Part shown: piece by piece, positions 1 to 64,000 of the stretch | Layout of the letters: each line of letters opens with the position of its first letter | How positions within the stretch are numbered: position 1 is the first letter of the stretch | IMG/VR virus record: IMGVR_UViG_3300047553_000365 | Span: 1-64,000 of that record | Reading direction: 5' to 3' (one strand) | From: a virus | Length of the DNA: 64,000 nucleotides | The notes under the pieces: model-generated | Databases searched by the model: none | Seen by the model: the letters and a program-made list of their open reading frames with translations, nothing else | What the model was told of the DNA's origin: nothing | Position numbers and translations under genes: made by a program

Positions 1-1
1 A

Positions 2-259
2 TATAAAACTAAGTTGAAAACCATGAGGAGTAATTTCCTATCTGGAAAGTGTTGTATTGATTGTGGGGAATCAGATCCTATAGTTTTAGAATTTGACCAT
101 ATTATAGAATCTGAAAAGTGTTTCAATATCGCTGATGCTATAGCACATAATTATTCTGAAAAAAGTTTAATTGAAGAAATGGATAAGTGTGAAATCAGGT
201 GTGCTAATTGTCATAGAAGAAGACATTATTTTAATAATGCGGGTAAGTGGTCTGGTTGA
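2..259 (+). CDS. HNH endonuclease, 5' end outside window
   Basis: The C-terminal part of a small HNH nuclease is visible. A CxxC pair (CCIDC), the DHI histidine motif (FDHI) and a second CxxC followed by H (CANCHRRRH) form a zinc-bound beta-beta-alpha-metal HNH site. The frame is open to the window edge, so the gene probably begins upstream; TTG at 14 or ATG at 23 are the only starts inside. The last 22 bases lie inside the next tRNA gene. Free-standing HNH nucleases beside tRNA genes are usually homing endonucleases; that role is inferred. Confidence 0.75.
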   Translation, partial: YKTKLKTMRSNFLSGKCCIDCGESDPIVLEFDHIIESEKCFNIADAIAHNYSEKSLIEEMDKCEIRCANCHRRRHYFNNAGKWSG

Positions 260-310
260 CCATTCCTGTCTCATAAGCAGGAGAGGGTGATTCAATTTCA
301 CCACCCGCAA
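238..310 (+). tRNA. tRNA with CAT anticodon (Met or lysidine-type Ile)
   Basis: Acceptor TGCGGGT pairs with ACCCGCA. The anticodon arm is CCTGT-CTCATAA-GCAGG and the T arm GGTGA-TTCAATT-TCACC. Anticodon is CAT. CCA is not encoded. The 5' end overlaps the preceding HNH ORF. Met and Ile2 cannot be separated by eye. Confidence 0.9.
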
Positions 311-372
311 CTATGGTTTGGAAGCCACCTACCAATAAAGGATAGGCTTGACAGTAGGAGAGACTACAAAAC

Positions 373-444
373 TGGAGTATAGCCAAGTGGTAAGGCAGGA
401 CTCTCATAAGGTCCGTATCGTCAGTTCAAATCTGACTACTCCAA
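373..444 (+). tRNA. tRNA with CAT anticodon (Met or Ile2)
   Basis: Acceptor TGGAGTA/TACTCCA. Anticodon arm GGACT-CTCATAA-GGTCC; T arm with loop TTCAAAT. It is a second CAT tRNA 60 bases after the first, so the pair may cover Met plus lysidine-modified Ile. CCA is not encoded. Confidence 0.9.
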
Positions 445-477
445 CTTGAAATTCGAAAATCTCAAACTAATTAAGAT

Positions 478-813
478 ATGAATATAGGAAGAAACAAGGG
501 ACATGTTGACCCACTAGACCAAACAGTATTGCCAGAAGAACATATAGTATACGCATACTCTTTACCAGAAGAGATATGGGATGCTAATACGGATTTACAT
601 GGAACCCCAATAACTAATGGAACAGATACATGGGGGAACCCTCTTAAAACAAGCATTTGGACCTTTTTATTAAAATGTCCTCATTGCGGAACTCTTAAAA
701 TTGGAAGATCTACTGGATTTTGGTTTAGTAAAACTAGATGTAACGAATGTAGTAAAATTTATGGAGTACAACCTGATGTTAAACATTTAGAATTAGAACA
801 AGATGAGAAATAG
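478..813 (+). CDS. Hypothetical protein with zinc-ribbon-like cysteines
   Basis: 111 residues, not recognised. Residues about 62-90 hold CPHC and CNEC pairs separated by about 20 residues, a plausible zinc ribbon. It overlaps the next gene by 11 bases and ends in TAG. The only other in-frame signal after that is a second TAG two codons on. No function is proposed. Confidence 0.75.
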   Translation: MNIGRNKGHVDPLDQTVLPEEHIVYAYSLPEEIWDANTDLHGTPITNGTDTWGNPLKTSIWTFLLKCPHCGTLKIGRSTGFWFSKTRCNECSKIYGVQPDVKHLELEQDEK

Positions 814-1141
814 AAGATATAGAGAAAAGAACCCAAATCTTTTCGTTGCATCAGGTCATAAGAATCATAGAATTCACGACTTTCTAAAAGGTTGGGGAAC
901 TGTTGATAAAGATGGTTCTATTCTTTGGGATAGTTGGCGACCACCAACCAAAAAAGAAATTGCAAGAGCTAAGAGAAATTCTGACAAGGCCATGAAGAAA
1001 CTAAAAGAAGGAAAATTAACATTTCTTCTTCCACAAATTGTAAATAGATGTTTTCCAACCCTTAGTGTGCAAGATATAATAGGAGTTCAACCAATGAGTA
1101 ATAATCAAAATGAGTCTGAAGAAATTAAGAACGAAGTTTAA
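803..1141 (+). CDS. Hypothetical basic protein
   Basis: 112 residues, not recognised. It is rich in Lys and Arg in the first half (RNRRYREKN, KKEIARAKRNSDKAMKK), so nucleic acid or nucleoprotein contact is possible. It is translationally coupled to the zinc-ribbon ORF upstream by an 11-base overlap. Confidence 0.7.
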   Translation: MRNRRYREKNPNLFVASGHKNHRIHDFLKGWGTVDKDGSILWDSWRPPTKKEIARAKRNSDKAMKKLKEGKLTFLLPQIVNRCFPTLSVQDIIGVQPMSNNQNESEEIKNEV

Positions 1142-1223
1142 GATTAAATCTCCCTTTATTGGAAAGTGGTTGAAATGGTATAAGGAGAAGAAAACTACTA
1201 AAGAAAGAAAGGTGGATGATTGA
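1110..1223 (+). CDS. Possible small basic protein (37 aa)
   Basis: This ORF of 37 codons starts at an ATG inside the end of the previous gene and stops 7 bases before tRNA-Tyr. The product is very basic (KKLRTKFKIK, KWYKEKKTTKERK). Supported only by the overlapping arrangement common in this region and by filling an otherwise empty gap. Confidence 0.4.
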   Translation: MSLKKLRTKFKIKSPFIGKWLKWYKEKKTTKERKVDD

Positions 1224-1230
1224 ATATAAA

Positions 1231-1316
<86 letters not shown>

Positions 1317-1328
1317 TAAATAAAATAT

Positions 1329-1865
1329 ATGAAAACTTTTATAGAATATTGGTTAATGAGTGAAAATGCAGCACCTAGGTCTTATGCGTGTTTAATGCTA
1401 GACTGTGAAGAATTACTACCAAAAATTAAAGAAATTCAAAGTAATATTAAGGAATCTGATATATATAATGAAGAAGGTCATGGATTAGAAAAAGAACCAC
1501 ACATTACGGTTCTTTATGGGATTCATGAACAATCCCCACAATTAGTGAAGGATCAAATGGATCTATACCCTGTAACATATACTCTTACTGGATTATCATT
1601 ATTTGAAAATGAAGAATATGATGTGTTAAAATGTTCTGTAGATTCTGAATCTCTACATGCTCTTAATAAACAAGCTAGAGAATTAGAACACACTAATAAT
1701 TACCCAGATTATATACCACATCTCACAATAGCATATTTAAATCCCGGAGAAGGAAAGAAATATTTAAAAATGAAATCACCTATATTTGACAAAGAATTAA
1801 AGTCCGATAGATTCATTTTCTCTGATAAAGACGGAAATCAAACAAAATGGAAAGTTGAAGGATGA
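1329..1865 (+). CDS. 2H phosphoesterase (2'-5' RNA ligase-like)
   Basis: 178 residues. Two H-x-T-x motifs, HITVLYG near residue 58 and HLTIAYL near residue 132, are the paired catalytic motifs of the 2H phosphoesterase fold (LigT, cyclic phosphodiesterases). Family members act on 2'-5' linkages or 2',3'-cyclic phosphates, for example at RNA ends. The gene follows tRNA-Tyr and precedes an S4-domain protein, so a tRNA-end role is plausible but inferred. The N terminus MKTFIEYW resembles the shared leader peptide seen on many proteins here and may mark it for packaging in the capsid. Confidence 0.8.
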   Translation: MKTFIEYWLMSENAAPRSYACLMLDCEELLPKIKEIQSNIKESDIYNEEGHGLEKEPHITVLYGIHEQSPQLVKDQMDLYPVTYTLTGLSLFENEEYDVLKCSVDSESLHALNKQARELEHTNNYPDYIPHLTIAYLNPGEGKKYLKMKSPIFDKELKSDRFIFSDKDGNQTKWKVEG

Positions 1866-2041
1866 AAGTATATTATAAAGCAGTAGATCTTATTCAATGG
1901 GTTTGGAAACATACCTTTGGAATTGAGAAGTCGAAAACACAAATCAAAAGAGAACTTGAACAGGGTTCCGTCAAACTAAACAATCGAAAAATCAATGTCG
2001 ATGACGTTTTTATGTTTGACAAAAACGAAAAGTGTGATTAA
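1862..2041 (+). CDS. Small S4-type RNA-binding domain protein
   Basis: 59 residues, start overlapping the stop of the 2H phosphoesterase gene (ATGA). The segment KSKTQIKRELEQGSVKLNN resembles the S4 RNA-binding motif of tyrosyl-tRNA synthetase tails and pseudouridine synthases. A free-standing S4 domain next to a 2H phosphoesterase and tRNA-Tyr suggests a structured-RNA ligand. Function is inferred from fold only. Confidence 0.6.
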   Translation: MKVYYKAVDLIQWVWKHTFGIEKSKTQIKRELEQGSVKLNNRKINVDDVFMFDKNEKCD

Positions 2042-2049
2042 ATCATTAC

Positions 2050-2316
2050 ATGATTACATTTGAACGTCAGATTGTGAATTTCGAACCTAAATGGTTAGTA
2101 AAACTTAACGATAAAGAATTCGGAAGATTAACAGCAGATCATATCAATGACTGCATTAATGATCGATATTTGGAAAGTGTTGAAGGTGTAAGGCTGAAAG
2201 ATGAATACCTTTTGGTCTTGAAAGAATTGATGGGTGATCCAAATTTTGATGAAGAATTAACACAAAAGTTTGACGAATTGATAAATACTATTAAAGAATC
2301 TATGCAAAAACAATAG
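2050..2316 (+). CDS. Hypothetical protein, possible amber-readthrough partner
   Basis: 88 residues, acidic and probably helical; not recognised. It ends in TAG at 2314-2316. The codons after this TAG stay open in the same frame into the next ORF, so readthrough by the CTA-anticodon tRNA at 2757 would give one 219-residue protein. Whether that happens is unknown. Confidence 0.7.
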   Translation: MITFERQIVNFEPKWLVKLNDKEFGRLTADHINDCINDRYLESVEGVRLKDEYLLVLKELMGDPNFDEELTQKFDELINTIKESMQKQ

Positions 2317-2364
2317 GTAGCGACTGCCGAAACAGGCGCAAGAGACGGTGCATTCCTTAGTGGA

Positions 2365-2709
2365 TTGCGTGTAAGAGTAAAGGAACTAGCACAGGAAGCT
2401 AGATATATTCGACTAGAAGAAAGTCGAGTAAAGAAGGGGGGTAAGATGAATGTAAACCCAAGGTCAAAGGATTTCTTTGAACTTAACGCTCATCGAAGGT
2501 TCCATGTAAGACCAGCAGCAAGGGCTGCACAATTGGCTTACGGGTTTCTAAAAGGAATCCCCTATAAGAAAATAGAGTCTAAGACCTATACTACTGCGTT
2601 TGATATGCAGTATATTAAAAAAGAGGTTAAGAGACTGGCCACCAAATTCGGTAGATTACCATATGGTAAGAACTACGATGAAGAAGTAGAAAGGTGGTTT
2701 CAAGAATAA
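2365..2709 (+). CDS. Hypothetical phage protein (LAxEAR / LAYGFLKG type)
   Basis: Contains LRVRVKELAQEARYIRLEE followed by HRRFHVRPAARAAQLAYGFL, a pattern I associate with small phage proteins of unknown function. The first ATG is at 2446 behind a strong AAGGGGGG, but the conserved-looking N-terminal part lies upstream of it, so TTG at 2365 or entry by TAG readthrough from 2050-2316 fits better. 114 residues from TTG, 87 from ATG. Confidence 0.65.
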   Translation: MRVRVKELAQEARYIRLEESRVKKGGKMNVNPRSKDFFELNAHRRFHVRPAARAAQLAYGFLKGIPYKKIESKTYTTAFDMQYIKKEVKRLATKFGRLPYGKNYDEEVERWFQE

Positions 2710-2712
2710 CAG

Positions 2713-2740
2713 TTGACAATGTTCAATAAAATGGTATGCT
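2713..2740 (+). promoter_or_regulatory. Sigma70-type promoter
   Basis: TTGACA at 2713, 16-base spacer, TATGCT at 2735. It lies 17 bases upstream of the CTA-anticodon tRNA and could drive it with the HNH gene behind it. Confidence 0.55.
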
Positions 2741-2756
2741 GAAAAGTATACCAAAT

Positions 2757-2828
2757 GCAATGTTCGTCTAACGGCTAAGACAGGAAACTCTAAATCTCTC
2801 AATGCGGGTTCGATTCCCACACATTGCA
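2757..2828 (+). tRNA. tRNA with CTA anticodon (candidate amber reader)
   Basis: Acceptor GCAATGT/ACATTGC is a perfect 7 bp; the D stem is GTCT/AGAC and the T loop TTCGATT. With U33 conserved, the loop CTCTAAA gives anticodon CTA, which reads UAG. The anticodon stem GGAAA/TCTCT has a G-U pair and an A-C mismatch, and the T stem has one C-A mismatch, so the gene may be weak or decayed. CCA is not fully encoded (ACC). Confidence 0.65.
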
Positions 2829-2830
2829 CC

Positions 2831-3463
2831 GTGAACGATAAAGATTTTATAAAAGCAGTCGAAGAATCTAATAATATATCTAATGTTATTAGAAAGATGA
2901 ATAGGTCTGCTGTCGGTAGTAATTTTAAATGGTGTAAGAAGCATATCAAAAGACTCAATCTTGATACTTCACACTGGAAGAAAGAACGTAACCCAATACC
3001 CGAATGTAGAATTCATACAAACGAAGACCTATTTCAAGAAAACTCTTCTATAGCTAGAGGAACAGTAAAGAAAAGAATCATAATTGACAATCTTATAAAA
3101 TATGAATGTAGTAATTGTGGAATCTCAAAATGGAATGGTCAAGATCTAAGTTTAATTCTAGATCATATTAATGGAATATCCAACGATCATAGATTAGAAA
3201 ATCTTAGATTTTTATGTCCTAATTGTAACTCACAAACTTCTACGTTTTCTGGTAGAAATAAAAAGAATACCCTAGATGATTATTCATGTAATTCCAAACA
3301 CAAATCTAAATCATTGCCACAAAAATTTAAAATAGAAGATGATTACCTTCTATCATTGGTCGATTTTAATAAAATATCTTTTACAAAAATTGCCAAAGAA
3401 TATAATGTATCTGATACTACAGTAAGAAAAAGATATAATAAAATTAAAGCCGAAGTCGAATAA
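2831..3463 (+). CDS. HNH endonuclease with helix-turn-helix ends
   Basis: 210 residues from a GTG start 2 bases after the tRNA. A CSNC pair, LDHINGISNDHR and CPNCN form the HNH/zinc site around residues 95-135. The N-terminal part (VIRKMNRSAVGSNFKWCKKHIK) and the C-terminal part (FTKIAKEYNVSDTTVRKRYN) look like helix-turn-helix DNA-binding units. It is probably a free-standing homing endonuclease spreading at a tRNA locus. Confidence 0.85.
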   Translation: MNDKDFIKAVEESNNISNVIRKMNRSAVGSNFKWCKKHIKRLNLDTSHWKKERNPIPECRIHTNEDLFQENSSIARGTVKKRIIIDNLIKYECSNCGISKWNGQDLSLILDHINGISNDHRLENLRFLCPNCNSQTSTFSGRNKKNTLDDYSCNSKHKSKSLPQKFKIEDDYLLSLVDFNKISFTKIAKEYNVSDTTVRKRYNKIKAEVE

Positions 3464-3522
3464 ATTAAATTCACCCACCTTTTCGTGTGGAGAAATGGTA
3501 GCTTACAACTATCCTTCGGCGC

Positions 3523-3783
3523 ATGGAAAACATATATACGGATATTAGAGTTGTTGGTGGACAAGAAGAAGTAATAGAACTTTTTAAAGTTTTGTATACC
3601 ATACAACGTTTAGGAAGAGTTGGTGCTAGTAGAGATTTACTAGTATCTGTTGATGGTGATGGAAGTGCCAGATTAGAATTCTTCCTACAAGAAAATGGTA
3701 GTCTTATACCTTTCGATGAGATGTATAAAAATATAAAGATAAATCTTGATGAGGATATAATTAAATTTGAAATAGGGGAATAA
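3523..3783 (+). CDS. Hypothetical protein
   Basis: 86 residues, mixed alpha/beta character (DIRVVGGQEEVIELFKVLYTI, SARLEFFLQENGSLIPFDEM), acidic, no recognised domain. It is followed after 2 bases by the next gene. The 59 bases before it contain no clear tRNA or promoter. Confidence 0.75.
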   Translation: MENIYTDIRVVGGQEEVIELFKVLYTIQRLGRVGASRDLLVSVDGDGSARLEFFLQENGSLIPFDEMYKNIKINLDEDIIKFEIGE

Positions 3784-3785
3784 TT

Positions 3786-4334
3786 ATGATAACTAAAGAA
3801 GAAGTATACAAGTTGAAGAGTAAAGATATTCTTAAAAGAGATTATGATAAAATCATAGATAAAATTTCTAGGAGAACTCAAGAAGTTTGGGAATATATAT
3901 GTTTTTTGCAGAATAGAACTATGGATTGGTGGGCATTTTCAAATGATGTGGAATATGCTGACGGAGACGGATCGAGTGGTGGAAATTTTGATGTAAAGAA
4001 CGATTTTAAGTATATTTCAATTGGTGGAGAGAATAGTCCGGGTTACTATTCAAAGGCTGGATGGTCATTGGAATCTCGTAAGTATACATATGAGTATGGG
4101 TTTCCCACAGAACTTCTTTGGGATAAAAACTGGAAGAAGACTATTCAAAAATTTGTTGACGAAGAAAGAAATATCATCGAAAATTATAATAAGAAAGAGA
4201 AAGATAAGAAACTGACTAAAAAAGAAAAAAGACAAAAACTGGCAGAGAATATTCGTAGTAAATTGACAAGAGATGAAATTAAATTTATTATGACCAAGTT
4301 CACAAAGGCAGAAGAAAAAATACTGCTTAGTTGA
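3786..4334 (+). CDS. Hypothetical protein with basic coiled C terminus
   Basis: 182 residues, not recognised. The middle (residues 45-110) is rich in Gly, Ser and aromatics (YADGDGSSGGNFDV, SPGYYSKAGWS). The last third is a charged helix (KKEKDKKLTKKEKRQK). Tandem arrangement with the previous ORF suggests cotranscription. Confidence 0.75.
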   Translation: MITKEEVYKLKSKDILKRDYDKIIDKISRRTQEVWEYICFLQNRTMDWWAFSNDVEYADGDGSSGGNFDVKNDFKYISIGGENSPGYYSKAGWSLESRKYTYEYGFPTELLWDKNWKKTIQKFVDEERNIIENYNKKEKDKKLTKKEKRQKLAENIRSKLTRDEIKFIMTKFTKAEEKILLS

Positions 4335-4339
4335 AAACG

Positions 4340-4440
4340 CGGAGTTAGTAGCAAGTAAAATGTCCTCTATTTAGGGGGAAGTTGGAAAAACATAGTGAAA
4401 ATTCTAGATGAGTAACTATGGGTGCAAGTCCTCCACTCCG
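4340..4440 (+). ncRNA. Cloverleaf-like structured element upstream of CDS
   Basis: CGGAGT (4340) pairs with ACTCCG (4435) around three hairpins: CCTCTA/TAGGGG near 4364-4377, CATAGT/ACTATG at 4391-4420, and a short GGG/CCT hairpin whose loop GTGCAAG sits where a T arm would. A CDS starts 3 bases later, as after real tRNAs here. No canonical D or anticodon arm is visible, so it may be a decayed tRNA or a tRNA-like RNA. Confidence 0.35.
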
Positions 4441-4443
4441 ATC

Positions 4444-4677
4444 ATGAAAGAATACAAACCAATTAAACTCATTCCTAAAAGTTCTACATATATGGAATGG
4501 GTGGAAACAACCTCCAATGCTCTTGGAGTCCCCTTCGATCCAAATGATCCGAAGCATTATGAAAATTCAAAAAGATCTCCTATATTGGAGCTTTTAGGAT
4601 TAAATGAAGAAAAATCTGGTAATGGTAAAATTCCATCTGAGATGAAAGAAAGTAGGTCGTCAAACCGAAACAAGTAA
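4444..4677 (+). CDS. Hypothetical protein
   Basis: 77 residues from ATG 4444 (an ATG at 4408 lies inside the structured element and is less likely). Polar, low-complexity C terminus (EMKESRSSNRNK); no recognised motif. Confidence 0.6.
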   Translation: MKEYKPIKLIPKSSTYMEWVETTSNALGVPFDPNDPKHYENSKRSPILELLGLNEEKSGNGKIPSEMKESRSSNRNK

Positions 4678-4727
4678 TCAATCAAGAGATAAAATACCCA
4701 TAATTCCTTGACGGGGGTTATGTAAAA

Positions 4728-4800
4728 TCCCAAGTAGCTCAGTGGCAGAAGCGTCTGACTGTTAATCAGAATGTCGTAGGTTCGACCCCTACCTTGGGAG
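4728..4800 (+). tRNA. tRNA-Asn(GTT)
   Basis: Acceptor TCCCAAG/CTTGGGA, discriminator G, anticodon arm CTGACTGTTAATCAG, T arm GTAGG-TTCGACC-CCTAC. CCA is not encoded. Confidence 0.95.
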
Positions 4801-4874
4801 CAGGTTGTCGGTAATGAGCAACGATGTATGAAATAAATCGTTATAATGTTGGTCACATTTAAAAATGACCACTA

Positions 4875-4948
4875 CGGAATATTGCGTAATCTGGTATCGC
4901 GCTTGCTTTGGGAGCAAGAGACTTTGGGTTCGAATCCCAATATTCCGA
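4875..4948 (+). tRNA. tRNA-Pro(TGG)
   Basis: Acceptor CGGAATA/TATTCCG, anticodon arm CTTGC-TTTGGGA-GCAAG, T loop TTCGAAT, discriminator A. A homing endonuclease gene starts 7 bases later. Confidence 0.95.
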
Positions 4949-4954
4949 CATAGA

Positions 4955-5941
4955 ATGAAACCGAAGCGAACAAAGTATAGTGATTCTCTAATCGAGAAAA
5001 TTGTAGACTATATCTACAACAAAGGACATTCCTTTGGAGAAGCAGTTGAGGAATTTGATTTACCTGAAAGTACCATCACATACCTTACTTGGAAATATAG
5101 AAAAACCACAGACGATAAAATATATATTCATGGTCCACATACCAAATATACCGATAACTTAATTGATGATGTCGGAGATTATATTTATATTGGTGTAAAA
5201 ACTAAAAGAGAGGCTATGAATAAATTCGGAAAAACCAATAAAGTAATTATTACAATAATTAAAAAATACCGAGATAAATATAGTAACGATCCTGTAAAGA
5301 TTCCTCACATAGAATCATACCATAGCAAAATTCTAAAACGTGTAAATAGTGAAAAAAATAGAGAAGTTTCTAAATCCAACATAGCCTTAGTTGAAACATA
5401 TAATCAGGGGGTTAGGTGTGACGAAGAAGGAAACCTATTATCTCCCGACAATACGCCGAGGAGATTGAGAGAGGATAAAGATGGGTATTTAATATTTTCA
5501 AATAATGTAAGTTTTGGTTCATATCCCGTAAAATTACACCGACTACAAGCATATCAAAAATATGGCGATAAATTGTTTGAGGATGGTATAATGACCAGAC
5601 ACTTAGATGGAAATCCAAAAAATAATAATATTAATAATATTGATATCGGTGATAATTACCAAAACCAACAAGACATTCCAGAAGACATTAGAAAGAAAAG
5701 ATCAGTGAGAGGGTTAATAGAGGCTAAAAAAGCAAACACGAAATATACGGACGAATTTAAAAGGGAGGTGGCTGAATACATGTATATAGAATGTCACACA
5801 TCTAGAGAAGCAGAAAAAAAATTCAACTTGCCATTTTTTACCCTACAAAGACTTGCAAGAGACGCTGATCTTAAATTTAATATCGGAAGAAATGAAAATT
5901 ATAATAAGATAATTAAAAACATTCACAAAAGAAAGAAATAA
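4955..5941 (+). CDS. HNH-type homing endonuclease with HTH modules
   Basis: 328 residues from ATG 4955. Two N-terminal and one C-terminal helix-turn-helix-like units (S-x5-V-DYIY ... AVEEFDLPESTI) flank a nuclease core with LHRLQAYQKYGD and MTRHLDGNPKNNN, the pattern of phage HNH homing enzymes. The core and the preceding QGVRCDEEGN segment match the endonuclease at 7404, so the two are paralogues. It lies directly behind tRNA-Pro. Confidence 0.8.
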   Translation: MKPKRTKYSDSLIEKIVDYIYNKGHSFGEAVEEFDLPESTITYLTWKYRKTTDDKIYIHGPHTKYTDNLIDDVGDYIYIGVKTKREAMNKFGKTNKVIITIIKKYRDKYSNDPVKIPHIESYHSKILKRVNSEKNREVSKSNIALVETYNQGVRCDEEGNLLSPDNTPRRLREDKDGYLIFSNNVSFGSYPVKLHRLQAYQKYGDKLFEDGIMTRHLDGNPKNNNINNIDIGDNYQNQQDIPEDIRKKRSVRGLIEAKKANTKYTDEFKREVAEYMYIECHTSREAEKKFNLPFFTLQRLARDADLKFNIGRNENYNKIIKNIHKRKK

Positions 5942-5944
5942 ATT

Positions 5945-6118
5945 ATGTTTAACTTAGATATATTTAAAAAAGAGAAGGAAGAAGAGATATCATTACAAGA
6001 ATGTTTAAAAAGATTTGAGGGGGTGATAGATTCCGATGATGAACTTAATCATGGATATCGAAAAATAATTTTGCATCTTCTAGATAGAATTGAGAAATTA
6101 GAAAAGGTTCAAAAATGA
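5945..6118 (+). CDS. Small acidic hypothetical protein
   Basis: 57 residues, highly charged (KKEKEEEISLQECLKRFE), probably helical. Its stop overlaps the next start (ATGA), so translation is coupled. Function unknown. Confidence 0.6.
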   Translation: MFNLDIFKKEKEEEISLQECLKRFEGVIDSDDELNHGYRKIILHLLDRIEKLEKVQK

Positions 6119-6402
6119 AATACACCTATAATATAGAGTGTCCTCTTGGTGACAAGTGGGTAGCATTTATAAAAATGCAAACAAGAACCTATTGTGATGG
6201 TTATTTGGATGCATTGGAAGGACAATTCCCAAGAAATAACTTGCGTATGGTTCGATCTGATGGTAAGATAGTTCGTGAAGTAAAAGCATTTGATGACGTA
6301 AGTGTTGGAATGATTGCAGGATGGCCTACAGCAGAACAATACGAACATGCAGCAGAAAGAGCCTTGGAAAAGGCAAAGAGAATTAGAGAGAAAAGATTAT
6401 GA
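6115..6402 (+). CDS. Hypothetical protein
   Basis: 95 residues, beta-rich first half (YTYNIECPLGDKWVAFIKMQ) and a helical C terminus (EHAAERALEKAKRIREKR). Overlaps both neighbours by 4 bases. Not recognised. Confidence 0.75.
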   Translation: MKYTYNIECPLGDKWVAFIKMQTRTYCDGYLDALEGQFPRNNLRMVRSDGKIVREVKAFDDVSVGMIAGWPTAEQYEHAAERALEKAKRIREKRL

Positions 6403-6674
6403 GAGAAATGACAACAACTTTATGTGCAGTTCCGTATAGAGTTACGGAACATGATAATCAAATAATGTTTAAAGACGATTCTGGTTTTTGTGGATATGAA
6501 TCAGTCTTTAGTATGGAGTGGAGAGGAACAGGATGGTATTTAATAGACACTGAAAACACCTTCGCTAAAATTTATGTTCCTCATATTGTTGCTGCATATG
6601 AGTGGCTAGAGAAGAATTATATTAAACATTATTATGATGGTGTTGCAACTGTTGAATGTATTTATAAAGAGTAA
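6399..6674 (+). CDS. Hypothetical protein
   Basis: 91 residues; ATG 6399 overlaps the upstream stop, with ATG 6408 as an alternative. Aromatic-rich (YESVFSMEWRGTGWYLID), no known motif. Confidence 0.75.
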   Translation: MREMTTTLCAVPYRVTEHDNQIMFKDDSGFCGYESVFSMEWRGTGWYLIDTENTFAKIYVPHIVAAYEWLEKNYIKHYYDGVATVECIYKE

Positions 6675-6687
6675 CTAGAAAAAGATT

Positions 6688-6954
6688 ATGGGTAAAAGAA
6701 ATAGAATAAAGGGTAAATCTTCTTTCAAAACAATTCCAGATCCAGAAGATTCTTGGGCCAAAGTGGAGTTGTATAGGTGGCAACATGGTGAGTTACCTAT
6801 TAATCAAAAACATTCGTTGGATGAAAGTAAAGCATTGATGGCTATGGCAGATGCTATTGAAAAAGGATGTAAGGAAAACGATTCATCAATTATGCCATCA
6901 CCATATAATGTTTGTGCTGTTCTTAGATATATGGCAAAGAAAATCAATAATTAA
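6688..6954 (+). CDS. Hypothetical protein
   Basis: 88 residues with a basic N terminus (MGKRNRIKGKSSFK) and a helical remainder. Not recognised. Last gene before the tRNA-Lys locus. Confidence 0.7.
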   Translation: MGKRNRIKGKSSFKTIPDPEDSWAKVELYRWQHGELPINQKHSLDESKALMAMADAIEKGCKENDSSIMPSPYNVCAVLRYMAKKINN

Positions 6955-7043
6955 AACCGGGGTAAAATCCGTCCTATCGCTTCGAACCTACAGATAACAA
7001 CCATTGACGAATAGTTGAAACCTGAAATTAGCAAGAAGCCCAA

Positions 7044-7119
7044 GGGTGCGTAGCTCAATTGGTAGAGCAACTGGCTTTTAACCAGTAGGTCATGGGATCG
7101 TAGCCCATCGCACCCACCA
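7044..7119 (+). tRNA. tRNA-Lys(TTT)
   Basis: Acceptor GGGTGCG/CGCACCC, anticodon arm ACTGG-CTTTTAA-CCAGT. The T loop is unusual (ATCGTAG). CCA is encoded. Confidence 0.93.
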
Positions 7120-7124
7120 GAATA

Positions 7125-7152
7125 TTGACAAAGACAAAGAAAAGAGTAAATA
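7125..7152 (+). promoter_or_regulatory. Sigma70-type promoter
   Basis: TTGACA at 7125, 16-base spacer, TAAATA at 7147. Sits just upstream of the structured segment and tRNA-Gly. Confidence 0.5.
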
Positions 7153-7157
7153 AGTTT

Positions 7158-7328
7158 GAGAGGACGAGTGCCTCTCACGGGCTGCTACAATACCCGTAAT
7201 TTATATGGCCATATGAAGATTGTAGAAAATTATCAATCAAATAGGTATGGTGGAACTTCGAACTACATTATACCGAATGTGAAATGGTGAGGGCTATGTG
7301 TTAACGAATGACCTCTCTTGGTTGATAA
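7158..7328 (+). ncRNA. Structured noncoding segment with predicted pseudoknot
   Basis: No ORF. GAGAGG (7158) pairs with CCTCTC (7171). ACGGG (7177) pairs with CCCGT (7193), and its loop bases CTACAAT (7185) are complementary to ATTGTAG (7219), forming an H-type pseudoknot. GGTAT (7244) and ATACC (7270) form a hairpin, and TTATCAATCAA (7230) pairs with TTGGTTGATAA (7318) just before tRNA-Gly. The role is unknown; a ribozyme or a tRNA-processing signal is possible. Confidence 0.45.
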
Positions 7329-7330
7329 AT

Positions 7331-7402
7331 GTGGATGTAGGTAAATGGTTATACTGCCTTCCTTCCAAGTAGGCGTTGTCGGTTCGATTCCGACCATCCA
7401 CA
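7331..7402 (+). tRNA. tRNA-Gly(TCC)
   Basis: Acceptor GTGGATG/CATCCAC. Anticodon stem CCTTC/GTAGG has one T-T mismatch; loop CTTCCAA. T arm GTCGG-TTCGATT-CCGAC. The next CDS starts 2 bases after the discriminator. Confidence 0.9.
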
Positions 7403-7403
7403 C

Positions 7404-7946
7404 ATGAAAAAGTTAAGTAAATGTGCAGAATGTTTATTACTAGCATATAACCTAGGTTATAGGTGTGATGATGAGGGGAATGTAATATCTCCAAAAGATA
7501 ATAATTTGAAACTATATACTAATAGTACTGGATATTTCTGTTTTTCGATAAGACTTAATACAGACATACACCATAGAGCAGTTTCTAGAGCAATTCCAGT
7601 TCATAGATTACAAGCATATCAAATATATGGTGATAAGATTTTTGAAAGGGGTATCCATGTTAGACATATTAATAGTAATTGTTTGGATAACAGTCGAAAA
7701 AATATTGGTATTGGTAGCGCATCAGATAACATGATGGATAAACCTTTAGAAATTCGTGTTCGGTGTGCAGTAAATGCATCATCAACCAATAGAAAGTTTA
7801 CTGATGATGAAATGGGTGAAATAAAAACTTTTTATAATGAATGCAAATCCTACCACAAAACTATGGAAAAATTTAAAATTCCTAGCAAGGGTAGTTTACA
7901 TTATATGTTGAATAGAAAATATGTAACAAATAAGGTAAAGTTGTAA
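7404..7946 (+). CDS. HNH-type homing endonuclease
   Basis: 180 residues. Shares with the 4955 enzyme the run NLGYRCDDEGN, then VHRLQAYQIYGDKIFERG and VRHINSNCLDNS, the HNH-like core, plus a C-terminal helix-turn-helix (CKSYHKTMEKFKIPS). It lacks the N-terminal HTH repeats. Placed directly against tRNA-Gly. Confidence 0.8.
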   Translation: MKKLSKCAECLLLAYNLGYRCDDEGNVISPKDNNLKLYTNSTGYFCFSIRLNTDIHHRAVSRAIPVHRLQAYQIYGDKIFERGIHVRHINSNCLDNSRKNIGIGSASDNMMDKPLEIRVRCAVNASSTNRKFTDDEMGEIKTFYNECKSYHKTMEKFKIPSKGSLHYMLNRKYVTNKVKL

Positions 7947-7957
7947 ACTCTCCCTGT

Positions 7958-8028
7958 GTCCTACTAGCTTAATGGTAAAGCTCCTGTTTTGTAATCAGGG
8001 GATCACAGTTCGATTCTGTGGTGGGACT
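7958..8028 (+). tRNA. tRNA-Thr(TGT)
   Basis: Acceptor GTCCTAC/GTGGGAC, anticodon loop TTTGTAA, T arm CACAG-TTCGATT-CTGTG. The next CDS starts 2 bases later. Confidence 0.92.
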
Positions 8029-8029
8029 C

Positions 8030-8239
8030 ATGATTGATCCATATAAAGACAAGGTTGGGTTTGGTAAGTATGCGGATAAAACATACTATGATGTGGCAGA
8101 AATCGACCCATCTTATATATTATGGGTTAAAGATAATGTTAAAGGGGTTAATCTTCCTGTGGATTTTACGGATGCTGTTGAATGGGATCTTATGGAGGAA
8201 GAGGAAGAATACCTATCCCAATGGGACCATATAACGTGA
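8030..8239 (+). CDS. Exodeoxyribonuclease X C-terminal-like small protein
   Basis: 69 residues from ATG 8030. The stretch GFGKYADKTYYDVAEIDPSY followed by ILWV matches the GKYxGxxxxxVxxxDPxYLxWL pattern of the small domain found at the C terminus of exonuclease X-like proteins and as a stand-alone phage protein. It lacks a nuclease domain, so it may bind nucleic acid or a partner. Confidence 0.6.
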   Translation: MIDPYKDKVGFGKYADKTYYDVAEIDPSYILWVKDNVKGVNLPVDFTDAVEWDLMEEEEEYLSQWDHIT

Positions 8240-8257
8240 TCGCGTATAGGAAATCCT

Positions 8258-8286
8258 TTGACATTTGAGGCATTTTGTGATTAAAT
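8258..8286 (+). promoter_or_regulatory. Sigma70-type promoter
   Basis: TTGACA at 8258, 17-base spacer, TTAAAT at 8281, 45 bases before the exported-protein gene. Confidence 0.55.
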
Positions 8287-8330
8287 AATAGTGTGGTGAG
8301 GAACCACGAAACAAAAAACCAAACAAAAAT

Positions 8331-9161
8331 ATGAAAACTATAAAGTATGCAGTGTCGGTGATGGTTGCCATTTTAGCAACAAGTGTGATTGCTGCGGGAC
8401 AATCAAAGAAATTAATCCCTAGCGTTCCAGCAGGGGATATGGTAACAACTCCAACAGTTGTAAGAACTGGAACATACCCTACTCTATCGTGGCGTATTTC
8501 CTATCCCTCAAATGTGGGTAGTTTTGCCACTATTAATAAGGGGGTCGTTACTCTCACCAAACAATCTTATGTTTCCGTAAGAGCAATCGGTGTGGGTGTT
8601 ACTGGTGGAAATGCCAATGCAGCTACTAGCAATGTGGATATTAGAATGAATACTGGTAGCGGGTTTCAACAATTGTTCTATGGAACAAATGCTGATGTTG
8701 ACCCTGCCCACGTTCTTTACACAAAGAGCTTGAATGTTGGCGCATCTGTCAACTTTGGTGGAAGATTTGAAGTAGATAATACCCTATCTCCCTTTTACAC
8801 AGGTAATAGTTCTAATTTAAGAGTTGTTGTTCTAGTGGATGGTGACAAGATTCCAACTACTTATGATCTTAAGACAAGTGGTAAACTTGCAAGTTACTTG
8901 GCTCCATATGTTGATGGAACTAGTAAGATCAGTGTCGGTCCAACAAGTGCTATCGTTCTTATGGAAGTTGGTGCTTCAAAAACTACTGATGGTGAATTTG
9001 ATTATCAAGATATTGCTCTACTTGTAACCATATCTGATAAGAACAACAATGGTCACGGTAACAACCTTGACGGTGTGGATTCCTCAAACCCCGGAAAGGG
9101 ATCTGGTGGCCCAAGTGGTGCTGAAGACCCCTCTGGTGGTGTTGATGATGAATCAAAATAA
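8331..9161 (+). CDS. Exported beta-rich protein
   Basis: 276 residues. The first 22 form a Sec signal peptide (MKTIKYAV, hydrophobic core, cleavage near IAAGQ). The rest is rich in Gly, Ser, Thr and Val, suggesting beta structure, and ends in a Gly/Ser/Asp tail (SGGPSGAEDPSGGVDD). It has its own promoter and terminator, so it is a stand-alone unit. Export by host machinery during infection is implied. Function unknown. Confidence 0.8.
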   Translation: MKTIKYAVSVMVAILATSVIAAGQSKKLIPSVPAGDMVTTPTVVRTGTYPTLSWRISYPSNVGSFATINKGVVTLTKQSYVSVRAIGVGVTGGNANAATSNVDIRMNTGSGFQQLFYGTNADVDPAHVLYTKSLNVGASVNFGGRFEVDNTLSPFYTGNSSNLRVVVLVDGDKIPTTYDLKTSGKLASYLAPYVDGTSKISVGPTSAIVLMEVGASKTTDGEFDYQDIALLVTISDKNNNGHGNNLDGVDSSNPGKGSGGPSGAEDPSGGVDDESK

Positions 9162-9186
9162 CCGATAATTAACAGGTCCAAATAAT

Positions 9187-9216
9187 AAGGGTGGGTTAAA
9201 TACCCGCCCTTTTTAT
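9187..9216 (+). terminator. Rho-independent terminator
   Basis: AAGGGTGGGT and ACCCGCCCTT form the stem around a short loop, followed by a T run, 26 bases after the exported-protein gene. Confidence 0.85.
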
Positions 9217-9228
9217 TGCCCAAATGGG

Positions 9229-9256
9229 TTGACAAACCCCCTCCCTATGCTAAAGT
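9229..9256 (+). promoter_or_regulatory. Sigma70 promoter with extended -10
   Basis: TTGACA at 9229, 16-base spacer ending in TGC, TAAAGT at 9251. ATG follows at 9264, so the leader would be very short. Confidence 0.7.
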
Positions 9257-9263
9257 AATACAT

Positions 9264-9872
9264 ATGAATAAAGCCATCGAAAATTGCTCGCCTAAATTTA
9301 AGAAGTTCTTCGCATGGTCATGTGATTTTCTTAAGGAACATAATAAGAAGTTAGTAATTAAAAATACTAAAAAAATTAAGTACTTAGAAGATGGTACTTA
9401 TTGTTCTGGGTGGTGTACAGGAGAGGAAATTGTTGTTGCTGCAAAGCACCATATGTTTCAAGAAGTCTACTGCCATGAGTTTTGTCACATGTTACAAGCA
9501 ATTGAAAAAGACCCTCTCTGGGAACAGGATAATGGTAAGTTTTGGACCAATATGGTTGAAGGAACTCTTTGTATAAAAGATTGGGATCAAGCCTTTGGAT
9601 TGATTCAATTGGAAAGAGACTGTGAACGAAGAACCATTCAGCTTTCTAAAAAGTGGGATCTATTCGATACTAAAAAGTATGCCCAAAAAGCCAATCTGTA
9701 TCTTCAATACTACCAATACGTTTTTCTTAAGAAAACGTGGAGGTCTTCTACTTCAATTTATAAACCAAATCTGGTTAAGGTCATGCCTGATAAACTTCTT
9801 CCATTATCTAAATTACAAATAATTGATATGGAACTAATGAAACTATACGAAAAAGAAATAGGAAAAAAATAA
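9264..9872 (+). CDS. Putative zinc metallopeptidase-like protein (HEFCH)
   Basis: 202 residues from ATG 9264, which lies just behind the -10 box. HEFCHMLQ near residue 73 matches the HExxH zincin signature, with nearby acidic residues as possible third ligands. Not assignable to a named peptidase family by eye. Confidence 0.65.
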   Translation: MNKAIENCSPKFKKFFAWSCDFLKEHNKKLVIKNTKKIKYLEDGTYCSGWCTGEEIVVAAKHHMFQEVYCHEFCHMLQAIEKDPLWEQDNGKFWTNMVEGTLCIKDWDQAFGLIQLERDCERRTIQLSKKWDLFDTKKYAQKANLYLQYYQYVFLKKTWRSSTSIYKPNLVKVMPDKLLPLSKLQIIDMELMKLYEKEIGKK

Positions 9873-9876
9873 ACAT

Positions 9877-10149
9877 ATGCCATACATTAAACAAGAAGAC
9901 AGAGTTAGAATGGAACATAAGGAAGTTCCAGAAAATGCAGGAGAATTAAATTACGCTATTCACCTTCTATTAGAGGAATACCTATACGCTAGAGGAGAAT
10001 GCTACCAAACCTATAATGATATGTTGGGAGCATTGAATGGAGTGGCACAAGAACTTTATAGACGCAGAGTTGCACCATATGAAGACAAGAAGATTGCTGA
10101 GAATGGTGATATTCTATTCTACAATCCCACACTATATCAAAATCAATGA
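9877..10149 (+). CDS. Hypothetical protein
   Basis: 90 residues, mostly helical, with a pattern (YAIHLLLEEYLYARGECYQT) typical of small phage helical proteins. Not recognised. Coupled to the next gene by overlap. Confidence 0.75.
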   Translation: MPYIKQEDRVRMEHKEVPENAGELNYAIHLLLEEYLYARGECYQTYNDMLGALNGVAQELYRRRVAPYEDKKIAENGDILFYNPTLYQNQ

Positions 10150-10313
10150 AAGAGTTGAGATGGGTAATAATCAGAATTGATGGGCAAGAACACACACTTA
10201 AAAGAATACATTTTAAGTATAAAGTATTTGCCAAACTCTATCTAGGAATCGCAAAGATTTTTGGATTAAAGGGAGAATATACTATAAAATATCTAAAAGT
10301 ACATATTGAATGA
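10146..10313 (+). CDS. Small basic hypothetical protein
   Basis: 55 residues, Lys-rich (KRIHFKYKVFAKLYLG). ATG overlaps the upstream stop and its own stop overlaps the next start, so it sits in a translationally coupled chain. Confidence 0.65.
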   Translation: MKELRWVIIRIDGQEHTLKRIHFKYKVFAKLYLGIAKIFGLKGEYTIKYLKVHIE

Positions 10314-10501
10314 ATACTAGGAGAAACTTTACTTTTGAATTTGTACCATTTTGTCATTGGTTTTGGAGAACCTATGATAGATACGAAGACTTTCCCGACA
10401 TCGTAAATGTTTTTGGGGGTGGACCATTTTTCCAGTATTGGTATTATGAAAAATACTGCCCAATCAAACACAAAGATATAAAAATTCAAGGATATAATTA
10501 A
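10310..10501 (+). CDS. Small aromatic-rich hypothetical protein
   Basis: 63 residues, strikingly rich in Phe, Tyr and Trp (FEFVPFCHWFWRTYDRYEDF, FFQYWYYEKYCP). Not recognised. Overlaps the previous gene by 4 bases. Confidence 0.65.
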   Translation: MNTRRNFTFEFVPFCHWFWRTYDRYEDFPDIVNVFGGGPFFQYWYYEKYCPIKHKDIKIQGYN

Positions 10502-10502
10502 A

Positions 10503-10910
10503 ATGAAACTTACACAAGAACAAATTTTTGAAAAATACCCCAAGATCTTTAAGGAAAAGGATCTCCCCCCACAACAAACCTGTATGTGTTGGGGGCTTGA
10601 GGTTCCTTATGCTTGGATGCCCGTGATTGAAAGACTTTGCAATGCAATGCAGAACTATGCTTGGGTTAGTAGTAATACCCCAAAAATGCAGGTGGTTGCC
10701 GAACAGGTTAAAGAAAAATATGGAACAATGCGCTTCTATTTCCGTATTGAAATAGAAAAGCCGTTTGATGAACTAAACGAAAAACAAAAACAAGAAGTTC
10801 ATAATCGTAGAAGAGAAGTAGAAGGTATGATTTTTATGGCAGATTCTGTGATTAACGGATTACCAGAATTTTACGAACAATTGAAGTCAGTGATGGAAGA
10901 AGAAAAATGA
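10503..10910 (+). CDS. Conserved phage protein of unknown function
   Basis: 135 residues. CMCWGLEVPYAWMPVIERLC followed later by VKEKYGTMRFYF is a pattern I associate with a widespread phage protein of unknown role. The C terminus is helical. Coupled to the next gene (ATGA). Confidence 0.7.
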   Translation: MKLTQEQIFEKYPKIFKEKDLPPQQTCMCWGLEVPYAWMPVIERLCNAMQNYAWVSSNTPKMQVVAEQVKEKYGTMRFYFRIEIEKPFDELNEKQKQEVHNRRREVEGMIFMADSVINGLPEFYEQLKSVMEEEK

Positions 10911-11569
10911 AATGGAAATGTAAAAGATGCGGGGCGGAGTTTGATCCAAATAAAGGAAGACTTGACGAACTTTACCATCCATGTTATTGTAAAGAATCTC
11001 CGAGTCCTTGGGAGCCAATAGAGAATAAGAATATGAATATACTAGACAAAACAAAAACCTACCTAATCGGCCCAATGGAATATGCTGATGGTAGAAAATG
11101 GAGAGAAGACATGACAAGCTTTCTTCACCAAATGGGAGTGACTGTATTTGATCCATATAAGAAACCATTCACCAATGCTCCACAAGAGGATGAACAAACT
11201 CATTCCAAAATGGCTAAGTTGATGAATGGGGGAGACTTCGATGAAGTTCATGAACACTTTAAAAGAGTAAGAGCATTTGACTTATCGATGGTTGATAGAT
11301 CAGACTTTATTATTTGTTACATCAATCCAAAGGTTCCCACATTTGGAACTATTGAAGAGTTGGTAACTAGTGTAAGAATGAAGCGACCAACCTTTGTGGT
11401 TGTTGAAGGTGGTAAAGCCAAGACTCCACTATGGATCATGGGAATGATGCCACACAAATACATCTACAATTCTTTTGAAGAGTTAAAGTTGATGTTGACA
11501 AATATCGATCAGGGTGTAAAATCCATCGATAGTGACAGGTGGAGATTATTCAAACCAGAATTAAGATGA
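10907..11569 (+). CDS. Zinc-ribbon plus nucleoside 2-deoxyribosyltransferase-like protein
   Basis: 220 residues. Residues 1-30 hold a short ribbon (CKRCGAEF ... CYCKE). From about residue 45, KTYLIGPMEYADGRKWRE, DRSDFIICYINP and FGTIEELVTS match the Rossmann-like fold of deoxyribosyltransferase-related proteins. An internal ATG at 11034 could start the enzyme domain alone. Probable role in nucleotide metabolism or sensing. A related domain occurs at the right end of the window. Confidence 0.7.
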   Translation: MKWKCKRCGAEFDPNKGRLDELYHPCYCKESPSPWEPIENKNMNILDKTKTYLIGPMEYADGRKWREDMTSFLHQMGVTVFDPYKKPFTNAPQEDEQTHSKMAKLMNGGDFDEVHEHFKRVRAFDLSMVDRSDFIICYINPKVPTFGTIEELVTSVRMKRPTFVVVEGGKAKTPLWIMGMMPHKYIYNSFEELKLMLTNIDQGVKSIDSDRWRLFKPELR

Positions 11570-11787
11570 TATACGTGACACCAGAAGAAGCAGCCCTAAG
11601 AAAAGCTGCGGAAGAATTGGTAGATTTAGCTTTTTTAGATACTCTTGTAGGGTCTAGAAATAAGAAAGTGGGAGACTTGGTTGAAAGATTTAAGAAATCC
11701 CACCCTGATCTTGATATGAGTAAATTAACCCCTGAGCATTTTGCACACTGGTTGCATAAATTTGAAGGAATGGATGGAAAATTATGA
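11566..11787 (+). CDS. Hypothetical helical protein
   Basis: 73 residues from ATG 11566, which overlaps the upstream stop. Alanine-rich helix at the start (PEEAALRKAAEELVDLAF). Not recognised. Confidence 0.7.
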   Translation: MIYVTPEEAALRKAAEELVDLAFLDTLVGSRNKKVGDLVERFKKSHPDLDMSKLTPEHFAHWLHKFEGMDGKL

Positions 11788-11942
11788 GCTTTGAAACCAT
11801 AATGATTAGCGTTGTGTTTGTTATCTACTTCTCTACAGGAGTGGGATACGCAATTAAAGGCAATTGGCCTTGGGCCATTGTTTGGGTTTCGTATGCTATG
11901 GCAAACGTTGGAATGATTTGGGCATCACTAGTAAAGAAATAA
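11784..11942 (+). CDS. Small membrane protein
   Basis: 52 residues with two hydrophobic segments (IMISVVFVIYFSTGVGYAI and WAIVWVSYAMANVGMIW). Coupled by overlap to its upstream neighbour. Confidence 0.6.
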   Translation: MSFETIMISVVFVIYFSTGVGYAIKGNWPWAIVWVSYAMANVGMIWASLVKK

Positions 11943-11943
11943 T

Positions 11944-12138
11944 ATGAAAAGAAAAACAGAAGAAATGATAGCAGCCATTGTTGGAGTATCAGGAGCAATA
12001 ATCTTCCTGTTGGGAGTCCTTGCTCTAATCGTTATGGCTTTTATAAAAGCCCCGATTGTGTGTTTTTGTTTTATTGGAGGACTTATTCTTCTCCATTGGA
12101 TGGTTTTTGGAATAGCGTATTGTAGTAGGGACAAATGA
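11944..12138 (+). CDS. Small membrane protein
   Basis: 64 residues, two predicted transmembrane helices (residues 10-33 and 37-58) behind a short basic N terminus. It follows another small membrane protein; the two may act together. Confidence 0.7.
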   Translation: MKRKTEEMIAAIVGVSGAIIFLLGVLALIVMAFIKAPIVCFCFIGGLILLHWMVFGIAYCSRDK

Positions 12139-12139
12139 T

Positions 12140-12415
12140 ATGAACAAAGAACAAATTAAAGAAAATTTCCAAAAATGGAAAAAACTTAAAGCCGAATTAA
12201 ACGCTTTGGGGTTGAGTTGTTTTCCTGAATTTGCTGAAAAAGGATTTGATATTGTATCTATTGTAGAAGTTCTACAACCAATTACGGTTACTGAAATAGC
12301 TGAACTTTTAGGAGATTGGGGATCTCATGATGAGGTGGTAAAAAAAGCTTGGTATCATATTGGAACAAAAGAATTGGATATGGATCAACATTGGAGATTA
12401 ATCATTAGAAAATAA
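12140..12415 (+). CDS. Hypothetical protein
   Basis: 91 residues, helical, acidic. The middle resembles a winged-helix-type order (QPITVTEIAELLGDWGSHDE) but this is not diagnostic. Confidence 0.7.
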   Translation: MNKEQIKENFQKWKKLKAELNALGLSCFPEFAEKGFDIVSIVEVLQPITVTEIAELLGDWGSHDEVVKKAWYHIGTKELDMDQHWRLIIRK

Positions 12416-12416
12416 T

Positions 12417-12647
12417 ATGAAATACGGTAGACTTATTGAAAACTCTTATCCTTATAAGAAAGGAACAGAATTCATCATAACTGGAGGTGATGATGGGTGG
12501 GGAAGTGGATATCCCTTTTACAGCGGAACTATTAGGGGTATAAGGTTTTCCTTTGAAAGAGGTAGAGTGGAAATAATTTCAGAAGAGGAATTCATAAACA
12601 GAGTAATTAAATGTGAACCAATAATTTTACCAGAGGAGAATTATTAA
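12417..12647 (+). CDS. Hypothetical protein
   Basis: 76 residues, beta-rich with many Gly residues (IITGGDDGWGSGYPFYSG). Not recognised. Confidence 0.7.
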   Translation: MKYGRLIENSYPYKKGTEFIITGGDDGWGSGYPFYSGTIRGIRFSFERGRVEIISEEEFINRVIKCEPIILPEENY

Positions 12648-12648
12648 T

Positions 12649-13065
12649 ATGAAAATCAAAGTTAAAACGACACCAGAACAAAGAAAGCTTATCAAAGAGC
12701 AGCTTGAGAGATACAAGGACAGCCTTTGTTCCTTGAAGGAAGAATATCTTCGTGAAGTTGAAGAAACCAAGGCAAGAATTTCAGAGTATAAAAAGTTTTG
12801 GGAAACCAATGAAATGTCAATTTATGAGTCTGACTATAATAGACCTTATGATAAGAAAAGACTTTGTAAGGCAAGGGCCGTATATAAAGAAATGGGGCTG
12901 AATATCAATACCATGGAACCTTGGAGTTTGTGGTGTTGCTCTGAATGTGGTCAAGAGATTAAGAAAAAATATATAGCTACTGGTCACGATCATACGGATT
13001 ATTCCTATGATGTTTGTGACTGTGATGGAGTTCAGAAAAACAAAAGATGGGAAGAATTGAATTAA
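12649..13065 (+). CDS. Coiled-coil protein with C-terminal zinc-ribbon cysteines
   Basis: 138 residues. Residues 5-50 form a charged helix; the C terminus has CCSECGQEI and CDCDG, a possible zinc site. Function unknown. Confidence 0.7.
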   Translation: MKIKVKTTPEQRKLIKEQLERYKDSLCSLKEEYLREVEETKARISEYKKFWETNEMSIYESDYNRPYDKKRLCKARAVYKEMGLNINTMEPWSLWCCSECGQEIKKKYIATGHDHTDYSYDVCDCDGVQKNKRWEELN

Positions 13066-13190
13066 TGAATAAATATGTTGAATTATTACTGAGTATGTGT
13101 ACTAGTTATCTAATGAATAAGATCACTAAGGAAACATTTTTATCTAATCTAGAAATTATGCTTACACAGATGAAAGAATTGAAGGATTGA
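13065..13190 (+). CDS. Possible small helical protein (41 aa)
   Basis: Start overlaps the previous stop (TAATG) and the stop lies 3 bases before the next gene. Helical, no motif. Supported mainly by position in the chain. Confidence 0.45.
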   Translation: MNKYVELLLSMCTSYLMNKITKETFLSNLEIMLTQMKELKD

Positions 13191-13193
13191 TAT

Positions 13194-13406
13194 ATGGAAA
13201 GACCGAGGAAAAGTAAAAGAATTTTGGCCCCACAAAAAGAGAATCCTCTAAAAGTTGTGACGGTTGAAATGAAAGCACCAGATGGCATGGGGGTTATTTT
13301 TATATATAATTGTTCAGATGAAGTCCTTAAAGAAAGAATCAAAGAAGAAGAGAGTAGAGGATACACTCTTGTATCACAAATGGCGTATAACTCAGAGGTA
13401 GAGTAG
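13194..13406 (+). CDS. Hypothetical protein overlapping tRNA-Ile
   Basis: 70 residues. Short beta-strand-like middle (KVVTVEMKAPDGMGVIFIYN) and an acidic helix. The last 8 codons read into the tRNA-Ile gene, so its C terminus doubles as the acceptor and D arm of the tRNA. Confidence 0.65.
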   Translation: MERPRKSKRILAPQKENPLKVVTVEMKAPDGMGVIFIYNCSDEVLKERIKEEESRGYTLVSQMAYNSEVE

Positions 13407-13452
13407 AATCTTGATAAGGTTCAAGCCGTTGGTTCGATCCCAACTACGCCAA
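13381..13452 (+). tRNA. tRNA-Ile(GAT)
   Basis: Acceptor TGGCGTA/TACGCCA, anticodon arm GAATC-TTGATAA-GGTTC, T arm GTTGG-TTCGATC-CCAAC. Overlaps the upstream CDS by 26 bases. Confidence 0.93.
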
Positions 13453-13465
13453 CTTAAATAACATT

Positions 13466-13744
13466 ATGGAATATATACTAATAGCATTCGCGTTCTTCGT
13501 TCTTGGAATCATATCATTTCCCTTTCTAGCCTTTTTAAGAGCTAGAAGTGATAGAGAGTGGGATGATTCTAATATTACTAATATGATTAGATTACTGTCC
13601 CATGTCATTGCTCATCCTAGCGATTTTGCTAAGATGCAGTATCCAGATGGTAAAAAACCTTTCTGGTATCTTGACAAGGACGAATTTGCTGATATAGTAA
13701 ACAGTAGACCAAACAAAAAACAACATGAAAACAGGAAGAATTAA
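13466..13744 (+). CDS. Membrane-anchored hypothetical protein
   Basis: 92 residues with one N-terminal transmembrane helix (residues 3-26) and a soluble tail. Overlaps the next gene by 20 bases. Confidence 0.7.
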   Translation: MEYILIAFAFFVLGIISFPFLAFLRARSDREWDDSNITNMIRLLSHVIAHPSDFAKMQYPDGKKPFWYLDKDEFADIVNSRPNKKQHENRKN

Positions 13745-13901
13745 ACAAAGAGTGGTTGCCCAACGCGACAACAGATACTTTCAAGATAATGTCAATAATC
13801 TTTTAAATGAGGGATATCTTGTTATCGATCTAAAAATTAGTGATGAATTTATGGTGGCAGTTTTAGAAAAATTAGAAGAAAATAAAATAGAACAACAATA
13901 A
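13725..13901 (+). CDS. Small hypothetical protein
   Basis: 58 residues, basic N terminus and acidic C terminus (LEKLEENKIEQQ). Overlaps the upstream gene in another frame. Confidence 0.55.
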   Translation: MKTGRIKQRVVAQRDNRYFQDNVNNLLNEGYLVIDLKISDEFMVAVLEKLEENKIEQQ

Positions 13902-13903
13902 TT

Positions 13904-14110
13904 ATGAGTAACGATAGATCAAATGGCGCAGGTGCAGGTGGGGGAATTGGCTTCGTAGGACTGTTAACAGTCGCTTTCGTAGTACTGAAGCTTTGTCATG
14001 TTATAGACTGGTCTTGGTGGTGGGTTCTTGCCCCCATTTGGATTTCTGCTATTTTCGTGATTGCAATTCTAGCAGTATTCTTAGGAATATTCATCCTGAT
14101 GGGCAAGTAA
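13904..14110 (+). CDS. Small membrane protein
   Basis: 68 residues with a Gly-rich start (NGAGAGGGIGFVG) and two to three hydrophobic helices. Stop abuts tRNA-Arg. A similar W-rich helix pair (WSWWWVLAPIWISAIF) recurs in the minus-strand protein at 43603. Confidence 0.7.
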   Translation: MSNDRSNGAGAGGGIGFVGLLTVAFVVLKLCHVIDWSWWWVLAPIWISAIFVIAILAVFLGIFILMGK

Positions 14111-14183
14111 GGGAGTATAGTTTAACGGATAGAACGCATCGGTACGGACGATGAGGCTGTGGGTTCAATTCCTCATACTCTCA
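14111..14183 (+). tRNA. tRNA-Arg(ACG)
   Basis: Acceptor GGGAGTA/TACTCTC, anticodon arm CATCG-GTACGGA-CGATG, T loop TTCAATT. Needs A34 to I34 editing to read CGC and CGA. Confidence 0.9.
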
Positions 14184-14196
14184 CACAAACAAAATT

Positions 14197-14637
14197 ATGG
14201 ACACCGAAGAAAAAATACAATTTCTAGAAGAACTATCGGGTTACGAAGGAACGGAATGTGGTGAAATGTGGTCTTGGTTATATAACTTATATCGTTATAA
14301 AGATTCATATTTATTCGATGAAGACTTTAAATCTAGTATGGATAAGGAAATCGAAAAACAATTTGATTCTGCTATGGAAATGATAGAAGAAGGAAGTCTT
14401 GAGGATGTGAATGAACTGCTTGAAAAATATTCCATATCAGTTAATGTTCCAACTACTCCTGTAGAGGATAAAATATTGACAATGTATTTTAGTGGAGATA
14501 ATGTGTGGGTAGCATGTAATCCCCATTTTGGTATAAGTGTTCTTGCTAAGACTGAGAAAGAAGCCATTGAAGAAGTTAAGAGAGCAATCAAAACACACAA
14601 AGTCAATAATTTTGAAAAATATGATTACGGAGAATAA
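14197..14637 (+). CDS. Hypothetical acidic protein
   Basis: 146 residues: acidic helical N-terminal two thirds, then a short beta-strand and helix unit (NVWVACNPHFGISVLAKTEK, EAIEEVKRAIKTH) that resembles HicB-like folds only loosely. Not assigned. Confidence 0.75.
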   Translation: MDTEEKIQFLEELSGYEGTECGEMWSWLYNLYRYKDSYLFDEDFKSSMDKEIEKQFDSAMEMIEEGSLEDVNELLEKYSISVNVPTTPVEDKILTMYFSGDNVWVACNPHFGISVLAKTEKEAIEEVKRAIKTHKVNNFEKYDYGE

Positions 14638-14944
14638 TAATCTCAAACAGGGTTTAATGGATTATATGGAGAGAGCTAAAAATAGCGGAAAACCTGCTAT
14701 GATAGTTTCTTTCATAAAAGAATTACCATTATCCGAATTTTGGGAGAAGAGATTCGCGCAAAATGAAACAATGATGTTGTGGAAGTATCATGGATTATAT
14801 GAGGACACTGATTGTTATGTTGCTTTAGATATGGATGAAAAATATAACTATATTCCATTTATTATGGTAAGTGTAAAAGTCCATGATTACATAATTAAAG
14901 AGATTTATAAAATAGATGATTTGAATAAAGTGGATAAAATTTAA
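14621..14944 (+). CDS. Hypothetical protein
   Basis: 107 residues from ATG 14621, overlapping the upstream gene by 17 bases. Mixed alpha/beta, not recognised. Ends 4 bases before tRNA-Trp. Confidence 0.7.
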   Translation: MITENNNLKQGLMDYMERAKNSGKPAMIVSFIKELPLSEFWEKRFAQNETMMLWKYHGLYEDTDCYVALDMDEKYNYIPFIMVSVKVHDYIIKEIYKIDDLNKVDKI

Positions 14945-14948
14945 ATAT

Positions 14949-15025
14949 ACACGGGCATGTCCAAGGCAAGGCGATGAGGACTCCAAATCTTCGTGAGTAG
15001 GGTTCGATACCCTAACCGTGTGCCA
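14949..15025 (+). tRNA. tRNA-Trp(CCA)
   Basis: Acceptor ACACGGG/ACCGTGT with one G-A mismatch at the base, anticodon arm GAGGA-CTCCAAA-TCTTC, T loop TTCGATA, discriminator G, CCA encoded. Confidence 0.9.
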
Positions 15026-15028
15026 GAT

Positions 15029-15099
15029 GTTCCGGTGGGGGAGTGGTTACTCGACAGTCTGCAAAACTGTTTATGTGTGTTCGATTCACACCCGGAACT
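15029..15099 (+). tRNA. tRNA-Cys(GCA)
   Basis: Acceptor GTTCCGG/CCGGAAC, anticodon arm ACAGT-CTGCAAA-ACTGT, T arm GTGTG-TTCGATT-CACAC. Confidence 0.92.
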
Positions 15100-15268
15100 C
15101 ATAATAAAATTTTTCAATTAAAGTTAGGTTTATCGTCAAAAAGTTATCCAATATGCAACAGATAATGAAGTAGATTTATGGAGCCGCAATAATATAGAGT
15201 ATACAGCATAGTGAAATATATTTATTAGATAAACATACACCCCCTCGGTCAAAGGGATTAATTGAAAT
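15100..15268 (+). pseudogene. Intergenic gap with a possible nuclease fragment
   Basis: No intact gene. One frame between two stops reads KVIQYATDNEVDLWSRNNI, which resembles a NUMOD-type modular DNA-binding segment of homing endonucleases. It has no start codon, so it may be a decayed endonuclease between tRNA-Cys and tRNA-Val. Weak evidence. Confidence 0.25.
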
Positions 15269-15341
15269 GGGAAGTTAGCTCAGTTGGTAGAGCGGCTGAT
15301 TTACATTCAGCATGTCGGCGGTTCGAACCCGTCACTTCCTA
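15269..15341 (+). tRNA. tRNA-Val(TAC)
   Basis: Acceptor GGGAAGT/ACTTCCT (first pair G-U), anticodon arm GCTGA-TTTACAT-TCAGC, T arm GGCGG-TTCGAAC-CCGTC. Confidence 0.92.
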
Positions 15342-15344
15342 CAT

Positions 15345-15554
15345 ATGCAAAAATACAAACTTGTTAAATTTGATTATGACAACATGCCAGAACCTTATCA
15401 TAAAGAATATCCCTTTACAAAACATGGTGTATATGTTATGTTGGGAGAAATTGAAGGTATGGATGGGCATTGTATTGTGGTAAGTAGAGACGGTCACACT
15501 TATTGGGGATATCATACAGAAAATTTTATTGAATTAACAGAAGAAGAATTATAA
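15345..15554 (+). CDS. Hypothetical protein between tRNA genes
   Basis: 69 residues from ATG 15345, 3 bases after tRNA-Val, with its stop directly against tRNA-Asp. Probably a small beta domain (HGVYVMLGEIEGMDGHCIVV). Unknown function. Confidence 0.7.
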   Translation: MQKYKLVKFDYDNMPEPYHKEYPFTKHGVYVMLGEIEGMDGHCIVVSRDGHTYWGYHTENFIELTEEEL

Positions 15555-15627
15555 CGGAGCATTGGTATATCGGTTATTACCCTCGCCTGTCGAGCGAGTG
15601 AGTCGGGTTCAACTCCCGAATGTTCCG
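15555..15627 (+). tRNA. tRNA-Asp(GTC)
   Basis: Acceptor GGAGCAT/ATGTTCC, discriminator G, anticodon arm CTCGC-CTGTCGA-GCGAG, T loop TTCAACT. Confidence 0.93.
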
Positions 15628-15786
15628 CCCTCCTGCCTCTATTCAGCACAAGGAATAGAGTATTCTTTGGATAAGAGTGAGTTCGCAACTCAATGATGCC
15701 AAGGACAATCCGACACAAATTAAAGTAAGAGTGGGGTAGCGACCATTAAGAAATAGTCACTGTGTATTATCGGTAGTGGGAAATTA
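15628..15786 (+). other. Structured intergenic spacer
   Basis: No ORF. CTCTATTC (15637) and GAATAGAG (15653) form a perfect hairpin, and GAGT/ACTC closes a loop with TCGCA near 15690. No T run follows, so it is not a simple terminator; it may guide tRNA processing. Confidence 0.35.
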
Positions 15787-15859
15787 GGGGGATTAGCTCA
15801 ATTGGTAGAGCGTTGTCTTTGCAAGGCAAATGTCATCGGTTCGAATCCGATATCCTCCA
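15787..15859 (+). tRNA. tRNA-Ala(TGC)
   Basis: Acceptor GGGGGAT/ATCCTCC, anticodon arm TTGTC-TTTGCAA-GGCAA, T arm ATCGG-TTCGAAT-CCGAT. Confidence 0.93.
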
Positions 15860-15866
15860 CATTAAC

Positions 15867-15942
15867 GGGCATGTATCCCAACGGTAGAGGAGATGCGCTT
15901 AGAACGCATATAGTGTCAGTTCGAATCTGACCATGCCCACCA
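15867..15942 (+). tRNA. tRNA with TAG anticodon (Leu codon CUA), short variable loop
   Basis: Acceptor GGGCATG/CATGCCC, anticodon arm ATGCG-CTTAGAA-CGCAT, T arm GTCAG-TTCGAAT-CTGAC, CCA encoded. The variable loop is only 5 bases (ATAGT), although bacterial tRNA-Leu normally has a long arm, so charging identity is uncertain. Confidence 0.85.
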
Positions 15943-16030
15943 TTGGCCTTAGTCGTATTAGGCCAACCCTTAGTGTTCGCAGGGATGGGATGAGGTTTAC
16001 GCCTATCATAAAACACCAAAAAACTGCAAT
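15943..16030 (+). other. Structured intergenic spacer
   Basis: No ORF. TTGGCCT/AGGCCAA forms a hairpin near 15944-15965, followed by CCCT/AGGG around a GTTCGC loop. Role unknown. Confidence 0.3.
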
Positions 16031-16103
16031 CCCTTGGTAGCTCAGTTGGTAGAGCATCTGATTGAAGATCAGAGTGTCGTCAGTTCAAATCTGGCCCAAG
16101 GGA
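16031..16103 (+). tRNA. tRNA-Phe(GAA)
   Basis: Acceptor CCCTTGG/CCAAGGG, anticodon arm TCTGA-TTGAAGA-TCAGA, T loop TTCAAAT, discriminator A. Confidence 0.93.
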
Positions 16104-16107
16104 CATT

Positions 16108-16284
16108 ATGAAAACGAAAACATTATATAAACGACAGATAACCTACAATGATAAGGTGATTTGGGAAAGCGAATGGGGATGTGGAAAAGAAAAAACCCCT
16201 TGGGAACTATTGGAGGAAAAATATGGTAAAAACTTAATGAATAGGGTTACTATAAGTTTTCTTATAAAGAAAGATAATAATTGA
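16108..16284 (+). CDS. Small hypothetical protein between tRNA genes
   Basis: 58 residues, ATG 4 bases after tRNA-Phe and stop 5 bases before tRNA-His. Basic N terminus (MKTKTLYKRQITY); not recognised. Confidence 0.6.
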   Translation: MKTKTLYKRQITYNDKVIWESEWGCGKEKTPWELLEEKYGKNLMNRVTISFLIKKDNN

Positions 16285-16289
16285 AGAGT

Positions 16290-16363
16290 GGGGTGGTAGC
16301 TTAATGGTAAAGCCGCAGATTGTGATTCTGCCTATCAGGGTTCGATTCCCTGCCATCCCTCCA
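16290..16363 (+). tRNA. tRNA-His(GTG) lacking encoded G-1 and C73
   Basis: Acceptor GGGGTGG/CCATCCC, anticodon arm GCAGA-TTGTGAT-TCTGC, T arm CAGGG-TTCGATT-CCCTG. Position -1 is T and position 73 is T, with CCA following. Bacterial HisRS normally needs G-1 opposite C73. The phage also encodes a Thg1-like 3'-5' polymerase (60718-61458). Confidence 0.9.
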
Positions 16364-16365
16364 AC

Positions 16366-16436
16366 AGACCCGTAGTGTAACGGCAACACCCCTGATTTTG
16401 ATTCAGGTATTCAAGGTTCGAATCCTTGCGGGTCTA
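16366..16436 (+). tRNA. tRNA-Gln(TTG)
   Basis: Acceptor AGACCCG/CGGGTCT, anticodon arm CCTGA-TTTTGAT-TCAGG, T arm CAAGG-TTCGAAT-CCTTG. Confidence 0.93.
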
Positions 16437-16437
16437 C

Positions 16438-16465
16438 TTGACATTGTGTTGGAATATGGTAATAT
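16438..16465 (+). promoter_or_regulatory. Sigma70-type promoter
   Basis: TTGACA at 16438, 16-base spacer, TAATAT at 16460, 7 bases before tRNA-Ser(TGA). Gives the serine tRNAs their own start. Confidence 0.65.
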
Positions 16466-16472
16466 AAATTAT

Positions 16473-16564
16473 GGATGTGTGGTCGAGTCTGGTTTATGGC
16501 ATCCGACTTGAAATCGGAAGATGGGTTAGCAGCCTGTCCGTGGGTTCAAATCCTACCGCATCCT
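16473..16564 (+). tRNA. tRNA-Ser(TGA)
   Basis: Acceptor GGATGTG/CGCATCC, anticodon arm CCGAC-TTGAAAT-CGG, long variable arm, T arm GTGGG-TTCAAAT-CCTAC. Discriminator is T rather than the usual G. Confidence 0.9.
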
Positions 16565-16588
16565 CATAACTAGTCTATTATTTGTCAT

Positions 16589-16679
16589 GGATAGGTGGTA
16601 GAGTCTGGTTTATTACACTTCTTTGCTAAAGAAGCGGTCGCTAACAGCGGCCCGATGGGTTCGAATCCCTCCCTATCCT
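16589..16679 (+). tRNA. tRNA-Ser(GCT)
   Basis: Acceptor GGATAGG/CCTATCC, anticodon hairpin CTTCTTTGCTAAAGAAG, long variable arm, T loop TTCGAAT. Discriminator again T. The D-arm half resembles tRNA-Ser(TGA), suggesting duplication. Confidence 0.9.
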
Positions 16680-16696
16680 CTTAATTAAATACATAT

Positions 16697-17155
16697 ATGA
16701 ATGACGAACTAATATTACATGACTCAGAGACATTAAAACACGTAAATGCTGTAAGAGAAAATATCTGGGAACTTATTAAACATTTAGATGAAAGAGCGCA
16801 GGTTCACGATGCATCTAAATTTGAAGAACCAGAAAGATCAGTTTTTGCTTCTAATACTCCTAAATTGGCTAGAACCGAATATGGGACCGAAGCATATAAA
16901 AAACTTCTAGAAGAAGTCAAACCAGCTATAGATCATCACTATTCAAAGAATACTCACCATCCCGAACATTGGCCAAATGGTATTGAAGATATGGATTTGT
17001 TGGATCTAGTCGAAATGCTCTGTGATTGGGCGGCAGCTACCAAAAGAAATAAGAATGGTAATATACATAAATCCATTGAACATAATCAAGAGAGATTTGG
17101 TATAAGTCCTCAACTATCTAAGATATTTACAAATACGGTTAATAGATATTTCTAA
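16697..17155 (+). CDS. DUF5662-family phage protein
   Basis: 152 residues. HDASKFEEPE near the start, HHYSKNTHHPEHWPNG and DMDLLDLVEMLCDWAAAT in the middle match the histidine- and acid-rich pattern of DUF5662, a family common in phages. The conserved His/Asp residues suggest a metal site, possibly HD-like hydrolase chemistry. Function not established. Confidence 0.7.
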   Translation: MNDELILHDSETLKHVNAVRENIWELIKHLDERAQVHDASKFEEPERSVFASNTPKLARTEYGTEAYKKLLEEVKPAIDHHYSKNTHHPEHWPNGIEDMDLLDLVEMLCDWAAATKRNKNGNIHKSIEHNQERFGISPQLSKIFTNTVNRYF

Positions 17156-17165
17156 TGTATAGGTA

Positions 17166-17312
17166 ATGCATAAAACTAAATTAAAATGTATAGTAAATCC
17201 TATACTAAGAAAACTACAATGGTTTACAGATAGCCCATATGTTATAGTCTCCAAGTTCAATAACGACAATTTTATTGGTTATGCAATCAGAAGAGTTAAA
17301 ATATTATACTGA
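17166..17312 (+). CDS. Possible small protein (48 aa)
   Basis: ATG 17166 with stop inside the next gene. Beta-rich and basic (KTKLKCIVNPILRKLQWF). Not recognised. Confidence 0.5.
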   Translation: MHKTKLKCIVNPILRKLQWFTDSPYVIVSKFNNDNFIGYAIRRVKILY

Positions 17313-17526
17313 TGGTAAAAGACATTTGGTATGTGTTCCATACTCTAAAGACAATCTTCATAAAATGGCTGAAGATTTAAACATTAAAAAATGTTGGTTT
17401 CATAAAAACCATTATGATATTCCTAAAAGAAGAATACAGGAAATTGAAGAAAAGTGTGTAATGGTTTCCTCAAGAGAAATAGTGAAAATTATTAATTCGA
17501 ATCAAGACCCTTCTGAAACATCTTAG
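17281..17526 (+). CDS. DUF4031-like protein
   Basis: 81 residues from ATG 17281. VCVPYSKDNLHKMAEDLNIK, WFHKNHYDIPKRR fit the DUF4031 pattern (HL-x-AD/LhxxA, WF, HYDi). Function unknown. It converges tail to tail with the endolysin gene and overlaps its end by 35 bases. Confidence 0.65.
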   Translation: MQSEELKYYTDGKRHLVCVPYSKDNLHKMAEDLNIKKCWFHKNHYDIPKRRIQEIEEKCVMVSSREIVKIINSNQDPSETS

Positions 17527-18199
17527 CTTCCGCATCTCTACGAAGATGCAAGCCTTTTAATTTGGTATACGACCAAAGACGTTTCATGTTTCTTAAATCG
17601 GTAGGAACAGATTCTTCTTTATTCACAGAGATATGATATCTAATATCACGCATCTCTTTTCTAGAATCTGTATTTGCAGTTGATGGTCCTCTATTAAAAA
17701 CCAGAGAAGTTAATGCACCATTACAATGTGGGTTAAGTCTATCCTTAGATAGTTTAAATGCATCTGCTGTTTGTTTGGTGAACCTTGGAAGGGAGTCTCT
17801 AATAAAAACCTTTTCAGCATCTTCATAGGATACTCTAACCACATTCTTAACCTTTGGTAGACCTTCGTAATATGCTCGTTTACCTTTTAAACCAGCAACA
17901 CTTTTCATGGCTTCAATTTCTTTATCAGAAAGAACACCCTTAAAAGCTTTTTCGATTTGTTCAGGTGTATTATATCCTAGATCAAATCCAAATCCTACAG
18001 TAACACCACTGCTAGTAGTTTGCCATGAGGGAACAGTTGGTCTTTGAAGTTTGGCTTCGTAATAGCTTCTTCCTCCAACTTCAAATTGAACAATCATATC
18101 CAACGACTCTTTGGAAACTGGTAAAGAAAGATTCTCCTCTACAACACCAGTCTTAGAGCTAAGAACTAAAGCAAGAACACCAATGAATAATAATTTCAT
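17492..18199 (-). CDS. Endolysin (lysozyme/pesticin-like), exported
   Basis: 235 residues. An N-terminal hydrophobic signal (KLLFIGVLALVL) precedes a lysozyme-like domain: FEVGGRSYYEA carries the likely catalytic Glu, followed by SSGVTVGFGFDLGY, the glycine-rich beta hairpin typical of GH24/pesticin-type muramidases, and ALTSLVFNRG in the C-terminal lobe. It would cut peptidoglycan glycan strands after export. Next to a membrane protein and a spanin-like lipoprotein, so this is a lysis cassette. Confidence 0.8.
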   Translation of the reverse strand: MKLLFIGVLALVLSSKTGVVEENLSLPVSKESLDMIVQFEVGGRSYYEAKLQRPTVPSWQTTSSGVTVGFGFDLGYNTPEQIEKAFKGVLSDKEIEAMKSVAGLKGKRAYYEGLPKVKNVVRVSYEDAEKVFIRDSLPRFTKQTADAFKLSKDRLNPHCNGALTSLVFNRGPSTANTDSRKEMRDIRYHISVNKEESVPTDLRNMKRLWSYTKLKGLHLRRDAEAKMFQKGLDSN

Positions 18200-18549
18200 T
18201 AGAAGCTAAACATTATGGTGACAAATAGAACTAGGAAAGATCCCAACATCCATCTTGTCTTTTCCACGCTATCCATTTTCTTCCAACCGCTATCAAACAC
18301 ATCTCCAAAGTCTTTACCCAAAGTGTTTGTAAACACAAACTTCTTAACGGTCCAAACTAAGGCAGAGGATACAGCGATCTTTTTCAGAACATCGTAGATA
18401 TCTACCAGATTATAGATTTCAGTAAAGTTAAACTTAGTGTCAACCCAACCTGCTACTGCTAGAACGGCAAATAATCCTGCGGCAACAGCAGCAGCGATTC
18501 CCCAATCCTTTACTATACTTGTCTTATTACTTACATTTTTTGTACTCAT
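18199..18549 (-). CDS. Putative holin
   Basis: 116 residues with three hydrophobic segments (about 16-36, 58-74 and 95-115). Located between endolysin and spanin-like genes, overlapping the endolysin start by one base. Position and topology suggest holin; no family signature. Confidence 0.6.
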   Translation of the reverse strand: MSTKNVSNKTSIVKDWGIAAAVAAGLFAVLAVAGWVDTKFNFTEIYNLVDIYDVLKKIAVSSALVWTVKKFVFTNTLGKDFGDVFDSGWKKMDSVEKTRWMLGSFLVLFVTIMFSF

Positions 18550-18560
18550 AATTTTATTTA

Positions 18561-19253
18561 TTAAATTCTAAATCTTGTTAATGGAAAGTATATCATAAGA
18601 ACATTCTTAACAACTATCCATAATACGAAAGCTCCCACGATTCCAAAGATCCAATTTCTATATACGGATGCCTTAGCAGACTTAACCTTTTCTTTTTCTA
18701 ATTCAGCCTTTAGCTTTTCCTTTTCAGTGTCCTTAGACTTAAGTAGATTGTGTAGAAACTCGGCTTGTGTTCTAAGTTCGTTGGCTTCTCTTTCCTTCTC
18801 AATCATCTTTACATAGGATTTAGAAACATCTCCCTTAGTTCTTTCCAGAACGCTTCTTTGTTCAGCTAGTTGCTTTTGTAACCCATCATTCTTAACCTGA
18901 ATGTTCTTATTGTTTTCACCAACAAGCAACAGTCCATTCTTAACATGAACAACTTCGGCTTCTTGAACCTTTTGGCTTGCAACCACTTTTTGTCTTAACT
19001 TTTCAAGATTATTAACATTATCTTCTATGGTTAGATTTTGCCTACTAAGAATCGAACCTGTCTCTCCAACATTGTCTTTCATTCTATCTGCTAGTAAAAT
19101 AGCACCATCAACGTTCTTTGAAACGTTTTGTATATCCCCTACAGCACTCTCAACCTTATGTGGAAGGGGTGGAGGATTTGGAGGAACCGTTGGCTTACAT
19201 CCTACGAAAAGAACTGCCAACATGACCAATGGCCATGTAATATAAGTCTTCAT
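18561..19253 (-). CDS. Putative unimolecular spanin (lipoprotein with C-terminal TM)
   Basis: 230 residues from ATG 19253. Signal peptide ending in a lipobox (LFVGC, Cys near 20), a Pro-rich stretch, a long coiled coil (about 45-185) and a C-terminal transmembrane helix (YRNWIFGIVGAFVLWIVVKN). A lipid anchor at one end and inner-membrane helix at the other is the layout of u-spanins such as T1 gp11, which fuse outer and inner membranes at lysis. This implies a Gram-negative host. Confidence 0.75.
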   Translation of the reverse strand: MKTYITWPLVMLAVLFVGCKPTVPPNPPPLPHKVESAVGDIQNVSKNVDGAILLADRMKDNVGETGSILSRQNLTIEDNVNNLEKLRQKVVASQKVQEAEVVHVKNGLLLVGENNKNIQVKNDGLQKQLAEQRSVLERTKGDVSKSYVKMIEKEREANELRTQAEFLHNLLKSKDTEKEKLKAELEKEKVKSAKASVYRNWIFGIVGAFVLWIVVKNVLMIYFPLTRFRI

Positions 19254-19264
19254 ACTTATATTTA

Positions 19265-19597
19265 TCACTTATGATCCTTTTTAAGCTCAATCAGGGTATC
19301 CTTTATAACGATAACCGCTTCCTCTAAACGGATTATTCGGGTTTCCATATTGTTTCGATCCTGATCCATTATTCTCTTGGCTTCTACCCAATCAGATCTT
19401 GTAAACTCGACACCCCTACTGGTAGCGTTACTTAATTCAATATTGTGGACCTTATATTCCAATTCTGAAATCTTGTTCCACGCTAGGTTAAGAAACCATG
19501 AAGACACAGCCAATACCACAGACATAGCTATAGGTAATAACCGATTAGTCCACATCTGCGTATTATTAAACTGTTCTTTTGCGGCTCTTTCACTCAT
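19265..19597 (-). CDS. Membrane protein with coiled coil (lysis-cassette accessory)
   Basis: 110 residues, one transmembrane helix (about 20-41) and a charged helical tail. First gene of the lysis cluster in transcription order. Might be a pinholin, antiholin or i-spanin-like partner; not resolved. Confidence 0.6.
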   Translation of the reverse strand: MSERAAKEQFNNTQMWTNRLLPIAMSVVLAVSSWFLNLAWNKISELEYKVHNIELSNATSRGVEFTRSDWVEAKRIMDQDRNNMETRIIRLEEAVIVIKDTLIELKKDHK

Positions 19598-19678
19598 AAT
19601 GTTATATTAATATTTAGATAAATTGATGGGAAAAATCTTCGAAAATAGGATTTTTTTGCCCACAATCTACACTTTTTG

Positions 19679-19706
19679 TTGAAAATGATGGCGTTGCAGA
19701 TAAATA
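19679..19706 (+). promoter_or_regulatory. Sigma70-type promoter
   Basis: TTGAAA at 19679, 16-base spacer, TAAATA at 19701; ATG follows at 19715. Confidence 0.5.
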
Positions 19707-19714
19707 TTAATACT

Positions 19715-19918
19715 ATGATTAAGCGAGAATCAGAAAATAGCGTTAGATTGTGTTGTGGAAAGAAGGGTTGTCCCGTGGTGACAGACCTTGGGGATGGGTG
19801 GATTCAAATCACCGATGATGACGGCAACGTTGTAAAAATGAAGAAACAGGAAGCAGAAATGATTTCTGATGGGGTTAAGATTCTGGACAATAAGGAAGAA
19901 AGGTTAATTCTTGGCTGA
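19715..19918 (+). CDS. Small hypothetical protein
   Basis: 67 residues from ATG 19715. A CCGKKGCPV cysteine cluster then a beta-type segment (DLGDGWIQITDDDGNVVKMK). Overlaps the next gene. Confidence 0.7.
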   Translation: MIKRESENSVRLCCGKKGCPVVTDLGDGWIQITDDDGNVVKMKKQEAEMISDGVKILDNKEERLILG

Positions 19919-20213
19919 TCTCTGGAAAGAAAGTCTAGCCCTAATTGGGTGCTGTTTCATAATTAAATACGGAACAATTTTAGACTTCATAAGGAAACCA
20001 CTAAAGAAACTAAAATTTTTTAACGAATTATTATCATGTTCACTCTGTATAGGCTTTCACGTTGGATTTTGGAAAGTGATTCTGTTTGGGAATCACTCAA
20101 TGCCGGATGCATTATTCTTAGCATTCTATTCTTCCTCAATATGTTGGCTGGCTGACCATCTAGTAGATGTCATGCAAACCTTCATTTATGGTCGTGATAA
20201 GAACGATCAATAA
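19911..20213 (+). CDS. DUF1360-like membrane protein
   Basis: 100 residues from TTG 19911. NELLSCSLCIGFHVGFW matches the LLxCxxCxGFW motif of DUF1360, flanked by hydrophobic helices. Function unknown. Its end overlaps the end of the convergent CCA-adding enzyme gene. Confidence 0.65.
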   Translation: MADLWKESLALIGCCFIIKYGTILDFIRKPLKKLKFFNELLSCSLCIGFHVGFWKVILFGNHSMPDALFLAFYSSSICWLADHLVDVMQTFIYGRDKNDQ

Positions 20214-21687
20214 TCTGTTTAGCTTTTCTAAACACATCATTCTCAGTCACAGTTTTACCACTGAGTAACATATCAGCAACCCAATCTTGGAGTTTTGGTA
20301 AGTAGATACCAAGTTGCTTTCTATCCTGATTAAACTTCGGAAACATTTCCATCAGTTTATTACCGTTGATAATAGCGGACACCTGTTTCTTTAATTCGTC
20401 TGCACCACCGGGAACAGTATTAAGTTTTGCTTCTGCTCTCTCAATCCTTTCCTTAAATTCTTGTGGATTAAACATTGATGGTCCTCTGGATGCTTCATCA
20501 CAAAAGGCTACGGACTTCACAACATTCCAAGAAGGATCGTGAATCAGTTTTCTTAATGTCTTAAGATTTAACTTATCCAGATCATGAACTAACATATGCT
20601 TTGCCACAGCAGAAAGAATATCCTTCTTCTCTTGTGGTCCAAGATTATTAAACTTCAATCTGTTAAAGATGTTTTGAACGATGGGAACTCCCGCAGCTTC
20701 ATGTCCATGATAGTTGCTAAATCCTCTCTTATTAGTTCCTCTAGTAGTTGCCTTACCGAAATCGTGAAAGAGGACTGCTAGATTTATAATAGGGTCTTTA
20801 AATGGAGATGCCTTAAGACATTCATGAATATGACCCAACACTTGTGATTCCCCTTCAGGATGATGTTGTGGATCATGATCGAATCCTCTCATACTGGTAA
20901 ACTCTGGTAGAATATCGTCAAGAATACCAGCTTCATCCAATTTGGATAGAAAGTTTGATAGAGTTTTTCCCGACTTAGCTGCCTTATAGAACTCCTGTGC
21001 AATACTCTCCATAGAGATTAACTTAGGATCTAGTAACAATCCCTTCAGTTCCTTTGCAGCATTTAGAGTATTCTGCTCAATATCGAATCCCATCTTTGCA
21101 GCAAATCTAAAGACTCTCAGAAGCCTTGTGGCATCTTCCTTGAATCTCTCTTTGGGATTGCCAACTGCTCTGACAACTTTGTTCTTAAGATCCTCTAGAC
21201 CACCCTGATAGTCCACAATTCTACCATTAGAATCCAGACCAAAACTATTAATAGTTATGTCTCGTCTTTTAGTATCAGTTTCAAAGTCATTTACTTCCGT
21301 GGATACATTTGCCTGTCTACCCATTTCGGTTTGAGAATCCTCTCTAAACTTAGCTAGGTCAAAGGCATACTCTCCAAAGATGATCTTGAAAACTGGTTGA
21401 GAATCGTTCTTGGAGATGTTTCTTAGTTCAAAGTGCTTTGATAAGTCCTCAAAGGGAATATTGGTCGCCATGTCCACATCATCAATGGGATCACCCATCA
21501 AAAGATCCCTAGGAACACCCCCCACAATATAGATCTCCCCCCTAGGAAAAAGACCGTTAATCTTCTTCATAAGGGCTAATCCGACCCGTAATTCCTCAGA
21601 ATTTTGTAGGGCTTTCTCCCATTTGTCCGAAAAGTCGTCAATATTATAATTGACGCTTTCGGTAAAGAATTTCAGAAACGACTTCAT
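20182..21687 (-). CDS. cca: CCA-adding enzyme / tRNA nucleotidyltransferase
   Basis: 501 residues. The class II nucleotidyltransferase head is clear: IYIVGGVPRDLLMG (GG motif), DDVDMATN (catalytic Asp pair), KRRDITINSF and later RLLRVFRFA. A C-terminal HD domain follows (AVLFHDFGKATTRG). It adds or repairs 3' CCA on tRNAs; most tRNA genes here lack encoded CCA, so it would complete them. The N terminus MKSFLKFFTES resembles the capsid-targeting-like leader on neighbouring proteins, so the enzyme may be packaged and injected; that is inference. Confidence 0.88.
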   Translation of the reverse strand: MKSFLKFFTESVNYNIDDFSDKWEKALQNSEELRVGLALMKKINGLFPRGEIYIVGGVPRDLLMGDPIDDVDMATNIPFEDLSKHFELRNISKNDSQPVFKIIFGEYAFDLAKFREDSQTEMGRQANVSTEVNDFETDTKRRDITINSFGLDSNGRIVDYQGGLEDLKNKVVRAVGNPKERFKEDATRLLRVFRFAAKMGFDIEQNTLNAAKELKGLLLDPKLISMESIAQEFYKAAKSGKTLSNFLSKLDEAGILDDILPEFTSMRGFDHDPQHHPEGESQVLGHIHECLKASPFKDPIINLAVLFHDFGKATTRGTNKRGFSNYHGHEAAGVPIVQNIFNRLKFNNLGPQEKKDILSAVAKHMLVHDLDKLNLKTLRKLIHDPSWNVVKSVAFCDEASRGPSMFNPQEFKERIERAEAKLNTVPGGADELKKQVSAIINGNKLMEMFPKFNQDRKQLGIYLPKLQDWVADMLLSGKTVTENDVFRKAKQIIDRSYHDHK

Positions 21688-21722
21688 ACATATATACTTA
21701 CCACAATTGCTAAATAATTACA

Positions 21723-22358
21723 GTGGAAAATTTCAAAACATACTACGAAAGTTTCTCTCTAAACCCCCTAAACTGGTTCAAATCGAAGGTTAAGGCACAG
21801 GAGAAGGACATTCAAAAAAGGTATATTGCCCATGCCAGAGAGAACTTTAAGAAGATGAAAGACCTTCTTAAAAGTAAGGGATATTATATTCACAAACACG
21901 AATTTTCATATACAGTAAGACAGGGTAAGATGGTGGGGTTGTCTGGTAAAAAATATGGGGGGTATACTGGAAAAGTGGGTAGTGGTCCCTTAGATAAAAA
22001 GTATATTCAAACTCTATTCACATTAGCACATGAAGTTGGACATGTTTTACAATGGAACGATGCCACAGAAAGAAAATTAATGGCGGATACTTTTAAGCAA
22101 GAATTAGAAAAAACAAATGATTTGGAACATTATCACTTTCTTGTAAGTATGCACCAATTATGGTATGAGATAAATGCATGGGAAGAAGGATTACAATTTA
22201 TTCCTGATGAACTTAAATTCTATTACCTAAGTTACGCTGTTCCTGCTTTGACATCATATATGAAGTATGATTTACAAGAATATTCCAGATATGAACTAAT
22301 TCAAGAACCCCTAGCAAAGCTTATGGCTGAAAGACGTAGGCTAACTCCGACTAAATAA
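21723..22358 (+). CDS. Putative zinc metallopeptidase (HEVGH)
   Basis: 211 residues from GTG 21723. TLAHEVGHVLQW near residue 102 is a classic HExxH zincin site. The N terminus MENFKTYYESFS is a variant of the shared leader peptide, suggesting packaging in the virion. Substrate unknown. Confidence 0.7.
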   Translation: MENFKTYYESFSLNPLNWFKSKVKAQEKDIQKRYIAHARENFKKMKDLLKSKGYYIHKHEFSYTVRQGKMVGLSGKKYGGYTGKVGSGPLDKKYIQTLFTLAHEVGHVLQWNDATERKLMADTFKQELEKTNDLEHYHFLVSMHQLWYEINAWEEGLQFIPDELKFYYLSYAVPALTSYMKYDLQEYSRYELIQEPLAKLMAERRRLTPTK

Positions 22359-22362
22359 TAAC

Positions 22363-22812
22363 ATGCTGGCATTTAATAAACTTTTTCTTATGCTTAGGGA
22401 ACAACATTCGGAAGATTGGTGGGCCAGTATAGATCTTGTTCCCAGAAACATAATGGGGATGAAAACAAGCTTGAATGATGTTCCTCCATTTAAACCGTAT
22501 GGCTTTTGGGTGGATAAGTCTGGAAACTTTGCTGCTTGTAGATATCAGCAACATTATAGCGTGGGAAAGGATATAATTAGATCGGCTAATAGATATCTGG
22601 AAGAACAAGGGAAACCATTGATTGAAGTTCCCCAAGACAATATTTATGGGACTCTATTTCGTGCTGGATGGATAAGAGTAACTTTGGAGGGGGATCAATT
22701 ATATTATGAGTCCGGTAAAAATTTCGGTCACATGCCCACACAATCACAGATAAAATTTATGAAGTATGTGAAGGACTTATACAAAACAGAAGACGAAAAA
22801 TATAGAATATGA
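22363..22812 (+). CDS. PYGFWxDKSGNF-domain protein, single copy
   Basis: 149 residues with PYGFWVDKSGNF, a central helix (IRSANRYLEEQGKP), GWIRVTLEGD and PTQSQIKFMKYVKDLY. The same domain is found twice in the next gene, which overlaps it by 4 bases. It looks like a domain seen in virion-associated phage proteins; function unknown. Confidence 0.7.
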   Translation: MLAFNKLFLMLREQHSEDWWASIDLVPRNIMGMKTSLNDVPPFKPYGFWVDKSGNFAACRYQQHYSVGKDIIRSANRYLEEQGKPLIEVPQDNIYGTLFRAGWIRVTLEGDQLYYESGKNFGHMPTQSQIKFMKYVKDLYKTEDEKYRI

Positions 22813-23618
22813 AATCTTTTAAACAATATTTTGAAGAAGAAAATGGTGGAGAATCTATTGATTTGACAAGAGTTCCTATTAATGCTATTGGTCTTAGACA
22901 TGGTATAAGAAGTCTTCCTGAACAAAAACCTTACGGCTTTTGGATTGATAAGTCAGGTAATTTTATACCTACACAGAACCATAACAAGACAGCAGAGATT
23001 ATAGTTAATGCTGCAATATCATGGATGAAAAAACAGGGTATTCCAACCCCCCATAATTTGAGGGATGCCTTTATGATACTCATGTATGATAATGGCTGGA
23101 TGAGAGTTGTTACTACAACAGGTAGAATTTATAGTGAAGTGGGAATTGGTAGAAAATCTACCCCTAGTCAACTTAAGGCTGTGGAGGATATGAAACTCAT
23201 GTATCTAAAGCAAAGAGATTCTGTTTTGGTGGGAGAAGCAGTAGCTCCAGAACTTTTAAGTCAAATGCAGATGATTCCTGATTCTACCGTTGGGTTCTCT
23301 AATACATTAGCAAATCTGCCCGCATCTCCACCATACGGTTTCTGGGTTTCAAAACACGGTAACTTTATACCAGTGAAAACTATGATGGGACACTCTGATG
23401 TGGGGGGACAGATTGTAAGAAAAATGGAAGAAATATTAGGAACAAAACTTATACCTGAAGATGATTATTCTGATGAATACTTTATAATCATGGATATAAT
23501 GGATGCATTACATTATTGTAGAGTGGTGAGAGATAGGGGGACATATAAATTTGATGTCAAGATTCCTTTAACCAGAGGTCAAAAAAGATTCAAGGATGCT
23601 CTGGAAACGGCATACTGA
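22809..23618 (+). CDS. PYGFWxDKSGNF-domain protein, two copies
   Basis: 269 residues: leader-like start MKSFKQYFEEEN, then domain 1 (KPYGFWIDKSGNF ... GWMRVVTTTG ... TPSQLKAVEDMK) and domain 2 (PPYGFWVSKHGNF ... CRVVRDRGTYKF ... RGQKRFKDAL). Paralogue of the upstream gene by tandem duplication. The leader suggests it enters the capsid. Confidence 0.7.
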   Translation: MKSFKQYFEEENGGESIDLTRVPINAIGLRHGIRSLPEQKPYGFWIDKSGNFIPTQNHNKTAEIIVNAAISWMKKQGIPTPHNLRDAFMILMYDNGWMRVVTTTGRIYSEVGIGRKSTPSQLKAVEDMKLMYLKQRDSVLVGEAVAPELLSQMQMIPDSTVGFSNTLANLPASPPYGFWVSKHGNFIPVKTMMGHSDVGGQIVRKMEEILGTKLIPEDDYSDEYFIIMDIMDALHYCRVVRDRGTYKFDVKIPLTRGQKRFKDALETAY

Positions 23619-23621
23619 TTC

Positions 23622-23649
23622 TTGACAATGGGATGGGGAATGCTAATAT
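23622..23649 (+). promoter_or_regulatory. Sigma70 promoter with extended -10
   Basis: TTGACA at 23622, 16-base spacer ending TGC, TAATAT at 23644; ATG at 23655 gives a very short leader. Confidence 0.65.
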
Positions 23650-23654
23650 AGGGT

Positions 23655-23924
23655 ATGAGTAATACCAATTATTATGTAACTTCGGGATCTAGTGTTTATG
23701 GTGGAACATTATACAATACAAACACGAATGGCATCTTTACGAATATTAACAATGTATATAATTACAACGAAATCAAATTTCATGACGAGAGTGGGTTGGG
23801 TGTGGGTAGGCTTTATTGGGATGAAGAGGGCTTTCACTTTGAGGGGAATTTAGACGAATCTGCCGCAATATTTTTTAATATGGTGGGGCATAATCTAGTT
23901 GAAGCAGCTAGATCTGCTAAATAA
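23655..23924 (+). CDS. Hypothetical protein
   Basis: 89 residues with a Ser/Thr/Asn/Gly/Tyr-rich first half (SGSSVYGGTLYNTNTNGIF) and a small C-terminal domain. Possibly a virion or head-decoration type protein by composition only. Confidence 0.7.
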   Translation: MSNTNYYVTSGSSVYGGTLYNTNTNGIFTNINNVYNYNEIKFHDESGLGVGRLYWDEEGFHFEGNLDESAAIFFNMVGHNLVEAARSAK

Positions 23925-23928
23925 TACT

Positions 23929-24399
23929 ATGAAGTCTAAAGATCAAGAAAACCTTTCTAAAATATACCTAGAATATATTGTTAAGGGAAATGAATATCCT
24001 CCTGAACCACCCAAGGGAACTCTTAACTTTGATCGTAATTCCAAACCAAGCGATGAGCTTGATGTGGGGGAAGAGGGGGAATGGAAGGACATTTTAGAGA
24101 ACATTGTCAATCTGGGGGTGAATGCATCGACCTATCTTTCAGTTCGTGGTGGCAATCACCAATGGTTAAAAGGGTTGCAGGATACTATGGACTATATTGA
24201 TTACGCTCTAAGTAAACTAGACGATCATGGTAAACAGTCAATTAAAAATTACATTAAGTATGCTGTTCAAGATAAGAACCATGCAGAAGATCCTGAAGAA
24301 TCGACAGCCTTAAACTTTTTAGTATCAGACTTCTTTAAAAATGAAGTGGTTAAATACTACAAACCAAAACGTAAAGTATCTCTATTAAACTTCCTTTAA
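23929..24399 (+). CDS. Hypothetical protein
   Basis: 156 residues from ATG 23929. N-terminal YLEYIVKGNEYPPEPPKG then a helical domain. Similar starts occur in T4-like neck or tape-measure-adjacent proteins, but no assignment is made. Converges with the metallopeptidase gene at 24396. Confidence 0.65.
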   Translation: MKSKDQENLSKIYLEYIVKGNEYPPEPPKGTLNFDRNSKPSDELDVGEEGEWKDILENIVNLGVNASTYLSVRGGNHQWLKGLQDTMDYIDYALSKLDDHGKQSIKNYIKYAVQDKNHAEDPEESTALNFLVSDFFKNEVVKYYKPKRKVSLLNFL

Positions 24400-25157
24400 A
24401 CCTTAGTTGAAAGGTGTTTTTTCAATCTTCTATTAGGTTCTTCTCTAGAACCTGTAACTCTCATAAGAGTTAAAATGGCATCCTTGTGTTCTTTAGGAAG
24501 CTTGTTAAAGTGTTCAATGCCAGTGGCCCAAAGTTCATAGTTATTTGATAACCCATAAGAATTTGCCCAATCCACCAATTTTCTCATCTCTTCACGAACA
24601 GCATCATTTCTCTTTCCTGAAAGCATCTTAGGGTTCTTAGGATATACCTTTCTTTTTGTCGCAGCATTGGCTTCATCATAATTAGTTTTTAATATATGGT
24701 CATAATGTTGTTTTACTGCTTTCTTAAAGTTTGAACTATTATTAAACATCCATAGATGCGCCCACTCATGAATAATTATTTGTGTGGCATAATACGGACT
24801 ATCTACTAAAGAATTGTAATCAACCTCCATATACTTTCCTTTTTCATATGCTGCTCCCCCCACAGCTACACTACTTTTTCCAGTGTTTTGATTTTTCACT
24901 TTTGAAAGATCTGCCACAACAACATTAGAGTGCATGGAAGGAAATCCCAATTTATGTATGTAATTACGAGCCAATTCAAACACATGTTTAATTCTCTTGC
25001 TTTTAACATTGAGTCTTACCTCTTCATCAATGTAGGTAGGATCATTTAGAAGATCCTTTTTAATAAAAACGGAAAACATTGGAATATCATATTGATGCTC
25101 CAAGACTGCGGATTTTCGAAAAGCTTCGGGTAGATAGTAGAAATCCTTAAAACTCAC
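24396..25157 (-). CDS. Putative zinc metallopeptidase (HEWAH)
   Basis: 253 residues. IIHEWAHLWMFN near residue 130 is an HExxH zincin site. The start MSFKDFYYLPEAFRK is a loose variant of the leader peptide on nearby proteins. Substrate unknown. Confidence 0.7.
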   Translation of the reverse strand: MSFKDFYYLPEAFRKSAVLEHQYDIPMFSVFIKKDLLNDPTYIDEEVRLNVKSKRIKHVFELARNYIHKLGFPSMHSNVVVADLSKVKNQNTGKSSVAVGGAAYEKGKYMEVDYNSLVDSPYYATQIIIHEWAHLWMFNNSSNFKKAVKQHYDHILKTNYDEANAATKRKVYPKNPKMLSGKRNDAVREEMRKLVDWANSYGLSNNYELWATGIEHFNKLPKEHKDAILTLMRVTGSREEPNRRLKKHLSTKV

Positions 25158-25170
25158 ATTAGTATTTACC

Positions 25171-25198
25171 TTGACGCTTAAGGATTTCGTGATATGGT
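25171..25198 (+). promoter_or_regulatory. Sigma70-type promoter
   Basis: TTGACG at 25171, 16-base spacer, TATGGT at 25193; next ATG at 25216. Confidence 0.5.
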
Positions 25199-25215
25199 GG
25201 GTAAAAGGTTGAATT

Positions 25216-25656
25216 ATGAAACAAGCACTATGTACAAAATGTTTCGGGACGGGGCTTACGATGGGGTGGGTTCCTAGTTATAACAATCCTGATAATTATA
25301 ATTTCGATCCCCCCGCAGAAATATGTTCTTGTGGAGCCTATGAAAAGATGAAAAATAGAGCGCGTATTCAAGACCTAAAAAAAGAATTGGGAGTAGATCA
25401 GTCTAATTGTAAAACCTGCCGACACCTTAAAGGGGAATCTGATGACGAATATGGGTCTAACTTTTATTACTATTGTAGTAAGAGAGAGTCTTTTAGTTGG
25501 TTAAAATCCTTTCCCTTTAAGAAGGATATGGATTGTTGGGAGCCTACCTTTTGGGCAACCAAGCTTGGGGAGGATGTGGATTGGATAGATGGTGCGGGTG
25601 CTAATGAAGCTCACGCTCAGTTTAATGCCATTTTGAATAGGTTTGAGAGAAACTAA
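25216..25656 (+). CDS. Cysteine-rich (zinc-binding) hypothetical protein
   Basis: 146 residues with CTKCFGTG, ICSCGAY and CKTCRHLKG ... YYCSKRES. The first part resembles DnaJ-type or zinc-ribbon fingers. Probably binds two zinc ions. Unknown role. Confidence 0.65.
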   Translation: MKQALCTKCFGTGLTMGWVPSYNNPDNYNFDPPAEICSCGAYEKMKNRARIQDLKKELGVDQSNCKTCRHLKGESDDEYGSNFYYYCSKRESFSWLKSFPFKKDMDCWEPTFWATKLGEDVDWIDGAGANEAHAQFNAILNRFERN

Positions 25657-25684
25657 GAGAGATAATACTAAAATAATAATGTAG

Positions 25685-25984
25685 ATGACAAGAGTGGTAA
25701 ACATTCAAAAAGAGCCTTATGATGTAATTATAGACCGTAGCACCATATGGGGAAACCCCTACAGCCACAAGGAAGGAACACTAGCCAAGTATAAAGTGAA
25801 GACCAGAGGAGAAGCTGTGGCGGCATATAGAGCCTATATTATGGATAACCCGGACTTAATGGAAAGGCTTTCTGAATTAGAGGGAAAAGTGTTGGGATGT
25901 CATTGTAAACCACTACCTTGTCATGGGGACATTTTGGTAGACCTGATTAATAATCGACCCAAGATAAACCTAGAGAATATGTAA
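25685..25984 (+). CDS. DUF4326-family protein
   Basis: 99 residues. IDRSTIWGNPYSHKEG near the start and VLGCHCKPLPCHGDILVDL near the end match DUF4326, common in phages. The Cys/His cluster may bind metal. Function unknown. Confidence 0.8.
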   Translation: MTRVVNIQKEPYDVIIDRSTIWGNPYSHKEGTLAKYKVKTRGEAVAAYRAYIMDNPDLMERLSELEGKVLGCHCKPLPCHGDILVDLINNRPKINLENM

Positions 25985-26004
25985 TTTTTACACTAAATAA
26001 ATAA

Positions 26005-27153
26005 GTGTATCCCACCTTTAAGACATATTTTGAGTCCCGACAGATTCCACCCAATATCGAACAAAAGATATTGTCCATGAATGGATATGTGTTTAGGTAT
26101 GCCGAATTTCTAGACTCTAGAGGTGAAGAGCTTCCTCCCTATCTGTTAAAAAAGTTGGCAGAAACTCCCGAAATGGCATATAGGTGGGCATCCTACCTAA
26201 AGGAAAATAATAAGGATGTTCCAGAGTCAATATTGACAGGAATTTTAAATCAAACCCATTTTGCCTACTGCCCTAACTATCCTGCTCGTTATGCTCGTCT
26301 ATTGGGGGTTAGAGGAGAAGAGATTCCACCAAAATTCATGAAAAAACTATTGGAAGCCGATCCATATGTTATAGCATCATTTGCAATGGTAGTTATAGAG
26401 AATGGACGAACTCCTCCCGATGTTGTTATGAATAGAATAAAAGAACTTCCAGAGGCAGCATATTTCTTTATAAAAGAATTAATATATAATAAAAAAGATA
26501 TTCCTGAAGTATATATACAAACTGTTGCTAAATCTCCCTTTCATTCAAGACATCTAAAACAATTATTTGATAATGAAAACATGGAAGTTCCTTCCATTAT
26601 TCGTAGTGCAGCATCCTTGTGGAATGAATCTAGAGTTAATGTTCCCGACTCCATAATGGATAGAATTTCTAAATCGTATCATTACTCCTATTTGTTAGCT
26701 GTCGAGTTTACTAAGAATAATAGAAAAGTGCCTAAAGAATTTATCACCAGAATTACACATTCGTCACAACATGCAGATCATTATGCAAGAGCGTTGATTG
26801 AAATGAATAAGCCAGTTCCTAGAGTAATCATAAATGCTATAGCCAGAGAACCTTACAGAGCCACATTATTTACCATCTTTTTAACTAGCCATAATAAAGG
26901 TGTTCCCGCAATTATTCGTGAAGTATTAACTAAAAAAGCCCCCTCGTTTTCTTACGAATATTTAGATACTGTATTATCCGCATATAGAGATGTTGGGTTT
27001 CATCAAAGCATTTATAATGGAGCAATTAATAACCTCGCTAAGAGTAATGAAAATGCATTCATTACAGTGAAACTCTTAAGTAGACACGGAATAGACATTC
27101 CTCCAAAACTACAAAAAGCAAAAGACAATTGGATTGCCGATCTAAACTCATGA
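26005..27153 (+). CDS. Helical-repeat protein with leader peptide, paralogue 1
   Basis: 382 residues from GTG 26005. Leader FKTYFESRQIPP, then about nine repeats of roughly 36 residues with the form (E/D)VPxxIxxxI ... AxxYAxxLxxRGEE(I/V)P. This predicts an alpha-solenoid. First and longest of five tandem paralogues; function unknown. The leader suggests a capsid-packaged protein. Confidence 0.75.
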   Translation: MYPTFKTYFESRQIPPNIEQKILSMNGYVFRYAEFLDSRGEELPPYLLKKLAETPEMAYRWASYLKENNKDVPESILTGILNQTHFAYCPNYPARYARLLGVRGEEIPPKFMKKLLEADPYVIASFAMVVIENGRTPPDVVMNRIKELPEAAYFFIKELIYNKKDIPEVYIQTVAKSPFHSRHLKQLFDNENMEVPSIIRSAASLWNESRVNVPDSIMDRISKSYHYSYLLAVEFTKNNRKVPKEFITRITHSSQHADHYARALIEMNKPVPRVIINAIAREPYRATLFTIFLTSHNKGVPAIIREVLTKKAPSFSYEYLDTVLSAYRDVGFHQSIYNGAINNLAKSNENAFITVKLLSRHGIDIPPKLQKAKDNWIADLNS

Positions 27154-27794
27154 AAGACTTTAAAACATACTTCGAATCTCAACAGATTCCGCCAAAGGTT
27201 TACAATACTATTCTAAACAATCATTTGGCGTTGATTAAGTATATCTATTTTTTAGTTAAAAGAGGAGATGAGATTCCAAAAGAGGTATATGATAAAATTT
27301 TGAAACATCCGGGGATTGCCTTAGATTATGCCATAGCAATGATTAAAAACGAAAGGGTACACCAAATACCAAAAGATGTTAAACAGGTAATGTTGGATCA
27401 AAAGGACTTTTATAAGTACGCCAATACACCTATTTATTTTGCCCAAACATGTGTTCATCATGGAGTGGAAATTCCTAAAGAATTTTTAGAAAAGATAGCA
27501 TTGGCTGAAGGAGGAATAGACGATTTGAGAAGATTTATATTATATCTTATTGAAAATAATAAAGAGGTTCCTCTCATTCTTTTGAATGCAGTTAAAGAGA
27601 TGGCGGGTGCTTTGTATGATATTGCAAAAAGATATGTTAATCGTGGAAAGAGGGTTCCAGAAGAACTTATATCAATCATATCCCAAAATTCATTTGCATC
27701 TTATCAAGTGATGCTTTGGTTGAATAGTATAAGTAGACCAGTTCCAGAAGTTATCAGAAGATCGGGAGAGGAGTGGGAAAAGGATCTGATATGA
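27150..27794 (+). CDS. Helical-repeat protein with leader peptide, paralogue 2
   Basis: 214 residues from ATG 27150 overlapping the previous stop. Starts MKDFKTYFESQQIPPKV and continues with about five of the 36-residue repeats (KRGDEIPKEVYDKIL, HHGVEIPKEFLEKI). Confidence 0.75.
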   Translation: MKDFKTYFESQQIPPKVYNTILNNHLALIKYIYFLVKRGDEIPKEVYDKILKHPGIALDYAIAMIKNERVHQIPKDVKQVMLDQKDFYKYANTPIYFAQTCVHHGVEIPKEFLEKIALAEGGIDDLRRFILYLIENNKEVPLILLNAVKEMAGALYDIAKRYVNRGKRVPEELISIISQNSFASYQVMLWLNSISRPVPEVIRRSGEEWEKDLI

Positions 27795-28312
27795 AACCGT
27801 TTATAGAATATTTTTACGAAGCACAAATTCCTAAAATATTAATAGGGGGTATTGAAAAAAGTCCATACTATGCAAAAGAGTATGCTAAGTTTCTAGTAAA
27901 CAAGGGGGAAGAAGTTCCCGAATCTATTATAAATGCGGTTGCAATTGATATAGATTGGACCTTGGAGTTTACAGAACATCTAATTAAAAATAAAAAACCC
28001 GTTCCCCCGATTTTACATAATAGAATTGTTGGTTATAAGTATAGAGAATATTTGGGGGATTATTATGGTTTATTGTATGTATATCATGGAGAACTATCGG
28101 AAGAACAATGGAATGTAATATGTTCTAATCCCCCAACAGCTTATAGATTTGTTAGAGAATTACATAGTGCAAACTATCCTCCTCCAGTACCAGAAAAAGT
28201 GTTGGATGTTATAGCAGCAGACCGACTTTACGCTAGCAGATATTATGATCTATTACTTAGATACGGTTTAGTGGTTCCCGAAAAAATACGAGCAGCAGTA
28301 AGAAATAGATAA
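27791..28312 (+). CDS. Helical-repeat protein with leader peptide, paralogue 3
   Basis: 173 residues from ATG 27791. Leader is MKPFIEYFYEAQIPK; repeats include NKGEEVPESIINAV. Slightly more diverged than its neighbours. Confidence 0.75.
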   Translation: MKPFIEYFYEAQIPKILIGGIEKSPYYAKEYAKFLVNKGEEVPESIINAVAIDIDWTLEFTEHLIKNKKPVPPILHNRIVGYKYREYLGDYYGLLYVYHGELSEEQWNVICSNPPTAYRFVRELHSANYPPPVPEKVLDVIAADRLYASRYYDLLLRYGLVVPEKIRAAVRNR

Positions 28313-28313
28313 A

Positions 28314-28847
28314 ATGAAAGACTTTAAGACATACTTCGAAGCCCGAAAAATTCCCTACTCTATTATATCTAAAATAGAGAGCAATTCCTATTGGGCCACA
28401 CAGTATGCTTGTCTTTTGATTAGAAAGGGAGAGGATGTTCCTTTATCGACTTTGGAAGCCATCATGCGTGATTCCTATTGGTCATTACAATATGTGAAGT
28501 ATCTAATAAGAAAAGATCAACCCATTCCTGATATGATAGCAGAATTGATTATGAGAATAAGATCCCGACTATCAGAACTATTAATATGGTCCCTTGTAAA
28601 CTATATAGAGATTCCTGAAAAATTCTGGAAGGCTCTAATAAGGAATCATAATGATATATATTTATTTCTTATAGAACTTGAGGATGAACGTAGTGCGGAA
28701 AACGACAGTTTTCAAACCATTCCTGATTTTGTAATCGATGCCATTGCTAAAGATCCCTACACTGTTGCTGTTTATACATCCATTTTAAAAAGGAGAGAAT
28801 TGGAAGTTCCTCCTATTATAGCTCAAGCTCCAACCCGAATCAGATGA
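28314..28847 (+). CDS. Helical-repeat protein with leader peptide, paralogue 4
   Basis: 177 residues. Leader MKDFKTYFEARKIPYSI, repeats RKGEDVPLSTLEAIM and RRELEVPPIIAQ. Overlaps paralogue 5 by 4 bases. Confidence 0.75.
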   Translation: MKDFKTYFEARKIPYSIISKIESNSYWATQYACLLIRKGEDVPLSTLEAIMRDSYWSLQYVKYLIRKDQPIPDMIAELIMRIRSRLSELLIWSLVNYIEIPEKFWKALIRNHNDIYLFLIELEDERSAENDSFQTIPDFVIDAIAKDPYTVAVYTSILKRRELEVPPIIAQAPTRIR

Positions 28848-29365
28848 AAGACTTTAAAACATATTTCGAATCCCGCCAAATACCTGATCCTATTATGAAT
28901 AGGATTAAGCGTAATTATTATTCTTGTATTAACTTTGCAGAATTCTTAATAGAAAAGGGAGAAGAGGTTCCTGAAGATATCTTATTAATTATTTTGAAGG
29001 ATATATATTGGGTACAAGTATTAATTAAACGCTTAGTAGCGTCTCGTTTACCCATTCCAGAAAAATTAATATTTAATGCATCATTATTTCCCTCCACGGT
29101 CCGAGAACTCATCGTTTTCATGGTTCGATACGAAAGAGAGATTCCCGAAAATTTCTGGAAAGCTATGAGTAGTGATCCTCAAATAACCTATGGCCTTATT
29201 AGAGACTTACTGGAAGTTGGAGAAGATATTCCTTCACAGGCCATAGAGATCACTTCCAAGGACGAGAGATGGGCATTTAACGTCAGACACATATTGTTAA
29301 GACACAAACGACATGTTCCCGAAGTATTAAATGCTCCTGCTGATAAATGGGAAGCCAAATACTAA
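28844..29365 (+). CDS. Helical-repeat protein with leader peptide, paralogue 5
   Basis: 173 residues. Leader MKDFKTYFESRQIPDPI, repeats EKGEEVPEDILLII and RYEREIPENFWKAM. Closest to paralogue 4, consistent with recent local duplication. Confidence 0.75.
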   Translation: MKDFKTYFESRQIPDPIMNRIKRNYYSCINFAEFLIEKGEEVPEDILLIILKDIYWVQVLIKRLVASRLPIPEKLIFNASLFPSTVRELIVFMVRYEREIPENFWKAMSSDPQITYGLIRDLLEVGEDIPSQAIEITSKDERWAFNVRHILLRHKRHVPEVLNAPADKWEAKY

Positions 29366-29381
29366 ACGGGGCGAAGCCCGC

Positions 29382-29409
29382 TTGACAAACTCCAAAACCA
29401 TGCTATCAT
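29382..29409 (+). promoter_or_regulatory. Sigma70 promoter with extended -10
   Basis: TTGACA at 29382, 16-base spacer ending TGC, TATCAT at 29404; ATG at 29416 is about where transcription should begin plus 1-5 bases. Confidence 0.7.
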
Positions 29410-29415
29410 AACCCC

Positions 29416-29721
29416 ATGAGAGAAATACCCATATTAGGAACAGGATTCTATCGAGAAACCAAAGAGGGAGAATTCACCGAATTTGAATTCTTGGATTTGA
29501 TGTATTGTGTTCAAAATGGTAAATGTTCATGCGCTCGCGCCAAAGATATTATCATGAGAGAAATTCAGGCTCGTCTTGAAAATCCTCCAAAACATGATTG
29601 GTGGGGAGCGGGAGAAGTGGATTGTCCCAAAGAAATTAAATGTGGAAATGGAGAGCTTCACACTATGAGATGTAAAATATGTGGAAAAGATAATCCTCGC
29701 TCTTCTATTTGTTTGGGTTGA
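29416..29721 (+). CDS. Hypothetical protein with C-terminal zinc cysteines
   Basis: 101 residues. Ends with CKICGKDNPRSSICLG, a possible zinc knuckle; CSCARAKD in the middle. Own promoter. Function unknown. Confidence 0.7.
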   Translation: MREIPILGTGFYRETKEGEFTEFEFLDLMYCVQNGKCSCARAKDIIMREIQARLENPPKHDWWGAGEVDCPKEIKCGNGELHTMRCKICGKDNPRSSICLG

Positions 29722-29745
29722 CAAACTCCAAAACCATGCTACAGT
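29718..29745 (+). promoter_or_regulatory. Sigma70 promoter with extended -10
   Basis: TTGACA at 29718 and TACAGT at 29740. The 16-base spacer is identical to that of the promoter at 29382, so one is probably a copy of the other. Confidence 0.65.
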
Positions 29746-29751
29746 TTTAGC

Positions 29752-30207
29752 ATGAACCAAGAACTAAACATTAAGGGGCTGCGAGATGCCGAGTATTTAA
29801 GAAAACAAATCGTGATTAATTCCGGGGATGGCTATTCCAATGCCTGTGTACAGGTAGCCATTAATGTAATGAAATATCTGGATGAGCATCCGACAGAGTA
29901 TGAAATCGGGTATTACCCCAATATGAACACCACTCATGGTATTATATGCCATTGTGACGATCAGGGAGGAATTACAGGATTCATGGCTAGTGCCGCAAGA
30001 AACATCGTAGCCGTTGCCTATAAGGATGGGTGGAAGTTCTATTTGGCCGATACTCTGTCAAAATACGACATTGAACATTCCGATAGAATTAATGACAGAA
30101 TTGATAATATTCTGAAGTCCGATGCCTATAATAATTTAGAGGAGAAAGAAGTAAGAGAATATGTAAACGATCTTATTAAGAGATATAAGGAAAACAATCC
30201 AGAATAA
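29752..30207 (+). CDS. Hypothetical protein
   Basis: 151 residues, mixed alpha/beta. STOP overlaps the next ATG. Segment THGIICHCDDQGGITGFMAS with Cys/His/Asp suggests an enzyme-like fold, not identified. Confidence 0.7.
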   Translation: MNQELNIKGLRDAEYLRKQIVINSGDGYSNACVQVAINVMKYLDEHPTEYEIGYYPNMNTTHGIICHCDDQGGITGFMASAARNIVAVAYKDGWKFYLADTLSKYDIEHSDRINDRIDNILKSDAYNNLEEKEVREYVNDLIKRYKENNPE

Positions 30208-30329
30208 TGAAGATGTGGAACACTATTATTTGTTGGTTAATGCATTCCAAGAGAACTCTGGTTGCTGCATATAGTAATAGAACTCATCGATGGAAATGTC
30301 AACAATGTAGTAGAGAATGGGATGATTGA
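30207..30329 (+). CDS. Possible small zinc-binding protein (40 aa)
   Basis: ATG overlaps the upstream stop. Ends in WKCQQCSREWDD, a half zinc-ribbon. Short, so moderate support. Confidence 0.45.
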   Translation: MKMWNTIICWLMHSKRTLVAAYSNRTHRWKCQQCSREWDD

Positions 30330-30360
30330 TTATGAAACAATTCTTTAAATATGGTGTGAA

Positions 30361-30525
30361 ATGGTAAGGGGAATTGCGGGAACAATAGCAGCCTTTGCAG
30401 TAGTAATCGCTCCCCTTGCAGGAATAGCATATCTCATGAAAAATTATTCGCCTTGGTGGGGACTACTACTTCCTCTATATGCATCCATAATACTTACTTT
30501 AATGACAATGGCAGATATAGACTAA
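30361..30525 (+). CDS. Small membrane protein
   Basis: 54 residues with two hydrophobic helices (IAGTIAAFAVVIAPLAGIAY and WWGLLLPLYASIILTLM). Stop lies 4 bases before the next gene. Confidence 0.55.
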   Translation: MVRGIAGTIAAFAVVIAPLAGIAYLMKNYSPWWGLLLPLYASIILTLMTMADID

Positions 30526-30529
30526 ACAT

Positions 30530-30847
30530 ATGAAAATACCTCAAGCAGAATTTAAATTTGGCCAAAGAGTTCTAGTAACTTGGCACGAATCAGAATGTCA
30601 ACCTACTGTGGGAACCATAACGGGAATCAATTACGACCACCGTAGAGATAAAGAACCCATATATACCATTACGGAAGACAATGGTGAACAGACTGATTAT
30701 ATTGATGAGAATATGATAAGTCCCATTCTATTGAGAGAAGAATTGGATTCCCTCAGAGGAGTGGGACAATGGGTGGATGAGAACGATCATTCTCAAGGAT
30801 ATATCTATTGTCCTTATATACCCGATTTTTCAAATAAAAATATATAA
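30530..30847 (+). CDS. Hypothetical protein
   Basis: 105 residues. The first 60 look like a small SH3-like barrel (GQRVLVTWHES ... VGTITGINYDH ... YTITEDNGEQ). Unknown function. Confidence 0.7.
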   Translation: MKIPQAEFKFGQRVLVTWHESECQPTVGTITGINYDHRRDKEPIYTITEDNGEQTDYIDENMISPILLREELDSLRGVGQWVDENDHSQGYIYCPYIPDFSNKNI

Positions 30848-30868
30848 TTAACGAACCAAATAATTAAT

Positions 30869-31129
30869 ATGAAAACATTCCACATATACAAAAGACCTAA
30901 TTACAAGGAAGGATACCATTGGATCGTAAAGGTAAAGTATCCCTTTTCAAAGAACCCAGAGATATGTTCAAACAAACACTTCTCTCTATATAATGGTATT
31001 TCTGAGGAGTGGTATTGTAAAGAGTTTAGTTCCTTGGAGAATGCTAAAGAAGCTGTTTATGAATATAGAAGGTTCTTAGGGTTTGAAGAAATTGAGGAGA
31101 AGGTTATTGAGGATAAGGATGAGTTTTAA
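30869..31129 (+). CDS. Hypothetical protein
   Basis: 86 residues, aromatic N-terminal half and acidic C terminus. Last plus-strand gene before the switch to minus-strand coding. Confidence 0.65.
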   Translation: MKTFHIYKRPNYKEGYHWIVKVKYPFSKNPEICSNKHFSLYNGISEEWYCKEFSSLENAKEAVYEYRRFLGFEEIEEKVIEDKDEF

Positions 31130-31130
31130 G

Positions 31131-31212
31131 TCGCCATAGGGAAAATTTCGAAAAAATTGGTAAAAAATTTTTTTAACTTGAAAATCGCAGTAGGAAAAAC
31201 TTCGAAAAATTT
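31131..31212 (+). repeat. Direct repeat pair at the strand switch
   Basis: About 28 bases at 31131-31158 recur at 31185-31212 with a few changes; the shared core is GGNAAAANTTCGAAAAA. They sit in the noncoding gap where coding strand changes, and the TTCGAA palindromes could be protein-binding sites. Confidence 0.5.
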
Positions 31213-31345
31213 CCGTTAAATTTTACACTGGCCCCACCCCAAAAAGCAAAAATCCACCCCCCTAGTCCAATTTTGAACAGGAGGGTGGGTAATCGGGGGG
31301 TTTTAATGTGTCCTTACTCCTCCACCTTGGAATGATTAAGGATTA

Positions 31346-31370
31346 GGGGGGAGGGTTTGACCCTCCCCCC
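31346..31370 (-). terminator. Strong GC hairpin after minus-strand gene
   Basis: GGGGGGAGGGT and ACCCTCCCCCC pair perfectly (11 bp, 3-base loop), 8 bases beyond the stop of the gene at 31378. There is no U tract, so it may be a stabilising or Rho-assisted 3' end rather than an intrinsic terminator. Confidence 0.5.
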
Positions 31371-31377
31371 ATTAGTA

Positions 31378-31713
31378 TCAGCCTTGGCCGATGATTTCCG
31401 CGATTTGCGCCTCATCCATGCCAGCAGCGCGGAGCTTGTCGGCAAGTGCATTGACTTTGGTTTGCAGGGCTTCCACTTCCGCAAGGGAGGCAGATCGACG
31501 GGTGCGAGTTTCACGAAGGCTCAATTCGCGCTCGCATTCCTTGGCAAGCTTCTTAGGCTCCGCTTCGGCCAGAGCCACAAGAGCATTGACGAATTCACGC
31601 TCGCTCATTTCCAAGCTTTCCTTCGTTGCGGAAGGGGCTGAGAAATTGGCTTTCGTGGTTTGAATGAATGCCTTAGCGGTTTCACTGACTGCGATATGGT
31701 ATTGCTTTTGCAT
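31378..31713 (-). CDS. GC-rich helical protein
   Basis: 111 residues from ATG 31713. Ala/Glu-rich coiled helix (SLAEVEALQTKVNALADKLR). GC content is clearly above that of neighbouring genes and codon choice differs (GCG, GCC, CTC frequent), suggesting transfer. Function unknown. Confidence 0.65.
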   Translation of the reverse strand: MQKQYHIAVSETAKAFIQTTKANFSAPSATKESLEMSEREFVNALVALAEAEPKKLAKECERELSLRETRTRRSASLAEVEALQTKVNALADKLRAAGMDEAQIAEIIGQG

Positions 31714-31880
31714 TGTCGTATTTTTTCTAGGGGTTGGAGTTAGGTAGCTATGCCTTATTGCTTCGCTGACCGTGCCACTAGTAAACCATAGGCCATTCCC
31801 CCTTGCAATACTTTTTTGCATTTATTTTTGACCTATTTTTTCCTGTTCACTTGAACACTGATTCGCAGAGTGGTGGGGGT

Positions 31881-31983
31881 GGTTTTAATTTAATTTCTCC
31901 CTAACAATTAATAAAATTTTGAGACTGGTTTTAATTTAATACTTCCCAAGGTAGTCAAACAAATGTTGGGAATGGTTTTAATT
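31881..31983 (-). promoter_or_regulatory. Three AATTAAAACC motifs without -10 boxes
   Basis: The upstream element of the minus-strand promoters (AATTAAAACC, here always preceded by ATTA) occurs at 31881-31890, 31927-31936 and 31974-31983, but the usual TATANT 4 bases later is missing. They may bind the same activator or be decayed promoters upstream of the GC-rich gene. Confidence 0.5.
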
Positions 31984-32357
31984 TAATCTGCTATATCGAT
32001 GGCAAAGGTAGGAATATCCTTAATCATCTTAGTAACTTCTGATCTAAGTTCATCGATAGTAAGTGTTACTACATCCATATAACAACCCTCCATAAAGTTT
32101 ACAATATCTTCCATGGAGGTCCAAGTAGTAAGAGGAAAGGTAGTAACATGATGATCTAGGACAAGAACATCAAACTTAGCTAGAGTATAGACATTCTTCT
32201 TTTGGTCAAAGACAATGATATGCTTATAGCTACTGTCATTTGTATTTCCCCAATAGCCTAGAATGGGTAGAACGAAATACCTATCATTATAATCCATGGC
32301 AAAGAATCCATCATTCATGGAAAATACAAAGGAAGTCAACAAAGGATGAGTGTTCAT
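31983..32357 (-). CDS. Hypothetical protein
   Basis: 124 residues from ATG 32357. Beta-rich N-terminal half with aromatic residues (FVFSMNDGFFAMDYNDRYFV) and helical acidic C terminus. Not recognised. Confidence 0.65.
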   Translation of the reverse strand: MNTHPLLTSFVFSMNDGFFAMDYNDRYFVLPILGYWGNTNDSSYKHIIVFDQKKNVYTLAKFDVLVLDHHVTTFPLTTWTSMEDIVNFMEGCYMDVVTLTIDELRSEVTKMIKDIPTFAIDIAD

Positions 32358-32391
32358 GTTTCTATTATTTAATGTTTTTCTTGGGGAGTTT

Positions 32392-32427
32392 GCAACGCCT
32401 GTGCATACGATCATACACAGGCGTTGC
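32392..32427. repeat. 12-bp perfect inverted repeat
   Basis: GCAACGCCTGTG and CACAGGCGTTGC flank a 12-base centre, itself partly palindromic. GC-rich in an AT-rich surround. No T tract on either side. Could be an mRNA 3' stabiliser or a protein-binding palindrome. Confidence 0.6.
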
Positions 32428-32550
32428 TATTGTCCACTCCATACGATTTCCCCTACCGCATGAAAGTTGTCAGATTAACAAAGTTATTATTTCATGGTAT
32501 TAATATTATTATCAAAAGAATATTATTATGATCGTGATAGGTAATAGTGT

Positions 32551-34098
32551 CTAGTCGTTAGTAGAATTATTACGAGTAGGAACATTAGTAATATATACCA
32601 ACTCATTCATTGCACGGGTAATGGCTACATATTCCAGATTCTTTTCCTGTTCTTGTTGCCAATCCATGACAGCAAACTTGTTAGGCATAAAGTCACGATT
32701 GCCTAGATTAAAGCAACGCTTCCATTCCAAGCCCTTAGCCTTATGAATGGAGGACAAAGTTACAACCTTGGGAAGTCCCTTATCCCCATAGTCTGAAAAC
32801 ATGGAATCAATAAGTTTGGCAAGTTCCCAAGTAGTTGTCATTCCAATCTCTTGCGCTCTTTCAATAAGGACAATCATACATTGCATCTTATCTTCCAGCA
32901 TTTGCATCTTTACACGGGAAGCCTTAGAGAATTCCTTGTCGAAATATTCCACCAACTTTTTGGTAAATTCATTGATTTCAGTAATGGACTTCCACTTATT
33001 ACACAGAGAAACCAAGCTCTTACCAATATCTCTTCCCTCAATACGGCATCCGATTCCTTGACGAATTAGGCGAAAGGCCAAAGATACAAGAGGAGCATTG
33101 TTTCTACAGATAATACCATCGTGGTCATTAAACTTATAATCTCTAAGAGCAGCCACAAATTCGTCATACTTAATGCTAGTAACAATTCCATCGATAGCAT
33201 TATCCTTGGCTTGAATATCAGGGACAAGATACTGGGCCTCCTTAATAATGTTATTACCACAGCGGTAACAAATAGGCAGAGCAAATTCCTGACAGTTGAA
33301 AGCTTCTTTAATGATATTCATGGAATCATTCTCTGCGCCAGTAAATCCATAGATGGCTTGCTTATCATCTCCAATAGCCAGAAACCTTGAAGTAGGTTTA
33401 AGCATTCTCTGTGCAATAAGTTTTCTTACTGCATTGGTATCCTGTGCTTCATCCACGATAACCCAATCATACTTAGTAATGGGAATATTAAGTAGAATGG
33501 GAAGATAGACCATATCATCAAAGTCAATCTCTTTTGTGTCCCGATTGGAAGTATTAAGGACTTGTTTGCAAACATCCAAAATAGCCCCCATTTCAATATC
33601 AGCATCAAAAGAGATATCATGATGAGCATACAAGTCCATCCATGCTTGGTCGTCATTAATAGCAGGAAGTCCCTCAATTCCAAAACCTGCCTGTTTAGCA
33701 AGACTTACCATCTTAAGGACAAATTGCAGACACTTTCTTTCCTCCTTACCCACAAGCTGACTATCTGCAATGTAATAAACCTTGGAGTTATTAACCTTCA
33801 TTCTACCAAAGGTATTTTTAAGGTTAAAGAATCCTTCTGCATGAAAGGTAGCAGCCTTGCAATTACTGATTCCCATGGCTTTAACCTTTTCTTCCAGTTC
33901 CACCGCATTCTTCTTATTGAATGTCATGGAGATAATGGAACCAGACATTTTAGCCATTCCATGTAGGGCAGTAAAAGTCTTTCCAGATCCAGCCCTTGCA
34001 ATTGCAATAGCATTTCCTTCCCCCCTTTCTATCCAATTAAAGATATTTTGCTGATGCTGACTATATACGGTAGGGGTGGGGGCGACAGTGGTTTGCAT
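32551..34098 (-). CDS. UvrD/Rep-type SF1 DNA helicase
   Basis: 515 residues. Walker A in AIARAGSGKTFTALHG (near 35), motif II VIVDEAQDTNAVR, motif III/IV AIGDDKQAIYGF, and a C-terminal helicase domain with LSSIHKAKGLEWKR and YVAITRA. These define a 3'-5' superfamily 1A helicase. It would act in phage replication or recombination. Shorter than UvrD (about 720), so accessory subdomains are reduced. Stop is TAG. Confidence 0.9.
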   Translation of the reverse strand: MQTTVAPTPTVYSQHQQNIFNWIERGEGNAIAIARAGSGKTFTALHGMAKMSGSIISMTFNKKNAVELEEKVKAMGISNCKAATFHAEGFFNLKNTFGRMKVNNSKVYYIADSQLVGKEERKCLQFVLKMVSLAKQAGFGIEGLPAINDDQAWMDLYAHHDISFDADIEMGAILDVCKQVLNTSNRDTKEIDFDDMVYLPILLNIPITKYDWVIVDEAQDTNAVRKLIAQRMLKPTSRFLAIGDDKQAIYGFTGAENDSMNIIKEAFNCQEFALPICYRCGNNIIKEAQYLVPDIQAKDNAIDGIVTSIKYDEFVAALRDYKFNDHDGIICRNNAPLVSLAFRLIRQGIGCRIEGRDIGKSLVSLCNKWKSITEINEFTKKLVEYFDKEFSKASRVKMQMLEDKMQCMIVLIERAQEIGMTTTWELAKLIDSMFSDYGDKGLPKVVTLSSIHKAKGLEWKRCFNLGNRDFMPNKFAVMDWQQEQEKNLEYVAITRAMNELVYITNVPTRNNSTND

Positions 34099-34194
34099 GA
34101 TTTTCGGTTATTTTCGGGGCTGAATTGCCCTTGAGCCGCCATTGAACCAAATTCCCCCGCCCCCGTCAAGTCGATTTCCGAAAAAATAATTTCA

Positions 34195-34419
34195 TTACTT
34201 CTTCTTAATTCCATCTAGTTCCTGAACCACATACTCAAACATTTTAACTTGTTGGCTTTCATGTTCCAGATCCATATTGATATATTCAAGTAGTAATTCC
34301 TTATTCTCTCCTAGAGCCTTTTCAGTCTTACGAGAAATATGGGTAGTTACTATCATACCAGTAAGAACATTGGTAATAACGATTACAATCAGTAGTATAA
34401 TGTAGGAAGAGCTTTTCAT
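34195..34419 (-). CDS. Membrane-anchored coiled-coil protein
   Basis: 74 residues from ATG 34419. N-terminal hydrophobic helix (YIILLIVIVITNVLTGMIV) then an acidic coiled coil. ATG lies exactly 6 bases after a promoter -10 box, so the mRNA should be leaderless. Confidence 0.65.
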   Translation of the reverse strand: MKSSSYIILLIVIVITNVLTGMIVTTHISRKTEKALGENKELLLEYINMDLEHESQQVKMFEYVVQELDGIKKK

Positions 34420-34445
34420 ATGGATATTATGGGTCGGTTTTAATT
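34420..34445 (-). promoter_or_regulatory. Compact AATTAAAACC promoter
   Basis: AATTAAAACC, GACC, CATAAT, then 6 bases to ATG 34419. Confidence 0.75.
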
Positions 34446-34490
34446 TAACTTGTAGGAATATGACCAATTAAAACCATGTTTGTTATATTC

Positions 34491-34557
34491 GGTTTTAATT
34501 AGGAAGGTAGTAATAGGTTTTAATTTAATACTATATATGGTAGGGTTGGTTTTAATT
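34491..34557 (-). promoter_or_regulatory. Cluster of three AATTAAAACC motifs
   Basis: Motifs at 34548-34557, 34516-34525 and 34491-34500. The last has TATAAC 3 bases downstream; the others have no clear -10 box. With the promoter at 34436 this makes four copies in 122 bases. Confidence 0.6.
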
Positions 34558-34558
34558 A

Positions 34559-35020
34559 CTACTGCTTATAGTAGTAATTGGGTTCTGTTTCATCAATACC
34601 ATCATCAAAATATTCTTGGGCAAGTTCTTGAAGATCATTATCTAACTCTTCATAAGAGTAATCCTGATGAGGTTCAATATTAGTAGGCTTAACATCATCA
34701 TTCTCTGCTTCTCTTCTAGCAAGCCATTGATACATTTCCAATCTAGTAGGAAATTCGTATACTTCAAATCCTCTATTAAGAGCTAGTTGAAGAGTGTCCT
34801 TAAGATCATTACTGGCAACAATAGTAGTAATGGCATTTTCTTCCAAGTCTAGAACAGCATAGCTATATGTTTCGTTAGACTTTAGCACAATACCATCATA
34901 CAGAGTTATAACTAATCCGTAGAAGTTATTATAAGAAATATGAAGTATATGACAAGCATTTTCATCAATATCCTCTAAGGCTTTCACATTAACTTTCGAT
35001 TTTTCTAGAATTCTGATCAT
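34559..35020 (-). CDS. Hypothetical protein
   Basis: 153 residues, alpha/beta N-terminal domain and strongly acidic C terminus (EELDNDLQELAQEYFDDGID). Not recognised. Confidence 0.7.
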   Translation of the reverse strand: MIRILEKSKVNVKALEDIDENACHILHISYNNFYGLVITLYDGIVLKSNETYSYAVLDLEENAITTIVASNDLKDTLQLALNRGFEVYEFPTRLEMYQWLARREAENDDVKPTNIEPHQDYSYEELDNDLQELAQEYFDDGIDETEPNYYYKQ

Positions 35021-35228
35021 TTTACTATATTGTTAAAGTTATTATATTTTCAAAGTTATTATATATTCATGATGTAATGGCGATAGTTCCTAACCATATT
35101 ATTATAATGGCTATAACTATTTCTATTGTGAATATGTTTGAATTGATTTTCAATATAGTATAAAATTATTTACTATATTTTAAACCTTTTTCTTTATTCC
35201 CCATTATTTACCTATCTTCTGTATTTTA

Positions 35229-35268
35229 GTGTATTATGGTGTATTACGGTGTATTATTGTGTATTTCC
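35229..35268. repeat. Tandem 10-base repeats
   Basis: Four tandem units of GTGTATTAYG type. The surrounding 250 bases are AT-rich and noncoding, so this may be an iteron-like or promoter region. Confidence 0.55.
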
Positions 35269-35275
35269 TTGATAC

Positions 35276-35632
35276 TTAAGGACTTTGCTTCAGTCTTTCA
35301 TTCATATTATCCAGTATTTGCTGGTGGGCAATCTTCCGTTCTTCCTCTCTCTTTATCCTCTGTTCCATCCTATGTTTCCACATTTTATTCACCACTTCTT
35401 TCCAATTTCCCACGAAATCATCCACATTTAGAAGCAATGTATTATGGGCATTATCCACAGTATTATCCCAATACTCAATATATAGAGTATCCCCATTAAC
35501 ATAGAAACTTACATGATAAGAATACTTATCCCCCTCAAGAGACAGGTAATAGCTTACAATCTCGTCTGCTCTAAGATACATTTTATTATGTAATGTATCG
35601 TATCGTTCTACTTGTTTTCTACTAAGTTTCAT
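35276..35632 (-). CDS. Hypothetical protein
   Basis: 118 residues; central beta segment (SYHVSFYVNGDTLYIEYWDN) and basic C-terminal helix. Overlaps the next upstream gene by 4 bases. Confidence 0.7.
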   Translation of the reverse strand: MKLSRKQVERYDTLHNKMYLRADEIVSYYLSLEGDKYSYHVSFYVNGDTLYIEYWDNTVDNAHNTLLLNVDDFVGNWKEVVNKMWKHRMEQRIKREEERKIAHQQILDNMNERLKQSP

Positions 35633-35970
35633 AATTTTGATTTTTGTCCTACCACTTCATAGGTGATTTCTCTTAGAGTTATGGTAAAACTAAATTGCCA
35701 AGAGGAAAGAGTAAAGCAGCATAGTTCTTCACTATATCTTACAGTTTCTCTAATGGTTGTATCTTTACCCTCTCTATAGATAGCTACAATGTCTCCCTCA
35801 TAGATATCTTGATTATTCCTATCCTTTAGTCCAATGTATTGTTCTGGTCTTTCGTGGTCAAAGTCATTGATAATATCCCAAAACTTAAAGTTATCAAATC
35901 CCTGATCGTAATCATAATAATGATACTTCTTCTCATCATTATTCCATACTCTAAATTTAATATTCTTCAT
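35629..35970 (-). CDS. YopX-like protein
   Basis: 113 residues from ATG 35970. KFRVWNNDEKK at the start and IGLKDRNNQDIYEGDIV match the YopX family (usually KFRxW ... GLxDxNGxxIYEGDI), common in phages, role unknown. Confidence 0.8.
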   Translation of the reverse strand: MKNIKFRVWNNDEKKYHYYDYDQGFDNFKFWDIINDFDHERPEQYIGLKDRNNQDIYEGDIVAIYREGKDTTIRETVRYSEELCCFTLSSWQFSFTITLREITYEVVGQKSKL

Positions 35971-35972
35971 GG

Positions 35973-36221
35973 TTAGTTCTCCCAAGATAAAGGACATTCC
36001 AAATGGTTATCATAGAGGTCCACATAGTTATTCCTATATTTCTCTGCCAGTTCTCTTGCATTGTTCTTTTCTGCTATCAGTCTTTCAATTCTCATAGTAG
36101 CAAGTCCAAGAGTTCCAAATATATGTTCATTTACCAAATCTTTAATATATTCATCTGTGAGTTCTTCTTCATACAGATGTTTAATTAGTCTTTTGGCTAT
36201 GTCTAATTGATAGGGTTTCAT
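35973..36221 (-). CDS. Hypothetical protein
   Basis: 82 residues, helical (ERLIAEKNNARELAEKYRNN). Overlaps the gene at 36218 by 4 bases. Confidence 0.65.
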   Translation of the reverse strand: MKPYQLDIAKRLIKHLYEEELTDEYIKDLVNEHIFGTLGLATMRIERLIAEKNNARELAEKYRNNYVDLYDNHLECPLSWEN

Positions 36222-36514
36222 AACTTAAGTTTTCTTACTTCGATATCAGGCCATCCGTTCTTTTGTTTTCCCTTGTTAATATGTTCGGAACCTTCGACAA
36301 TGGCTATTCTTTTATATTCCTCCCATTTCATTTCTCCAAAGCTAAATTCAGACAAGGGAGCATCAAGCCATCCTTCATCATATCCATCCCATTTAATATA
36401 TCTTATAAGGTAATATTCTTCCTTCTTATTTTGAACCAGAAGAATAACATCAACTTCCTGATTCTTTTTAAAGGTCAGTTTAGCCTTTGCTTGGGTTGGA
36501 GTTAGCCATTTCAT
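36218..36514 (-). CDS. Hypothetical protein
   Basis: 98 residues from ATG 36514, which overlaps the upstream stop (an ATG at 36523 is the alternative). Mixed beta, not recognised. Confidence 0.65.
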   Translation of the reverse strand: MKWLTPTQAKAKLTFKKNQEVDVILLVQNKKEEYYLIRYIKWDGYDEGWLDAPLSEFSFGEMKWEEYKRIAIVEGSEHINKGKQKNGWPDIEVRKLKL

Positions 36515-36945
36515 GATTCCCATTTAATGATTGTTTTAAGATAGGCTTCTGCCCTTTGTGTAGCGGTTGCGTGAATATTAAGAAACTGGTCGTATAAGTC
36601 CACCGTTGGAGTTGTGTCTAATACCATAGCCAATATAAAAGCATAGGATTTAAGTTGTTTTTCCGATAGGGTTTTCTCTACCTCATGCATCGCATTAAGA
36701 TCATTAAGGTAGTCAGGAACATTGCATCTGTTCATTGCATCCGTGGCATCCAAAAACTTCCTTGTTATTACATCAACCACTCCACCATAACCCCTGATAG
36801 GTTCATCCCAAAATTGTATTTTTGAACCTGATGGGGTAAAAACTTGCCATAATGGGTTTTTAGACATTAGTTTATCATCGGTAGCAAAAATAATTTGCCA
36901 CCCGCACGACTCTGCAATTGCTATTCTTTGTCTTTCGGGTGTCAT
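36511..36945 (-). CDS. Hypothetical protein
   Basis: 144 residues. First part ERQRIAIAESCGWQIIFATD, second part helical. The initial AxAExCGW pattern is often seen in phage small proteins. Unknown. Confidence 0.7.
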   Translation of the reverse strand: MTPERQRIAIAESCGWQIIFATDDKLMSKNPLWQVFTPSGSKIQFWDEPIRGYGGVVDVITRKFLDATDAMNRCNVPDYLNDLNAMHEVEKTLSEKQLKSYAFILAMVLDTTPTVDLYDQFLNIHATATQRAEAYLKTIIKWES

Positions 36946-36947
36946 GA

Positions 36948-37250
36948 TTACAATGATCCTACATCGGGTTTAAGATTGTGCTTCTCTAGAATGTTCCACC
37001 AGTCTGCGGAAAAGAAACTTCTACCATGTCCACATTCAACAATAAGTTGAAGCAGGTGTTCATAGTTCTTCACCTTATCAACTCTATCATATCTACGATG
37101 GGCATAGATACCATCCTCTCTACATTCCAAGATACATTGAGACTTGGCTTGAGTATTAAGATCTGCCCAAAGATTACCATTCTGGTAATAAATGGTTACA
37201 TACAGACCTTCTCTCAAAGGTTCTTCCAATAGTTCAAATAGTTCTTTCAT
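36948..37250 (-). CDS. Hypothetical protein
   Basis: 100 residues, alpha/beta (YVTIYYQNGNLWADLNTQ). Overlaps the small membrane gene upstream by 4 bases. Confidence 0.7.
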   Translation of the reverse strand: MKELFELLEEPLREGLYVTIYYQNGNLWADLNTQAKSQCILECREDGIYAHRRYDRVDKVKNYEHLLQLIVECGHGRSFFSADWWNILEKHNLKPDVGSL

Positions 37251-37417
37251 GACTTTAGGGATTCAAACCAACCTACTCCCGTCATACGATTTGCGGTGGA
37301 AAGCATCAGGAATCCAATGATTCCCCAAATAAGGCCAAGTTGTGCAGATACTAGGACTACCATAGCGATAGCAGTAATATCAGCAATCATACACATAATT
37401 CTTAGGGTTAGTTTCAT
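37247..37417 (-). CDS. Small membrane protein
   Basis: 56 residues with two hydrophobic segments (IADITAIAMVVLVSAQLGLI, WGIIGFLMLST). Overlaps its downstream neighbour by the ATGA arrangement. Confidence 0.55.
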   Translation of the reverse strand: MKLTLRIMCMIADITAIAMVVLVSAQLGLIWGIIGFLMLSTANRMTGVGWFESLKS

Positions 37418-37419
37418 AA

Positions 37420-37965
37420 TTACTTCAGTTTGTTACCAGCATCAAGGATTTCTTTTACCTTATCCATTGTAAAGGTTTGGCAACCCACGACCACCTTATC
37501 CTTATAAACCTTAGCAGAATACTGGTCATTAAGAACGATATCAACGAAGTCCTGCACAACCTCAACAGCTTTGTAGGGATTGGAATATTTACCATTCTTT
37601 GAAATGATATAGACACAATATCCCCTTGTCTTTGCTTCCCCTTGAACACTTAGACTAATGCCTTCGGTGGGTTCCTTATAAATATGAAGTCCCACTTCTC
37701 CCACATCATACTTAACAAATCCATCATTATGGATAATAGTTTTACCCACAAGTTTTCTAGCTTCTTCTAGTTCTTTTCTAATATTGTCAAGAACATTGGA
37801 TTCTTCCTTTACTTCTTCAAACCTATTCTTTGAAAGAGCTGTAAGAGTTCCTTCCATATTAATGTAAAAGTAATCGTTATCTTCCCACTCCGATTCATAC
37901 ACATTACCTTCCTTAAGGGATAGGGATACTGCTGCGGAGTTTATGCATTTAATTTTCTTTTTCAT
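37420..37965 (-). CDS. KKKIKCI-family early protein, paralogue A
   Basis: 181 residues. N-terminal beta unit (MKKKIKCINS ... LKEGNVYESEWEDNDYFYI), a linker (EARKLVGKTI), and a C-terminal unit (GYCVYIISKNG ... YKDKVVVGCQTFTMDKVKEI). Adjacent paralogue B shares the whole layout; function unknown. Confidence 0.75.
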   Translation of the reverse strand: MKKKIKCINSAAVSLSLKEGNVYESEWEDNDYFYINMEGTLTALSKNRFEEVKEESNVLDNIRKELEEARKLVGKTIIHNDGFVKYDVGEVGLHIYKEPTEGISLSVQGEAKTRGYCVYIISKNGKYSNPYKAVEVVQDFVDIVLNDQYSAKVYKDKVVVGCQTFTMDKVKEILDAGNKLK

Positions 37966-37967
37966 AA

Positions 37968-38516
37968 TTACTTCAGTTTCTTATTGGCATCCAGAATGTC
38001 TTTCACCTTATCAATGGTAAAGGTTTGGCAACCCACGATCACCTTATCCTTATAAACTCTGGCAGAATACTGTTCATTAAGACCAACATTAATAAACTCT
38101 TCCACAACCTTAACATCCTTATAGGGATATAGCAATCCATTCTTTGAAATGATATAGACACAGTATCCCTTTCTTTGTGCTTCCTCTCTAACACTCTGAC
38201 TAGCCTCATTAGTATCTGATGCCTTATCAATGTAAAAGTTTACTTTGGTCACTTCAAGCTTCAAAGAGCCATTATTATAGATAACAAATTTACCCACAAG
38301 TTCCTTGGCTTCTTCCATTTCCTTTCTAATTTCGTCAAGAACATTGTGGGGGGTCTTGGCTTCTTCCATTTCCACAAACCTATACTTACCATAACCTATA
38401 ACGGCTCCATTATTACGAATGTAGAAGTAATGGGTATCTTCTCTTTCAGATTCATACACTTCCCCTTTCTTAAGGGATGATCCATTGTCACATACGCATT
38501 TAATTTTCTTTTTCAT
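37968..38516 (-). CDS. KKKIKCI-family early protein, paralogue B
   Basis: 182 residues, same architecture as paralogue A (MKKKIKCVCDNG ... YKDKVIVGCQTFTIDKVKDI). A recent tandem duplicate: the DNA around GTTTGGCAACCCACGA is also conserved. Confidence 0.75.
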   Translation of the reverse strand: MKKKIKCVCDNGSSLKKGEVYESEREDTHYFYIRNNGAVIGYGKYRFVEMEEAKTPHNVLDEIRKEMEEAKELVGKFVIYNNGSLKLEVTKVNFYIDKASDTNEASQSVREEAQRKGYCVYIISKNGLLYPYKDVKVVEEFINVGLNEQYSARVYKDKVIVGCQTFTIDKVKDILDANKKLK

Positions 38517-38519
38517 GGT

Positions 38520-38678
38520 TTATTTTACTTCTTCAAACAAAGACTTTAGGTATGGCACAAGGTTCCCCCTATCATTTACAACAAAGATATATAACGGAGT
38601 TTGTTTCTTGCACTCATATACCTTATTCAAGGTAAGAGAACCCCTATTGGAAGTTATGCATTTATATTTCTTTTCCAT
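38520..38678 (-). CDS. KKKIKCI-family N-terminal domain only
   Basis: 52 residues (MEKKYKCITSNRGSLTLNKV ... YIFVVNDRGNLVPYLKS), equivalent to the first domain of paralogues A and B. First gene after a leaderless promoter. Either a stand-alone domain or a truncated copy. Confidence 0.6.
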   Translation of the reverse strand: MEKKYKCITSNRGSLTLNKVYECKKQTPLYIFVVNDRGNLVPYLKSLFEEVK

Positions 38679-38702
38679 GACTTATCATACTTCGGTTTTA
38701 AT
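38679..38702 (-). promoter_or_regulatory. Compact ATTAAAACC promoter
   Basis: ATTAAAACC, GAAG, TATGAT, then 5 bases to ATG 38678. Confidence 0.7.
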
Positions 38703-38709
38703 GATTAGA

Positions 38710-38943
38710 CTATGGTTTCTTAATTGCGTGTCCAATTGTCTCTCCAACCCAAAATAGAATCATTCCCACAACCACAGGAATCATCAACACAAGAGTAAGG
38801 GGCCAAAGAATAACAAAAAACCAATTCAAAGAAAAACAATCCCTCTCTTTCCATGACATATTAGACATGGCGATTCCCATAACCACACATCCCAAACATA
38901 CCCCAACGAAATACCCGATAATCATCCAATATTCTAAGTTCAT
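38710..38943 (-). CDS. Small membrane protein, paralogue
   Basis: 77 residues, two long hydrophobic helices (residues 5-27 and 40-66). Paralogous to the gene at 38974; the leaders share GGAAATAATATGAA at the start. Confidence 0.7.
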   Translation of the reverse strand: MNLEYWMIIGYFVGVCLGCVVMGIAMSNMSWKERDCFSLNWFFVILWPLTLVLMIPVVVGMILFWVGETIGHAIKKP

Positions 38944-38973
38944 ATTATTTCCAGTTATTAATTATAAGAGCAA

Positions 38974-39213
38974 TCATGGCTTTCTAAATGCTTTACGAAT
39001 TCTTTGACCCAACCATATAAGAAAGAGAATTGACACTATGAAAATGGATACAACAATAGTAAAAGGCCATACTGTGACCAGAAACAAAGAAAAAACAATT
39101 TTTCCTGAATAAGTCTCATTATCTAATAGGTCAGGAATAATAATACCCGTAAAAATACATCCTAGGGCAAATCCTCCCAAATACACGATTAAAAATAAAT
39201 ATTCAAAGTTCAT
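38974..39213 (-). CDS. Small membrane protein, paralogue
   Basis: 79 residues, two hydrophobic helices, same layout as the gene at 38710 including the MNxEY start. Tandem duplication. Confidence 0.7.
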   Translation of the reverse strand: MNFEYLFLIVYLGGFALGCIFTGIIIPDLLDNETYSGKIVFSLFLVTVWPFTIVVSIFIVSILFLIWLGQRIRKAFRKP

Positions 39214-39214
39214 A

Positions 39215-39418
39215 TTATTTCCAGTTATTAACTATAAGAGCAATCATGGCAATAATTCCCCCAATTCCCAAGATAGCATGAGAAAAGATAGATATAGTAA
39301 GCAAGATAGATTCTACCTCTATATTTTTACCATTATCCATATATGCCTTTGTTTTAAATCCTAGCCAGTAGGCTATAAAGAATGTTAGACAGATTACAAA
39401 TATTTGTGCAGTATTCAT
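39215..39418 (-). CDS. Small membrane protein
   Basis: 67 residues, two hydrophobic helices. Leaderless start 6 bases after the -10 box. Confidence 0.7.
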   Translation of the reverse strand: MNTAQIFVICLTFFIAYWLGFKTKAYMDNGKNIEVESILLTISIFSHAILGIGGIIAMIALIVNNWK

Positions 39419-39443
39419 ATCTTAATTATACCCCGGTTTTAAT
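39419..39443 (-). promoter_or_regulatory. Compact ATTAAAACC promoter
   Basis: ATTAAAACC, GGGG, TATAAT, 6 bases, ATG 39418. Confidence 0.85.
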
Positions 39444-39445
39444 GT

Positions 39446-40102
39446 TTATTTTTCTTTCTCTTTTCTTTTAAACTTAGCAATTCCTAAAAAGTCCTGCGGA
39501 TCAGTAAAGATATCCTTACCTCTCTTAAGCTTCTTAAGTTGTTGTTTTGTAGGTAGAACATAGATACTAAAGCATTTCTCATTACCCGTTTCATTATTAT
39601 ACCAAGGAATCTTCTCAATATCCGTAATGCTTACAGTTTGCTTATGGTTCTTTAGATAGGCATGAAGATCCTTAAGGTTATATTTTTTGGAAGTTAAACC
39701 TGCATCAATATAATCCCCATATTCAGGAATGGGAATCTGTTCCCCTTCAAGAGTCCACAGAGTATGATCGTAGGAGCAACAAAGAATGATCTTCTTAATA
39801 TCAATATCCTCTGGATTAAGGTTCACAAAATTCTTTCCGCAATTATCCCACCAGACTTCTACTTGTAAACAATGAAAAGGATTCTTTGTCTTAAGATACT
39901 CCATATCAGCATCATACAGAGGAAACATGGGAATGTTTTTACCATCGTATTCACACTTTCTTTTCGGACCAATATAAGTAAGATTCTTTTCCGTTTGCTT
40001 ACCATTCACAAAAGTAATGTCCATGCGAATACTTGGAGAAATCTTATACTTAAAGACTTCCGTAACAGTTTTGGTCTTAGTGACAGGAATTTTGGTTTTC
40101 AT
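39446..40102 (-). CDS. Hypothetical protein
   Basis: 218 residues, beta-rich with many Lys; not recognised. Coupled by overlap to the zinc-ribbon gene upstream. Confidence 0.7.
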   Translation of the reverse strand: MKTKIPVTKTKTVTEVFKYKISPSIRMDITFVNGKQTEKNLTYIGPKRKCEYDGKNIPMFPLYDADMEYLKTKNPFHCLQVEVWWDNCGKNFVNLNPEDIDIKKIILCCSYDHTLWTLEGEQIPIPEYGDYIDAGLTSKKYNLKDLHAYLKNHKQTVSITDIEKIPWYNNETGNEKCFSIYVLPTKQQLKKLKRGKDIFTDPQDFLGIAKFKRKEKEK

Positions 40103-40278
40103 TTCTTCTTAGTTTTCTTTCCTTGACATGGATCACAACGCAATCTTTCAGGCCCAACTTGTGCAACTCTTAGTCCACAAGTCTTACATACATAGGGAAT
40201 AAATGTCATCATTCCTATTGTGGGAATTTTACCCTCCACGCGAGGAACCTGCTTAAAGTTATGCCCTAGATATCTCAT
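40099..40278 (-). CDS. Small zinc-ribbon protein
   Basis: 59 residues. YVCKTCGLRVAQ and LRCDPCQGKK give two CxxC pairs about 15 residues apart, a rubredoxin-like zinc ribbon, with a Lys-rich tail. Confidence 0.6.
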   Translation of the reverse strand: MRYLGHNFKQVPRVEGKIPTIGMMTFIPYVCKTCGLRVAQVGPERLRCDPCQGKKTKKK

Positions 40279-40592
40279 GAGTTAAATTCTTTCTCTGTTG
40301 CTTCAATGGCATTTGCCAGTTCATTAAGAATATTACAGACTGTCTTAGTGGTTTCAGACATATACTTAAGGTCATATTTCTCTGCCCTTTTTCTTAGATT
40401 CTGTGCCAACAACATATTATAACCCTTTTTTTCAACCTTTGTAAACCTATAAGATTCAAAACAATGTTCTCTACGATCCTCTGCCTTAATTGAATAGAGT
40501 AATTGGCAAGAATCATGAGCATAAACATCATAGTCATTACCCTCAATGAGTAAATGCTCCAACCCCTTGTTATTGATACATTTAACTTTCAT
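40275..40592 (-). CDS. KCIN-domain early protein
   Basis: 105 residues. N-terminal MKVKCINNKGLEHLLIEGND matches the first domain of the 37420 family; the C-terminal half is a helix. Confidence 0.65.
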   Translation of the reverse strand: MKVKCINNKGLEHLLIEGNDYDVYAHDSCQLLYSIKAEDRREHCFESYRFTKVEKKGYNMLLAQNLRKRAEKYDLKYMSETTKTVCNILNELANAIEATEKEFNS

Positions 40593-40595
40593 GAT

Positions 40596-41084
40596 TTAAA
40601 GTTGTGTTAATAGAATTGTTTCCAATGCTTTAAAGATGGCAGGTAACTTAACATTGTTAATGTTGTCAACCATTTCCTTATCCATAATATCATTCTTGGC
40701 GGAAGTTTCCGTATAATGATATCCACCACGACCAATAACTTCCGCTGCCTTTTTTAGAGCATAGGCGGAAAGAATAAGGTCACAGAATTCCCAAAGCCTT
40801 TCTTTAATAGCAGGATTAAGTTCATAATCCTCCAAAAGAGCATCATACATACACATATTACGATTCTCTCTTACAAGATGATACTTGTCCCCTTCTTTAA
40901 AAACCCTATCCTTCTCAGCATAGTTTTTAAGATGATAATGACAGTTTCTATTACCCATCCAACCCAAGGCCCAATACCAATCGCATTGCCATTCAGGAAG
41001 AGTTAAATAGATACTCTCTTTAGTTTGTTTATTAACTCCAAAGAACACCCTTTCCTGTTTCCGTTGATAGTTAAGGTTTTGCAT
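40596..41084 (-). CDS. Hypothetical phage protein
   Basis: 162 residues with WQCDWYWALGWMGNRNCHYH, a tryptophan-rich pattern familiar from phage proteins of unknown role, and a C-terminal helical half. Leaderless start. Confidence 0.7.
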   Translation of the reverse strand: MQNLNYQRKQERVFFGVNKQTKESIYLTLPEWQCDWYWALGWMGNRNCHYHLKNYAEKDRVFKEGDKYHLVRENRNMCMYDALLEDYELNPAIKERLWEFCDLILSAYALKKAAEVIGRGGYHYTETSAKNDIMDKEMVDNINNVKLPAIFKALETILLTQL

Positions 41085-41110
41085 GTCTTAATTATACCCC
41101 GGTTTTAATT
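41085..41110 (-). promoter_or_regulatory. Compact AATTAAAACC promoter
   Basis: AATTAAAACC, GGGG, TATAAT, 6 bases, ATG 41084. Confidence 0.85.
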
Positions 41111-41114
41111 ACTA

Positions 41115-41531
41115 TTAGTCTGCTAGGGAATTAATAAAGTCTTGGGCTTCTTTTCTAGATCCCCAATATTTCTTATCCCAAAGAATGCTCCATGTTCCTG
41201 TATCCTTTCCTAGATATAAGTAGGTATGATTAGGTTCTGAAGTCCAAATATAATAGTTACCATTCATGTTATCAATATGGGGAATTCTACCAAGAACAGT
41301 CTTGGGCTTATCATTCTGTTCTTCCACGGTAACTTTTGTCCTAGGTTCATATGCCACCACCCTTTGGGCAGTAATCATACCACATTCATCACATTCTAGA
41401 AATTCTGATCCCCTATTAAAATTGGATAGAATATTTCTCTCAAATGTTCCATAGTTGGGTTCAGTAGAATAATGAGAATATTGCCTACCACAACATTCAC
41501 ACTTAATAATGTATTTAAATTCTTTACTCAT
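41115..41531 (-). CDS. Hypothetical protein with zinc-ribbon cysteines
   Basis: 138 residues. IKCECCGRQYSHYS and LECDECGMI make two Cys pairs; the C-terminal half has a small beta domain (YYIWTSEPNHTYLYLG). Confidence 0.7.
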   Translation of the reverse strand: MSKEFKYIIKCECCGRQYSHYSTEPNYGTFERNILSNFNRGSEFLECDECGMITAQRVVAYEPRTKVTVEEQNDKPKTVLGRIPHIDNMNGNYYIWTSEPNHTYLYLGKDTGTWSILWDKKYWGSRKEAQDFINSLAD

Positions 41532-41842
41532 GTCCTTGATTTTAAAAGAGTTCCGAGATATTTTATATATTCGGAGAAGTCATCAAATTGATAGATAGTA
41601 TATCCATCATCCAGAAGTCTAGTGATAAGAACTTCAAACTCCTCCTCATTGTAATCTATATCCACATCATTAAGGATTAGATCCAGAACAGACCAATGAG
41701 CAACACCTTTATTTGTAGTATTACCATGAATAAGGTGAGGGTTACTTTGTTCATCAATTGCAATAGTATATTCATTCTGGTCAGAATCTGTGATACTAAT
41801 CTGTTTAACGATATGAGTCTTGTTGTTTATGATTTGTTTCAT
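41528..41842 (-). CDS. Hypothetical protein
   Basis: 104 residues, beta then helical; acidic. Overlaps both neighbours by 4 bases. Confidence 0.7.
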   Translation of the reverse strand: MKQIINNKTHIVKQISITDSDQNEYTIAIDEQSNPHLIHGNTTNKGVAHWSVLDLILNDVDIDYNEEEFEVLITRLLDDGYTIYQFDDFSEYIKYLGTLLKSRT

Positions 41843-42387
41843 AGTTGTTCTTTGTATGCTTTAAGAATCTCTTCAACTTGTTTAATATCAAAGGTTTGGC
41901 AACCCACGATTACTTTATCCCCCTCCACAATTGCATCATACTTATCATTAAGCTTTACAATCTTATGAGGGACTTCATAAACATCCTCAAAAGGAAGGGA
42001 TCGCGCACCATCCTTTTCAGTAATATATACACAATAGCCATGTTTCTCAGTATGTTCTAGAACAGAGACAGACTTATATCCATCCACTTTACCATCCAAG
42101 TCGATCTTTACTTCTTTCACAACAAAAGAGGTTCTGCTATTGCCTCTTACTCTCTTGCCCACAAGCTTACAGGCTTCTTCATATTTCTTCTGAATCTCTA
42201 CCAATTTAGGATGCATATTAGTATCATTGTCCATTGGTTGAAAGCGATTGCGATTATAATAATTCCTCTTTCCCCTATCATTTAGGATAGTATAATACTT
42301 ATCACATTCATCCAAGACTTCATAAATCTTACCAAGGGTAAGTTCATCCGATGCACCATATCTATCAAAGCATTTTACAGTTTTCAT
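41839..42387 (-). CDS. KCI-family early protein, paralogue C
   Basis: 182 residues from ATG 42387. MKTVKCFDRYG ... LTLGKIYEV ... YYTILNDRGKR, then EACKLVGKRV and HGYCVYITEKDG ... VIVGCQTFDIKQVEEI. Same three-part layout as 37420 and 37968. Confidence 0.75.
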   Translation of the reverse strand: MKTVKCFDRYGASDELTLGKIYEVLDECDKYYTILNDRGKRNYYNRNRFQPMDNDTNMHPKLVEIQKKYEEACKLVGKRVRGNSRTSFVVKEVKIDLDGKVDGYKSVSVLEHTEKHGYCVYITEKDGARSLPFEDVYEVPHKIVKLNDKYDAIVEGDKVIVGCQTFDIKQVEEILKAYKEQL

Positions 42388-42388
42388 A

Positions 42389-43351
42389 TTAAAGGTCAAG
42401 TAGATTTTGAATGTCTTGTTTGGTAAACACTCCCTGCCCAATGGTAACAGATTTAAGGGGTTTACAGTCGTCAAAATAATCGGTAATCATGATATGATAA
42501 ATAGCCTTCAGTTGGCTCTTACTAATCTTGGCACAACCAAACTTAAAATAGTTTCCCTTATCCTCTGCGGTATATCCATTGATAATCACCACAGGTTTAG
42601 GACGAGTATCATAGGATTCTTCATTAAGATTATCAGGATCAAGAGGATATCCCCCTGTAACACCATCAGGCCAGTTTGCATCCAATGTTACATAATAGCC
42701 ATACTTTTTAAAATATTGTTTTTTATGAGGGTTATTATTCGTTCCTGCACAATCGAAATGAATCTTAAATCCCGTCACAGAAGAAGTAGAAATATTCTTT
42801 TCTCCAAATCGAGACTTAATAAATTTACCAACAAGAGAGGATGCATATTCCACAGTCTCTTGCAGCTTAGGGTATTTTTCTTGTTTAGTATTCATAGGTT
42901 CGTCTTTCACAATTTCAAGGTAATAAAGATCATTATATCCGTGTGCTGAACTAGTAGATAAATGAGGGTTATCCCAAGTTTTATCCACAGTAGAAGAATA
43001 GCAGATAAAGATAACATCCTTAGCACTCCATCCCCATCCTCTAGGAATATACTTATATCCTTGTGGTAGAACAGGAGGATCACATTTAATTTTAGGATCA
43101 AGGTCTTTGGCTTTCATAGTATTAGGTTCGTCTTTTACAATTTCAAGGTAATAAACATCTTCCTGTCCATTAGCTCTCATAGAAAAATTATCATAGGACG
43201 GATTACACATCCAACGGTCAGTAGAGATAAAATAACAAAGATAATTAACATTTTCTGCCGTCCACCCCCATCCTCTAGGAATATACTTATATCCCTTCTT
43301 AAGAACAGGAGGGTTAAATTGAATTTTAGGATCAAGGTCTTTGGCTTTCAT
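42389..43351 (-). CDS. Duplicated N-domain early protein with KCI-family C-terminal part
   Basis: 320 residues. The unit KAKDLDPKIQFNPPVLKKGY ... YIPRGWGW ... YYLEIVKDEP occurs twice in tandem, followed by the family C-terminal part (SLVGKFIKSRFGEK ... YGYYVTLDANWPDG ... FKFGCAKISKSQLK). Looks like a duplication fused to the shared C-terminal domain. Confidence 0.7.
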   Translation of the reverse strand: MKAKDLDPKIQFNPPVLKKGYKYIPRGWGWTAENVNYLCYFISTDRWMCNPSYDNFSMRANGQEDVYYLEIVKDEPNTMKAKDLDPKIKCDPPVLPQGYKYIPRGWGWSAKDVIFICYSSTVDKTWDNPHLSTSSAHGYNDLYYLEIVKDEPMNTKQEKYPKLQETVEYASSLVGKFIKSRFGEKNISTSSVTGFKIHFDCAGTNNNPHKKQYFKKYGYYVTLDANWPDGVTGGYPLDPDNLNEESYDTRPKPVVIINGYTAEDKGNYFKFGCAKISKSQLKAIYHIMITDYFDDCKPLKSVTIGQGVFTKQDIQNLLDL

Positions 43352-43578
43352 ACTTCATCAATGCTTTGAATTTCAAACTCATCCATATATTCTTCCGAAT
43401 CCACAAAGGATTCTGAATGATTAACATTCAGAATGGTAATCTTATCACTATGAAAGACATTACCCTTAATGTTTTTAATATGTTCTTCCAAGGCAGTTTC
43501 ATCTCCATCAAATTCTACCTCAACAATATTATTCTGCCAAACTTTAATCAACTGGTCAATGTTTATTTCGTATTTCAT
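43348..43578 (-). CDS. Small acidic hypothetical protein
   Basis: 76 residues, acidic (DGDETALEEHIKN). Leaderless start; first gene of a chain including the duplicated protein. Confidence 0.65.
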   Translation of the reverse strand: MKYEINIDQLIKVWQNNIVEVEFDGDETALEEHIKNIKGNVFHSDKITILNVNHSESFVDSEEYMDEFEIQSIDEV

Positions 43579-43604
43579 GGGTATAGTATAGGTCGGTTTT
43601 AGTT
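43579..43604 (-). promoter_or_regulatory. Compact AACTAAAACC promoter
   Basis: AACTAAAACC, GACC, TATACT, 6 bases, ATG 43578. Confidence 0.8.
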
Positions 43605-43785
43605 ACTTGGTAAGAACAATGAGAACAATCATGGCAGTAATAAATAGGAAAAAGCCAATGACGGGAATTAGTAAAGGAATCCATAGAGGAGAATAAATCC
43701 ACTTCCAATTCCATTCTACCACTCCAAGAATCTTAAGAGCAATAAAGGCAATTACAATAATCAGTAGTATAATTCCAATAGCCAT
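43603..43785 (-). CDS. Small membrane protein
   Basis: 60 residues, two hydrophobic helices around WNWKWIYSPLWIPLL, which resembles the plus-strand protein at 13904. Confidence 0.65.
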   Translation of the reverse strand: MAIGIILLIIVIAFIALKILGVVEWNWKWIYSPLWIPLLIPVIGFFLFITAMIVLIVLTK

Positions 43786-43786
43786 A

Positions 43787-43981
43787 TTAAAGAAATCTAA
43801 GAGTTATAGCAATACCTGCACAAAAGATGCCACAGACAAACATAAGGGCAATAAGAATTGGCCTAAACATTTTCTCATCAAGAGTTACATCCTCATAATC
43901 CACAAATCCAAGTAAGTAGAAGATAGGAGCAATGATGCCAATCAATCCCGCAATCTCAATAGAATGTTGTAGAATATTCAT
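43787..43981 (-). CDS. Small membrane protein
   Basis: 64 residues from ATG 43981, two hydrophobic helices. Overlaps the upstream gene by the ATGA arrangement. Confidence 0.65.
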   Translation of the reverse strand: MNILQHSIEIAGLIGIIAPIFYLLGFVDYEDVTLDEKMFRPILIALMFVCGIFCAGIAITLRFL

Positions 43982-44190
43982 GGGGTTACTCTCTTCCAAA
44001 ATGCATGAAGCTTCTTATCATCATAGAAACAATCTGCATCAGTTCCAGTAATGGCATTATACATTTCAGGCGACACATGAAACAACGCATTCATTGTGAG
44101 TTGTCCTTGCCTAAGATACTTAACATCTTCATTATATTCAAGAATCTTAATATGAAGTGCCAGCAATTGAGATTGTGTAAGCTTTTCCAT
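43978..44190 (-). CDS. Hypothetical protein
   Basis: 70 residues, helical (QSQLLALHIKILEYNEDVKY). Not recognised. The 144 bases upstream hold no ORF or clear motif. Confidence 0.65.
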   Translation of the reverse strand: MEKLTQSQLLALHIKILEYNEDVKYLRQGQLTMNALFHVSPEMYNAITGTDADCFYDDKKLHAFWKRVTP

Positions 44191-44334
44191 TTTTGTGATA
44201 GTTTAGAAAATTGGGGTAGTATCGGTGTCACTACCATATTCCGAGAGGGACTGCCTCTATTATGTCAAAGCCCGTATTTTGTTTATTTGTCTCAGTCAGC
44301 TTAACGCAATGTTAGTGACTTATTTATGTATTTA

Positions 44335-44583
44335 TTATTGGGCTTTAAGATTTGCAAGGCGCATTTTAGCACGCACAATTTCAAGTTTAAGTTCCTTAAC
44401 CTTAAGGTTCTTCATAACTTCAATATAATCAGATTGCGGAGGAATCGCAGTAACAGAATCGGCAAACAGAATGTTTACCACACAGCAATTAAGGTTTGCT
44501 TGATTAACTGCCCTACGGCTAAGTTGCACAAGAGTTTCCTTCTTAAGAGGTTGAATGTCAATACTTTTGATTGGAGTCTTCAT
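44335..44583 (-). CDS. Hypothetical helical protein
   Basis: 82 residues from ATG 44583, placed 6 bases after the -10 box. C terminus is a basic coiled helix (LKVKELKLEIVRAKMRLANL). Confidence 0.65.
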   Translation of the reverse strand: MKTPIKSIDIQPLKKETLVQLSRRAVNQANLNCCVVNILFADSVTAIPPQSDYIEVMKNLKVKELKLEIVRAKMRLANLKAQ

Positions 44584-44609
44584 GCCCACAGTATATCCCG
44601 GTTTTAATT
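44584..44609 (-). promoter_or_regulatory. Compact AATTAAAACC promoter
   Basis: AATTAAAACC, GGGA, TATACT, 6 bases, ATG 44583. Confidence 0.85.
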
Positions 44610-45006
44610 AATAGTTACCGAAGTAATAGATTCCGTCATTTTCTTCATATTGTTGGTATTTTGGATAAGGAATAGGTTCTGGTTCAGGTTCCTCTGAATA
44701 GATTAGATATCCTTCCTTATCATAGAGATACTTATATTCCTTTTTACCATCAAGAATATATTGATACCTAAGAATGCCAGTATCAAAGTATCTATACTTC
44801 TCTATGAAAGTCTTTCCACTAGTATGCTTAACAAGATTATTATTCTTATCATACTTCCAAGTCTGCTCCATACCAGTAGATGAAAGAGTCCTAGAAACAT
44901 TATTCTTATCATCGTATTCAATCCAACGCTCGTAGTTCGGACCTTTACGATGAATCATTCTACCCTTTTCATCTCTGGTAGTAACTGGAAGTTTGAAGCT
45001 AATCAT
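44608..45006 (-). CDS. YD-repeat-like small protein
   Basis: 132 residues with several short Y-x-x-x-G/N repeats (EYDDKNNVSRTL, KYDKNNNLVKHT, RYFDTGILRYQY, YLYDKEGYLIYS) like RHS/YD or toxin-immunity MORN-type repeats. Overlaps the SprT-like gene by 8 bases. Confidence 0.6.
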   Translation of the reverse strand: MISFKLPVTTRDEKGRMIHRKGPNYERWIEYDDKNNVSRTLSSTGMEQTWKYDKNNNLVKHTSGKTFIEKYRYFDTGILRYQYILDGKKEYKYLYDKEGYLIYSEEPEPEPIPYPKYQQYEENDGIYYFGNY

Positions 45007-45364
45007 AATTCAATAACCTTCTTGGAGGAAATCTCCCGTTAGTAATACCTACAACCTTACACCATTTCTTAAAGCTTTTACCATGAAACTCAAGTTTTCC
45101 CTTCTCATCATAGAAAGTTCCTCTTTCATCATAGTCTAACTTATGAGCAAGTTCATGTTTCAATACCCATTCAAACAGAGGAAAGTATTCCAAACATTGA
45201 TTGCTAATTCTTATCTCATTCGCATCATCAGCCCAAACATACTGCCCAAGGTTGCACTTACTATTATCAAGAACATCATGGAAGGTGACTTTTGTATCAG
45301 CCACCTTCCATTGCTTAAGAGTTAAGCGAGCATAAAGCTCTGCTTCTTCTCTGGTAATTCCCAT
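44999..45364 (-). CDS. SprT-like metalloprotein, short form
   Basis: 121 residues from ATG 45364. VLKHELAHKLDYDE gives HExxH and LEFHGKSFKKWCK supplies the third ligand region of SprT/Spartan proteins. Lacks a C-terminal zinc ribbon. Spartan relatives cut DNA-crosslinked proteins; phage role unknown. Confidence 0.7.
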   Translation of the reverse strand: MGITREEAELYARLTLKQWKVADTKVTFHDVLDNSKCNLGQYVWADDANEIRISNQCLEYFPLFEWVLKHELAHKLDYDERGTFYDEKGKLEFHGKSFKKWCKVVGITNGRFPPRRLLNYD

Positions 45365-45365
45365 A

Positions 45366-45545
45366 TTAATAAGGATTGCTATTACTCTTGCAGAAGTTAC
45401 CAGCAACAATCTTACCATACTTCTTTTGAACAAACTTTCTGCCATTCAAAAGACTATGGGTAGTCATAAGCATACCACCCTTTGGTTTCTTGAACACTTC
45501 CGAACGCCATGACGACTTCAACGGTTTATGCGAATTGTTAATCAT
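45366..45545 (-). CDS. Small basic hypothetical protein
   Basis: 59 residues, very basic (KPLKSSWRSEVFKKPKGG, NGRKFVQKKYGKIV). Stop is followed by ATG of the SprT-like gene (TAATATG). Confidence 0.6.
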   Translation of the reverse strand: MINNSHKPLKSSWRSEVFKKPKGGMLMTTHSLLNGRKFVQKKYGKIVAGNFCKSNSNPY

Positions 45546-45729
45546 TGTTTTGGTTTTCTATTAGTTTACCTTCAGGGACTTCCCTATCAGTAAGAATTTT
45601 AGCAGCAGCCTCCACTACATCACGAATAGACTTGTTTTCAGTTCCGAAAACAGTATATTCATAAGTTTGAAAGCCATCACTAATTCTTATTACCCATTTG
45701 ATTGAGTAATCCTGATTAGGATTTTCCAT
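45538..45729 (-). CDS. Small hypothetical protein
   Basis: 63 residues, beta then acidic helix. Leaderless start. Confidence 0.65.
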   Translation of the reverse strand: MENPNQDYSIKWVIRISDGFQTYEYTVFGTENKSIRDVVEAAAKILTDREVPEGKLIENQNND

Positions 45730-45754
45730 AGGTGTATTATAGGGCGGTTTTAAT
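45730..45754 (-). promoter_or_regulatory. Compact ATTAAAACC promoter
   Basis: ATTAAAACC, GCCC, TATAAT, 6 bases, ATG 45729. Confidence 0.85.
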
Positions 45755-45956
45755 CCCCCATATCTTGAAGGGGACGCTTAGAATAGTTCTTGCGTTGATT
45801 ATGCTTACTATTCTTATTATCCCATCCAGTATCGCAGCATTCACCCTTGAATACTTTGTTACCATTTGTCTGCATATCCTTAAGTGAAGGATATCCATGT
45901 TTCCGTGCTTGTTTTGTATTGCTATTTGCCATATGTTTGTTTTGTTTGTTTACCAA
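45750..45956 (-). CDS. Small basic hypothetical protein
   Basis: 68 residues (60 if ATG 45932 is used), rich in Lys and Asn (NKNSKHNQRKNYSKRPL). Not recognised. Confidence 0.55.
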   Translation of the reverse strand: MVNKQNKHMANSNTKQARKHGYPSLKDMQTNGNKVFKGECCDTGWDNKNSKHNQRKNYSKRPLQDMGD

Positions 45957-46471
45957 TCGAGAAGTAGAATTTTTCCCCCATATACACAGAGGTTATCATA
46001 GTGACTATCCACATATCTTTCATCAATAGCTCTAGGACATTTATAGATACTTTCATTATCTTCCCCAATAACCTTAACCTTTGGTTGAATGGTTAGAAAG
46101 TATTGATATTGCTTCCAACAATCAGTATCATAATGATAGACCATTGTGGGAATTCTATGAGACTTACTAGGAATAGATGAAACATTATAAGCCAACTTAA
46201 TAACTTGTCTATGTCCAATAAATGTCACCCCTGTAGAATGACAAGGATAAAATCCAAGTCTCTTAAACTTATTCTCATACTTCAAAAGCTTGTTATAAAG
46301 ATCACTCTCATAGATTTGAGGAGTATGTTTTTTAGGATTAGGAATAGGAGGATTAAGAATCTGCTTAATAAGCGGAGCCAACATTTTATCCATGAGTTCC
46401 ATTGCATCGACAATTTGTTTGTCCAGCTTCTTAATTTCTCCAAATCCTGCAACTTGTTTGAAATGTTTCAT
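45950..46471 (-). CDS. Hypothetical protein
   Basis: 173 residues from ATG 46471, overlapping the upstream stop. Helical start, beta-rich second half (CHSTGVTFIGHRQVIKLAYN). Unknown. Confidence 0.65.
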   Translation of the reverse strand: MKHFKQVAGFGEIKKLDKQIVDAMELMDKMLAPLIKQILNPPIPNPKKHTPQIYESDLYNKLLKYENKFKRLGFYPCHSTGVTFIGHRQVIKLAYNVSSIPSKSHRIPTMVYHYDTDCWKQYQYFLTIQPKVKVIGEDNESIYKCPRAIDERYVDSHYDNLCVYGGKILLLDW

Positions 46472-46905
46472 TTGATTGTAATCATTTGTGGCCAATCAGG
46501 TTTAATAGTTCCATTCTTACTATTAGCCAAGGTTATATGAAGTCCACGATATCTATCACCATCTTTAATTCCTAGAGCGGCTTTAATTCCTTCAATTTCT
46601 CTAGAATAGACTTTAAGATAATACATGATGAACCCTTTTTTGTATCCACCTTCGATGATATATGGGTCATACTCAAAGTCCACAGATTGTTTATGATATC
46701 CCTTTGCAGCTTGCCAGTCGATTTCATGTTTATTAACTACATTGTTATAGATTGTAATATGCGCTCCATGCATAGGAGTATTCATTTTAATCCAATACCT
46801 TTTGGAAATAAACCAGTAGTAATAGTTTACAAAATCCCTAGAGATATCCACCACAATCCTATTATGGTCTTTCTCTACTGAAATTTTACCACTAGCTTTC
46901 AACAT
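46468..46905 (-). CDS. Second 2H phosphoesterase-like protein
   Basis: 145 residues. HGAHITIYNN near residue 47 and RGLHITLANS near residue 120 are the paired H-x-T motifs of 2H phosphoesterases. It differs from the 1329 enzyme in spacing and length, so it is not a simple duplicate. Likely acts on a cyclic or 2'-5' phosphodiester. Confidence 0.7.
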   Translation of the reverse strand: MLKASGKISVEKDHNRIVVDISRDFVNYYYWFISKRYWIKMNTPMHGAHITIYNNVVNKHEIDWQAAKGYHKQSVDFEYDPYIIEGGYKKGFIMYYLKVYSREIEGIKAALGIKDGDRYRGLHITLANSKNGTIKPDWPQMITIK

Positions 46906-46930
46906 TCCTTATTGTAGTCCGGTTTTAATT
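46906..46930 (-). promoter_or_regulatory. Compact AATTAAAACC promoter
   Basis: AATTAAAACC, GGAC, TACAAT, 5 bases, ATG 46905. Confidence 0.8.
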
Positions 46931-47261
46931 AATCATAATCCCAAGGATCAATTTCTTTCACCCTACCTTTTTGGGGAATCTTATCAAACTGTTCAGTATT
47001 AATAAGATCACGGGTAGCGGCTCTATCTTTCTTTTTAGTATATCTTTTAACAATTTTAGAAAGTGCCGTGGATTGTTTGTTATTAGAAGTCCAAGTTTCT
47101 GCCAAATTGATAAGTTCTCTTGAAGTATAAGAATACTCTCCACCTTCAAAAAGGTTGTGTTGAATTTTGTAAAGATTTTTATTAACTTTACGAATGTTCA
47201 CACACCAAGAACAATTCTCCTTAACAAGTTTTATTGCCTCTTTAATATTCATTTGCGGCAT
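46929..47261 (-). CDS. Hypothetical basic protein
   Basis: 110 residues, basic (KIVKRYTKKKDRAATRD), helical. Overlaps the start side of the SprT-like gene end. Confidence 0.65.
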   Translation of the reverse strand: MPQMNIKEAIKLVKENCSWCVNIRKVNKNLYKIQHNLFEGGEYSYTSRELINLAETWTSNNKQSTALSKIVKRYTKKKDRAATRDLINTEQFDKIPQKGRVKEIDPWDYD

Positions 47262-47773
47262 TTGAATTTAAGTTCTCCTCCACACAAGTTACAAGAATAA
47301 ATTGTCCCCCTTCTAATCCTATTATGCCTAATAGAGCTAAGATGATGTTCCTTACACTTACACTCATAGACATAATTCCTACCACCCTTAACCTTAGTAA
47401 CACTAATGTCATAGTTATGACAACGGCTAGGTTCAAGACCATAAACCTTAATCATAATATCTTGCCAAGACTTACCATGAATGTCCCGGCGACCACCCTT
47501 GTATTGATAACCATTAACTTCCTTATCAATCCAATGAGCAACTTCATGAGGAACAGTCCTATTAAGGAAATCCTCTTTATGATGCTCTGCGAAATCCAAT
47601 TGGAACATAAGTTCTTTCTTGGTAAAGTTACAATAACCACCCCAAGTTCCTTTACGCTTAAAGATGATATTGTTTGGGCGAGAAAACTTTCTACCATAGA
47701 AGTCTTCTGCTTGTTTGAAACATTGTAATACTTTGATTACAATTTGATCTTTCATGGGAAGTGTATCGATCAT
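47249..47773 (-). CDS. SprT-like protein with zinc ribbon
   Basis: 174 residues. TVPHEVAHWIDKEV is the HExxH site, DIHGKSWQDIMIKVYG the conserved follow-up segment, and CKCKEHHLSS ... YSCNLCGGELKF a C-terminal zinc ribbon, the full SprT layout. Probable DNA-associated protease. Leaderless start. Confidence 0.85.
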   Translation of the reverse strand: MIDTLPMKDQIVIKVLQCFKQAEDFYGRKFSRPNNIIFKRKGTWGGYCNFTKKELMFQLDFAEHHKEDFLNRTVPHEVAHWIDKEVNGYQYKGGRRDIHGKSWQDIMIKVYGLEPSRCHNYDISVTKVKGGRNYVYECKCKEHHLSSIRHNRIRRGTIYSCNLCGGELKFKCRK

Positions 47774-47798
47774 GCCTAAAGTATACCCCGGTTTTAAT
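47774..47798 (-). promoter_or_regulatory. Compact ATTAAAACC promoter
   Basis: ATTAAAACC, GGGG, TATACT, 6 bases, ATG 47773. Confidence 0.85.
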
Positions 47799-48063
47799 CA
47801 ATTAATTGTGGATGGTAAATCAACGAAGCCTCTCCAACTGCAATATACCAATAACAATTCTTTTCTTTAGGATGTTTTACAAATACATTAGATTCATAAA
47901 CTTGTTCAAACATGAATCGTTCACAGAATGGTTTAGGATTTTCTGGATCAAGTTTGGGAGCATTAATCAAATCATCCACAGAAATCAAATCATCCTTGAT
48001 TTGTTCTGTAGTATTCTTATTAATATTCTCTACCCAATCCTTCCATTCAATTACTTTAAACAT
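47794..48063 (-). CDS. Hypothetical protein
   Basis: 89 residues; C-terminal beta segment (KNCYWYIAVGEASLIYHPQ). Not recognised. Confidence 0.65.
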   Translation of the reverse strand: MFKVIEWKDWVENINKNTTEQIKDDLISVDDLINAPKLDPENPKPFCERFMFEQVYESNVFVKHPKEKNCYWYIAVGEASLIYHPQLID

Positions 48064-48067
48064 AGTG

Positions 48068-48514
48068 TTAGTTAGTTAGATATTTTTCAATCCATTCATC
48101 TGTCATAATTTTTCCCTTACTAAGTTCATTTATTTTAATACAAGAATGAGTCTTACCATCCAATCTGGACCCCTCTTTACAATTATACCTCACAATTTGA
48201 AATCCGAATTTTTTCAAAAATTTAAAGACTTCTTTTTTTCTGCTAAACCATTTAAATAATTGCACGGGACCACGAAATCCAAACTTAAGATCTTCTATAT
48301 CAAAATGTCCAATATGAGGAATATCCCTTTTAGGTCCGGGGTGAGTTCTTGTATTATATACATCCACATTAAAAGTTTTTAATGCGAGAGAAACAAGGGT
48401 GCTACCGTATTTCTCATCCAAGATCTTATATTCTTCACTATTCTCACTAAATTCGTGAGTATAGGGGCCAAGTTTACTTTTCTTATGTTCTACTCTGTAA
48501 AAGTATTTACTCAT
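48068..48514 (-). CDS. Hypothetical protein
   Basis: 148 residues with YFYRVEHKKSKLGPY, GHFDIEDLKFGF and LFKWFSRKKEVFKFLKKFGF; resembles small phage proteins with a beta-helix pattern. Unknown. Confidence 0.65.
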   Translation of the reverse strand: MSKYFYRVEHKKSKLGPYTHEFSENSEEYKILDEKYGSTLVSLALKTFNVDVYNTRTHPGPKRDIPHIGHFDIEDLKFGFRGPVQLFKWFSRKKEVFKFLKKFGFQIVRYNCKEGSRLDGKTHSCIKINELSKGKIMTDEWIEKYLTN

Positions 48515-48515
48515 T

Positions 48516-48929
48516 TTAGTTAGATGCTAGACGAAATGATTTAAGATAGCGAGCAAATTGAAGATCCTTATAAATTTTTGGTTGCAACCATTCCAGATCA
48601 GGATCATTCTCATACTTAGAAATATCCATACCATAAACATCTTCTGGCACAATAAAAGCTATTGCACTTACAGAGTTATTAAGATCAGGTTCTTGGAATG
48701 ATGCGAAGTCCATCTTAAACTTAATAAGTTCTCTTTCTCGTTCAAGCATATCATTGGAACCACCACCATCCAAGACAATAAAGGTCTTATGGTTTTTAGC
48801 AAACTCTTTATAGAGTTTCTTATTACCATAATCAAGTTGATATTCCACAGCAGCATGTCCTACCTGAATACCTTTTTGTATACCACTAAGGTTATACATC
48901 ACAAAGAAATACATTCTAAGTCCTTTCAT
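48516..48929 (-). CDS. Possible Pth2-like (peptidyl-tRNA hydrolase 2) fold protein
   Basis: 137 residues. FFVMYNLSGIQKGIQVGHAA and FQEPDLNNSVSAIAF recall the basic-helix and EPDL...TAIA segments of Pth2-type proteins, where the first helix positions peptidyl-tRNA. Spacing is only approximate, so the call is tentative, but it fits the tRNA-rich theme. Confidence 0.4.
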   Translation of the reverse strand: MKGLRMYFFVMYNLSGIQKGIQVGHAAVEYQLDYGNKKLYKEFAKNHKTFIVLDGGGSNDMLERERELIKFKMDFASFQEPDLNNSVSAIAFIVPEDVYGMDISKYENDPDLEWLQPKIYKDLQFARYLKSFRLASN

Positions 48930-48931
48930 AA

Positions 48932-49489
48932 TTAAGAGAGTCTTTTAACAAACAACACAATATTATCCTGACTAGGAATTTCCACATCAATATAAGTTTC
49001 AAGCAAATCACCCAATGAAATAGAATAAATTCTCATTTGATCCTTAACATGAGTAATATTTCCATTAACATAACTATGCACAAGTTCTTCCAAGGTAGGA
49101 GGATTGTTATACAGCAAACGCTTATAATCTTCTGCATTAACTTTAGGACAATCCTTTCCTTCCCATTCCTCGGAAAACTTATCAATAGCTTCTTCCAAAA
49201 GAGAAAAGCAAGTATAATCTGCAACCGTCTCAAAAGGTTCATTACCAAGAACGATGAGAAGCCACAAAGTTTCCTTGGGATAATCAGGATGCTTAATAAA
49301 AAGCTCTGCTGAATCCACACCACTAATCAAATTAGTAGCTAGATTAATCTTCTCATCATTATTATTACCAACGATGAATTCATCTTCATCCCCTCCATCA
49401 TTAACTTTGTAAAGTTCAAAGTTATATTCCTTAACAAGAATATTCAGGAGAGACTTAACAACTGGAGTCCAATTATTGTAAGTTTTCAT
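48932..49489 (-). CDS. Hypothetical protein
   Basis: 185 residues from ATG 49489, leaderless. Acidic alpha/beta (DEDEF, NNDEK), not recognised. Confidence 0.7.
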   Translation of the reverse strand: MKTYNNWTPVVKSLLNILVKEYNFELYKVNDGGDEDEFIVGNNNDEKINLATNLISGVDSAELFIKHPDYPKETLWLLIVLGNEPFETVADYTCFSLLEEAIDKFSEEWEGKDCPKVNAEDYKRLLYNNPPTLEELVHSYVNGNITHVKDQMRIYSISLGDLLETYIDVEIPSQDNIVLFVKRLS

Positions 49490-49515
49490 GCCCAAAGTAT
49501 AGGTCGGTTTTAATT
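49490..49515 (-). promoter_or_regulatory. Compact AATTAAAACC promoter
   Basis: AATTAAAACC, GACC, TATACT, 6 bases, ATG 49489. Confidence 0.85.
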
Positions 49516-49520
49516 ACTGT

Positions 49521-49937
49521 TTACTTGGATATTTTTAGAATCAGTTGATATTCCGTATACTCTTCATTGGGACCAAACTTATCATCCTCGATTGTTTCAA
49601 TTCTGTGAAGTTCAAGCTTACCCTTAGTCCAATCATTGACTGTAGTGTAGTCGGTATAATGTTTAGTCACATCCTTATTAATATAAAGAGTTAGTCCTTC
49701 ATGCGTAACTTCTGCAAACTTTGGAATAATAACTTCATCCCTAACAACATTCGTAACAGTATTAGGGGCGAATAAACAAAAGATAGTTGCCACAATAGCG
49801 TTTAGCATGAGTCCTAGGATAATACCGCACACAAAATTTGCAACAGTATCACCAACATCCTCATACATACATGAAAGTATACATAAGTAAAAGACAATCG
49901 CAGCCACTATAAGGTATGTAATTTCGTAACCAGTCAT
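49521..49937 (-). CDS. Membrane protein
   Basis: 138 residues with two N-terminal hydrophobic helices (residues 3-23 and 31-57) and a soluble, mostly beta C-terminal domain. Unknown. Confidence 0.7.
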   Translation of the reverse strand: MTGYEITYLIVAAIVFYLCILSCMYEDVGDTVANFVCGIILGLMLNAIVATIFCLFAPNTVTNVVRDEVIIPKFAEVTHEGLTLYINKDVTKHYTDYTTVNDWTKGKLELHRIETIEDDKFGPNEEYTEYQLILKISK

Positions 49938-49954
49938 ATTATATTATTCTAATG

Positions 49955-50027
49955 TAGGGGCAGTAGGATTTGAACCTACGACCCAAGGATTATGAGTCCT
50001 CTGCTCTAACCACTGAGCTATACCCCT
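49955..50027 (-). tRNA. tRNA with CAT anticodon (Met or Ile2)
   Basis: Acceptor AGGGGTA/TGCCCCT, anticodon arm AGGAC-TCATAAT-CCTT with CAT, T arm GTAGG-TTCAAAT-CCTAC. Third CAT tRNA in the window. Confidence 0.92.
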
Positions 50028-50033
50028 ATGTTA

Positions 50034-50270
50034 TTAATTAGTGCAAACACGCTCACGCATAATTTGAAATACTGTTTGCTTAAGAAGATCACTACCAATA
50101 CTCAATCCTAAAAAATTAACACTCTCTAGTTCATGCACACGGTCAAGAAAGGTATCCAATTGATGCCTTTCATCTTCCTTAAGACCTTTAGTATCAAATA
50201 CTCCAATAGGTGTAGTTGCTCTAATAAAATACCTGTTTTCCCATCCGTCTACTCTCCATTTCATAGTCAT
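50034..50270 (-). CDS. Hypothetical protein
   Basis: 78 residues, beta then helical. Not recognised. Stop lies 6 bases before tRNA-Met. Confidence 0.65.
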   Translation of the reverse strand: MTMKWRVDGWENRYFIRATTPIGVFDTKGLKEDERHQLDTFLDRVHELESVNFLGLSIGSDLLKQTVFQIMRERVCTN

Positions 50271-50271
50271 A

Positions 50272-50499
50272 TTATTTGTTTGGTTTATGTTTCTTTAACA
50301 GCTTTAAACAAAGTTTTCCTAATTCATCATCTCCAAAGTGTTGTTTAATTATATGCGACACTAAAGCTTTTTCACTTTTCAATCCATTACAAACCCAAAG
50401 TTCTCCCTTCTTAGAATATCCCCAAGTTCCTCCCCAAACATTAGGATCACACTTATGGAATTCGTATCCTGCAAGTTTTACTATTTCTTCGTATGTCAT
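50272..50499 (-). CDS. Hypothetical protein
   Basis: 75 residues; AGYEFHKCDPNVWGGTWGYS then helix (ALVSHIIKQHFG). Unknown. Confidence 0.65.
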   Translation of the reverse strand: MTYEEIVKLAGYEFHKCDPNVWGGTWGYSKKGELWVCNGLKSEKALVSHIIKQHFGDDELGKLCLKLLKKHKPNK

Positions 50500-50502
50500 A
50501 GA

Positions 50503-50835
50503 TTACATTTTCTGTAAAACTTCCCGAACCCTTTCCGCAGCTTCCAACTTAAAATTAACCCCATCTTCAAAATCAATAAACCAATCCAACAAAAACAATT
50601 CAACTGCTTGAAACATGGCCAAAGAATCAAGATCAGTAGAGAAACAACAAAAGCCACCATTACCATATTGCGCTCCAATTTCTGCCAATTTATGTTCGCA
50701 GTCTCCTCTACGAATAATGTAAACATTAGAAGGATCAACATCCCACAAAATCCCCAACAATTTCTTTAGGGCATCTTCTGGTTGATAATTTTTATATTGT
50801 TCAACAAAATTATTCATATTAGTTGTAGTTTTCAT
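50503..50835 (-). CDS. Hypothetical protein
   Basis: 110 residues, alpha/beta. Leaderless start. Resembles a SMI1/KNR4-like small domain only loosely. Confidence 0.65.
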   Translation of the reverse strand: MKTTTNMNNFVEQYKNYQPEDALKKLLGILWDVDPSNVYIIRRGDCEHKLAEIGAQYGNGGFCCFSTDLDSLAMFQAVELFLLDWFIDFEDGVNFKLEAAERVREVLQKM

Positions 50836-50861
50836 AGTCTTATTGTATCCCGGTTTTAATT
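50836..50861 (-). promoter_or_regulatory. Compact AATTAAAACC promoter
   Basis: AATTAAAACC, GGGA, TACAAT, 6 bases, ATG 50835. Confidence 0.85.
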
Positions 50862-50868
50862 ACTTAAG

Positions 50869-50943
50869 TGGTGTTACATATTGGAATCGAACCAATCACC
50901 CGTCAGTTATAAACCAACCGCTCTACCAATGAGCTAATGTAAC
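50869..50943 (-). tRNA. tRNA-Ile(TAT)
   Basis: Acceptor GTTACAT/ATGTAAC, D arm GCTC...GAGC, anticodon arm GTTGG-TTTATAA-CTGAC giving TAT, T arm ATTGG-TTCGATT-CCAAT, CCA encoded. A UAU anticodon reads AUA without needing lysidine, useful in an AT-rich phage. Confidence 0.9.
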
Positions 50944-50957
50944 ATTTATTATTACAG

Positions 50958-51086
50958 TGGCATGGGTGGGAATCGAACCCACACGCCCTAAACGGGCAAC
51001 GGATTTTGACGATTAATATAATATTGTTTCAACTATATTAATCGGTTTAAAAAGTCCGTAGCGTCTACCAATTCCGCCACCATGCC
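50958..51086 (-). tRNA. tRNA-Leu with a 44-base anticodon-loop insertion
   Basis: Acceptor GGCATGG/CCATGCC, Leu-type D arm (GGCGGAATTGGTAGACGC), class II variable arm GCCCGTTTAGGGC and T arm GTGGG-TTCGATT-CCCAC are all intact. The anticodon stem ACGGA/TCCGT is split by an insertion (about 51009-51052) containing an 11-bp hairpin CGATTAATATA/TATATTAATCG. Removal after U33 gives CAA, removal after U34 gives TAA; both are Leu. No group I core is visible. Confidence 0.8.
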
Positions 51087-51097
51087 ATTAACTCTAT

Positions 51098-51253
51098 TTA
51101 GTCTGCCTCATCTACAATGAAGACAGAAGCATAAGATTGAGTCTTAGGGTCTTCATAGCTTACACCATAGGCAGGATTGCAATCCTTAAGGGCAGCACAG
51201 TTACTAAGAGTAATTGCACCAATCATAATTCCAATATATTTCAACGTTTTCAT
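51098..51253 (-). CDS. Small lipoprotein
   Basis: 51 residues with a signal peptide ending in a lipobox (ITLSNC). Likely exported and lipid-anchored in the host envelope; could be a superinfection-exclusion lipoprotein by analogy, which is speculation. Confidence 0.6.
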   Translation of the reverse strand: MKTLKYIGIMIGAITLSNCAALKDCNPAYGVSYEDPKTQSYASVFIVDEAD

Positions 51254-51265
51254 ATTTATTTTATT

Positions 51266-51445
51266 TTAGCAGTTATACCATTTATTACAACATTTACATT
51301 TAAAAGTTCCTCCAAATACAGGGTGTGCAGACTCCATAATATGTTTACCAGTTTTAGTAACTTCACACACTGTATTGATTTGTCGGCTAGAAGTAGGATT
51401 GAACATACTTAGAATAATTTCACCAATGAGTTTCAATATTTTCAT
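51266..51445 (-). CDS. Small cysteine-rich hypothetical protein
   Basis: 59 residues; N terminus MKILKLIGEIILSMF resembles that of the lipoprotein gene, then CKCCNKWYNC at the end (zinc or disulfide). Unknown. Confidence 0.5.
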   Translation of the reverse strand: MKILKLIGEIILSMFNPTSSRQINTVCEVTKTGKHIMESAHPVFGGTFKCKCCNKWYNC

Positions 51446-51449
51446 AGGT

Positions 51450-51695
51450 TTATTTCTTGTAGCCTTTCAGTAGTTCTCCAATATGTTCAAGAACCAATTT
51501 AGCTTCTTCGATAGTAAGACAAACCATTCCACCATTATAGTTCATCTTTTGAGACTTGTCAATCTCAAAATTTGCAATAGTAATTCCATCACCCCCAACA
51601 TCTTTACGAAAATTCTCAATAGAAATACCATAAGTCTGTCCCATGAAGATTTTAATTTCCTTATATACTTCTGGTTCCATAATTTTATTCTTCAA
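51450..51695 (-). CDS. Hypothetical protein
   Basis: 81 residues, beta-alpha (ITIANFEIDKSQKM ... LTIEEAKLVLEHIGELL). Overlaps upstream gene by 11 bases. Confidence 0.65.
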   Translation of the reverse strand: MKNKIMEPEVYKEIKIFMGQTYGISIENFRKDVGGDGITIANFEIDKSQKMNYNGGMVCLTIEEAKLVLEHIGELLKGYKK

Positions 51696-51879
51696 ATTGT
51701 CTTACATATTCGTCTGCCATCATAGATATAATGGTTACTTGCCATGTTAGGGGAAACCACTTATCCCTAATCAACTCCCAAAAATCCTTTGGCCACCTAC
51801 CATATTCACACAGATATTTCCATGCTTTAATATGTTCAGGATTCTTAATATCAAAATAGTCTACGATTGATTCTTGCAT
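51685..51879 (-). CDS. Small hypothetical protein
   Basis: 64 residues, helical, Trp-rich (HIKAWKYLCEYGRWPKDFWE). Unknown. Confidence 0.65.
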   Translation of the reverse strand: MQESIVDYFDIKNPEHIKAWKYLCEYGRWPKDFWELIRDKWFPLTWQVTIISMMADEYVRQFEE

Positions 51880-51880
51880 A

Positions 51881-52069
51881 TTACAGTTTGTTTAATTCTT
51901 TTCTTATTTTAGTGTTACAAGGAAAACAATGTTCACATGGAAAAAAACCCTTTGGAATAGTTTCCGTTACTGTTCCTTCCACCTTTAAACATTTACTATG
52001 TTCAGCATGATATACCCTAACACCCCAACGAGGAGTTGCAATTGCTTTTGGGTTATATTTTAATTTCAT
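51881..52069 (-). CDS. Small cysteine-containing protein
   Basis: 62 residues with FPCEHCFPCNT near the end and a His/Cys segment VYHAEHSKCLKVEG, possibly zinc-binding. Confidence 0.6.
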   Translation of the reverse strand: MKLKYNPKAIATPRWGVRVYHAEHSKCLKVEGTVTETIPKGFFPCEHCFPCNTKIRKELNKL

Positions 52070-52260
52070 AGTTTGTTAATTTCTTCAAACGCTTTCTCCC
52101 AATTGTTTGTATCCATTAGAACGGAGATAGCGAGTTGGTCATACTTACCCAAGGTCTTGAATTTGTCAACAAATTCCTTTGCCTTTTGTTCTGCAAGTTC
52201 CGCAGATTCATTTACAGTAAGTGTAAATAGATTAAGATTGTTAATAAGTTTCGGTGACAT
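52066..52260 (-). CDS. Small hypothetical protein
   Basis: 64 residues, helical (ESAELAEQKAKEFVDKFKTL). Leaderless start. Confidence 0.65.
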   Translation of the reverse strand: MSPKLINNLNLFTLTVNESAELAEQKAKEFVDKFKTLGKYDQLAISVLMDTNNWEKAFEEINKL

Positions 52261-52286
52261 GGTTATAGTATACCGTGGTTTTAATT
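52261..52286 (-). promoter_or_regulatory. Compact AATTAAAACC promoter
   Basis: AATTAAAACC, ACGG, TATACT, 6 bases, ATG 52260. Confidence 0.8.
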
Positions 52287-52641
52287 ACTTGGTAAATGCT
52301 CTGATAGAATACAGAGAGATACTAAATAGGATTGCAGTTCTAATAACATAGAGTTCAACATATTGTAGAGAACATCCGATACAATCCAAAATACCATTAA
52401 CATAAGGTTCCTTCATAAACCATGCGATTAAAAGAATGGAAGGTAGACCAATAATTGCAGGAGTAGATTCTGGCTTCTCATCAAACTTAAGTAGTTTAGA
52501 GAATGTCCAAACACCAAATAGAAAGACACTCAAGCCTGTAAGATAACCCCATAATGCATAGTCAAACAAAAATCCACCACCTAACATAATTGGTAGACCT
52601 GTCCACCAAGGAAGGTTAAAAAGATAACTAAGTATTTTCAT
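52285..52641 (-). CDS. Membrane protein
   Basis: 118 residues with three hydrophobic helices (about 15-48, 62-74, 95-112). Unknown. Confidence 0.7.
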   Translation of the reverse strand: MKILSYLFNLPWWTGLPIMLGGGFLFDYALWGYLTGLSVFLFGVWTFSKLLKFDEKPESTPAIIGLPSILLIAWFMKEPYVNGILDCIGCSLQYVELYVIRTAILFSISLYSIRAFTK

Positions 52642-52643
52642 AA

Positions 52644-52859
52644 TTAATAAGTGTCTTTCTGAGTCCTTCTATTACAGATATCATCTTCCCATTCATTATG
52701 TTTAGGAACATGATTCTCAACTGCTTCTTCCCTTGTGTTGGCAAATTGCCATACCCAACAAGCAACATCTAGCTTCTCAAAAGCATCTTTCCAAGATTCA
52801 TTCTCTTCAAAAGCAACAATATTGCCATCATTTTCTTCGATTGTAATGTATCTGTTCAT
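52644..52859 (-). CDS. Hypothetical protein
   Basis: 71 residues, acidic (EENDGNIVAFEENESWKDAF). Unknown. Confidence 0.65.
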   Translation of the reverse strand: MNRYITIEENDGNIVAFEENESWKDAFEKLDVACWVWQFANTREEAVENHVPKHNEWEDDICNRRTQKDTY

Positions 52860-52861
52860 AA

Positions 52862-53170
52862 TTAATAAAGATTTTCAGAATATAATATTCCCGTTTGCCC
52901 ATCATAACAGAGTTTTCTAATTTGTCCATTTTTTTCTGCAACTGCCCAAGCCTCTTCTCTTGATAAGAATTCACCAAACTGATTAATAAATCCTTGTTTC
53001 TCTACTTGATATTTAAAATTATCCCCATAGATTCTTCTACCTGTTTCTCTCATATCTGGTGAAAAATGTCTAACTCCCGAAAGAATTAACCCATCTTTCA
53101 TCATCATAGCTGCACATACTATGATAGAGTCAGGCTTTACTAAACCTTTTTCTGTCCAATAGTCTTCCAT
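52862..53170 (-). CDS. Hypothetical phage protein
   Basis: 102 residues: IIVCAAMMMKDGLILSGVRH, NQGFINQFGEFLSREEAW (approximately), then QTGILYSENLY. This arrangement is common in phage proteins of unknown function. Confidence 0.7.
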   Translation of the reverse strand: MEDYWTEKGLVKPDSIIVCAAMMMKDGLILSGVRHFSPDMRETGRRIYGDNFKYQVEKQGFINQFGEFLSREEAWAVAEKNGQIRKLCYDGQTGILYSENLY

Positions 53171-53183
53171 AATTTTAAGGGGT

Positions 53184-53205
53184 AGCAGTAACCCACTCCT
53201 AGATT
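53184..53205 (-). terminator. Inverted-repeat terminator-like hairpin
   Basis: GGTAGCAGTAA (about 53182) and TTACTGCTACC (about 53204) form a perfect 11-bp stem 40 bases past the stop of the gene at 53244. A short AT-rich stretch follows, so it may end that transcript. Confidence 0.5.
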
Positions 53206-53243
53206 ACTGCTACCGTTTTACTCCCCACCACTTGTATTACAAG

Positions 53244-53738
53244 TTATTCAACATCTGTAGGAATTCCAAGAATGTTCTCTGCCTTAACATTGAAACATTC
53301 CTTAACTTCCTCAACTTCTCCCATAAGCTTCTTTGCATCACTACCAGTAAGATAGGAAGCAAACTGTTCCTTACTCACTTCTGATCCATCAACATAGTAA
53401 TGGGTCTTAGTCCTATTACCCACAGAAGGGTAAAGACGAATGTAATCCACTCCCTTATGTTCGATGATATAAGGGAATTGCTTCCATTGTCCCCAAGGAA
53501 GTGCGCCAACTTCTCCCCTAGTTCCTTCTTCAATTCCCTGCTTAACGCTGGAAAGGTTAGCATAATCAATACCAGCCCTTACAACACCTTCTGATACCTT
53601 TTCAAGAATAACATTCTTAAAAGAAGCAGCAGGTTTAGGTTGAGACTTCCAGCAAACCTTTACAAAGTTACCCTTTGCAGACAGAATCTTATTCTTAATT
53701 GCATCGGCACTCAATGACATATTAGTAGTATCGCTCAT
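53244..53738 (-). CDS. Hypothetical protein
   Basis: 164 residues; beta-rich core (NFVKVCWKSQPKPAASFKNV, VDYIRLYPS) with an acidic C terminus. Reads like a small abundant phage protein; no family assigned. Leaderless start. Confidence 0.7.
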   Translation of the reverse strand: MSDTTNMSLSADAIKNKILSAKGNFVKVCWKSQPKPAASFKNVILEKVSEGVVRAGIDYANLSSVKQGIEEGTRGEVGALPWGQWKQFPYIIEHKGVDYIRLYPSVGNRTKTHYYVDGSEVSKEQFASYLTGSDAKKLMGEVEEVKECFNVKAENILGIPTDVE

Positions 53739-53764
53739 ATCAGTATTATAGTTCGGTTTTAATT
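53739..53764 (-). promoter_or_regulatory. Compact AATTAAAACC promoter
   Basis: AATTAAAACC, GAAC, TATAAT, 6 bases, ATG 53738. Confidence 0.85.
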
Positions 53765-54017
53765 AGTAGTTTCTATTAGCATTCACAAGACCATCAAACC
53801 ATGATTGGTCTTCCATAGACTTAGTAGCATTAGGACAAGTCCTAGAGATAAAAACATTAATATACTTACTGGTAGTTTTACTATGTTTGTAACCAGTAAT
53901 AACAACTCCCCTGCCGGGAATAAATGCAGCAACAGGAGTAGAGTAAGAATAAAAGATAACGCTTCCATCATTAAGATGAATGTCCGTTTGATTAGGAGAA
54001 ACATTAATAACTTTCAT
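53763..54017 (-). CDS. Hypothetical phage protein
   Basis: 84 residues: VIFYSYSTPVAAFIPGRGVV and later TTSKYINVF match a small beta-sheet phage protein type. Unknown. Leaderless start. Confidence 0.7.
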   Translation of the reverse strand: MKVINVSPNQTDIHLNDGSVIFYSYSTPVAAFIPGRGVVITGYKHSKTTSKYINVFISRTCPNATKSMEDQSWFDGLVNANRNY

Positions 54018-54043
54018 GGCCCTATTGTATCCCGGTTTTAATT
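54018..54043 (-). promoter_or_regulatory. Compact AATTAAAACC promoter
   Basis: AATTAAAACC, GGGA, TACAAT, 6 bases, ATG 54017. Confidence 0.85.
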
Positions 54044-54044
54044 A

Positions 54045-54284
54045 CTATTCTTTTTCTATTGGAGTATGCACATTAACACAGTAAATCAAATTGTCATTTC
54101 CTCTACCACTATTTCTATATTCAAATGATCTACAAAACTCGTATCCTTTTTCTTTCCACATTTTACCAAGGAATTCATTTCTTTCATTCACATCATCAAA
54201 CTCATAGTAATTAGTAGTCACAGAGGTTTTTCTACCTTTGATAAATATCCAACTACTACCTGTATGTTGAAAGGTTAAGGACAT
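54045..54284 (-). CDS. Hypothetical protein
   Basis: 79 residues from ATG 54284, beta-rich. Unknown. Starts 1 base after the upstream stop. Confidence 0.65.
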   Translation of the reverse strand: MSLTFQHTGSSWIFIKGRKTSVTTNYYEFDDVNERNEFLGKMWKEKGYEFCRSFEYRNSGRGNDNLIYCVNVHTPIEKE

Positions 54285-54285
54285 A

Positions 54286-54459
54286 TTAATATTCGTAGCC
54301 TTTATATTTTCTATAAGTATCAAAACATTCGGGATCTTGTTTGGCTTTTCGCCTTTCTTCTCTGATCTTACTTTTCTTTAAATATTTACGATACTTTGAT
54401 TGTTTATGTTCTCCCCCTTTTTTGGGAGAATCAAAATATCTTTCAATTTGTTCTGACAT
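54286..54459 (-). CDS. Small basic hypothetical protein
   Basis: 57 residues, very basic (KQSKYRKYLKKSKIREERRK). Possibly nucleic-acid binding. Located just after tRNA-Arg in transcription order. Confidence 0.6.
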   Translation of the reverse strand: MSEQIERYFDSPKKGGEHKQSKYRKYLKKSKIREERRKAKQDPECFDTYRKYKGYEY

Positions 54460-54473
54460 AATAGTGTAATTAA

Positions 54474-54551
54474 TGGCGATCACGGCAAGATTCGAACTTG
54501 CAACCTAATCCTTAGAAGGGATTTGCTCTGGTCCTATTGAGCTACGCGACC
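54474..54551 (-). tRNA. tRNA-Arg(TCT)
   Basis: Acceptor GGTCGCG/CGTGATC, anticodon arm AATCC-CTTCTAA-GGATT, T arm GCAAG-TTCGAAT-CTTGC, discriminator G, CCA encoded. Confidence 0.92.
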
Positions 54552-54560
54552 ATGTTAATA

Positions 54561-55094
54561 TTATTTATCCTCAATATTGAATTTGTCACGAAGATCATTC
54601 ATAAGTTCAACTGCTTCAAGGGTAGTATCCTCTCCACTTTTAATATACTCCAAGGCTCTAGCAACAACATTCCTTAGATTACTAACAGCCTTTTTAACAT
54701 GAGTATACTCCTCATTCGTGTCACAGATATAAAGAGAGATTTTTTCCAATTCCTTAAGACTTTCGATTTTTCCATACCAGATTTTTTCTATTGTTTCAAT
54801 AACCCTTTCTTTAACCCTTTCATTCCATCCTGCAACTCTATTAACCCTAGTGCTTTTAAGGACACCCTTATTAGTTCTAGTATTAACAGCACAGATACGA
54901 ATAGCATCTGCTCCACACTTACGAGAAACCCCATTAGTAATGGAGGAATAAACCAACACCATAATATCAGGATTCTTCTTACTAGTGTAGGAATAGACAA
55001 TCTCATTTCCTGACTTATCCTTTGTCCAACCTTTAGCGTGTTGCAAAAGGCCATCAAATTCTAATTCAGTAATGGTAACATAGGTCTTGCTCAT
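54561..55094 (-). CDS. Hypothetical protein
   Basis: 177 residues from ATG 55094. N-terminal beta domain with basic residues (TRTNKGVLKSTRVNRVAGW), then a helical C terminus. Unknown; leaderless start. Confidence 0.7.
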   Translation of the reverse strand: MSKTYVTITELEFDGLLQHAKGWTKDKSGNEIVYSYTSKKNPDIMVLVYSSITNGVSRKCGADAIRICAVNTRTNKGVLKSTRVNRVAGWNERVKERVIETIEKIWYGKIESLKELEKISLYICDTNEEYTHVKKAVSNLRNVVARALEYIKSGEDTTLEAVELMNDLRDKFNIEDK

Positions 55095-55120
55095 GCCCAA
55101 AGTATACCCCGGTTTTAATT
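55095..55120 (-). promoter_or_regulatory. Compact AATTAAAACC promoter
   Basis: AATTAAAACC, GGGG, TATACT, 6 bases, ATG 55094. Confidence 0.85.
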
Positions 55121-56027
55121 AATCTTTCTTTCTCTTAACAATTTTACCAGTTTCTTCTCCCCAAATAATAAGAGGACATTCACGCTTGTAAGTCATTTTA
55201 ACAGTCTCCCCAATGAACTTGAAGATTCCACCAATTCCCCCAAAGAACCCACAGATAACCCTATCTGCTTTGGTAATATGATCGGCAGTTACAAATTGAT
55301 CTAGAACATTCCACAGAATCTTAATACACACTACAAAGATAGCAATACAAAGAATAATAATTGCAGCTTGAAGGAATCCCAAGATATGCATTGCACAGAA
55401 AGCATACATCTTATAGACTACAAATAGAATAGCAGCCACAACCACAGGAATCAAACACTTAACAACGATGGCAGCATACTTGGAAATAGTATTGATAGCC
55501 TTACGCTTAAATGCTTCTCTTTTTTGGTGTTTCTCCATAGCCTTTTTTCTAACCTCATCAAGTTCCGCCATTCTTTTCTTGGCAATAGGATAATGGGTTT
55601 TCTTCCAATTAGTATTCGCCTTAAACCATGCAGCATATCTAGAAATTTCGTCTGAACCATAATTATAATAAAGATAATTAAATAGTCCATCGAAAAGTTG
55701 TGCATTGTTTTTATATTTTTTAAAACATTCAACAATTACATGAGCAGGTGGTTCAAGTGGGGTATTCAACTTGGCTTTAAGTTTCTCGTATTTACTAGTT
55801 TCCATCTTATCCGAGAAATCCGCCAATGGTTTGAGAGAAACTATATAAAGAAGTTTGGCCACAAAGACAAAGGGCAAACAAATAAGGGCAAGCCAAGTCA
55901 TCCAAAAGAACGGACAATAACCCATATAAAAATTCGGCGCATCAATACCAAAAGTGTAAAGTTGAATTTTACACATCCAATGATTGCAATCCAGTTTCTT
56001 TTCTTTCTTTCTAATATCTTCGTTCAT
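55119..56027 (-). CDS. Multi-pass membrane protein
   Basis: 302 residues with hydrophobic helices near 42-66, 188-212 and 216-240 around a charged helical domain. Unknown. Large for this region. Confidence 0.7.
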   Translation of the reverse strand: MNEDIRKKEKKLDCNHWMCKIQLYTFGIDAPNFYMGYCPFFWMTWLALICLPFVFVAKLLYIVSLKPLADFSDKMETSKYEKLKAKLNTPLEPPAHVIVECFKKYKNNAQLFDGLFNYLYYNYGSDEISRYAAWFKANTNWKKTHYPIAKKRMAELDEVRKKAMEKHQKREAFKRKAINTISKYAAIVVKCLIPVVVAAILFVVYKMYAFCAMHILGFLQAAIIILCIAIFVVCIKILWNVLDQFVTADHITKADRVICGFFGGIGGIFKFIGETVKMTYKRECPLIIWGEETGKIVKRKKD

Positions 56028-56028
56028 A

Positions 56029-56256
56029 TTATTCGTTTTCTTTTTGTTGTTTAAGTTGTTGTTCCATTAATTCGTTTTGTCGTCTAAGTTCTTCCACCAT
56101 CTGTTTTTGTTGTCTTACCGATTCAATTCTAGGACTGATATAAGTAAGATCTCCCCCACTATACATGGAATAAACCACAGTAAAAATTAGGGAAAAGAGA
56201 GTCAAACATATCAATGATGTAACAATTATTTCCAGTAGTGTATATCCTTTTTTCAT
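56029..56256 (-). CDS. Type IV pilin-like small protein
   Basis: 75 residues from ATG 56256 (ATG 56268 is an alternative). MKKGYTLLEIIVTSL followed by a hydrophobic stretch matches the prepilin cleavage motif (G, then aromatic, E at +5). The rest is a Gln/Glu coiled coil. Unusual in a phage; could be processed by host prepilin peptidase. Confidence 0.6.
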   Translation of the reverse strand: MKKGYTLLEIIVTSLICLTLFSLIFTVVYSMYSGGDLTYISPRIESVRQQKQMVEELRRQNELMEQQLKQQKENE

Positions 56257-56558
56257 TTTGTCAAACATTTTTGTTTTGCGTATTCAAGAGAAGCAGCCCT
56301 AGCCATTGACCATCCAAATTTGTTAGGAATAAATCTACCAATGACTGCATAGTTTTCGTCAAGAAAGTGAGGATCAAGAGTTTCAAACTCTGTATGAATT
56401 CCTGCCAGTAGCATTAGCTTATGGCCATTAAATGTAATACAGCCATGATACTTTGCTTCCACAATAGTATTACCATTACAATGAGATATTGTAACAATAT
56501 CAAAATTGTGTGGGTCTGGTTTACAGCCCATAGCAATCATCTTAATATCAGGAGCCAT
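56253..56558 (-). CDS. Hypothetical protein
   Basis: 101 residues from ATG 56558. Beta-rich with two Cys. Unknown. Overlaps both neighbours. Confidence 0.65.
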   Translation of the reverse strand: MAPDIKMIAMGCKPDPHNFDIVTISHCNGNTIVEAKYHGCITFNGHKLMLLAGIHTEFETLDPHFLDENYAVIGRFIPNKFGWSMARAASLEYAKQKCLTK

Positions 56559-56775
56559 ACTTAACAATCAATGGATGAAGTTCTTTGCGAACAATTGTGC
56601 TATTATAATATCCACGAATCTTTTCTCCCTGAATATTACGAAAATGATTTGACCTAGCATCAGTGGATGCAATGATATTATCGAATAGAATACCAGCGTA
56701 TTCCAATCTAACACTATAATCTTTTCTAGTAATAAAATACCAGAACTTAGTAAGCAAGCGAACGATTAGTTTCAT
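56548..56775 (-). CDS. Hypothetical protein
   Basis: 75 residues, basic N terminus (IVRLLTKFWYFITRKDYSVR). Overlaps the upstream gene by 29 bases in another frame. Confidence 0.55.
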   Translation of the reverse strand: MKLIVRLLTKFWYFITRKDYSVRLEYAGILFDNIIASTDARSNHFRNIQGEKIRGYYNSTIVRKELHPLIVKYGS

Positions 56776-57487
56776 ATTTTTTATTGGTTTTTGTTTCGAC
56801 TACAAATCCAGAAGTATCTTTCTTAGCTTTACCCAATGCTACCAAACCAGCAACAACATTCTTGGGATCTTTAAACCTAAGATCATGTTTAGTGGCATCA
56901 ATAACTTTCTTACCCATATAAGTTTTGGGAAGCTTATCCTTAAACACCACAGCAACATTAGCCCCACAGCCAAGGACAATTGCAACAGCATTGTCATTAT
57001 TCTCTGCCTTGGAGAATGTAAGGTGATAATTTTTAGGAAGTTCCCCCATGATGTAGCGCATCATTCTCTTATCATTCTTAGTGTAATCATAGAATTGAGT
57101 AGTGGGAAAATGCTGCATAAGAGATTTACCTTGATACTTAATTGATTCCCATGCAATATCAGAAGTAAGGTTCAACCTAAAGCAAATCTTTTCTCCCCTA
57201 CGCTTTGCAGTCCTAACCTTATTACGGACTTCCTTATAGAGTTGAGCCATAAATGATTCACGATTTTCAAAGAACCATTTAGTTTTCTTAATCCGTGCTT
57301 GTTGCACAATATCGTATTGACCATAACCAGCAGTATTAAGGCAAGATTCCTTGCAGCCCTTACTTGCATTAGGACAAACATCATGACCAGACAAATCCGT
57401 AGGTGCAAGATGAAGACCAAATGTTCTCCATCCATACTTTTCACCTTTAACGATTTTAGTATTACTTCTGCTAATTAGCTTCGTCAT
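56747..57487 (-). CDS. gp88-like phage protein with Cys cluster
   Basis: 246 residues. DVCPNASKGCKESCLNTAG near residue 37 is a four-Cys cluster reminiscent of a radical or iron-binding site, followed by an alpha/beta domain (FRLNLTSDIAWE, FYDYTKNDKR). It resembles a widespread phage family (gp88-like) of unknown function. Leaderless start. Confidence 0.6.
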   Translation of the reverse strand: MTKLISRSNTKIVKGEKYGWRTFGLHLAPTDLSGHDVCPNASKGCKESCLNTAGYGQYDIVQQARIKKTKWFFENRESFMAQLYKEVRNKVRTAKRRGEKICFRLNLTSDIAWESIKYQGKSLMQHFPTTQFYDYTKNDKRMMRYIMGELPKNYHLTFSKAENNDNAVAIVLGCGANVAVVFKDKLPKTYMGKKVIDATKHDLRFKDPKNVVAGLVALGKAKKDTSGFVVETKTNKKYETNRSLAY

Positions 57488-57513
57488 GGCCCCATTATAA
57501 GTCGGTTTTAATT
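57488..57513 (-). promoter_or_regulatory. Compact AATTAAAACC promoter
   Basis: AATTAAAACC, GACT, TATAAT, 6 bases, ATG 57487. Confidence 0.85.
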
Positions 57514-57521
57514 AACCAAAC

Positions 57522-57740
57522 TTAACAGCCAAAGTATACAATCCCATCTTCTTCACAAAATATAAATGGAAATTCTTCCTCTGGATCATGCTCTGTGCAT
57601 TTCCTAAAGAACTCATAGTTATCTAATGGTATTGTTCTAGCCTCATCCACCTTGATATAAATGGGTTTATCATTATAGTCACAGTCTGTTAAGAAGTCCG
57701 CAACCTGCCCATAATTATTCAATCCCTCAATCTTATTCAT
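57522..57740 (-). CDS. Hypothetical acidic protein
   Basis: 72 residues, acidic, ends FIFCEEDGIVYFGC. Unknown. Confidence 0.65.
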   Translation of the reverse strand: MNKIEGLNNYGQVADFLTDCDYNDKPIYIKVDEARTIPLDNYEFFRKCTEHDPEEEFPFIFCEEDGIVYFGC

Positions 57741-57741
57741 A

Positions 57742-58065
57742 TTAATTAGTTGTTGGTTTATTATCTAAATCCATAAAAAACTTTCTAATAGAAGTGACAT
57801 AGAACATCTTAGTTTGATTGGCGATATTCGATTTAAAAAGAAATGACGGCATATCAAAATCATTCTCATAAGCGAACACCGTAGTATTGTCATTGATTCT
57901 GCCAATGAAACTTGGATCGCTCTTAGTGATCGCCTTGTCCTTTAACACCTGACAGAGATTGGCGATAGCTTCATCGCTAGACTTCTGATTTGAAAGGAAT
58001 ATAAAGCCAAGATGTTCCAAGTAATTAGCCCTAACCTCATCTAATGTGATGTTCGCAATATTCAT
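57742..58065 (-). CDS. Hypothetical protein
   Basis: 107 residues from ATG 58065. Alpha/beta, not recognised. Last gene before the noncoding RNA array; no compact promoter seen upstream. Confidence 0.6.
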   Translation of the reverse strand: MNIANITLDEVRANYLEHLGFIFLSNQKSSDEAIANLCQVLKDKAITKSDPSFIGRINDNTTVFAYENDFDMPSFLFKSNIANQTKMFYVTSIRKFFMDLDNKPTTN

Positions 58066-58149
58066 GTGTATGTGATATACGGGACCGCTTATGTCATACC
58101 ACGCACACAAAGTTATTATAACTTAATGAATTTGATATTTTAATAAGTT

Positions 58150-58194
58150 TGTTATAAAAATGAAAGTGGTGTAGTCTTTCACAACTACACCACT
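58150..58194 (-). terminator. Rho-independent terminator of the RNA array
   Basis: AGTGGTGTAG and CTACACCACT form a perfect 10-bp stem. Reading in the minus direction it is followed by a T-rich stretch (TTTCATTTTTAT). It closes the array transcript. Confidence 0.75.
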
Positions 58195-58230
58195 CGTTTA
58201 GGTATATCAAACAAATCTCTTTTTTATTAT

Positions 58231-58305
58231 AGAATCCCGTTCTACCACTAAACTAACCGCTCCATAAGGAGGGTATTGGAATCGAACCAATGACTGGATT
58301 TTGGA
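58231..58305 (-). ncRNA. Permuted tRNA-like module 3 (Gly TCC-like)
   Basis: In transcript order: TCCAA, AATCC, AGTC, T arm ATTGG-TTCGATT-CCAAT, acceptor strand ACCCTCC, linker TTAT, acceptor strand GGAGCGGT (pairs with one bulged C), D arm GTTT...GAAC, GGATTCT. Joining the ends gives anticodon arm GGATT-CTTCCAA-AATCC, the Gly(UCC) loop also used by tRNA-Gly at 7331. Confidence 0.7.
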
Positions 58306-58357
58306 TTAATAATGTTACTTGCTGTAGAGATTTTATCAGAAATCCATCTTGTTTGCT

Positions 58358-58451
58358 TCCCTGCGTCTACCAGTTTCGCCATCCCCAACGTTTATTTATA
58401 TAAGTGTGGGGAGTAGGACTTGAACCTACAGGTGATCTATTGATCGCGGGA
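58358..58451 (-). ncRNA. Permuted tRNA-like module 2 (Leu-like D arm, long variable arm)
   Basis: TCCC, variable hairpin GATC/GATC, T arm GTAGG-TTCAAGT-CCTAC, acceptor strand TCCCCAC, 17-base linker, acceptor strand TTGGGGA (6 of 7 pairs), Leu-type D arm TGGCGAAACTGGTAGACGC, then GGGA, which pairs with TCCC. The anticodon loop cannot be rebuilt with confidence. Confidence 0.6.
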
Positions 58452-58510
58452 CTTTACATTGCTATTATTTGCTGTTGAATTTCTTATCAGAACTTGTTTT
58501 TTTCTTTTTT

Positions 58511-58580
58511 CATGCTGCCACTACACCATACGCTCCGCTAGGAACGTAGCAGGATTCGAACCTGCGCCTCTTGTTTACAT
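58511..58580 (-). ncRNA. Permuted tRNA-like module 1
   Basis: T arm GCAGG-TTCGAAT-CCTGC, acceptor strand TACGTTCC, linker TAGC, acceptor strand GGAGCGTA (8 pairs including one G-U), D-arm-like GGTGTAGTGGCAGC. No good anticodon stem was found, so this copy may be purely tRNA-mimicking. Confidence 0.65.
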
Positions 58581-58894
58581 ACAATTAGATAATATTTGCA
58601 GTTCAAGTTCTTATCAGATTACATTTTACTTGGTTTCATTTATCAATTGAATAGTATATATTTGCTGTATTGTAATCTTATCAAGTCTCGTTTTTTCCTA
58701 TTTTGCTAATTGGTTTTTTATATTTGCTGGTTGAGACTTTATCAGAATAGTTTTGTTTCCTTTCTTAAATGTAGAATATATTTGCTGGACTATTCTTATA
58801 GAATAAAGGATTCAATACTTGGGATTACCATCATTTCGCAGCAAGCTTAACTGTATCAGGGTTCCTTTTCAAGCCTTTATTCATGGCGTAATAC

Positions 58895-58923
58895 TATTTA
58901 TCACAATAGCATTACGGTGTCAA
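58895..58923 (-). promoter_or_regulatory. Sigma70-type promoter of the RNA array
   Basis: Minus-strand TTGACA (58918-58923), 17-base spacer, TAAATA (58895-58900). Transcription would begin near 58888, just before the first stem of the array. Confidence 0.65.
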
Positions 58924-58967
58924 GTAGTTAGTGTTATGAGCAGTAAACTACTGACAAGGTGCTTAGG

Positions 58968-60620
58968 TTAAACTTCGACCATGTTTAGAATCTCTTGGTC
59001 AAGAGCTTCTTCCATGAGTTCGTAAGTGGTCTTAATCTTGCCGCTAAGGAAAGAGATAACGGATGCAGAGTATCCACCGAAGTAATACACATTAAGCGCA
59101 TTCTTACCAGTTTCAAACTTCTCACCAGTTCCCTTACCATAGTAGTTACTTTGGAGATTCCAAAGAACGATTACAAATTCATCAACATATTCCTTAGAGA
59201 ATCCTGCATTTCTAAGAGTAGTGCGAGCAGCATCCACATTAGTCTTATTCAAACTAGCAGGATTAAACTCACTATCACTAATGCACAGAATTCCACGGGG
59301 GAAATCAGATTCGGGAGTTCCTTGTTTCTTCATCTTGCAGAACAAGTTAATAACACTTTGGAAGTTGGTTGAACCAACAAATCCTGACTTATCATTCTTC
59401 CACTTGGAAGTAGGAGAATGACCATTCCACTTGTGAAGCTTTGCATCAGAATTGAATTCAATCCAATGTCCTGCGAAAGTTCCAGTAAGGAATTCACTAA
59501 AGTAAAGAGCAAGAGCCTTACCAATATCATAGCAAGTAGACTTAGTTCCAGTAGCAATGCTACCCATAGAACCAGAAGTGTCACGCACCACGATTAGGTT
59601 GGTATAGTTTTCACCTGCCTTAGCCTTATCAACAAGAGTTTGAAACTGCTTATCAATAGTAAGTTCCTTGTTAGAATCCCCTTGCCAATGACCTTCAAAG
59701 AGTTCATGGACAAATCCAGTATACTTAACAGCAGTAGTCTCAGGCTTCTTAATCCATTCAGAATACTTCTCACTAAGACCTTGATTCTTAAGGAACTTGC
59801 TCTTAACAAGAATCGACAATGCACGACCATGAATCTTACTAAAGTCGATATCCTTAAACTTACCTTGTGAGATAAGCTTTTGCCAATCGTGTGCAGATCC
59901 ACTAGTCTTAAGCTTACGATACTTCTTGTAGTTAGCAGGAGAAGTCTTGCTTCCAAACAGTAGATAACAAATCCACTTAGCAATTTGATTATTAGACTGT
60001 GCATCCACAGTAGTAGCTTGAGACTTAGCCTTGATTTGTGGAAGATACTTCTTCACAAGATCGCAGGTCTTATCATTATTAAGTGCAGCCAGAATCAGTT
60101 CACCAAACTTATCCCAATCCAATTGACGGTTTTCCCATCCATTGTAACTAAGATCATATTGCAGCATGGTAAACACATCATGCCATGAACCCACAGAAAC
60201 AAACAGCAGAATGTTATTCCAGAAAGAATCAGGAGAAACAGTGTGCAGCCAAATCATACGCATGATAGCTTCATGCTTAAGTTCAGTTCCAAGTTGAGGA
60301 TTCTTAGTCTTACTACCATCAGGCAGACTAACAATACGAGGAATGGTTCTAAGGAACAAAGTAAACTTTACTGCCTTAAGAGGATCTTCACCCCAAAGAG
60401 TAGATGCATCAGCAGCAATCTCAGAAAACTTGCGGGGAGTCTTGTAATTACCAGCCTTAGTAAATTGATCGACTAGCGTAGAGCCTGAAGATTTAAACTT
60501 CAATGCTCCATTACCAGAACGAGTCTTATTCGATTCTGCATTGGCATTAGCAAGAAACTCATTAACTTTTTTACGAGTCACTTTACGCACGGTTTCGGCT
60601 TGTCTTTTATTCTCAAACAT
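58968..60620 (-). CDS. Ro60/TROVE-DUF2828-like protein with vWA domain
   Basis: 550 residues. A helical-repeat N-terminal two thirds (AVKFTLFLRTIPRI, LLFVSVGSWHDVFTML) is followed by a von Willebrand A domain with an intact MIDAS motif, VVRDTSGSMGS, and LCISDSEFNP later. This layout is shared by DUF2828 proteins and the TROVE ring protein Ro60, which binds Y RNAs and defective RNAs. The tRNA-like RNA array follows it and a Thg1-like gene precedes it. Which of the two families is closer needs a profile search. Confidence 0.75.
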   Translation of the reverse strand: MFENKRQAETVRKVTRKKVNEFLANANAESNKTRSGNGALKFKSSGSTLVDQFTKAGNYKTPRKFSEIAADASTLWGEDPLKAVKFTLFLRTIPRIVSLPDGSKTKNPQLGTELKHEAIMRMIWLHTVSPDSFWNNILLFVSVGSWHDVFTMLQYDLSYNGWENRQLDWDKFGELILAALNNDKTCDLVKKYLPQIKAKSQATTVDAQSNNQIAKWICYLLFGSKTSPANYKKYRKLKTSGSAHDWQKLISQGKFKDIDFSKIHGRALSILVKSKFLKNQGLSEKYSEWIKKPETTAVKYTGFVHELFEGHWQGDSNKELTIDKQFQTLVDKAKAGENYTNLIVVRDTSGSMGSIATGTKSTCYDIGKALALYFSEFLTGTFAGHWIEFNSDAKLHKWNGHSPTSKWKNDKSGFVGSTNFQSVINLFCKMKKQGTPESDFPRGILCISDSEFNPASLNKTNVDAARTTLRNAGFSKEYVDEFVIVLWNLQSNYYGKGTGEKFETGKNALNVYYFGGYSASVISFLSGKIKTTYELMEEALDQEILNMVEV

Positions 60621-60685
60621 ATTAGTATTTTAGTTTATTTTTTCGATTTGTCAATAGGCTTTTCGATTTTTTCTTTCGATGCCAC

Positions 60686-60705
60686 AGTATATTACGGTTT
60701 TAATT
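60686..60705 (-). promoter_or_regulatory. Compact AATTAAAACC promoter with long leader
   Basis: AATTAAAACC, GTAA, TATACT. Unlike most copies, no ATG follows at 6 bases; the Ro60-like ATG is 65 bases on, so this mRNA should have a 5' leader. Confidence 0.8.
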
Positions 60706-60717
60706 ACTATCTTATTT

Positions 60718-61458
60718 CTAATATAACCATAAATCTTCCTCACTTGTAATAGCACCAAACAAGAAATCATTAATAGAAAGGTAATCAGTTAGGTTATAAT
60801 TATCACCTTTAGTTGGCGACCACCATGACCCATTTCTTTGTTGGTCAGAGCATTCATCCTCCCAACTGTGTCCAATCTTTTTAAGCATTTCTTTTTGATC
60901 TGCTCTACCTTGTCCATGTAATTCTTTAGGAGAAAAATGAGACAGGCAAAACATAGAGATACTATTTCTTTCCCAATCCTTAACTCTCCATAGAAAGACA
61001 TTGGCAACATCTTCTTTCGGACATTGAAATGCTCTAGCATCAAACACAGCAGGATTATATGATCCGATATTAAATCTACCATTATCCCAATTCAAACATG
61101 TCCAAGTTTTATTGAAGTAGGCAGTCATTAGTGCAGCAGTAACAGATTCAATCTTATTCTGTCTACCACCGAACCATTGTTGAGTTTCAATACTACCACT
61201 ATCATCCAACACAAAAGTTACTTCATCACTTTGAACATACAATCCTTTACAGTTTTGCATTTCCTTAGCAACATACTTAGCAGAAATAAACATAGCATTG
61301 ATTAACTTCGTATCAAAAGGTTTATCGCAACCTTTAGTCCAAGTATGAAATGCCTTACCATCTACTCTAACAAGGATAGGAACCTTGGGAGTAAAGTAAT
61401 GTTCACTGATAGATTCGTAGTGTTTGATTCTATCACCTAATGTATCTTTGCTATTCAT
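60718..61458 (-). CDS. Thg1-like 3'-5' RNA polymerase (TLP)
   Basis: 246 residues. VPILVRVDGKAFHTWTKG and LYVQSDEVTFVLDD carry the two metal-binding carboxylate motifs (RxDGxxFHxFxK and YxQSDExxFV) of Thg1 family enzymes. Thg1 adds G-1 to tRNA-His; Thg1-like proteins repair 5'-truncated tRNAs by templated 3'-5' addition. The phage tRNA-His lacks encoded G-1, and a tRNA-like RNA lies just upstream of this gene. Ends in TAG followed two codons later by TAA. Confidence 0.88.
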   Translation of the reverse strand: MNSKDTLGDRIKHYESISEHYFTPKVPILVRVDGKAFHTWTKGCDKPFDTKLINAMFISAKYVAKEMQNCKGLYVQSDEVTFVLDDSGSIETQQWFGGRQNKIESVTAALMTAYFNKTWTCLNWDNGRFNIGSYNPAVFDARAFQCPKEDVANVFLWRVKDWERNSISMFCLSHFSPKELHGQGRADQKEMLKKIGHSWEDECSDQQRNGSWWSPTKGDNYNLTDYLSINDFLFGAITSEEDLWLY

Positions 61459-61495
61459 TTTTAATAATTTCTGCTACATTTATAATGGAAAAGGT

Positions 61496-61628
61496 GGGTG
61501 GGATATCCCAATAGCTTCATATACCTACTGAATCGAACAGTCCTTATATCATTATAGAAGAATGATATCGTGCAATTACTAGTATTTTTAAGCCCGTGAA
61601 CACTCAAGTATAGAGGCTATTGCCACCC
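61496..61628 (-). ncRNA. tRNA-like RNA with extended outer helix
   Basis: Reading minus: outer helix GGGTGG/CCACCC and CAATAGC/GCTATTG, then acceptor-like TATACTT/AGGTATA, an enlarged D region of about 37 bases, an 8-bp anticodon-like stem ATATCATT/AATGATAT with loop CTTCTAT (would be Arg TCT), AAGG, and a T arm ACTG-TTCGATT-CAGT. No ORF. The outer helix and oversize D region rule out an ordinary tRNA; a tRNA mimic or processing substrate is likely. Confidence 0.6.
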
Positions 61629-61639
61629 ATTAAAATTTA

Positions 61640-61981
61640 TTATTGAAGTTCATCAAGGTCTTGATATTCTTCCACGGTGTAGGTGAACTCAATATTGTCA
61701 GGATTAACATCCTTAAAGTAACGAATAGCCCTGTCTTGAATTCTAGTAAGAGCATCCAACACAATCACCCTGCGTTCAGGAACTTTAGGAAGTTGATAGC
61801 TGTCTGCCATAGCTCTAGCCATAGCAATCTTCAAACCATCTGCTTTATTAAAGCGATCATAGACGGTATTAAGAAGAGAGAAGCCATAACGAACTTCATC
61901 ACCATTACGAACTGCGATAACAACACCACGGGGTTGCCTAGTCTTTTCATCGCGAATGTATTCTTTAATTACGGTTTGCAT
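61640..61981 (-). CDS. Hypothetical protein
   Basis: 113 residues, basic N-terminal half with DEKTRQPRGVVIAVRNGDEV, helical C-terminal half (RAIRYFKDVNPDNIE). Unknown. First gene of the tRNA-like RNA, Thg1-like, Ro60-like stretch. Confidence 0.7.
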   Translation of the reverse strand: MQTVIKEYIRDEKTRQPRGVVIAVRNGDEVRYGFSLLNTVYDRFNKADGLKIAMARAMADSYQLPKVPERRVIVLDALTRIQDRAIRYFKDVNPDNIEFTYTVEEYQDLDELQ

Positions 61982-62009
61982 ATATGTATTTTGTTTTTGT
62001 TGTGACCAT

Positions 62010-62029
62010 AGTATAGGTCGGTTTTAATT
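62010..62029 (-). promoter_or_regulatory. Compact AATTAAAACC promoter with short leader
   Basis: AATTAAAACC, GACC, TATACT; ATG of the next gene is 28 bases on (61981), so this one is not leaderless. Confidence 0.8.
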
Positions 62030-63128
62030 ACAAATCTATTTTGTGAAATTGATAATATAATCCAATTTGTGCAGCAATCATAAGTATAAAGGCAGTAATA
62101 ACCCATCCAGTAGGAATTAGAAATGCTGTATCTCTATACATTGTCCAATCATGCGGTCTAAAATCTCTTCGCACAATTCTCTTGATATCAGGAATGATAT
62201 CATCATTCACGGGTTTATCAAGTAAAAGTGTTTGTAAATTTTGCTTTACGAGTTCAGACTTTGACCATCCGAAAACATAACACCATTCCGCAGGTTTAGT
62301 TGGTTCTCCACCATAGCAGATAACGATATCATTTTTCTTACCATTCTTCCAATATGCTTGTAGATTCTTAGCCTGTTCAATTCCATTAGGAAGTTTAACT
62401 AGAATAAGGTTAATATGTTTTTCCGCACCCAAGGCAGCATTCATCTTATCCCAATCCCAAATAGTCATTTCCGTATTACCTACTAGACGAGAAGAACAGA
62501 AGGTATTATTTTCAGGATATGAAAAGAGTCTTAACTTTCTTGCTTCCTGTTCAGAAATATCTTTATATGAATAAAGGTTTTCAGTTCCAATCAAAGGGTT
62601 TTGCCAACTGTTTGTTAATGTAACAGGATAGTCACAATACTCTGGATCGTCTTTAACATAGCTGAAGTAATCATTTCTATCACCAGAATCATAATCAGGT
62701 CTATGTCCCGGCTTGGAAACTATACCATGTTTCTTGGAGATTTGTTTAAAGAAGTTCTCTGATATACTAATATCTCCAATAGTAGTTTCAACCCACCACT
62801 TAGGATAATGCGTTTCATGTCTAGTCACCCACCTAGTATGAGTTTCAGTATTTCCCTCACTATCAGTTGTAGTGTATGTTTCAAGTTCCTCCCATTCTGC
62901 TTCCCATCTTGGAATATGAACAGCAGTTACAACCCTACCAGATAAAGTCTCTGTGTCAGATTTAACACTACATTCCGATACTCCAAGAACAAACATGATA
63001 AGGACTAGAGCAGTTCCAACACTAACACCAGCCTCTTTAATACTGATAGTTGAGAACTTCATCCATGAAATAACCCCCGCAATAACGGGGATTATCATTA
63101 GAACAAATAGCCAGTATCCGTAAGTCAT
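62028..63128 (-). CDS. Membrane protein with large soluble domain
   Basis: 366 residues. Hydrophobic helices at the N terminus (about 3-23 and 30-50) and one at the C terminus (about 340-360) flank a soluble domain of some 270 residues with WVTRHETHYPKWW and DYPVTLTNSWQNP. Paired with a LemA-like gene, in which context such proteins are often envelope components. Unknown function. Confidence 0.7.
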   Translation of the reverse strand: MTYGYWLFVLMIIPVIAGVISWMKFSTISIKEAGVSVGTALVLIMFVLGVSECSVKSDTETLSGRVVTAVHIPRWEAEWEELETYTTTDSEGNTETHTRWVTRHETHYPKWWVETTIGDISISENFFKQISKKHGIVSKPGHRPDYDSGDRNDYFSYVKDDPEYCDYPVTLTNSWQNPLIGTENLYSYKDISEQEARKLRLFSYPENNTFCSSRLVGNTEMTIWDWDKMNAALGAEKHINLILVKLPNGIEQAKNLQAYWKNGKKNDIVICYGGEPTKPAEWCYVFGWSKSELVKQNLQTLLLDKPVNDDIIPDIKRIVRRDFRPHDWTMYRDTAFLIPTGWVITAFILMIAAQIGLYYQFHKIDL

Positions 63129-63129
63129 A

Positions 63130-63687
63130 TTACTTTACCCATTCGGTGTTATCTTCTCCAGTCCTAAAGTTTTCCTTAGTTTCAGCAGAAGTTACAATAA
63201 CCACTTCAATCTCTTTCTTTCCAAGGAACTTCAAAATCATTCCAGTAGGAAACATATTAATCATATCATCTGCTTGTCGTTTAATTTCCAATAGACGAGT
63301 CTGGGAAAATTGCCAATCCTTACGACCTGCCACAACAATGTTTTGTAGGTTCTTAAGAGTTTCAATTCTCTGAATAGATGGCACAGCTTCCGTTACCATT
63401 CCAACAGTTACCAATGCACCATCCCCAGCAGTATTACCCCCACGCGCATTAGCATAACCAGTAATGATATTAGTTAGTGCTTCCACTTCCTTATCGGAAA
63501 CATTTGCAGCTTCCTTAATTTGTTTTCGGGTATTATCCAAAACATTTTGGTTATCTACCTGAGTTGCTTTTGCTAGATTTTCCAATCTGGTATAACTATT
63601 AAAGCTACCAATTACTGAAAATAGGAGAATGATTCCAAGTAGAAGCACACCCCCCACGACTGTTCCTGCGATTATTAGTTTATTCAT
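63130..63687 (-). CDS. LemA-like protein
   Basis: 185 residues. N-terminal transmembrane helix then SFNSYTRLENLAKATQVDNQ and later RIETLKNLQNIVVAGRKDWQ, the helical-bundle pattern of LemA proteins (YNxLVxLxxxVxxAWxxV). LemA function is unclear; here it pairs with the membrane protein downstream. Leaderless start. Confidence 0.7.
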   Translation of the reverse strand: MNKLIIAGTVVGGVLLLGIILLFSVIGSFNSYTRLENLAKATQVDNQNVLDNTRKQIKEAANVSDKEVEALTNIITGYANARGGNTAGDGALVTVGMVTEAVPSIQRIETLKNLQNIVVAGRKDWQFSQTRLLEIKRQADDMINMFPTGMILKFLGKKEIEVVIVTSAETKENFRTGEDNTEWVK

Positions 63688-63713
63688 ATGTGTATTGTAT
63701 TTCGGTTTTAATT
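63688..63713 (-). promoter_or_regulatory. Compact AATTAAAACC promoter
   Basis: AATTAAAACC, GAAA, TACAAT, 6 bases, ATG 63687. Confidence 0.85.
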
Positions 63714-64000
63714 AAATTTTTGCAAGTTTGTTTTTAATTTCTACTAACCAAGCATCGTAGTTATTAAACACTGGAATTCCGTAACGCTGACAAACAATGT
63801 CTACATTACCCTTTCTCCAGAATTCATCAGGACAACATACAACCACTGATCTAGTATTTGCATACAGTCCAAGTTCCAGTAATGAAATAGGAGACTTAGT
63901 ATTAGGATCAAAATACAAAGCAATAATGTCTGCCTTATTAAGATGATCTAATTCCCAAGTTACCTGTTCATAGAATTGTGGATTGTTGAGTTCTTGTTTC
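63712..64000 (-). CDS. Nucleoside 2-deoxyribosyltransferase-like protein, start outside window
   Basis: The frame is open to the window edge. Residues read QVTWELDHLNKADIIALYFD, SPISLLELGLYA, VVVCCPDEFWRKGN, RYGIPVF: the C-terminal half of a deoxyribosyltransferase-like Rossmann domain (ISLLELG is the motif with the usual catalytic Glu). Only the 3' part is present. Likely nucleotide salvage. Confidence 0.7.
   Translation of the reverse strand, partial: KQELNNPQFYEQVTWELDHLNKADIIALYFDPNTKSPISLLELGLYANTRSVVVCCPDEFWRKGNVDIVCQRYGIPVFNNYDAWLVEIKNKLAKI

What the first reader, a model, noticed from the sequence alone, without database searches (positions are those of the whole stretch)
34195..63713. 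Compact promoter fused to the start codon: predicted leaderless regulon
About 20 minus-strand sites read (A)ATTAAAACC, 4 bases, TATANT or TACAAT. In most of them exactly 6 bases separate the -10 box from the ATG (15 of 19 listed sites with a -10 box and a downstream gene; 5 bases in two, longer leaders in two). With normal start-site spacing the A of ATG is +1, so these mRNAs should have no 5' leader. The AAAACC element sits directly upstream of the -10, unlike a -35 box, suggesting a phage-encoded or phage-modified recognition factor.
Basis: seen in the sequence. Interest (0 to 1): 0.85.

Follow-up and report, generated by a model that had tools for sequence, protein, structure and literature searches.

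The report
Phage promoters fused to start codons
A group of uncultured T4-related phages places promoters, one type with a new DNA signature, at the distance where the messenger RNA should begin right at the start codon, and its genes show no excess of the usual ribosome-binding signal.

Summary
AAAACC-N4-TANNNT-N6-ATG occurs 16 times in the window against 0.03 expected. The window is part of a 138,655-base fragment of a T4-superfamily myophage; two uncultured relatives (206 and 212 kb) carry 62 and 65 sites. The genome collection gave 17 single matches, about the number I expect by chance.

T4-type late boxes (TAAATA starting at -11/-12) sit in the same register; host-type early promoters do so less strictly (13 of 61 at exactly 6 bases). 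Shine-Dalgarno tetramers are at background here, while nine other T4-type phages exceed it, two of them weakly. Orthologues mostly keep their class.

gp55, the T4 late sigma, is present in the relatives and explains the late class. The AAAACC factor was not found: no MotA, AsiA, GcrA or sigma other than gp55. No 5' end was mapped; leaderless transcription is inferred. New variant of a known kind.

The parts
34426..34444 (-). M promoter (box + CATAAT), N6 ATG of gene 34195-34419
   Evidence: gene ends in this list are, whose gene caller favoured starts behind such motifs; the ATG positions are read from the sequence
38684..38702 (-). M promoter, N5 ATG of gene 38520-38678
39425..39443 (-). M promoter, N6 ATG of gene 39215-39418
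41091..41109 (-). M promoter, N6 ATG of gene 40596-41084
43585..43603 (-). M promoter, N6 ATG of gene 43348-43578
44590..44608 (-). M promoter, N6 ATG of gene 44335-44583
45736..45754 (-). M promoter, N6 ATG of gene 45538-45729
46911..46929 (-). M promoter, N5 ATG of gene 46468-46905; M tag kept in G001 and G002 orthologues
47780..47798 (-). M promoter, N6 ATG of gene 47249-47773
49496..49514 (-). M promoter, N6 ATG of gene 48932-49489
50842..50860 (-). M promoter, N6 ATG of gene 50503-50835
52267..52285 (-). M promoter, N6 ATG of gene 52066-52260
53745..53763 (-). M promoter, N6 ATG of gene 53244-53738; M tag kept in both relatives
54024..54042 (-). M promoter, N6 ATG of gene 53763-54017
55101..55119 (-). 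M promoter, N6 ATG of gene 54561-55094; M tag kept in both relatives
57494..57512 (-). M promoter, N6 ATG of gene 56747-57487; M tag kept in both relatives
60686..60704 (-). M box and -10 without ATG at N6; the nearest called gene starts at 60620 and has its own TTGACA-N16-TAAAAT-N6-ATG promoter
62010..62028 (-). M box and -10 with a 28-base leader to gene 61640-61981
63694..63712 (-). M promoter, N6 ATG of gene 63130-63687
29382..29409 (+). Early-type promoter TTGACA-N16-TATCAT, N6 ATG of gene 29416-29721; AAAACC also present in its spacer
29718..29745 (+). Early-type promoter TTGACA-N16-TACAGT, N6 ATG of gene 29752-30207; AAAACC also present in its spacer
22352..22357 (+). Late-type TAAATA at -11 of gene 22363-22812
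23918..23923 (+). Late-type TAAATA at -11 of gene 23929-24399
13455..13460 (+). Late-type TAAATA at -11 of gene 13466-13744
16686..16691 (+). Late-type TAAATA at -11 of gene 16697-17155
18555..18560 (-). Late-type TAAATA at -11 of gene 18199-18549

Best explanation
The sites are promoters of a phage regulon in a clade of T4-superfamily myophages. Each has a sigma70-type -10 (TAYANT at -12 to -7) and, in place of a -35, a box TAATTAAAACCG at about -27 to -16. RNA polymerase starts at the A of the ATG, so the first gene of each unit is read from a leaderless mRNA. Many genes further along follow the previous stop within a few bases and could be translated by coupling. The box is read by a factor that is encoded or recruited by the phage and acts next to sigma region 2. 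By gene content and map position this is the middle (pre-replicative) class. The same phages place gp55-type late boxes in the same register, and host-type early promoters in or near it. Shown: the motif, its spacing, its conservation, the background level of Shine-Dalgarno tetramers, gp55 in relatives. Inferred: the start at +1, the factor, the timing, the coupling.
For: 16 motif-to-ATG matches in the window vs 0.03 expected. Whole record: AAAACCN4TAN3T 33/67/74 sites in G000/G001/G002 vs 2.6/4.0/4.9 in 20 Markov sequences each; with ATTAAAACC and N6 ATG 19/43/50 vs 0. ATG at 6 bases in 16/28, 36/62, 46/65 sites. -1 pyrimidine 0.92/0.88/0.96 in M genes (24, 42, 49) vs 0.72/0.64/0.70 in genes without a promoter call. 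TAAATA at -11/-12 of 22/51/48 genes vs a mean of 0.19-0.26 per position further upstream; the T4 late box lies about one helical turn upstream of the start (PMC2988020, passage). SD tetramers at control level in G000, G001, G002 and G017, above control in nine other T4-type phages and in outgroup G018. Orthologues keep class: M with M 10/14, 11/14, 21/28, with L in none (one M-E pair); L with L 14/18, 13/21, 33/45, one switch to M. gp55 in G002 (phrog_234 E 3.9e-26) and G001. Genome collection: 17 single matches, close to the ~15 I estimate by hand from base counts.
Against: No RNA data. The factor is not identified. 'Middle' rests on gene content and map position. The early class is loose: of 61 TTGACA-type sites upstream of called genes, 13 have exactly 6 bases to the start, 31 have 5-9, and the rest range from 2 to 62. 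L and E genes show little or no excess of -1 pyrimidine (L 0.71/0.80/0.68, E 0.75/0.56/0.64). Sites without ATG at N6 remain (12 of 28, 26 of 62, 19 of 65), though some have 5, 7, 8 or 9 bases. Half to two thirds of genes (155 of 229, 152 of 283, 161 of 311) have none of these promoters; of these 41, 38 and 36 lie more than 35 bases behind the previous gene and 6, 18 and 13 follow a strand switch or record end, so coupling does not explain them. Two of the nine comparison phages exceed the SD control only weakly (S-SM2 0.19 vs 0.11, AG-345-F15 0.15 vs 0.04), and Leptolyngbya phage Lbo-JY46, outside the clade, has no SD excess either (9 vs 13 of 150).
Confidence: 0.75

Rival explanations
1. The -10 boxes are real but initiation falls 1-4 bases before or after the A, giving mixed very short leaders rather than strictly leaderless mRNAs.
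For: Some box sites have 5, 7, 8 or 9 bases to ATG; early-type gaps are spread; late boxes also occur at -12 and -13.
Against: 6 bases is the clear mode for the AAAACC class (22 of 26, 31 of 51, 44 of 55 called genes with the box within 60 bases), and the -1 pyrimidine preference is strongest there.
Confidence: 0.15
2. AAAACC is an operator for a phage repressor or a shut-off factor laid over ordinary -10 promoters, not an activator element.
For: The box overlaps the spacer, where repressors often bind (general knowledge); a few sites have a full TTGACA plus the box.
Against: The G001 and G002 logos carry no information at -35, so the -10 alone would probably be weak without help.
Confidence: 0.12
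3. A host alternative sigma or activator reads the box, and the phage has adopted a host promoter type.
For: No phage factor was found.
Against: 17 matches in the genome collection, one per stretch. The host may be missing from that collection, and only one exact form with N6 ATG was scanned.
Confidence: 0.12
4. Ordinary extended -10 promoters; the box is a sequence preference of the host RNA polymerase.
For: [quoted passage not shown]
Against: No TG at -15/-14; positions -16 to -14 read mostly G-R-R. A 12-base box is far more specific than an extended -10.
Confidence: 0.06

Closest known systems
T4 three-class transcription (host sigma70 early, MotA/AsiA middle, gp55/gp33/gp45 late)
   Same: Late box TATAAATA-like with gp55 in the relatives; an extra element replaces the -35 in another class; early-type TTGACA promoters.
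   Different: No MotA or AsiA; the box is at about -27 to -16, not near -30 (T4 position recalled); box and late promoters abut the ATG; no Shine-Dalgarno excess.
Thermus phage phiYS40 middle/late leaderless transcripts
   Same: Most middle/late mRNAs lack a leader, with shifts in IF2/IF3 (review PMC3594737, passages).
   Different: Different phage and host; here a T4 late box and the AAAACC box. The original paper was not held, so its promoter sequences were not compared.
Thermus phage P23-45 gp39 system
   Same: Middle and late promoters that do not depend on -35 (PMC7403470, passage).
   Different: Extended -10, not a 12-base box; gp39 was not searched for here.
Sigma-2 activators GcrA, RbpA, Crl
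   Same: Act beside sigma region 2 and the -10 (PMC7403470, passages), as the box position would suggest.
   Different: GcrA reads methylated DNA; no GcrA match in G000, G001, G002, G017. RbpA and Crl not searched.
Pelagibacter phage HTVC008M
   Same: 11 genes with TAAATA at -11.
   Different: Shine-Dalgarno tetramers in 94 of 190 genes against 10 in control; no AAAACC class.

Membership tests
T4 superfamily of phages | Homologous terminase, tail sheath and other T4 core genes | tested here: met
   TerL 30% over 95% to cyanophages; sheath 41-43% over about a third; rIIA/rIIB, RNA ligase; DNA polymerase, MCP, portal, gp46/47 in G001/G002. All matched named phages are below 60% identity.
T4 late promoters | TATAAATA-type box about one turn upstream of the start | tested here: met
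   TAAATA at -11/-12 of 22/51/48 genes; the RNA start itself was not mapped
T4 late promoters | gp55 sigma factor | tested here: met
   In G001 and G002; a weak sigma region 2 match in a 156-residue frame of G017; none in the G000 fragment
T4 late promoters | gp33 co-activator and gp45 clamp | tested here: inconclusive
   T4 and HTVC008M queries gave no match better than E 0.019 in the rows shown (blastp; phmmer, first 30 rows)
T4 middle promoters | MotA activator | tested here: not met
   PF09114 absent from G000, G001, G002 at E <= 1; found in T4 control
T4 middle promoters | AsiA co-activator | tested here: not met
   PF09010 absent from G000, G001, G002 at E <= 1; found in T4 control
T4 middle promoters | MotA box centred near -30 (recalled) | tested here: not met
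   Box is at about -27 to -16
Leaderless mRNA | -10 box directly upstream of start codon | tested here: met
Leaderless mRNA | Mapped 5' end at the start codon | not testable with these tools
   no RNA data
Extended -10 promoters | TG at -15/-14 | tested here: not met
   mostly G-R-R at -16 to -14
Far-T4 phages | Capsid/terminase phylogeny with Far-T4 clades | not tested
   Passages of PMC4360716 seen; no tree made

The most novel reading that the evidence does not exclude
A whole lineage of T4-type phages has dropped the Shine-Dalgarno signal and runs its early, middle and late transcription largely from promoters fused to start codons, with a new phage factor that appropriates sigma70 through a 12-base box in the spacer instead of at -35.
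Probability: 0.4. Interest if true: 0.82.

Novelty: new variant of a known kind. Interest (0 to 1): 0.63.

Why it matters
T4 middle transcription is the textbook case of sigma appropriation. Here a related lineage appears to keep the late system but to use another middle element, and to place promoters so that promoter position sets the start codon. If true, a new way to redirect sigma70 from within the spacer is open to test, and gene starts in such genomes can be read from promoters (in one G001 gene my caller missed the start that the motif marks). The 117 box sites with ATG at N6 in three records are a ready set for that test.

Tried and rejected
Searching for the AAAACC factor. MotA and AsiA: absent. 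Sigma70 region 2: only weak matches below cut-off, in G001 and G002 at the gp55 gene and in G017 in a frame of similar size (for G000 alone). Sigma70 region 4: weak matches below cut-off in G000 and G002, and one in T4, judged noise. GcrA: absent. A second gp55-like protein exists in G001 (24657-25001) but not in G002, which has as many boxes, so it is not the general factor. Ten proteins, mostly with early-type promoters, were scanned in Pfam and PHROGs; 95 conserved G002 proteins were scanned as a set, where only the first 25 of 31 Pfam and 25 of 63 PHROG families are shown. One of these, phrog_624 'DNA binding protein', I followed: it is the G000 gene 73122-73613 and its G001 and G002 orthologues, and its G002 member is a pyrimidine-dimer glycosylase by Pfam (E 2.7e-6), so a repair enzyme rather than a promoter factor. 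The families not shown were not examined. A 76-residue protein 97% identical between G001 and G002 has an acidic sequence and no significant match in G000. A basic early-promoter protein (alignment A3) was folded from three sequences (pLDDT 75); Foldseek gave no match at E <= 0.001 in PDB or BFVD. One structure job and one fold search were left unused.

Translation side. Ribosomal protein bS21 has no match in G000, G001, G002. General stop-codon recoding was not pursued: TAG ends 13/229, 11/283, 12/311 called genes.

Host. Not found. The Ro-like protein's best named relative is in Leptolyngbya phage Lbo-JY46 (46%), which also lacks a Shine-Dalgarno excess; but that phage shows neither promoter class and shares few genes, so a cyanobacterial host is a lead only. 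Bacteroidota were judged unlikely because the -10 is TANNNT with TTGACA 16 bases upstream, not TAnnTTTG (recalled consensus).

Literature. Searches in the held library listed no report of leaderless T4-type late promoters or of an AAAACC middle box; only listings and the passages named below were seen, and the library lacks most subscription journals. The phiYS40 paper and one cyanophage transcriptome paper were not held. Passages only: PMC2988020, PMC3594737, PMC5312081, PMC7403470, PMC3037559, PMC4360716. A reference entry only: PMC9004378. PMC12340547: start of abstract in a listing and one reference entry.

Full report
What was checked. In 34195-63713 there are 19 minus-strand sites with AAAACC, 4 bases and a -10-like hexamer: 15 with 6 bases to ATG, 2 with 5, 2 longer. 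AAAACCNNNNTANNNTNNNNNNATG gives 16 matches in the window against 0.03 expected from shuffles. A loose pattern with 3 mismatches is not enriched (45 vs 38.6), so the claim rests on the tight form.

The record. The window is the first 64,000 bases of a 138,655-base virus record. Its terminase is 30% identical to cyanophage terminases and its sheath 41-43% to those of HTVC008M, Ochrobactrum phage OC and others over about a third of its length; it encodes rIIA, rIIB, RNA ligases and baseplate wedge proteins. All matched named phages are below 60% identity in those two searches. DNA polymerase, portal, capsid and gp55, which two relatives have, were not found in it, so it is probably a fragment.

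Relatives. An exact scan of IMG/VR with ATTAAAACCGNNNTAYANTNNNNNNATG returned 42 stretches, on 20 contigs by my count; the two largest are G001 (206,590 bases) and G002 (211,724 bases). The looser ATTAAAACCNNNNTANNNT occurs 62 and 65 times there, with none for the reversed pattern. The exact pattern in the genome collection (84,980 species) gave 17 stretches with one match each; from base counts alone I estimate by hand about 15 by chance. So the exact form is a phage feature.

The promoter. In the sites with ATG at N6 (22, 44 and 51 in G000, G001, G002) the consensus is about TAATTAAAACCG-R-R-N-TAYAAT-N5-Y-ATG, without information at -35 in G001 and G002. In many sites the stop codon of the preceding gene lies in the TAATTAA part (stop ending at -1 or +3 relative to AAAACC in 15 of 33, 27 of 67 and 32 of 74 sites). 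Among called genes with box and -10 within 60 bases, 22 of 26, 31 of 51 and 44 of 55 have exactly 6 bases; the caller used no motif there. In one G001 gene it chose an internal start although the motif marks an ATG at N6 upstream, so the counts are not complete. The base before ATG is a pyrimidine in 92%, 88% and 96% of these genes, against 72%, 64% and 70% in genes with no promoter call (genes with starts other than ATG, short upstream sequence or an unassigned -10 were left out). In G001 three sites also carry TTGACA or TTGTCA 16 bases upstream of the -10, so the box lies inside a normal spacer.

Two more classes. TAAATA begins 11 or 12 bases before the start codon in 22 of 229, 51 of 283 and 48 of 311 genes. 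The T4 late box lies about one helical turn upstream of the start (PMC2988020, passage), so the A of ATG would again be +1. Early-type TTGACA-N16-18-TANNNT sites are looser. Upstream of called genes there are 17, 22 and 22 within 90 bases; 3, 4 and 6 have exactly 6 bases to the start, 6, 11 and 14 have 5-9, the others range from 2 to 62. A search limited to gaps of 4-12 and including -35 variants found 8, 16 and 15 genes. In G000, late-type sites lie only at 13-24 kb and 95-135 kb and box sites on the minus strand only at 34-93 kb.

Controls. Nine other T4-type phages were treated with the same script: T4 (20-48 kb), HTVC008M (whole), and stretches of Ochrobactrum OC, Mosig, Milchi, AG-345-L05, S-SM2, AG-345-F15 and B23. 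Shine-Dalgarno tetramers exceed the control window in each (0.15-0.63 vs 0.00-0.11), weakly in S-SM2 (0.19 vs 0.11) and AG-345-F15 (0.15 vs 0.04), and are at control level in G000, G001, G002 (0.09, 0.05, 0.07 vs 0.08). TAAATA sits mostly 16-45 bases upstream in the others; HTVC008M is mixed, with 11 genes at -11. None has the AAAACC class in the stretch examined. Leptolyngbya phage Lbo-JY46, not of this clade, has no Shine-Dalgarno excess and neither class, so the lack of Shine-Dalgarno is not peculiar to the clade. Of 13 terminase relatives fetched, two are G001 and G002 themselves, two were too short, and nine were analysed: eight close ones (69-80% identity) have TAAATA most often at -11 or -12 and no clear Shine-Dalgarno excess, with only 9-19 genes each; the distant one (38%, G018) has Shine-Dalgarno tetramers in 82 vs 22 of 258 genes and neither the late register nor the box. 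G017 (126 kb) has 33 genes with TAAATA at -11, Shine-Dalgarno 18 vs 16 of 158, and five box promoters with A in place of G at -16.

Conservation. Reciprocal best hits: 89, 102 and 177 pairs, 79 genes in all three. With an M tag that allows leaders up to 30 bases, M pairs with M in 10 of 14, 11 of 14 and 21 of 28 pairs and with L in none (one M-E pair); L with L in 14 of 18, 13 of 21 and 33 of 45, with one L-M pair.

Factors. gp55: G002 43030-43482 (phrog_234 E 3.9e-26) and G001 177897-178343. gp33 and gp45: no convincing match. MotA, AsiA, GcrA: none. Sigma region 2 gave only weak matches, at gp55 in G001 and G002 and in a similar frame of G017. A protein named 'DNA binding' by PHROGs proved to be related to pyrimidine-dimer glycosylases. 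The AAAACC factor is therefore open. Its position next to the -10 suggests an activator that works through sigma region 2, as GcrA, RbpA and Crl do (PMC7403470, passages); this is inference.

Translation. 93 of 155, 81 of 152 and 88 of 161 genes without a promoter tag overlap or start within 5 bases of the preceding gene, which fits coupling; 41, 38 and 36 lie more than 35 bases away and are unexplained. phiYS40 is the nearest precedent for leaderless middle and late phage mRNAs (PMC3594737, passages). The AR9 paper calls phage transcripts 'often leaderless' in passing (PMC5312081, passage).

Verdict. What is missing is RNA evidence and the factor.

Noticed in passing
window 2757-2830 (+); L075:3941-4013; L094:16159-16232: A tRNA with anticodon CUA, called tRNA-Pyl by ARAGORN, is present in all three phages among 25, 23 and 22 tRNA genes in all; an amber suppressor is possible although TAG is a rare stop.
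   Followed up: partly
G000 72180-73613 (L011:8180-9613, -); also G001 94879-95979, G002 29406-31598: A gene ending in TAG is followed in the same frame by a long open frame (313, 216, 446 codons). The three pairs are not shown to be related, and the G002 second gene has its own early-type promoter, so plain adjacency is as likely as amber readthrough.
   Followed up: partly
window 46468-46905 (-): 145-residue protein with relatives in G001, G002 and G017, two H-x-T motifs and a weak Pfam match to 2H phosphoesterases (E 0.039, below cut-off); possibly a counter-defence enzyme like T4 Acb1 (recalled). No PDB match.
   Followed up: partly
window 58968-60620 (-): Ro-like RNA-binding protein, 76% identical in the clade, with 46% identity to a Leptolyngbya phage protein but about 25% to the other 14 phages listed.
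   Followed up: yes
window 60718-61458, 20182-21687 (-): tRNA-His guanylyltransferase and tRNA nucleotidyltransferase, with RNA ligases elsewhere: a possible tRNA repair set beside the large tRNA array.
   Followed up: no
G001 24657-25001 (L075:4657-5001, +): A second, shorter gp55-like sigma protein (phrog_234 E 2.8e-12), not found in G002.
   Followed up: partly
G002 172-178 kb (L093): A run of box promoters, most with -10 TAAGAT and A at -16, a possible sub-family.
   Followed up: no
G002 195217-195447 (L094:15217-15447, -); G001 25821-26051: A 76-residue acidic protein 97% identical between the two phages, with both TTGACA and the box in G001.
   Followed up: partly
G000 73122-73613 (L011:9122-9613, -): Pyrimidine-dimer glycosylase-like protein with a box promoter in G000, G001 and G002.
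   Followed up: yes

Follow-up and report, generated by a model that had tools for sequence, protein, structure and literature searches.

A tRNA-Leu(UAA) gene with a 44-nt hairpin insert in its anticodon loop in a tailed phage, and similar inserts in tRNA genes of other phages

We observe on the minus strand of the window (the whole 64,000-base stretch analyzed here, taken from the start of a viral contig of 138,655 bases) a complete tRNA-Leu gene at 51086-50958 whose anticodon loop is interrupted by a 44-nt hairpin insert. The insert probably must be excised and the ends rejoined, most likely by the phage's own RNA ligase. The unspliced gene could not decode, yet its exons keep the full anatomy of a leucine tRNA across many phages, which makes excision at the RNA level the simplest reading.

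The interrupted gene and its surroundings

The first-pass annotation of this DNA, made from the sequence alone, had described a tRNA-Leu split by a 44-base insertion in the anticodon loop, and this description is borne out: the Rfam tRNA model matches 51086-50958 from end to end once a long insertion is allowed for (47.0 bits against a cut-off of 29, E = 6.6e-7), and ARAGORN, which misses the gene when run without introns, finds it when introns are allowed, placing 44 nt in the anticodon loop and reading the anticodon as CAA (or, under one of the four option sets, as Lys). The acceptor, D, anticodon, and T stems all pair, and removal of the insert restores the anticodon arm ACGGA-CUUAAAA-UCCGU with the anticodon UAA, in agreement with the earlier view of four intact arms and a restorable anticodon stem. 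The 5' exon (51052..51086, minus strand) comprises the 5' strand of the acceptor, the D arm, the 5' strand of the anticodon stem, and C32, U33, and U34, and the 3' exon (50958..51007, minus strand) comprises A35 to A38, the 3' strand of the anticodon stem, a long variable arm, the T arm, and the 3' strand of the acceptor, both as delimited by the sequence and the Rfam match.

Between U34 and A35 lies the insert (51008..51051, minus strand; placed by ARAGORN, its fold, and the choice of boundaries), which consists of a 7-nt leader (51051-51045), a 13-bp hairpin with a 9-nt loop (5' arm at 51032..51044, 3' arm at 51010..51022), and a 2-nt tail (51009-51008), so that the hairpin stops short of the splice sites. 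Its fold of -11.3 kcal/mol is well below that of 300 shuffled sequences (z = -5.41). Insertion after either U33 or U34 had been left open, and both options that keep a 7-nt loop do leave a leucine anticodon (CAA after U33, UAA after U34); cuts further along give a stop-reading or Lys anticodon. The U34|A35 boundary is favored because the last base of the insert in related genes is not always C.

The window belongs to a tailed phage, as indicated by a terminase that matches PHROG terminase families, with Synechococcus phage terminases as its best match (30.1% identity). The standard genetic code fits this phage well, with 214 open reading frames (ORFs) of at least 60 amino acids (aa) that overlap little and cover 90% of the contig (stop codons: 141 TAA, 57 TGA, and 16 TAG). 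A tRNA with a CUA anticodon at 2757-2830 (plus strand; called tRNA-Pyl) is a possible TAG suppressor. UUA and UUG together make up 41% of the leucine codons in ORFs of at least 100 aa, and the only other tRNA-Leu that ARAGORN finds in the window has the anticodon UAG. An uninterrupted tRNA-Ile(UAU) called by ARAGORN is the neighbor of the interrupted gene (50869..50943, minus strand). The window also encodes a CCA-adding enzyme or relative with a poly(A) polymerase head domain (20182..21687, minus strand; PF01743, 3.2e-24) and a Thg1-like tRNA-His guanylyltransferase (60718..61458, minus strand; phrog_4717, 4.5e-71; PF04446, 9.3e-28).

With respect to the idea that one mechanism might serve both the insert and a module of permuted tRNA-like elements (module 3 of the first-pass annotation), the modules turn out to resemble YrlA Y RNAs, and the evidence does not support a mechanism common to them and the tRNA intron. 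The modules (approximately 58640-58205, minus strand) lie in a hairpin array at 58820-58205 (minus strand) with CAGCAA and TGATAA motifs, in which, on manual reading, three hairpins enclose a T arm, an acceptor, and a D arm in permuted order. For one module the best Rfam match is YrlA, which at 28.5 bits (E = 9e-4) falls short of the 69 required for that family. Since the Rfam YrlA consensus itself puts the T-arm-like before the D-arm-like part, the permuted order is the normal architecture and needs no splicing. The adjacent gene (58968-60620, minus strand) matches DUF7788, and its protein matches no solved structure by sequence; the single-sequence fold is poor (pLDDT 38.1), and a model built from nine homologues reaches a pLDDT of 74.3. 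Foldseek searches with this model retrieve a TROVE domain (E = 3.2e-8, TM-scores 0.48/0.55), the Ro60 protein from Thermus phage phiLo (2.5e-7), and Ro60 proteins of animals (1.7e-5 at best), TM-scores over these matches ranging from about 0.3 to 0.55. Distant homologues occur in five other genomes (G007, G016, G017, G025, and G028). In G007, G016, and G028 no YrlA match lies close to the Ro-like gene, which speaks against the Y RNA reading. The modules are thus best read, from sequence match and predicted structure, as Y-RNA-like elements beside a putative Ro60/TROVE-like gene.

Similar inserts in other phages

A pattern for tRNA-Leu with a gap of 25 to 55 nt matched 47 stretches of viral contigs, 22 of which proved in a structural check to be complete tRNA-Leu(UAA) genes with a 26- to 50-nt insert at 34|35, a constancy of position that is partly built in because the pattern fixes CUU|...|AAAA. 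The copy in the window (L001) is one more on top of these, and the Leu cases contain 15 distinct insert sequences by manual count. The structural check was failed by the other 25 stretches, including two truncated at the stretch end that later turned out to be such genes too (L063, which is the G029 stretch, and L037, whose 3' part falls outside the sequence examined). An earlier pattern had returned a single stretch, a false match in which a tRNA start precedes a complete tRNA-Leu, and another candidate (L411) is not a tRNA. Later scans and fetched stretches yielded further Leu cases (G029, L037, L386, L406, and L409), Lys cases in G029/L248 and Agrobacterium phage Atu_ph07, and Asn cases in G029, L249, L288 (3' part cut), Atu_ph07, and Salicola phage SCTP-2. 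The first Lys and Asn cases (G029) were ARAGORN calls, obtained with no pattern for those isotypes, and have their insert between positions 35 and 36. Over 25 genes with 21 different anticodon stems, 120 of 125 anticodon-stem pairs are formed, the Leu finder having demanded at least 4 of 5 beforehand.

The window's insert sequence was found in one genome only, and three Leu genes used as queries against annotated phages gave no match at E = 1e-5. A relative of the window phage with an 80% identical terminase (G002) has a tRNA-Leu(UAA) without an insert; the exons of the two genes differ so much that they are comparable tRNAs rather than proven orthologues. In bacterial genomes the pattern matched at least 119 stretches, three of which were flagged by the structural finder and proved false on reading of the inserts (a tandem partial copy, L126; a run of N, L177; and a second tRNA start, L167); such inserts may still occur in bacteria.

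The inserts fall into three classes. In the first, which is tRNA-like, an acceptor stem starts at the first insert base and is joined by a T arm and a tail of 4 nt. When scored against a template of this layout (7-bp acceptor from base 1, T arm of 5 bp and 7 nt, 4-nt tail) that was devised after the inserts had been seen, all five Asn inserts and seven Leu inserts (L027, L029, L030, L046, L047, L053, and L056, with L029, L053, and L056 near-identical) reach a fit equaled by only 0 to 2 of 1,000 shuffles. The two Lys inserts are weaker (75 and 46 of 1,000 shuffles equal), and the window insert does not follow the template, with 4 of 7 acceptor pairs and 4 of 5 T-arm pairs (75 of 1,000 shuffles equal). 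For the Asn inserts (n = 5) the fold is also apparent from covariation: 98.2% of cells are paired, 10 of 11 pairs have changed on both sides, and none of 500 shuffles does as well. The second class, hairpins with a YUACRG motif, comprises six close relatives together with L026 and the Leu insert of G029; among the six, no more than 2 of 10 pairs covary, a result equaled by 17 of 500 shuffles. The remaining class holds the window hairpin, L028, L035, L048, the inserts of CAU tRNAs, and the 74- to 80-nt inserts of L386/L406, and includes two inserts that fold no better than chance (L035, z = -0.57; L048, z = 0.01).

Several inserts lie in tRNAs of other kinds. In L386, a tRNA-Tyr by manual reading (3990-4145) and a tRNA-Leu (4777-4942) have inserts of 74 and 80 nt with a shared hairpin stretch, GAAUAAAC. 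CAU tRNAs, again read manually, have hairpin inserts of 27 or 33 nt at L218 5010 and 5373 (G008) and at L415 4108-4214 (Atu_ph07; named Ser(UGA) by ARAGORN), and one odd tRNA has a 44-nt insert. HNH-type endonuclease genes lie within 70 nt of interrupted tRNAs in three stretches (L414 4282-5010, L029 4139-4765, and L048 10713-11177), the match being above the cut-off beside the Atu_ph07 tRNA-Lys and below it beside L029 and L048. Genes beside the interrupted tRNAs of L046, L031, and L415 gave no HNH match, though that of L415 is annotated as HNH. In the window, no HNH gene was recognized beside the interrupted tRNA-Leu, and an HNH gene at 2831-3463 adjoins an uninterrupted tRNA.

Two of the phages are isolates. 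Stretch L293 is Atu_ph07 (100% identical over 2,001 bases), in which the finder and an alignment with the other Asn cases place an interrupted tRNA-Asn at 323905-324023 (minus strand) with a 46-nt tRNA-like insert. ARAGORN alone reads this gene as a tRNA-Tyr with a 26-nt intron, a reading that the 5-base variable region and the existence of a separate tRNA-Tyr speak against. The Atu_ph07 record has no annotated tRNA feature whatever in this stretch, and the paper on this phage reports tRNA-Asn as absent, so the interrupted gene would likely supply the missing tRNA. No interrupted tRNA-Thr was found in Atu_ph07 between 285 and 331.5 kb or in two other scanned stretches. A gene of this kind is also present in SCTP-2, where ARAGORN calls it tRNA-Asn.

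RNA ligases and possible routes of excision

RtcB or a T4-type RNA ligase had been suggested at the outset as joining enzymes, and it is the latter that we find: the contig encodes a T4 Rnl1 homologue at contig positions 75353-76435 (PF09511, 1.8e-17; RNA ligase 1 structures, 2e-16), in which the KxDG motif is aligned and kept, and a second RNA ligase at contig positions 87067-88425 (PF09414, 1.4e-11, plus an OB domain) that has no solved relative by sequence. RtcB was found in none of 24 records. Among 33 insert-bearing records, PF09511 exceeds the cut-off in 13, PF09414 in 11, and either in 18, counts that are not independent since several records share identical inserts. Ten of the 11 insert-bearing records with a length of 100 kb or more carry one ligase or the other, the exception being G036 (112 kb); neither is seen in 14 shorter records. 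In 10 contigs with an uninterrupted tRNA-Leu(UAA), PF09511 was found in none, in a run without a positive anywhere; only five of these contigs reach 30 kb, and the comparison covers PF09511 and the tRNA-Leu(UAA) genes alone. Two relatives (G002 and G009) carry Rnl1 with an uninterrupted tRNA-Leu(UAA), so the ligase is not specific to interrupted genes, and the association of ligases with inserts in these gene counts is suggestive only.

ARAGORN proposes inserts in other tRNAs of G002 and G009. In G009 the candidates are a tRNA-Asn with a 13-nt insert and a tRNA-Ile with a 109-nt insert (L025 7957-8054 and 14006-14202). An 88-nt ARAGORN intron in G002 (L021 3516-3700) was judged to be a different thing, an odd tRNA-Ser-like gene; its insert of roughly 90 nt contains a short ORF, and the gene might be tmRNA-like.

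We favor, with moderate confidence, a tRNA-Leu(UAA) precursor whose 44-nt hairpin intron at U34|A35 is cut out by a nuclease and whose exons are sealed by an ATP-dependent phage RNA ligase. If the gene is transcribed, the anticodon stem of the folded tRNA would keep the two exons together, a nuclease would cut at the base of the hairpin region and release the insert, and the ligase would join U34 to A35, the T4 Rnl1 homologue being the best candidate for this step. A putative 2H phosphoesterase (1329..1865, plus strand; PF13563, 1.1e-8; PF23474, 4.1e-8) could possibly open 2',3'-cyclic phosphate RNA ends and resembles the anti-CBASS protein Acb1 too. A motif scan for Pnkp in the window phage gave just a 134-aa AAA_33 kinase (27.8 bits, cut-off 27); a full PNKP occurs in G008.

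A special form of this ligase proposal, which we put forward tentatively and as the less probable course, reads the introns themselves as tRNAs, with RNase P cutting at the first intron base and a 3'-processing nuclease after the fourth base of the tail; the resulting 3'-OH and 5'-phosphate ends would be directly sealable by a ligase. The boundaries of the tRNA-like inserts, at tRNA base 1 and base 76, suggest these two activities. This reading accounts for the close template fit of the Asn and the seven Leu inserts, for which other tail lengths do worse (except in the L029 type, where one equals), and for the tail ACCA in four Leu inserts (L027 with a one-base shift). It is at odds with the tails AAAG, ACAG, and CCGT, which differ from CCA, with the usual cleavage by RNase Z behind base 73 instead of base 76, and with the poor fit of both Lys inserts and the window insert, so that it covers the tRNA-like class and reaches the window hairpin only by extension. 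As a rather speculative generalization, large phages might use tRNA-imitating introns that are cut by host RNase P at the 5' end and by a 3' nuclease at base 76 and sealed by the phage ligase, with simple hairpins like that of the window as a reduced form.

We consider it improbable that the insert serves to shield the anticodon loop against anticodon nucleases of the host, or that the RNA acts as bait, with splicing secondary or absent. The inserts are located in the part of the loop that such nucleases attack, and jumbo phages carry tRNA-repair sets thought to counter them (PMC7824862); an unspliced tRNA would not decode, however, and yet tRNA-Leu anatomy is kept in many phages, and Atu_ph07 would be left without tRNA-Asn. 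Self-splicing by a small ribozyme of a new type is very unlikely: inserts of one class do share sequence (the YUACRG start) across different exons, and those of L386/L406 reach 74 to 80 nt with parts in common, but 26 to 44 nt is very short, the different classes look unrelated, and the three stretches scanned contain no Rfam ribozyme or group I match. Equally hard to uphold is a decayed gene struck by a hairpin insertion, which the restriction of the insert sequence to one genome and the insert-free relative G002 would allow, and against which stand the four intact arms and the many other contigs with an insert of like type at the same site, these many related intact cases making decay unlikely.

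Comparison with known systems

Short introns in the tRNAs of large phages, some of them tRNA-like, have already been published, and the window gene is a further case of this reported, unexplained kind. Devoto et al. (2019; PMC6784885), in the sections available, describe tRNA introns in Lak phages, which they believe to be the first reported for any phage, and note that one may encode a tRNA; the available text of PMC13037316 (2026) gives tRNA introns in 262 (77.06%) alternative-code jumbo phages, and that of PMC8346664 mentions phage tRNA introns too. As here, the introns of PMC6784885 and PMC13037316 are short, occur in some relatives but not in others, and in some cases may encode a tRNA, and the window insert likewise sits in a phage anticodon loop, with none in the comparable tRNA of G002. 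Those phages are about 540 kb or jumbo and use an alternative code, whereas the contig here measures 138.7 kb and reads well with the standard code, and the likeness is one of description. No splicing mechanism for phage tRNA introns was found in the open-licence literature, including the available sections of PMC6784885 and PMC13037316. The present analysis adds the tRNA-like insert boundaries, the covariation among the Asn inserts, the count of ligases, and two isolates, Atu_ph07 and SCTP-2, with which the question can be tested. Furthermore, tRNA counts of large phages obtained under bacterial settings would be too low, the tRNA-Asn of Atu_ph07 being a likely case.

The group I intron of cyanobacteria and plastids lies in the same tRNA-Leu(UAA), at what we presume to be the same site within the anticodon. 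The insert here has only 44 nt, and the first-pass view that it is no group I intron stands: at a permissive threshold (E up to 5) the group I core (RF00028) has no match in 50700-51400. The same model does match elsewhere, at L196 1769-2014 of G007 (95.4 bits), by its flanks probably within a protein gene. According to the accessible part of a 2014 review (PMC3984707), phage group I introns were known in protein genes only.

Archaeal and eukaryal tRNA introns, which have a BHB motif and a splicing endonuclease, are likewise short hairpins in the anticodon loop for which protein-dependent joining is expected. They usually sit one base 3' of the anticodon, in the available text of PMC4090602; the window insert is not at this 37|38 position but within the anticodon, at 34|35. 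If the inserts are spliced, phages have protein-based tRNA splicing. To our knowledge, bacteria are generally held to have none.

With the T4 Pnkp/Rnl1 tRNA repair system the window phage shares an Rnl1 homologue with its KxDG motif. In T4, a break in the anticodon loop is sealed by Rnl1; this repair mends breaks, and no insert is removed. Should the proposal made here be true, T4-type RNA ligases, known for repair, would also be splicing enzymes.
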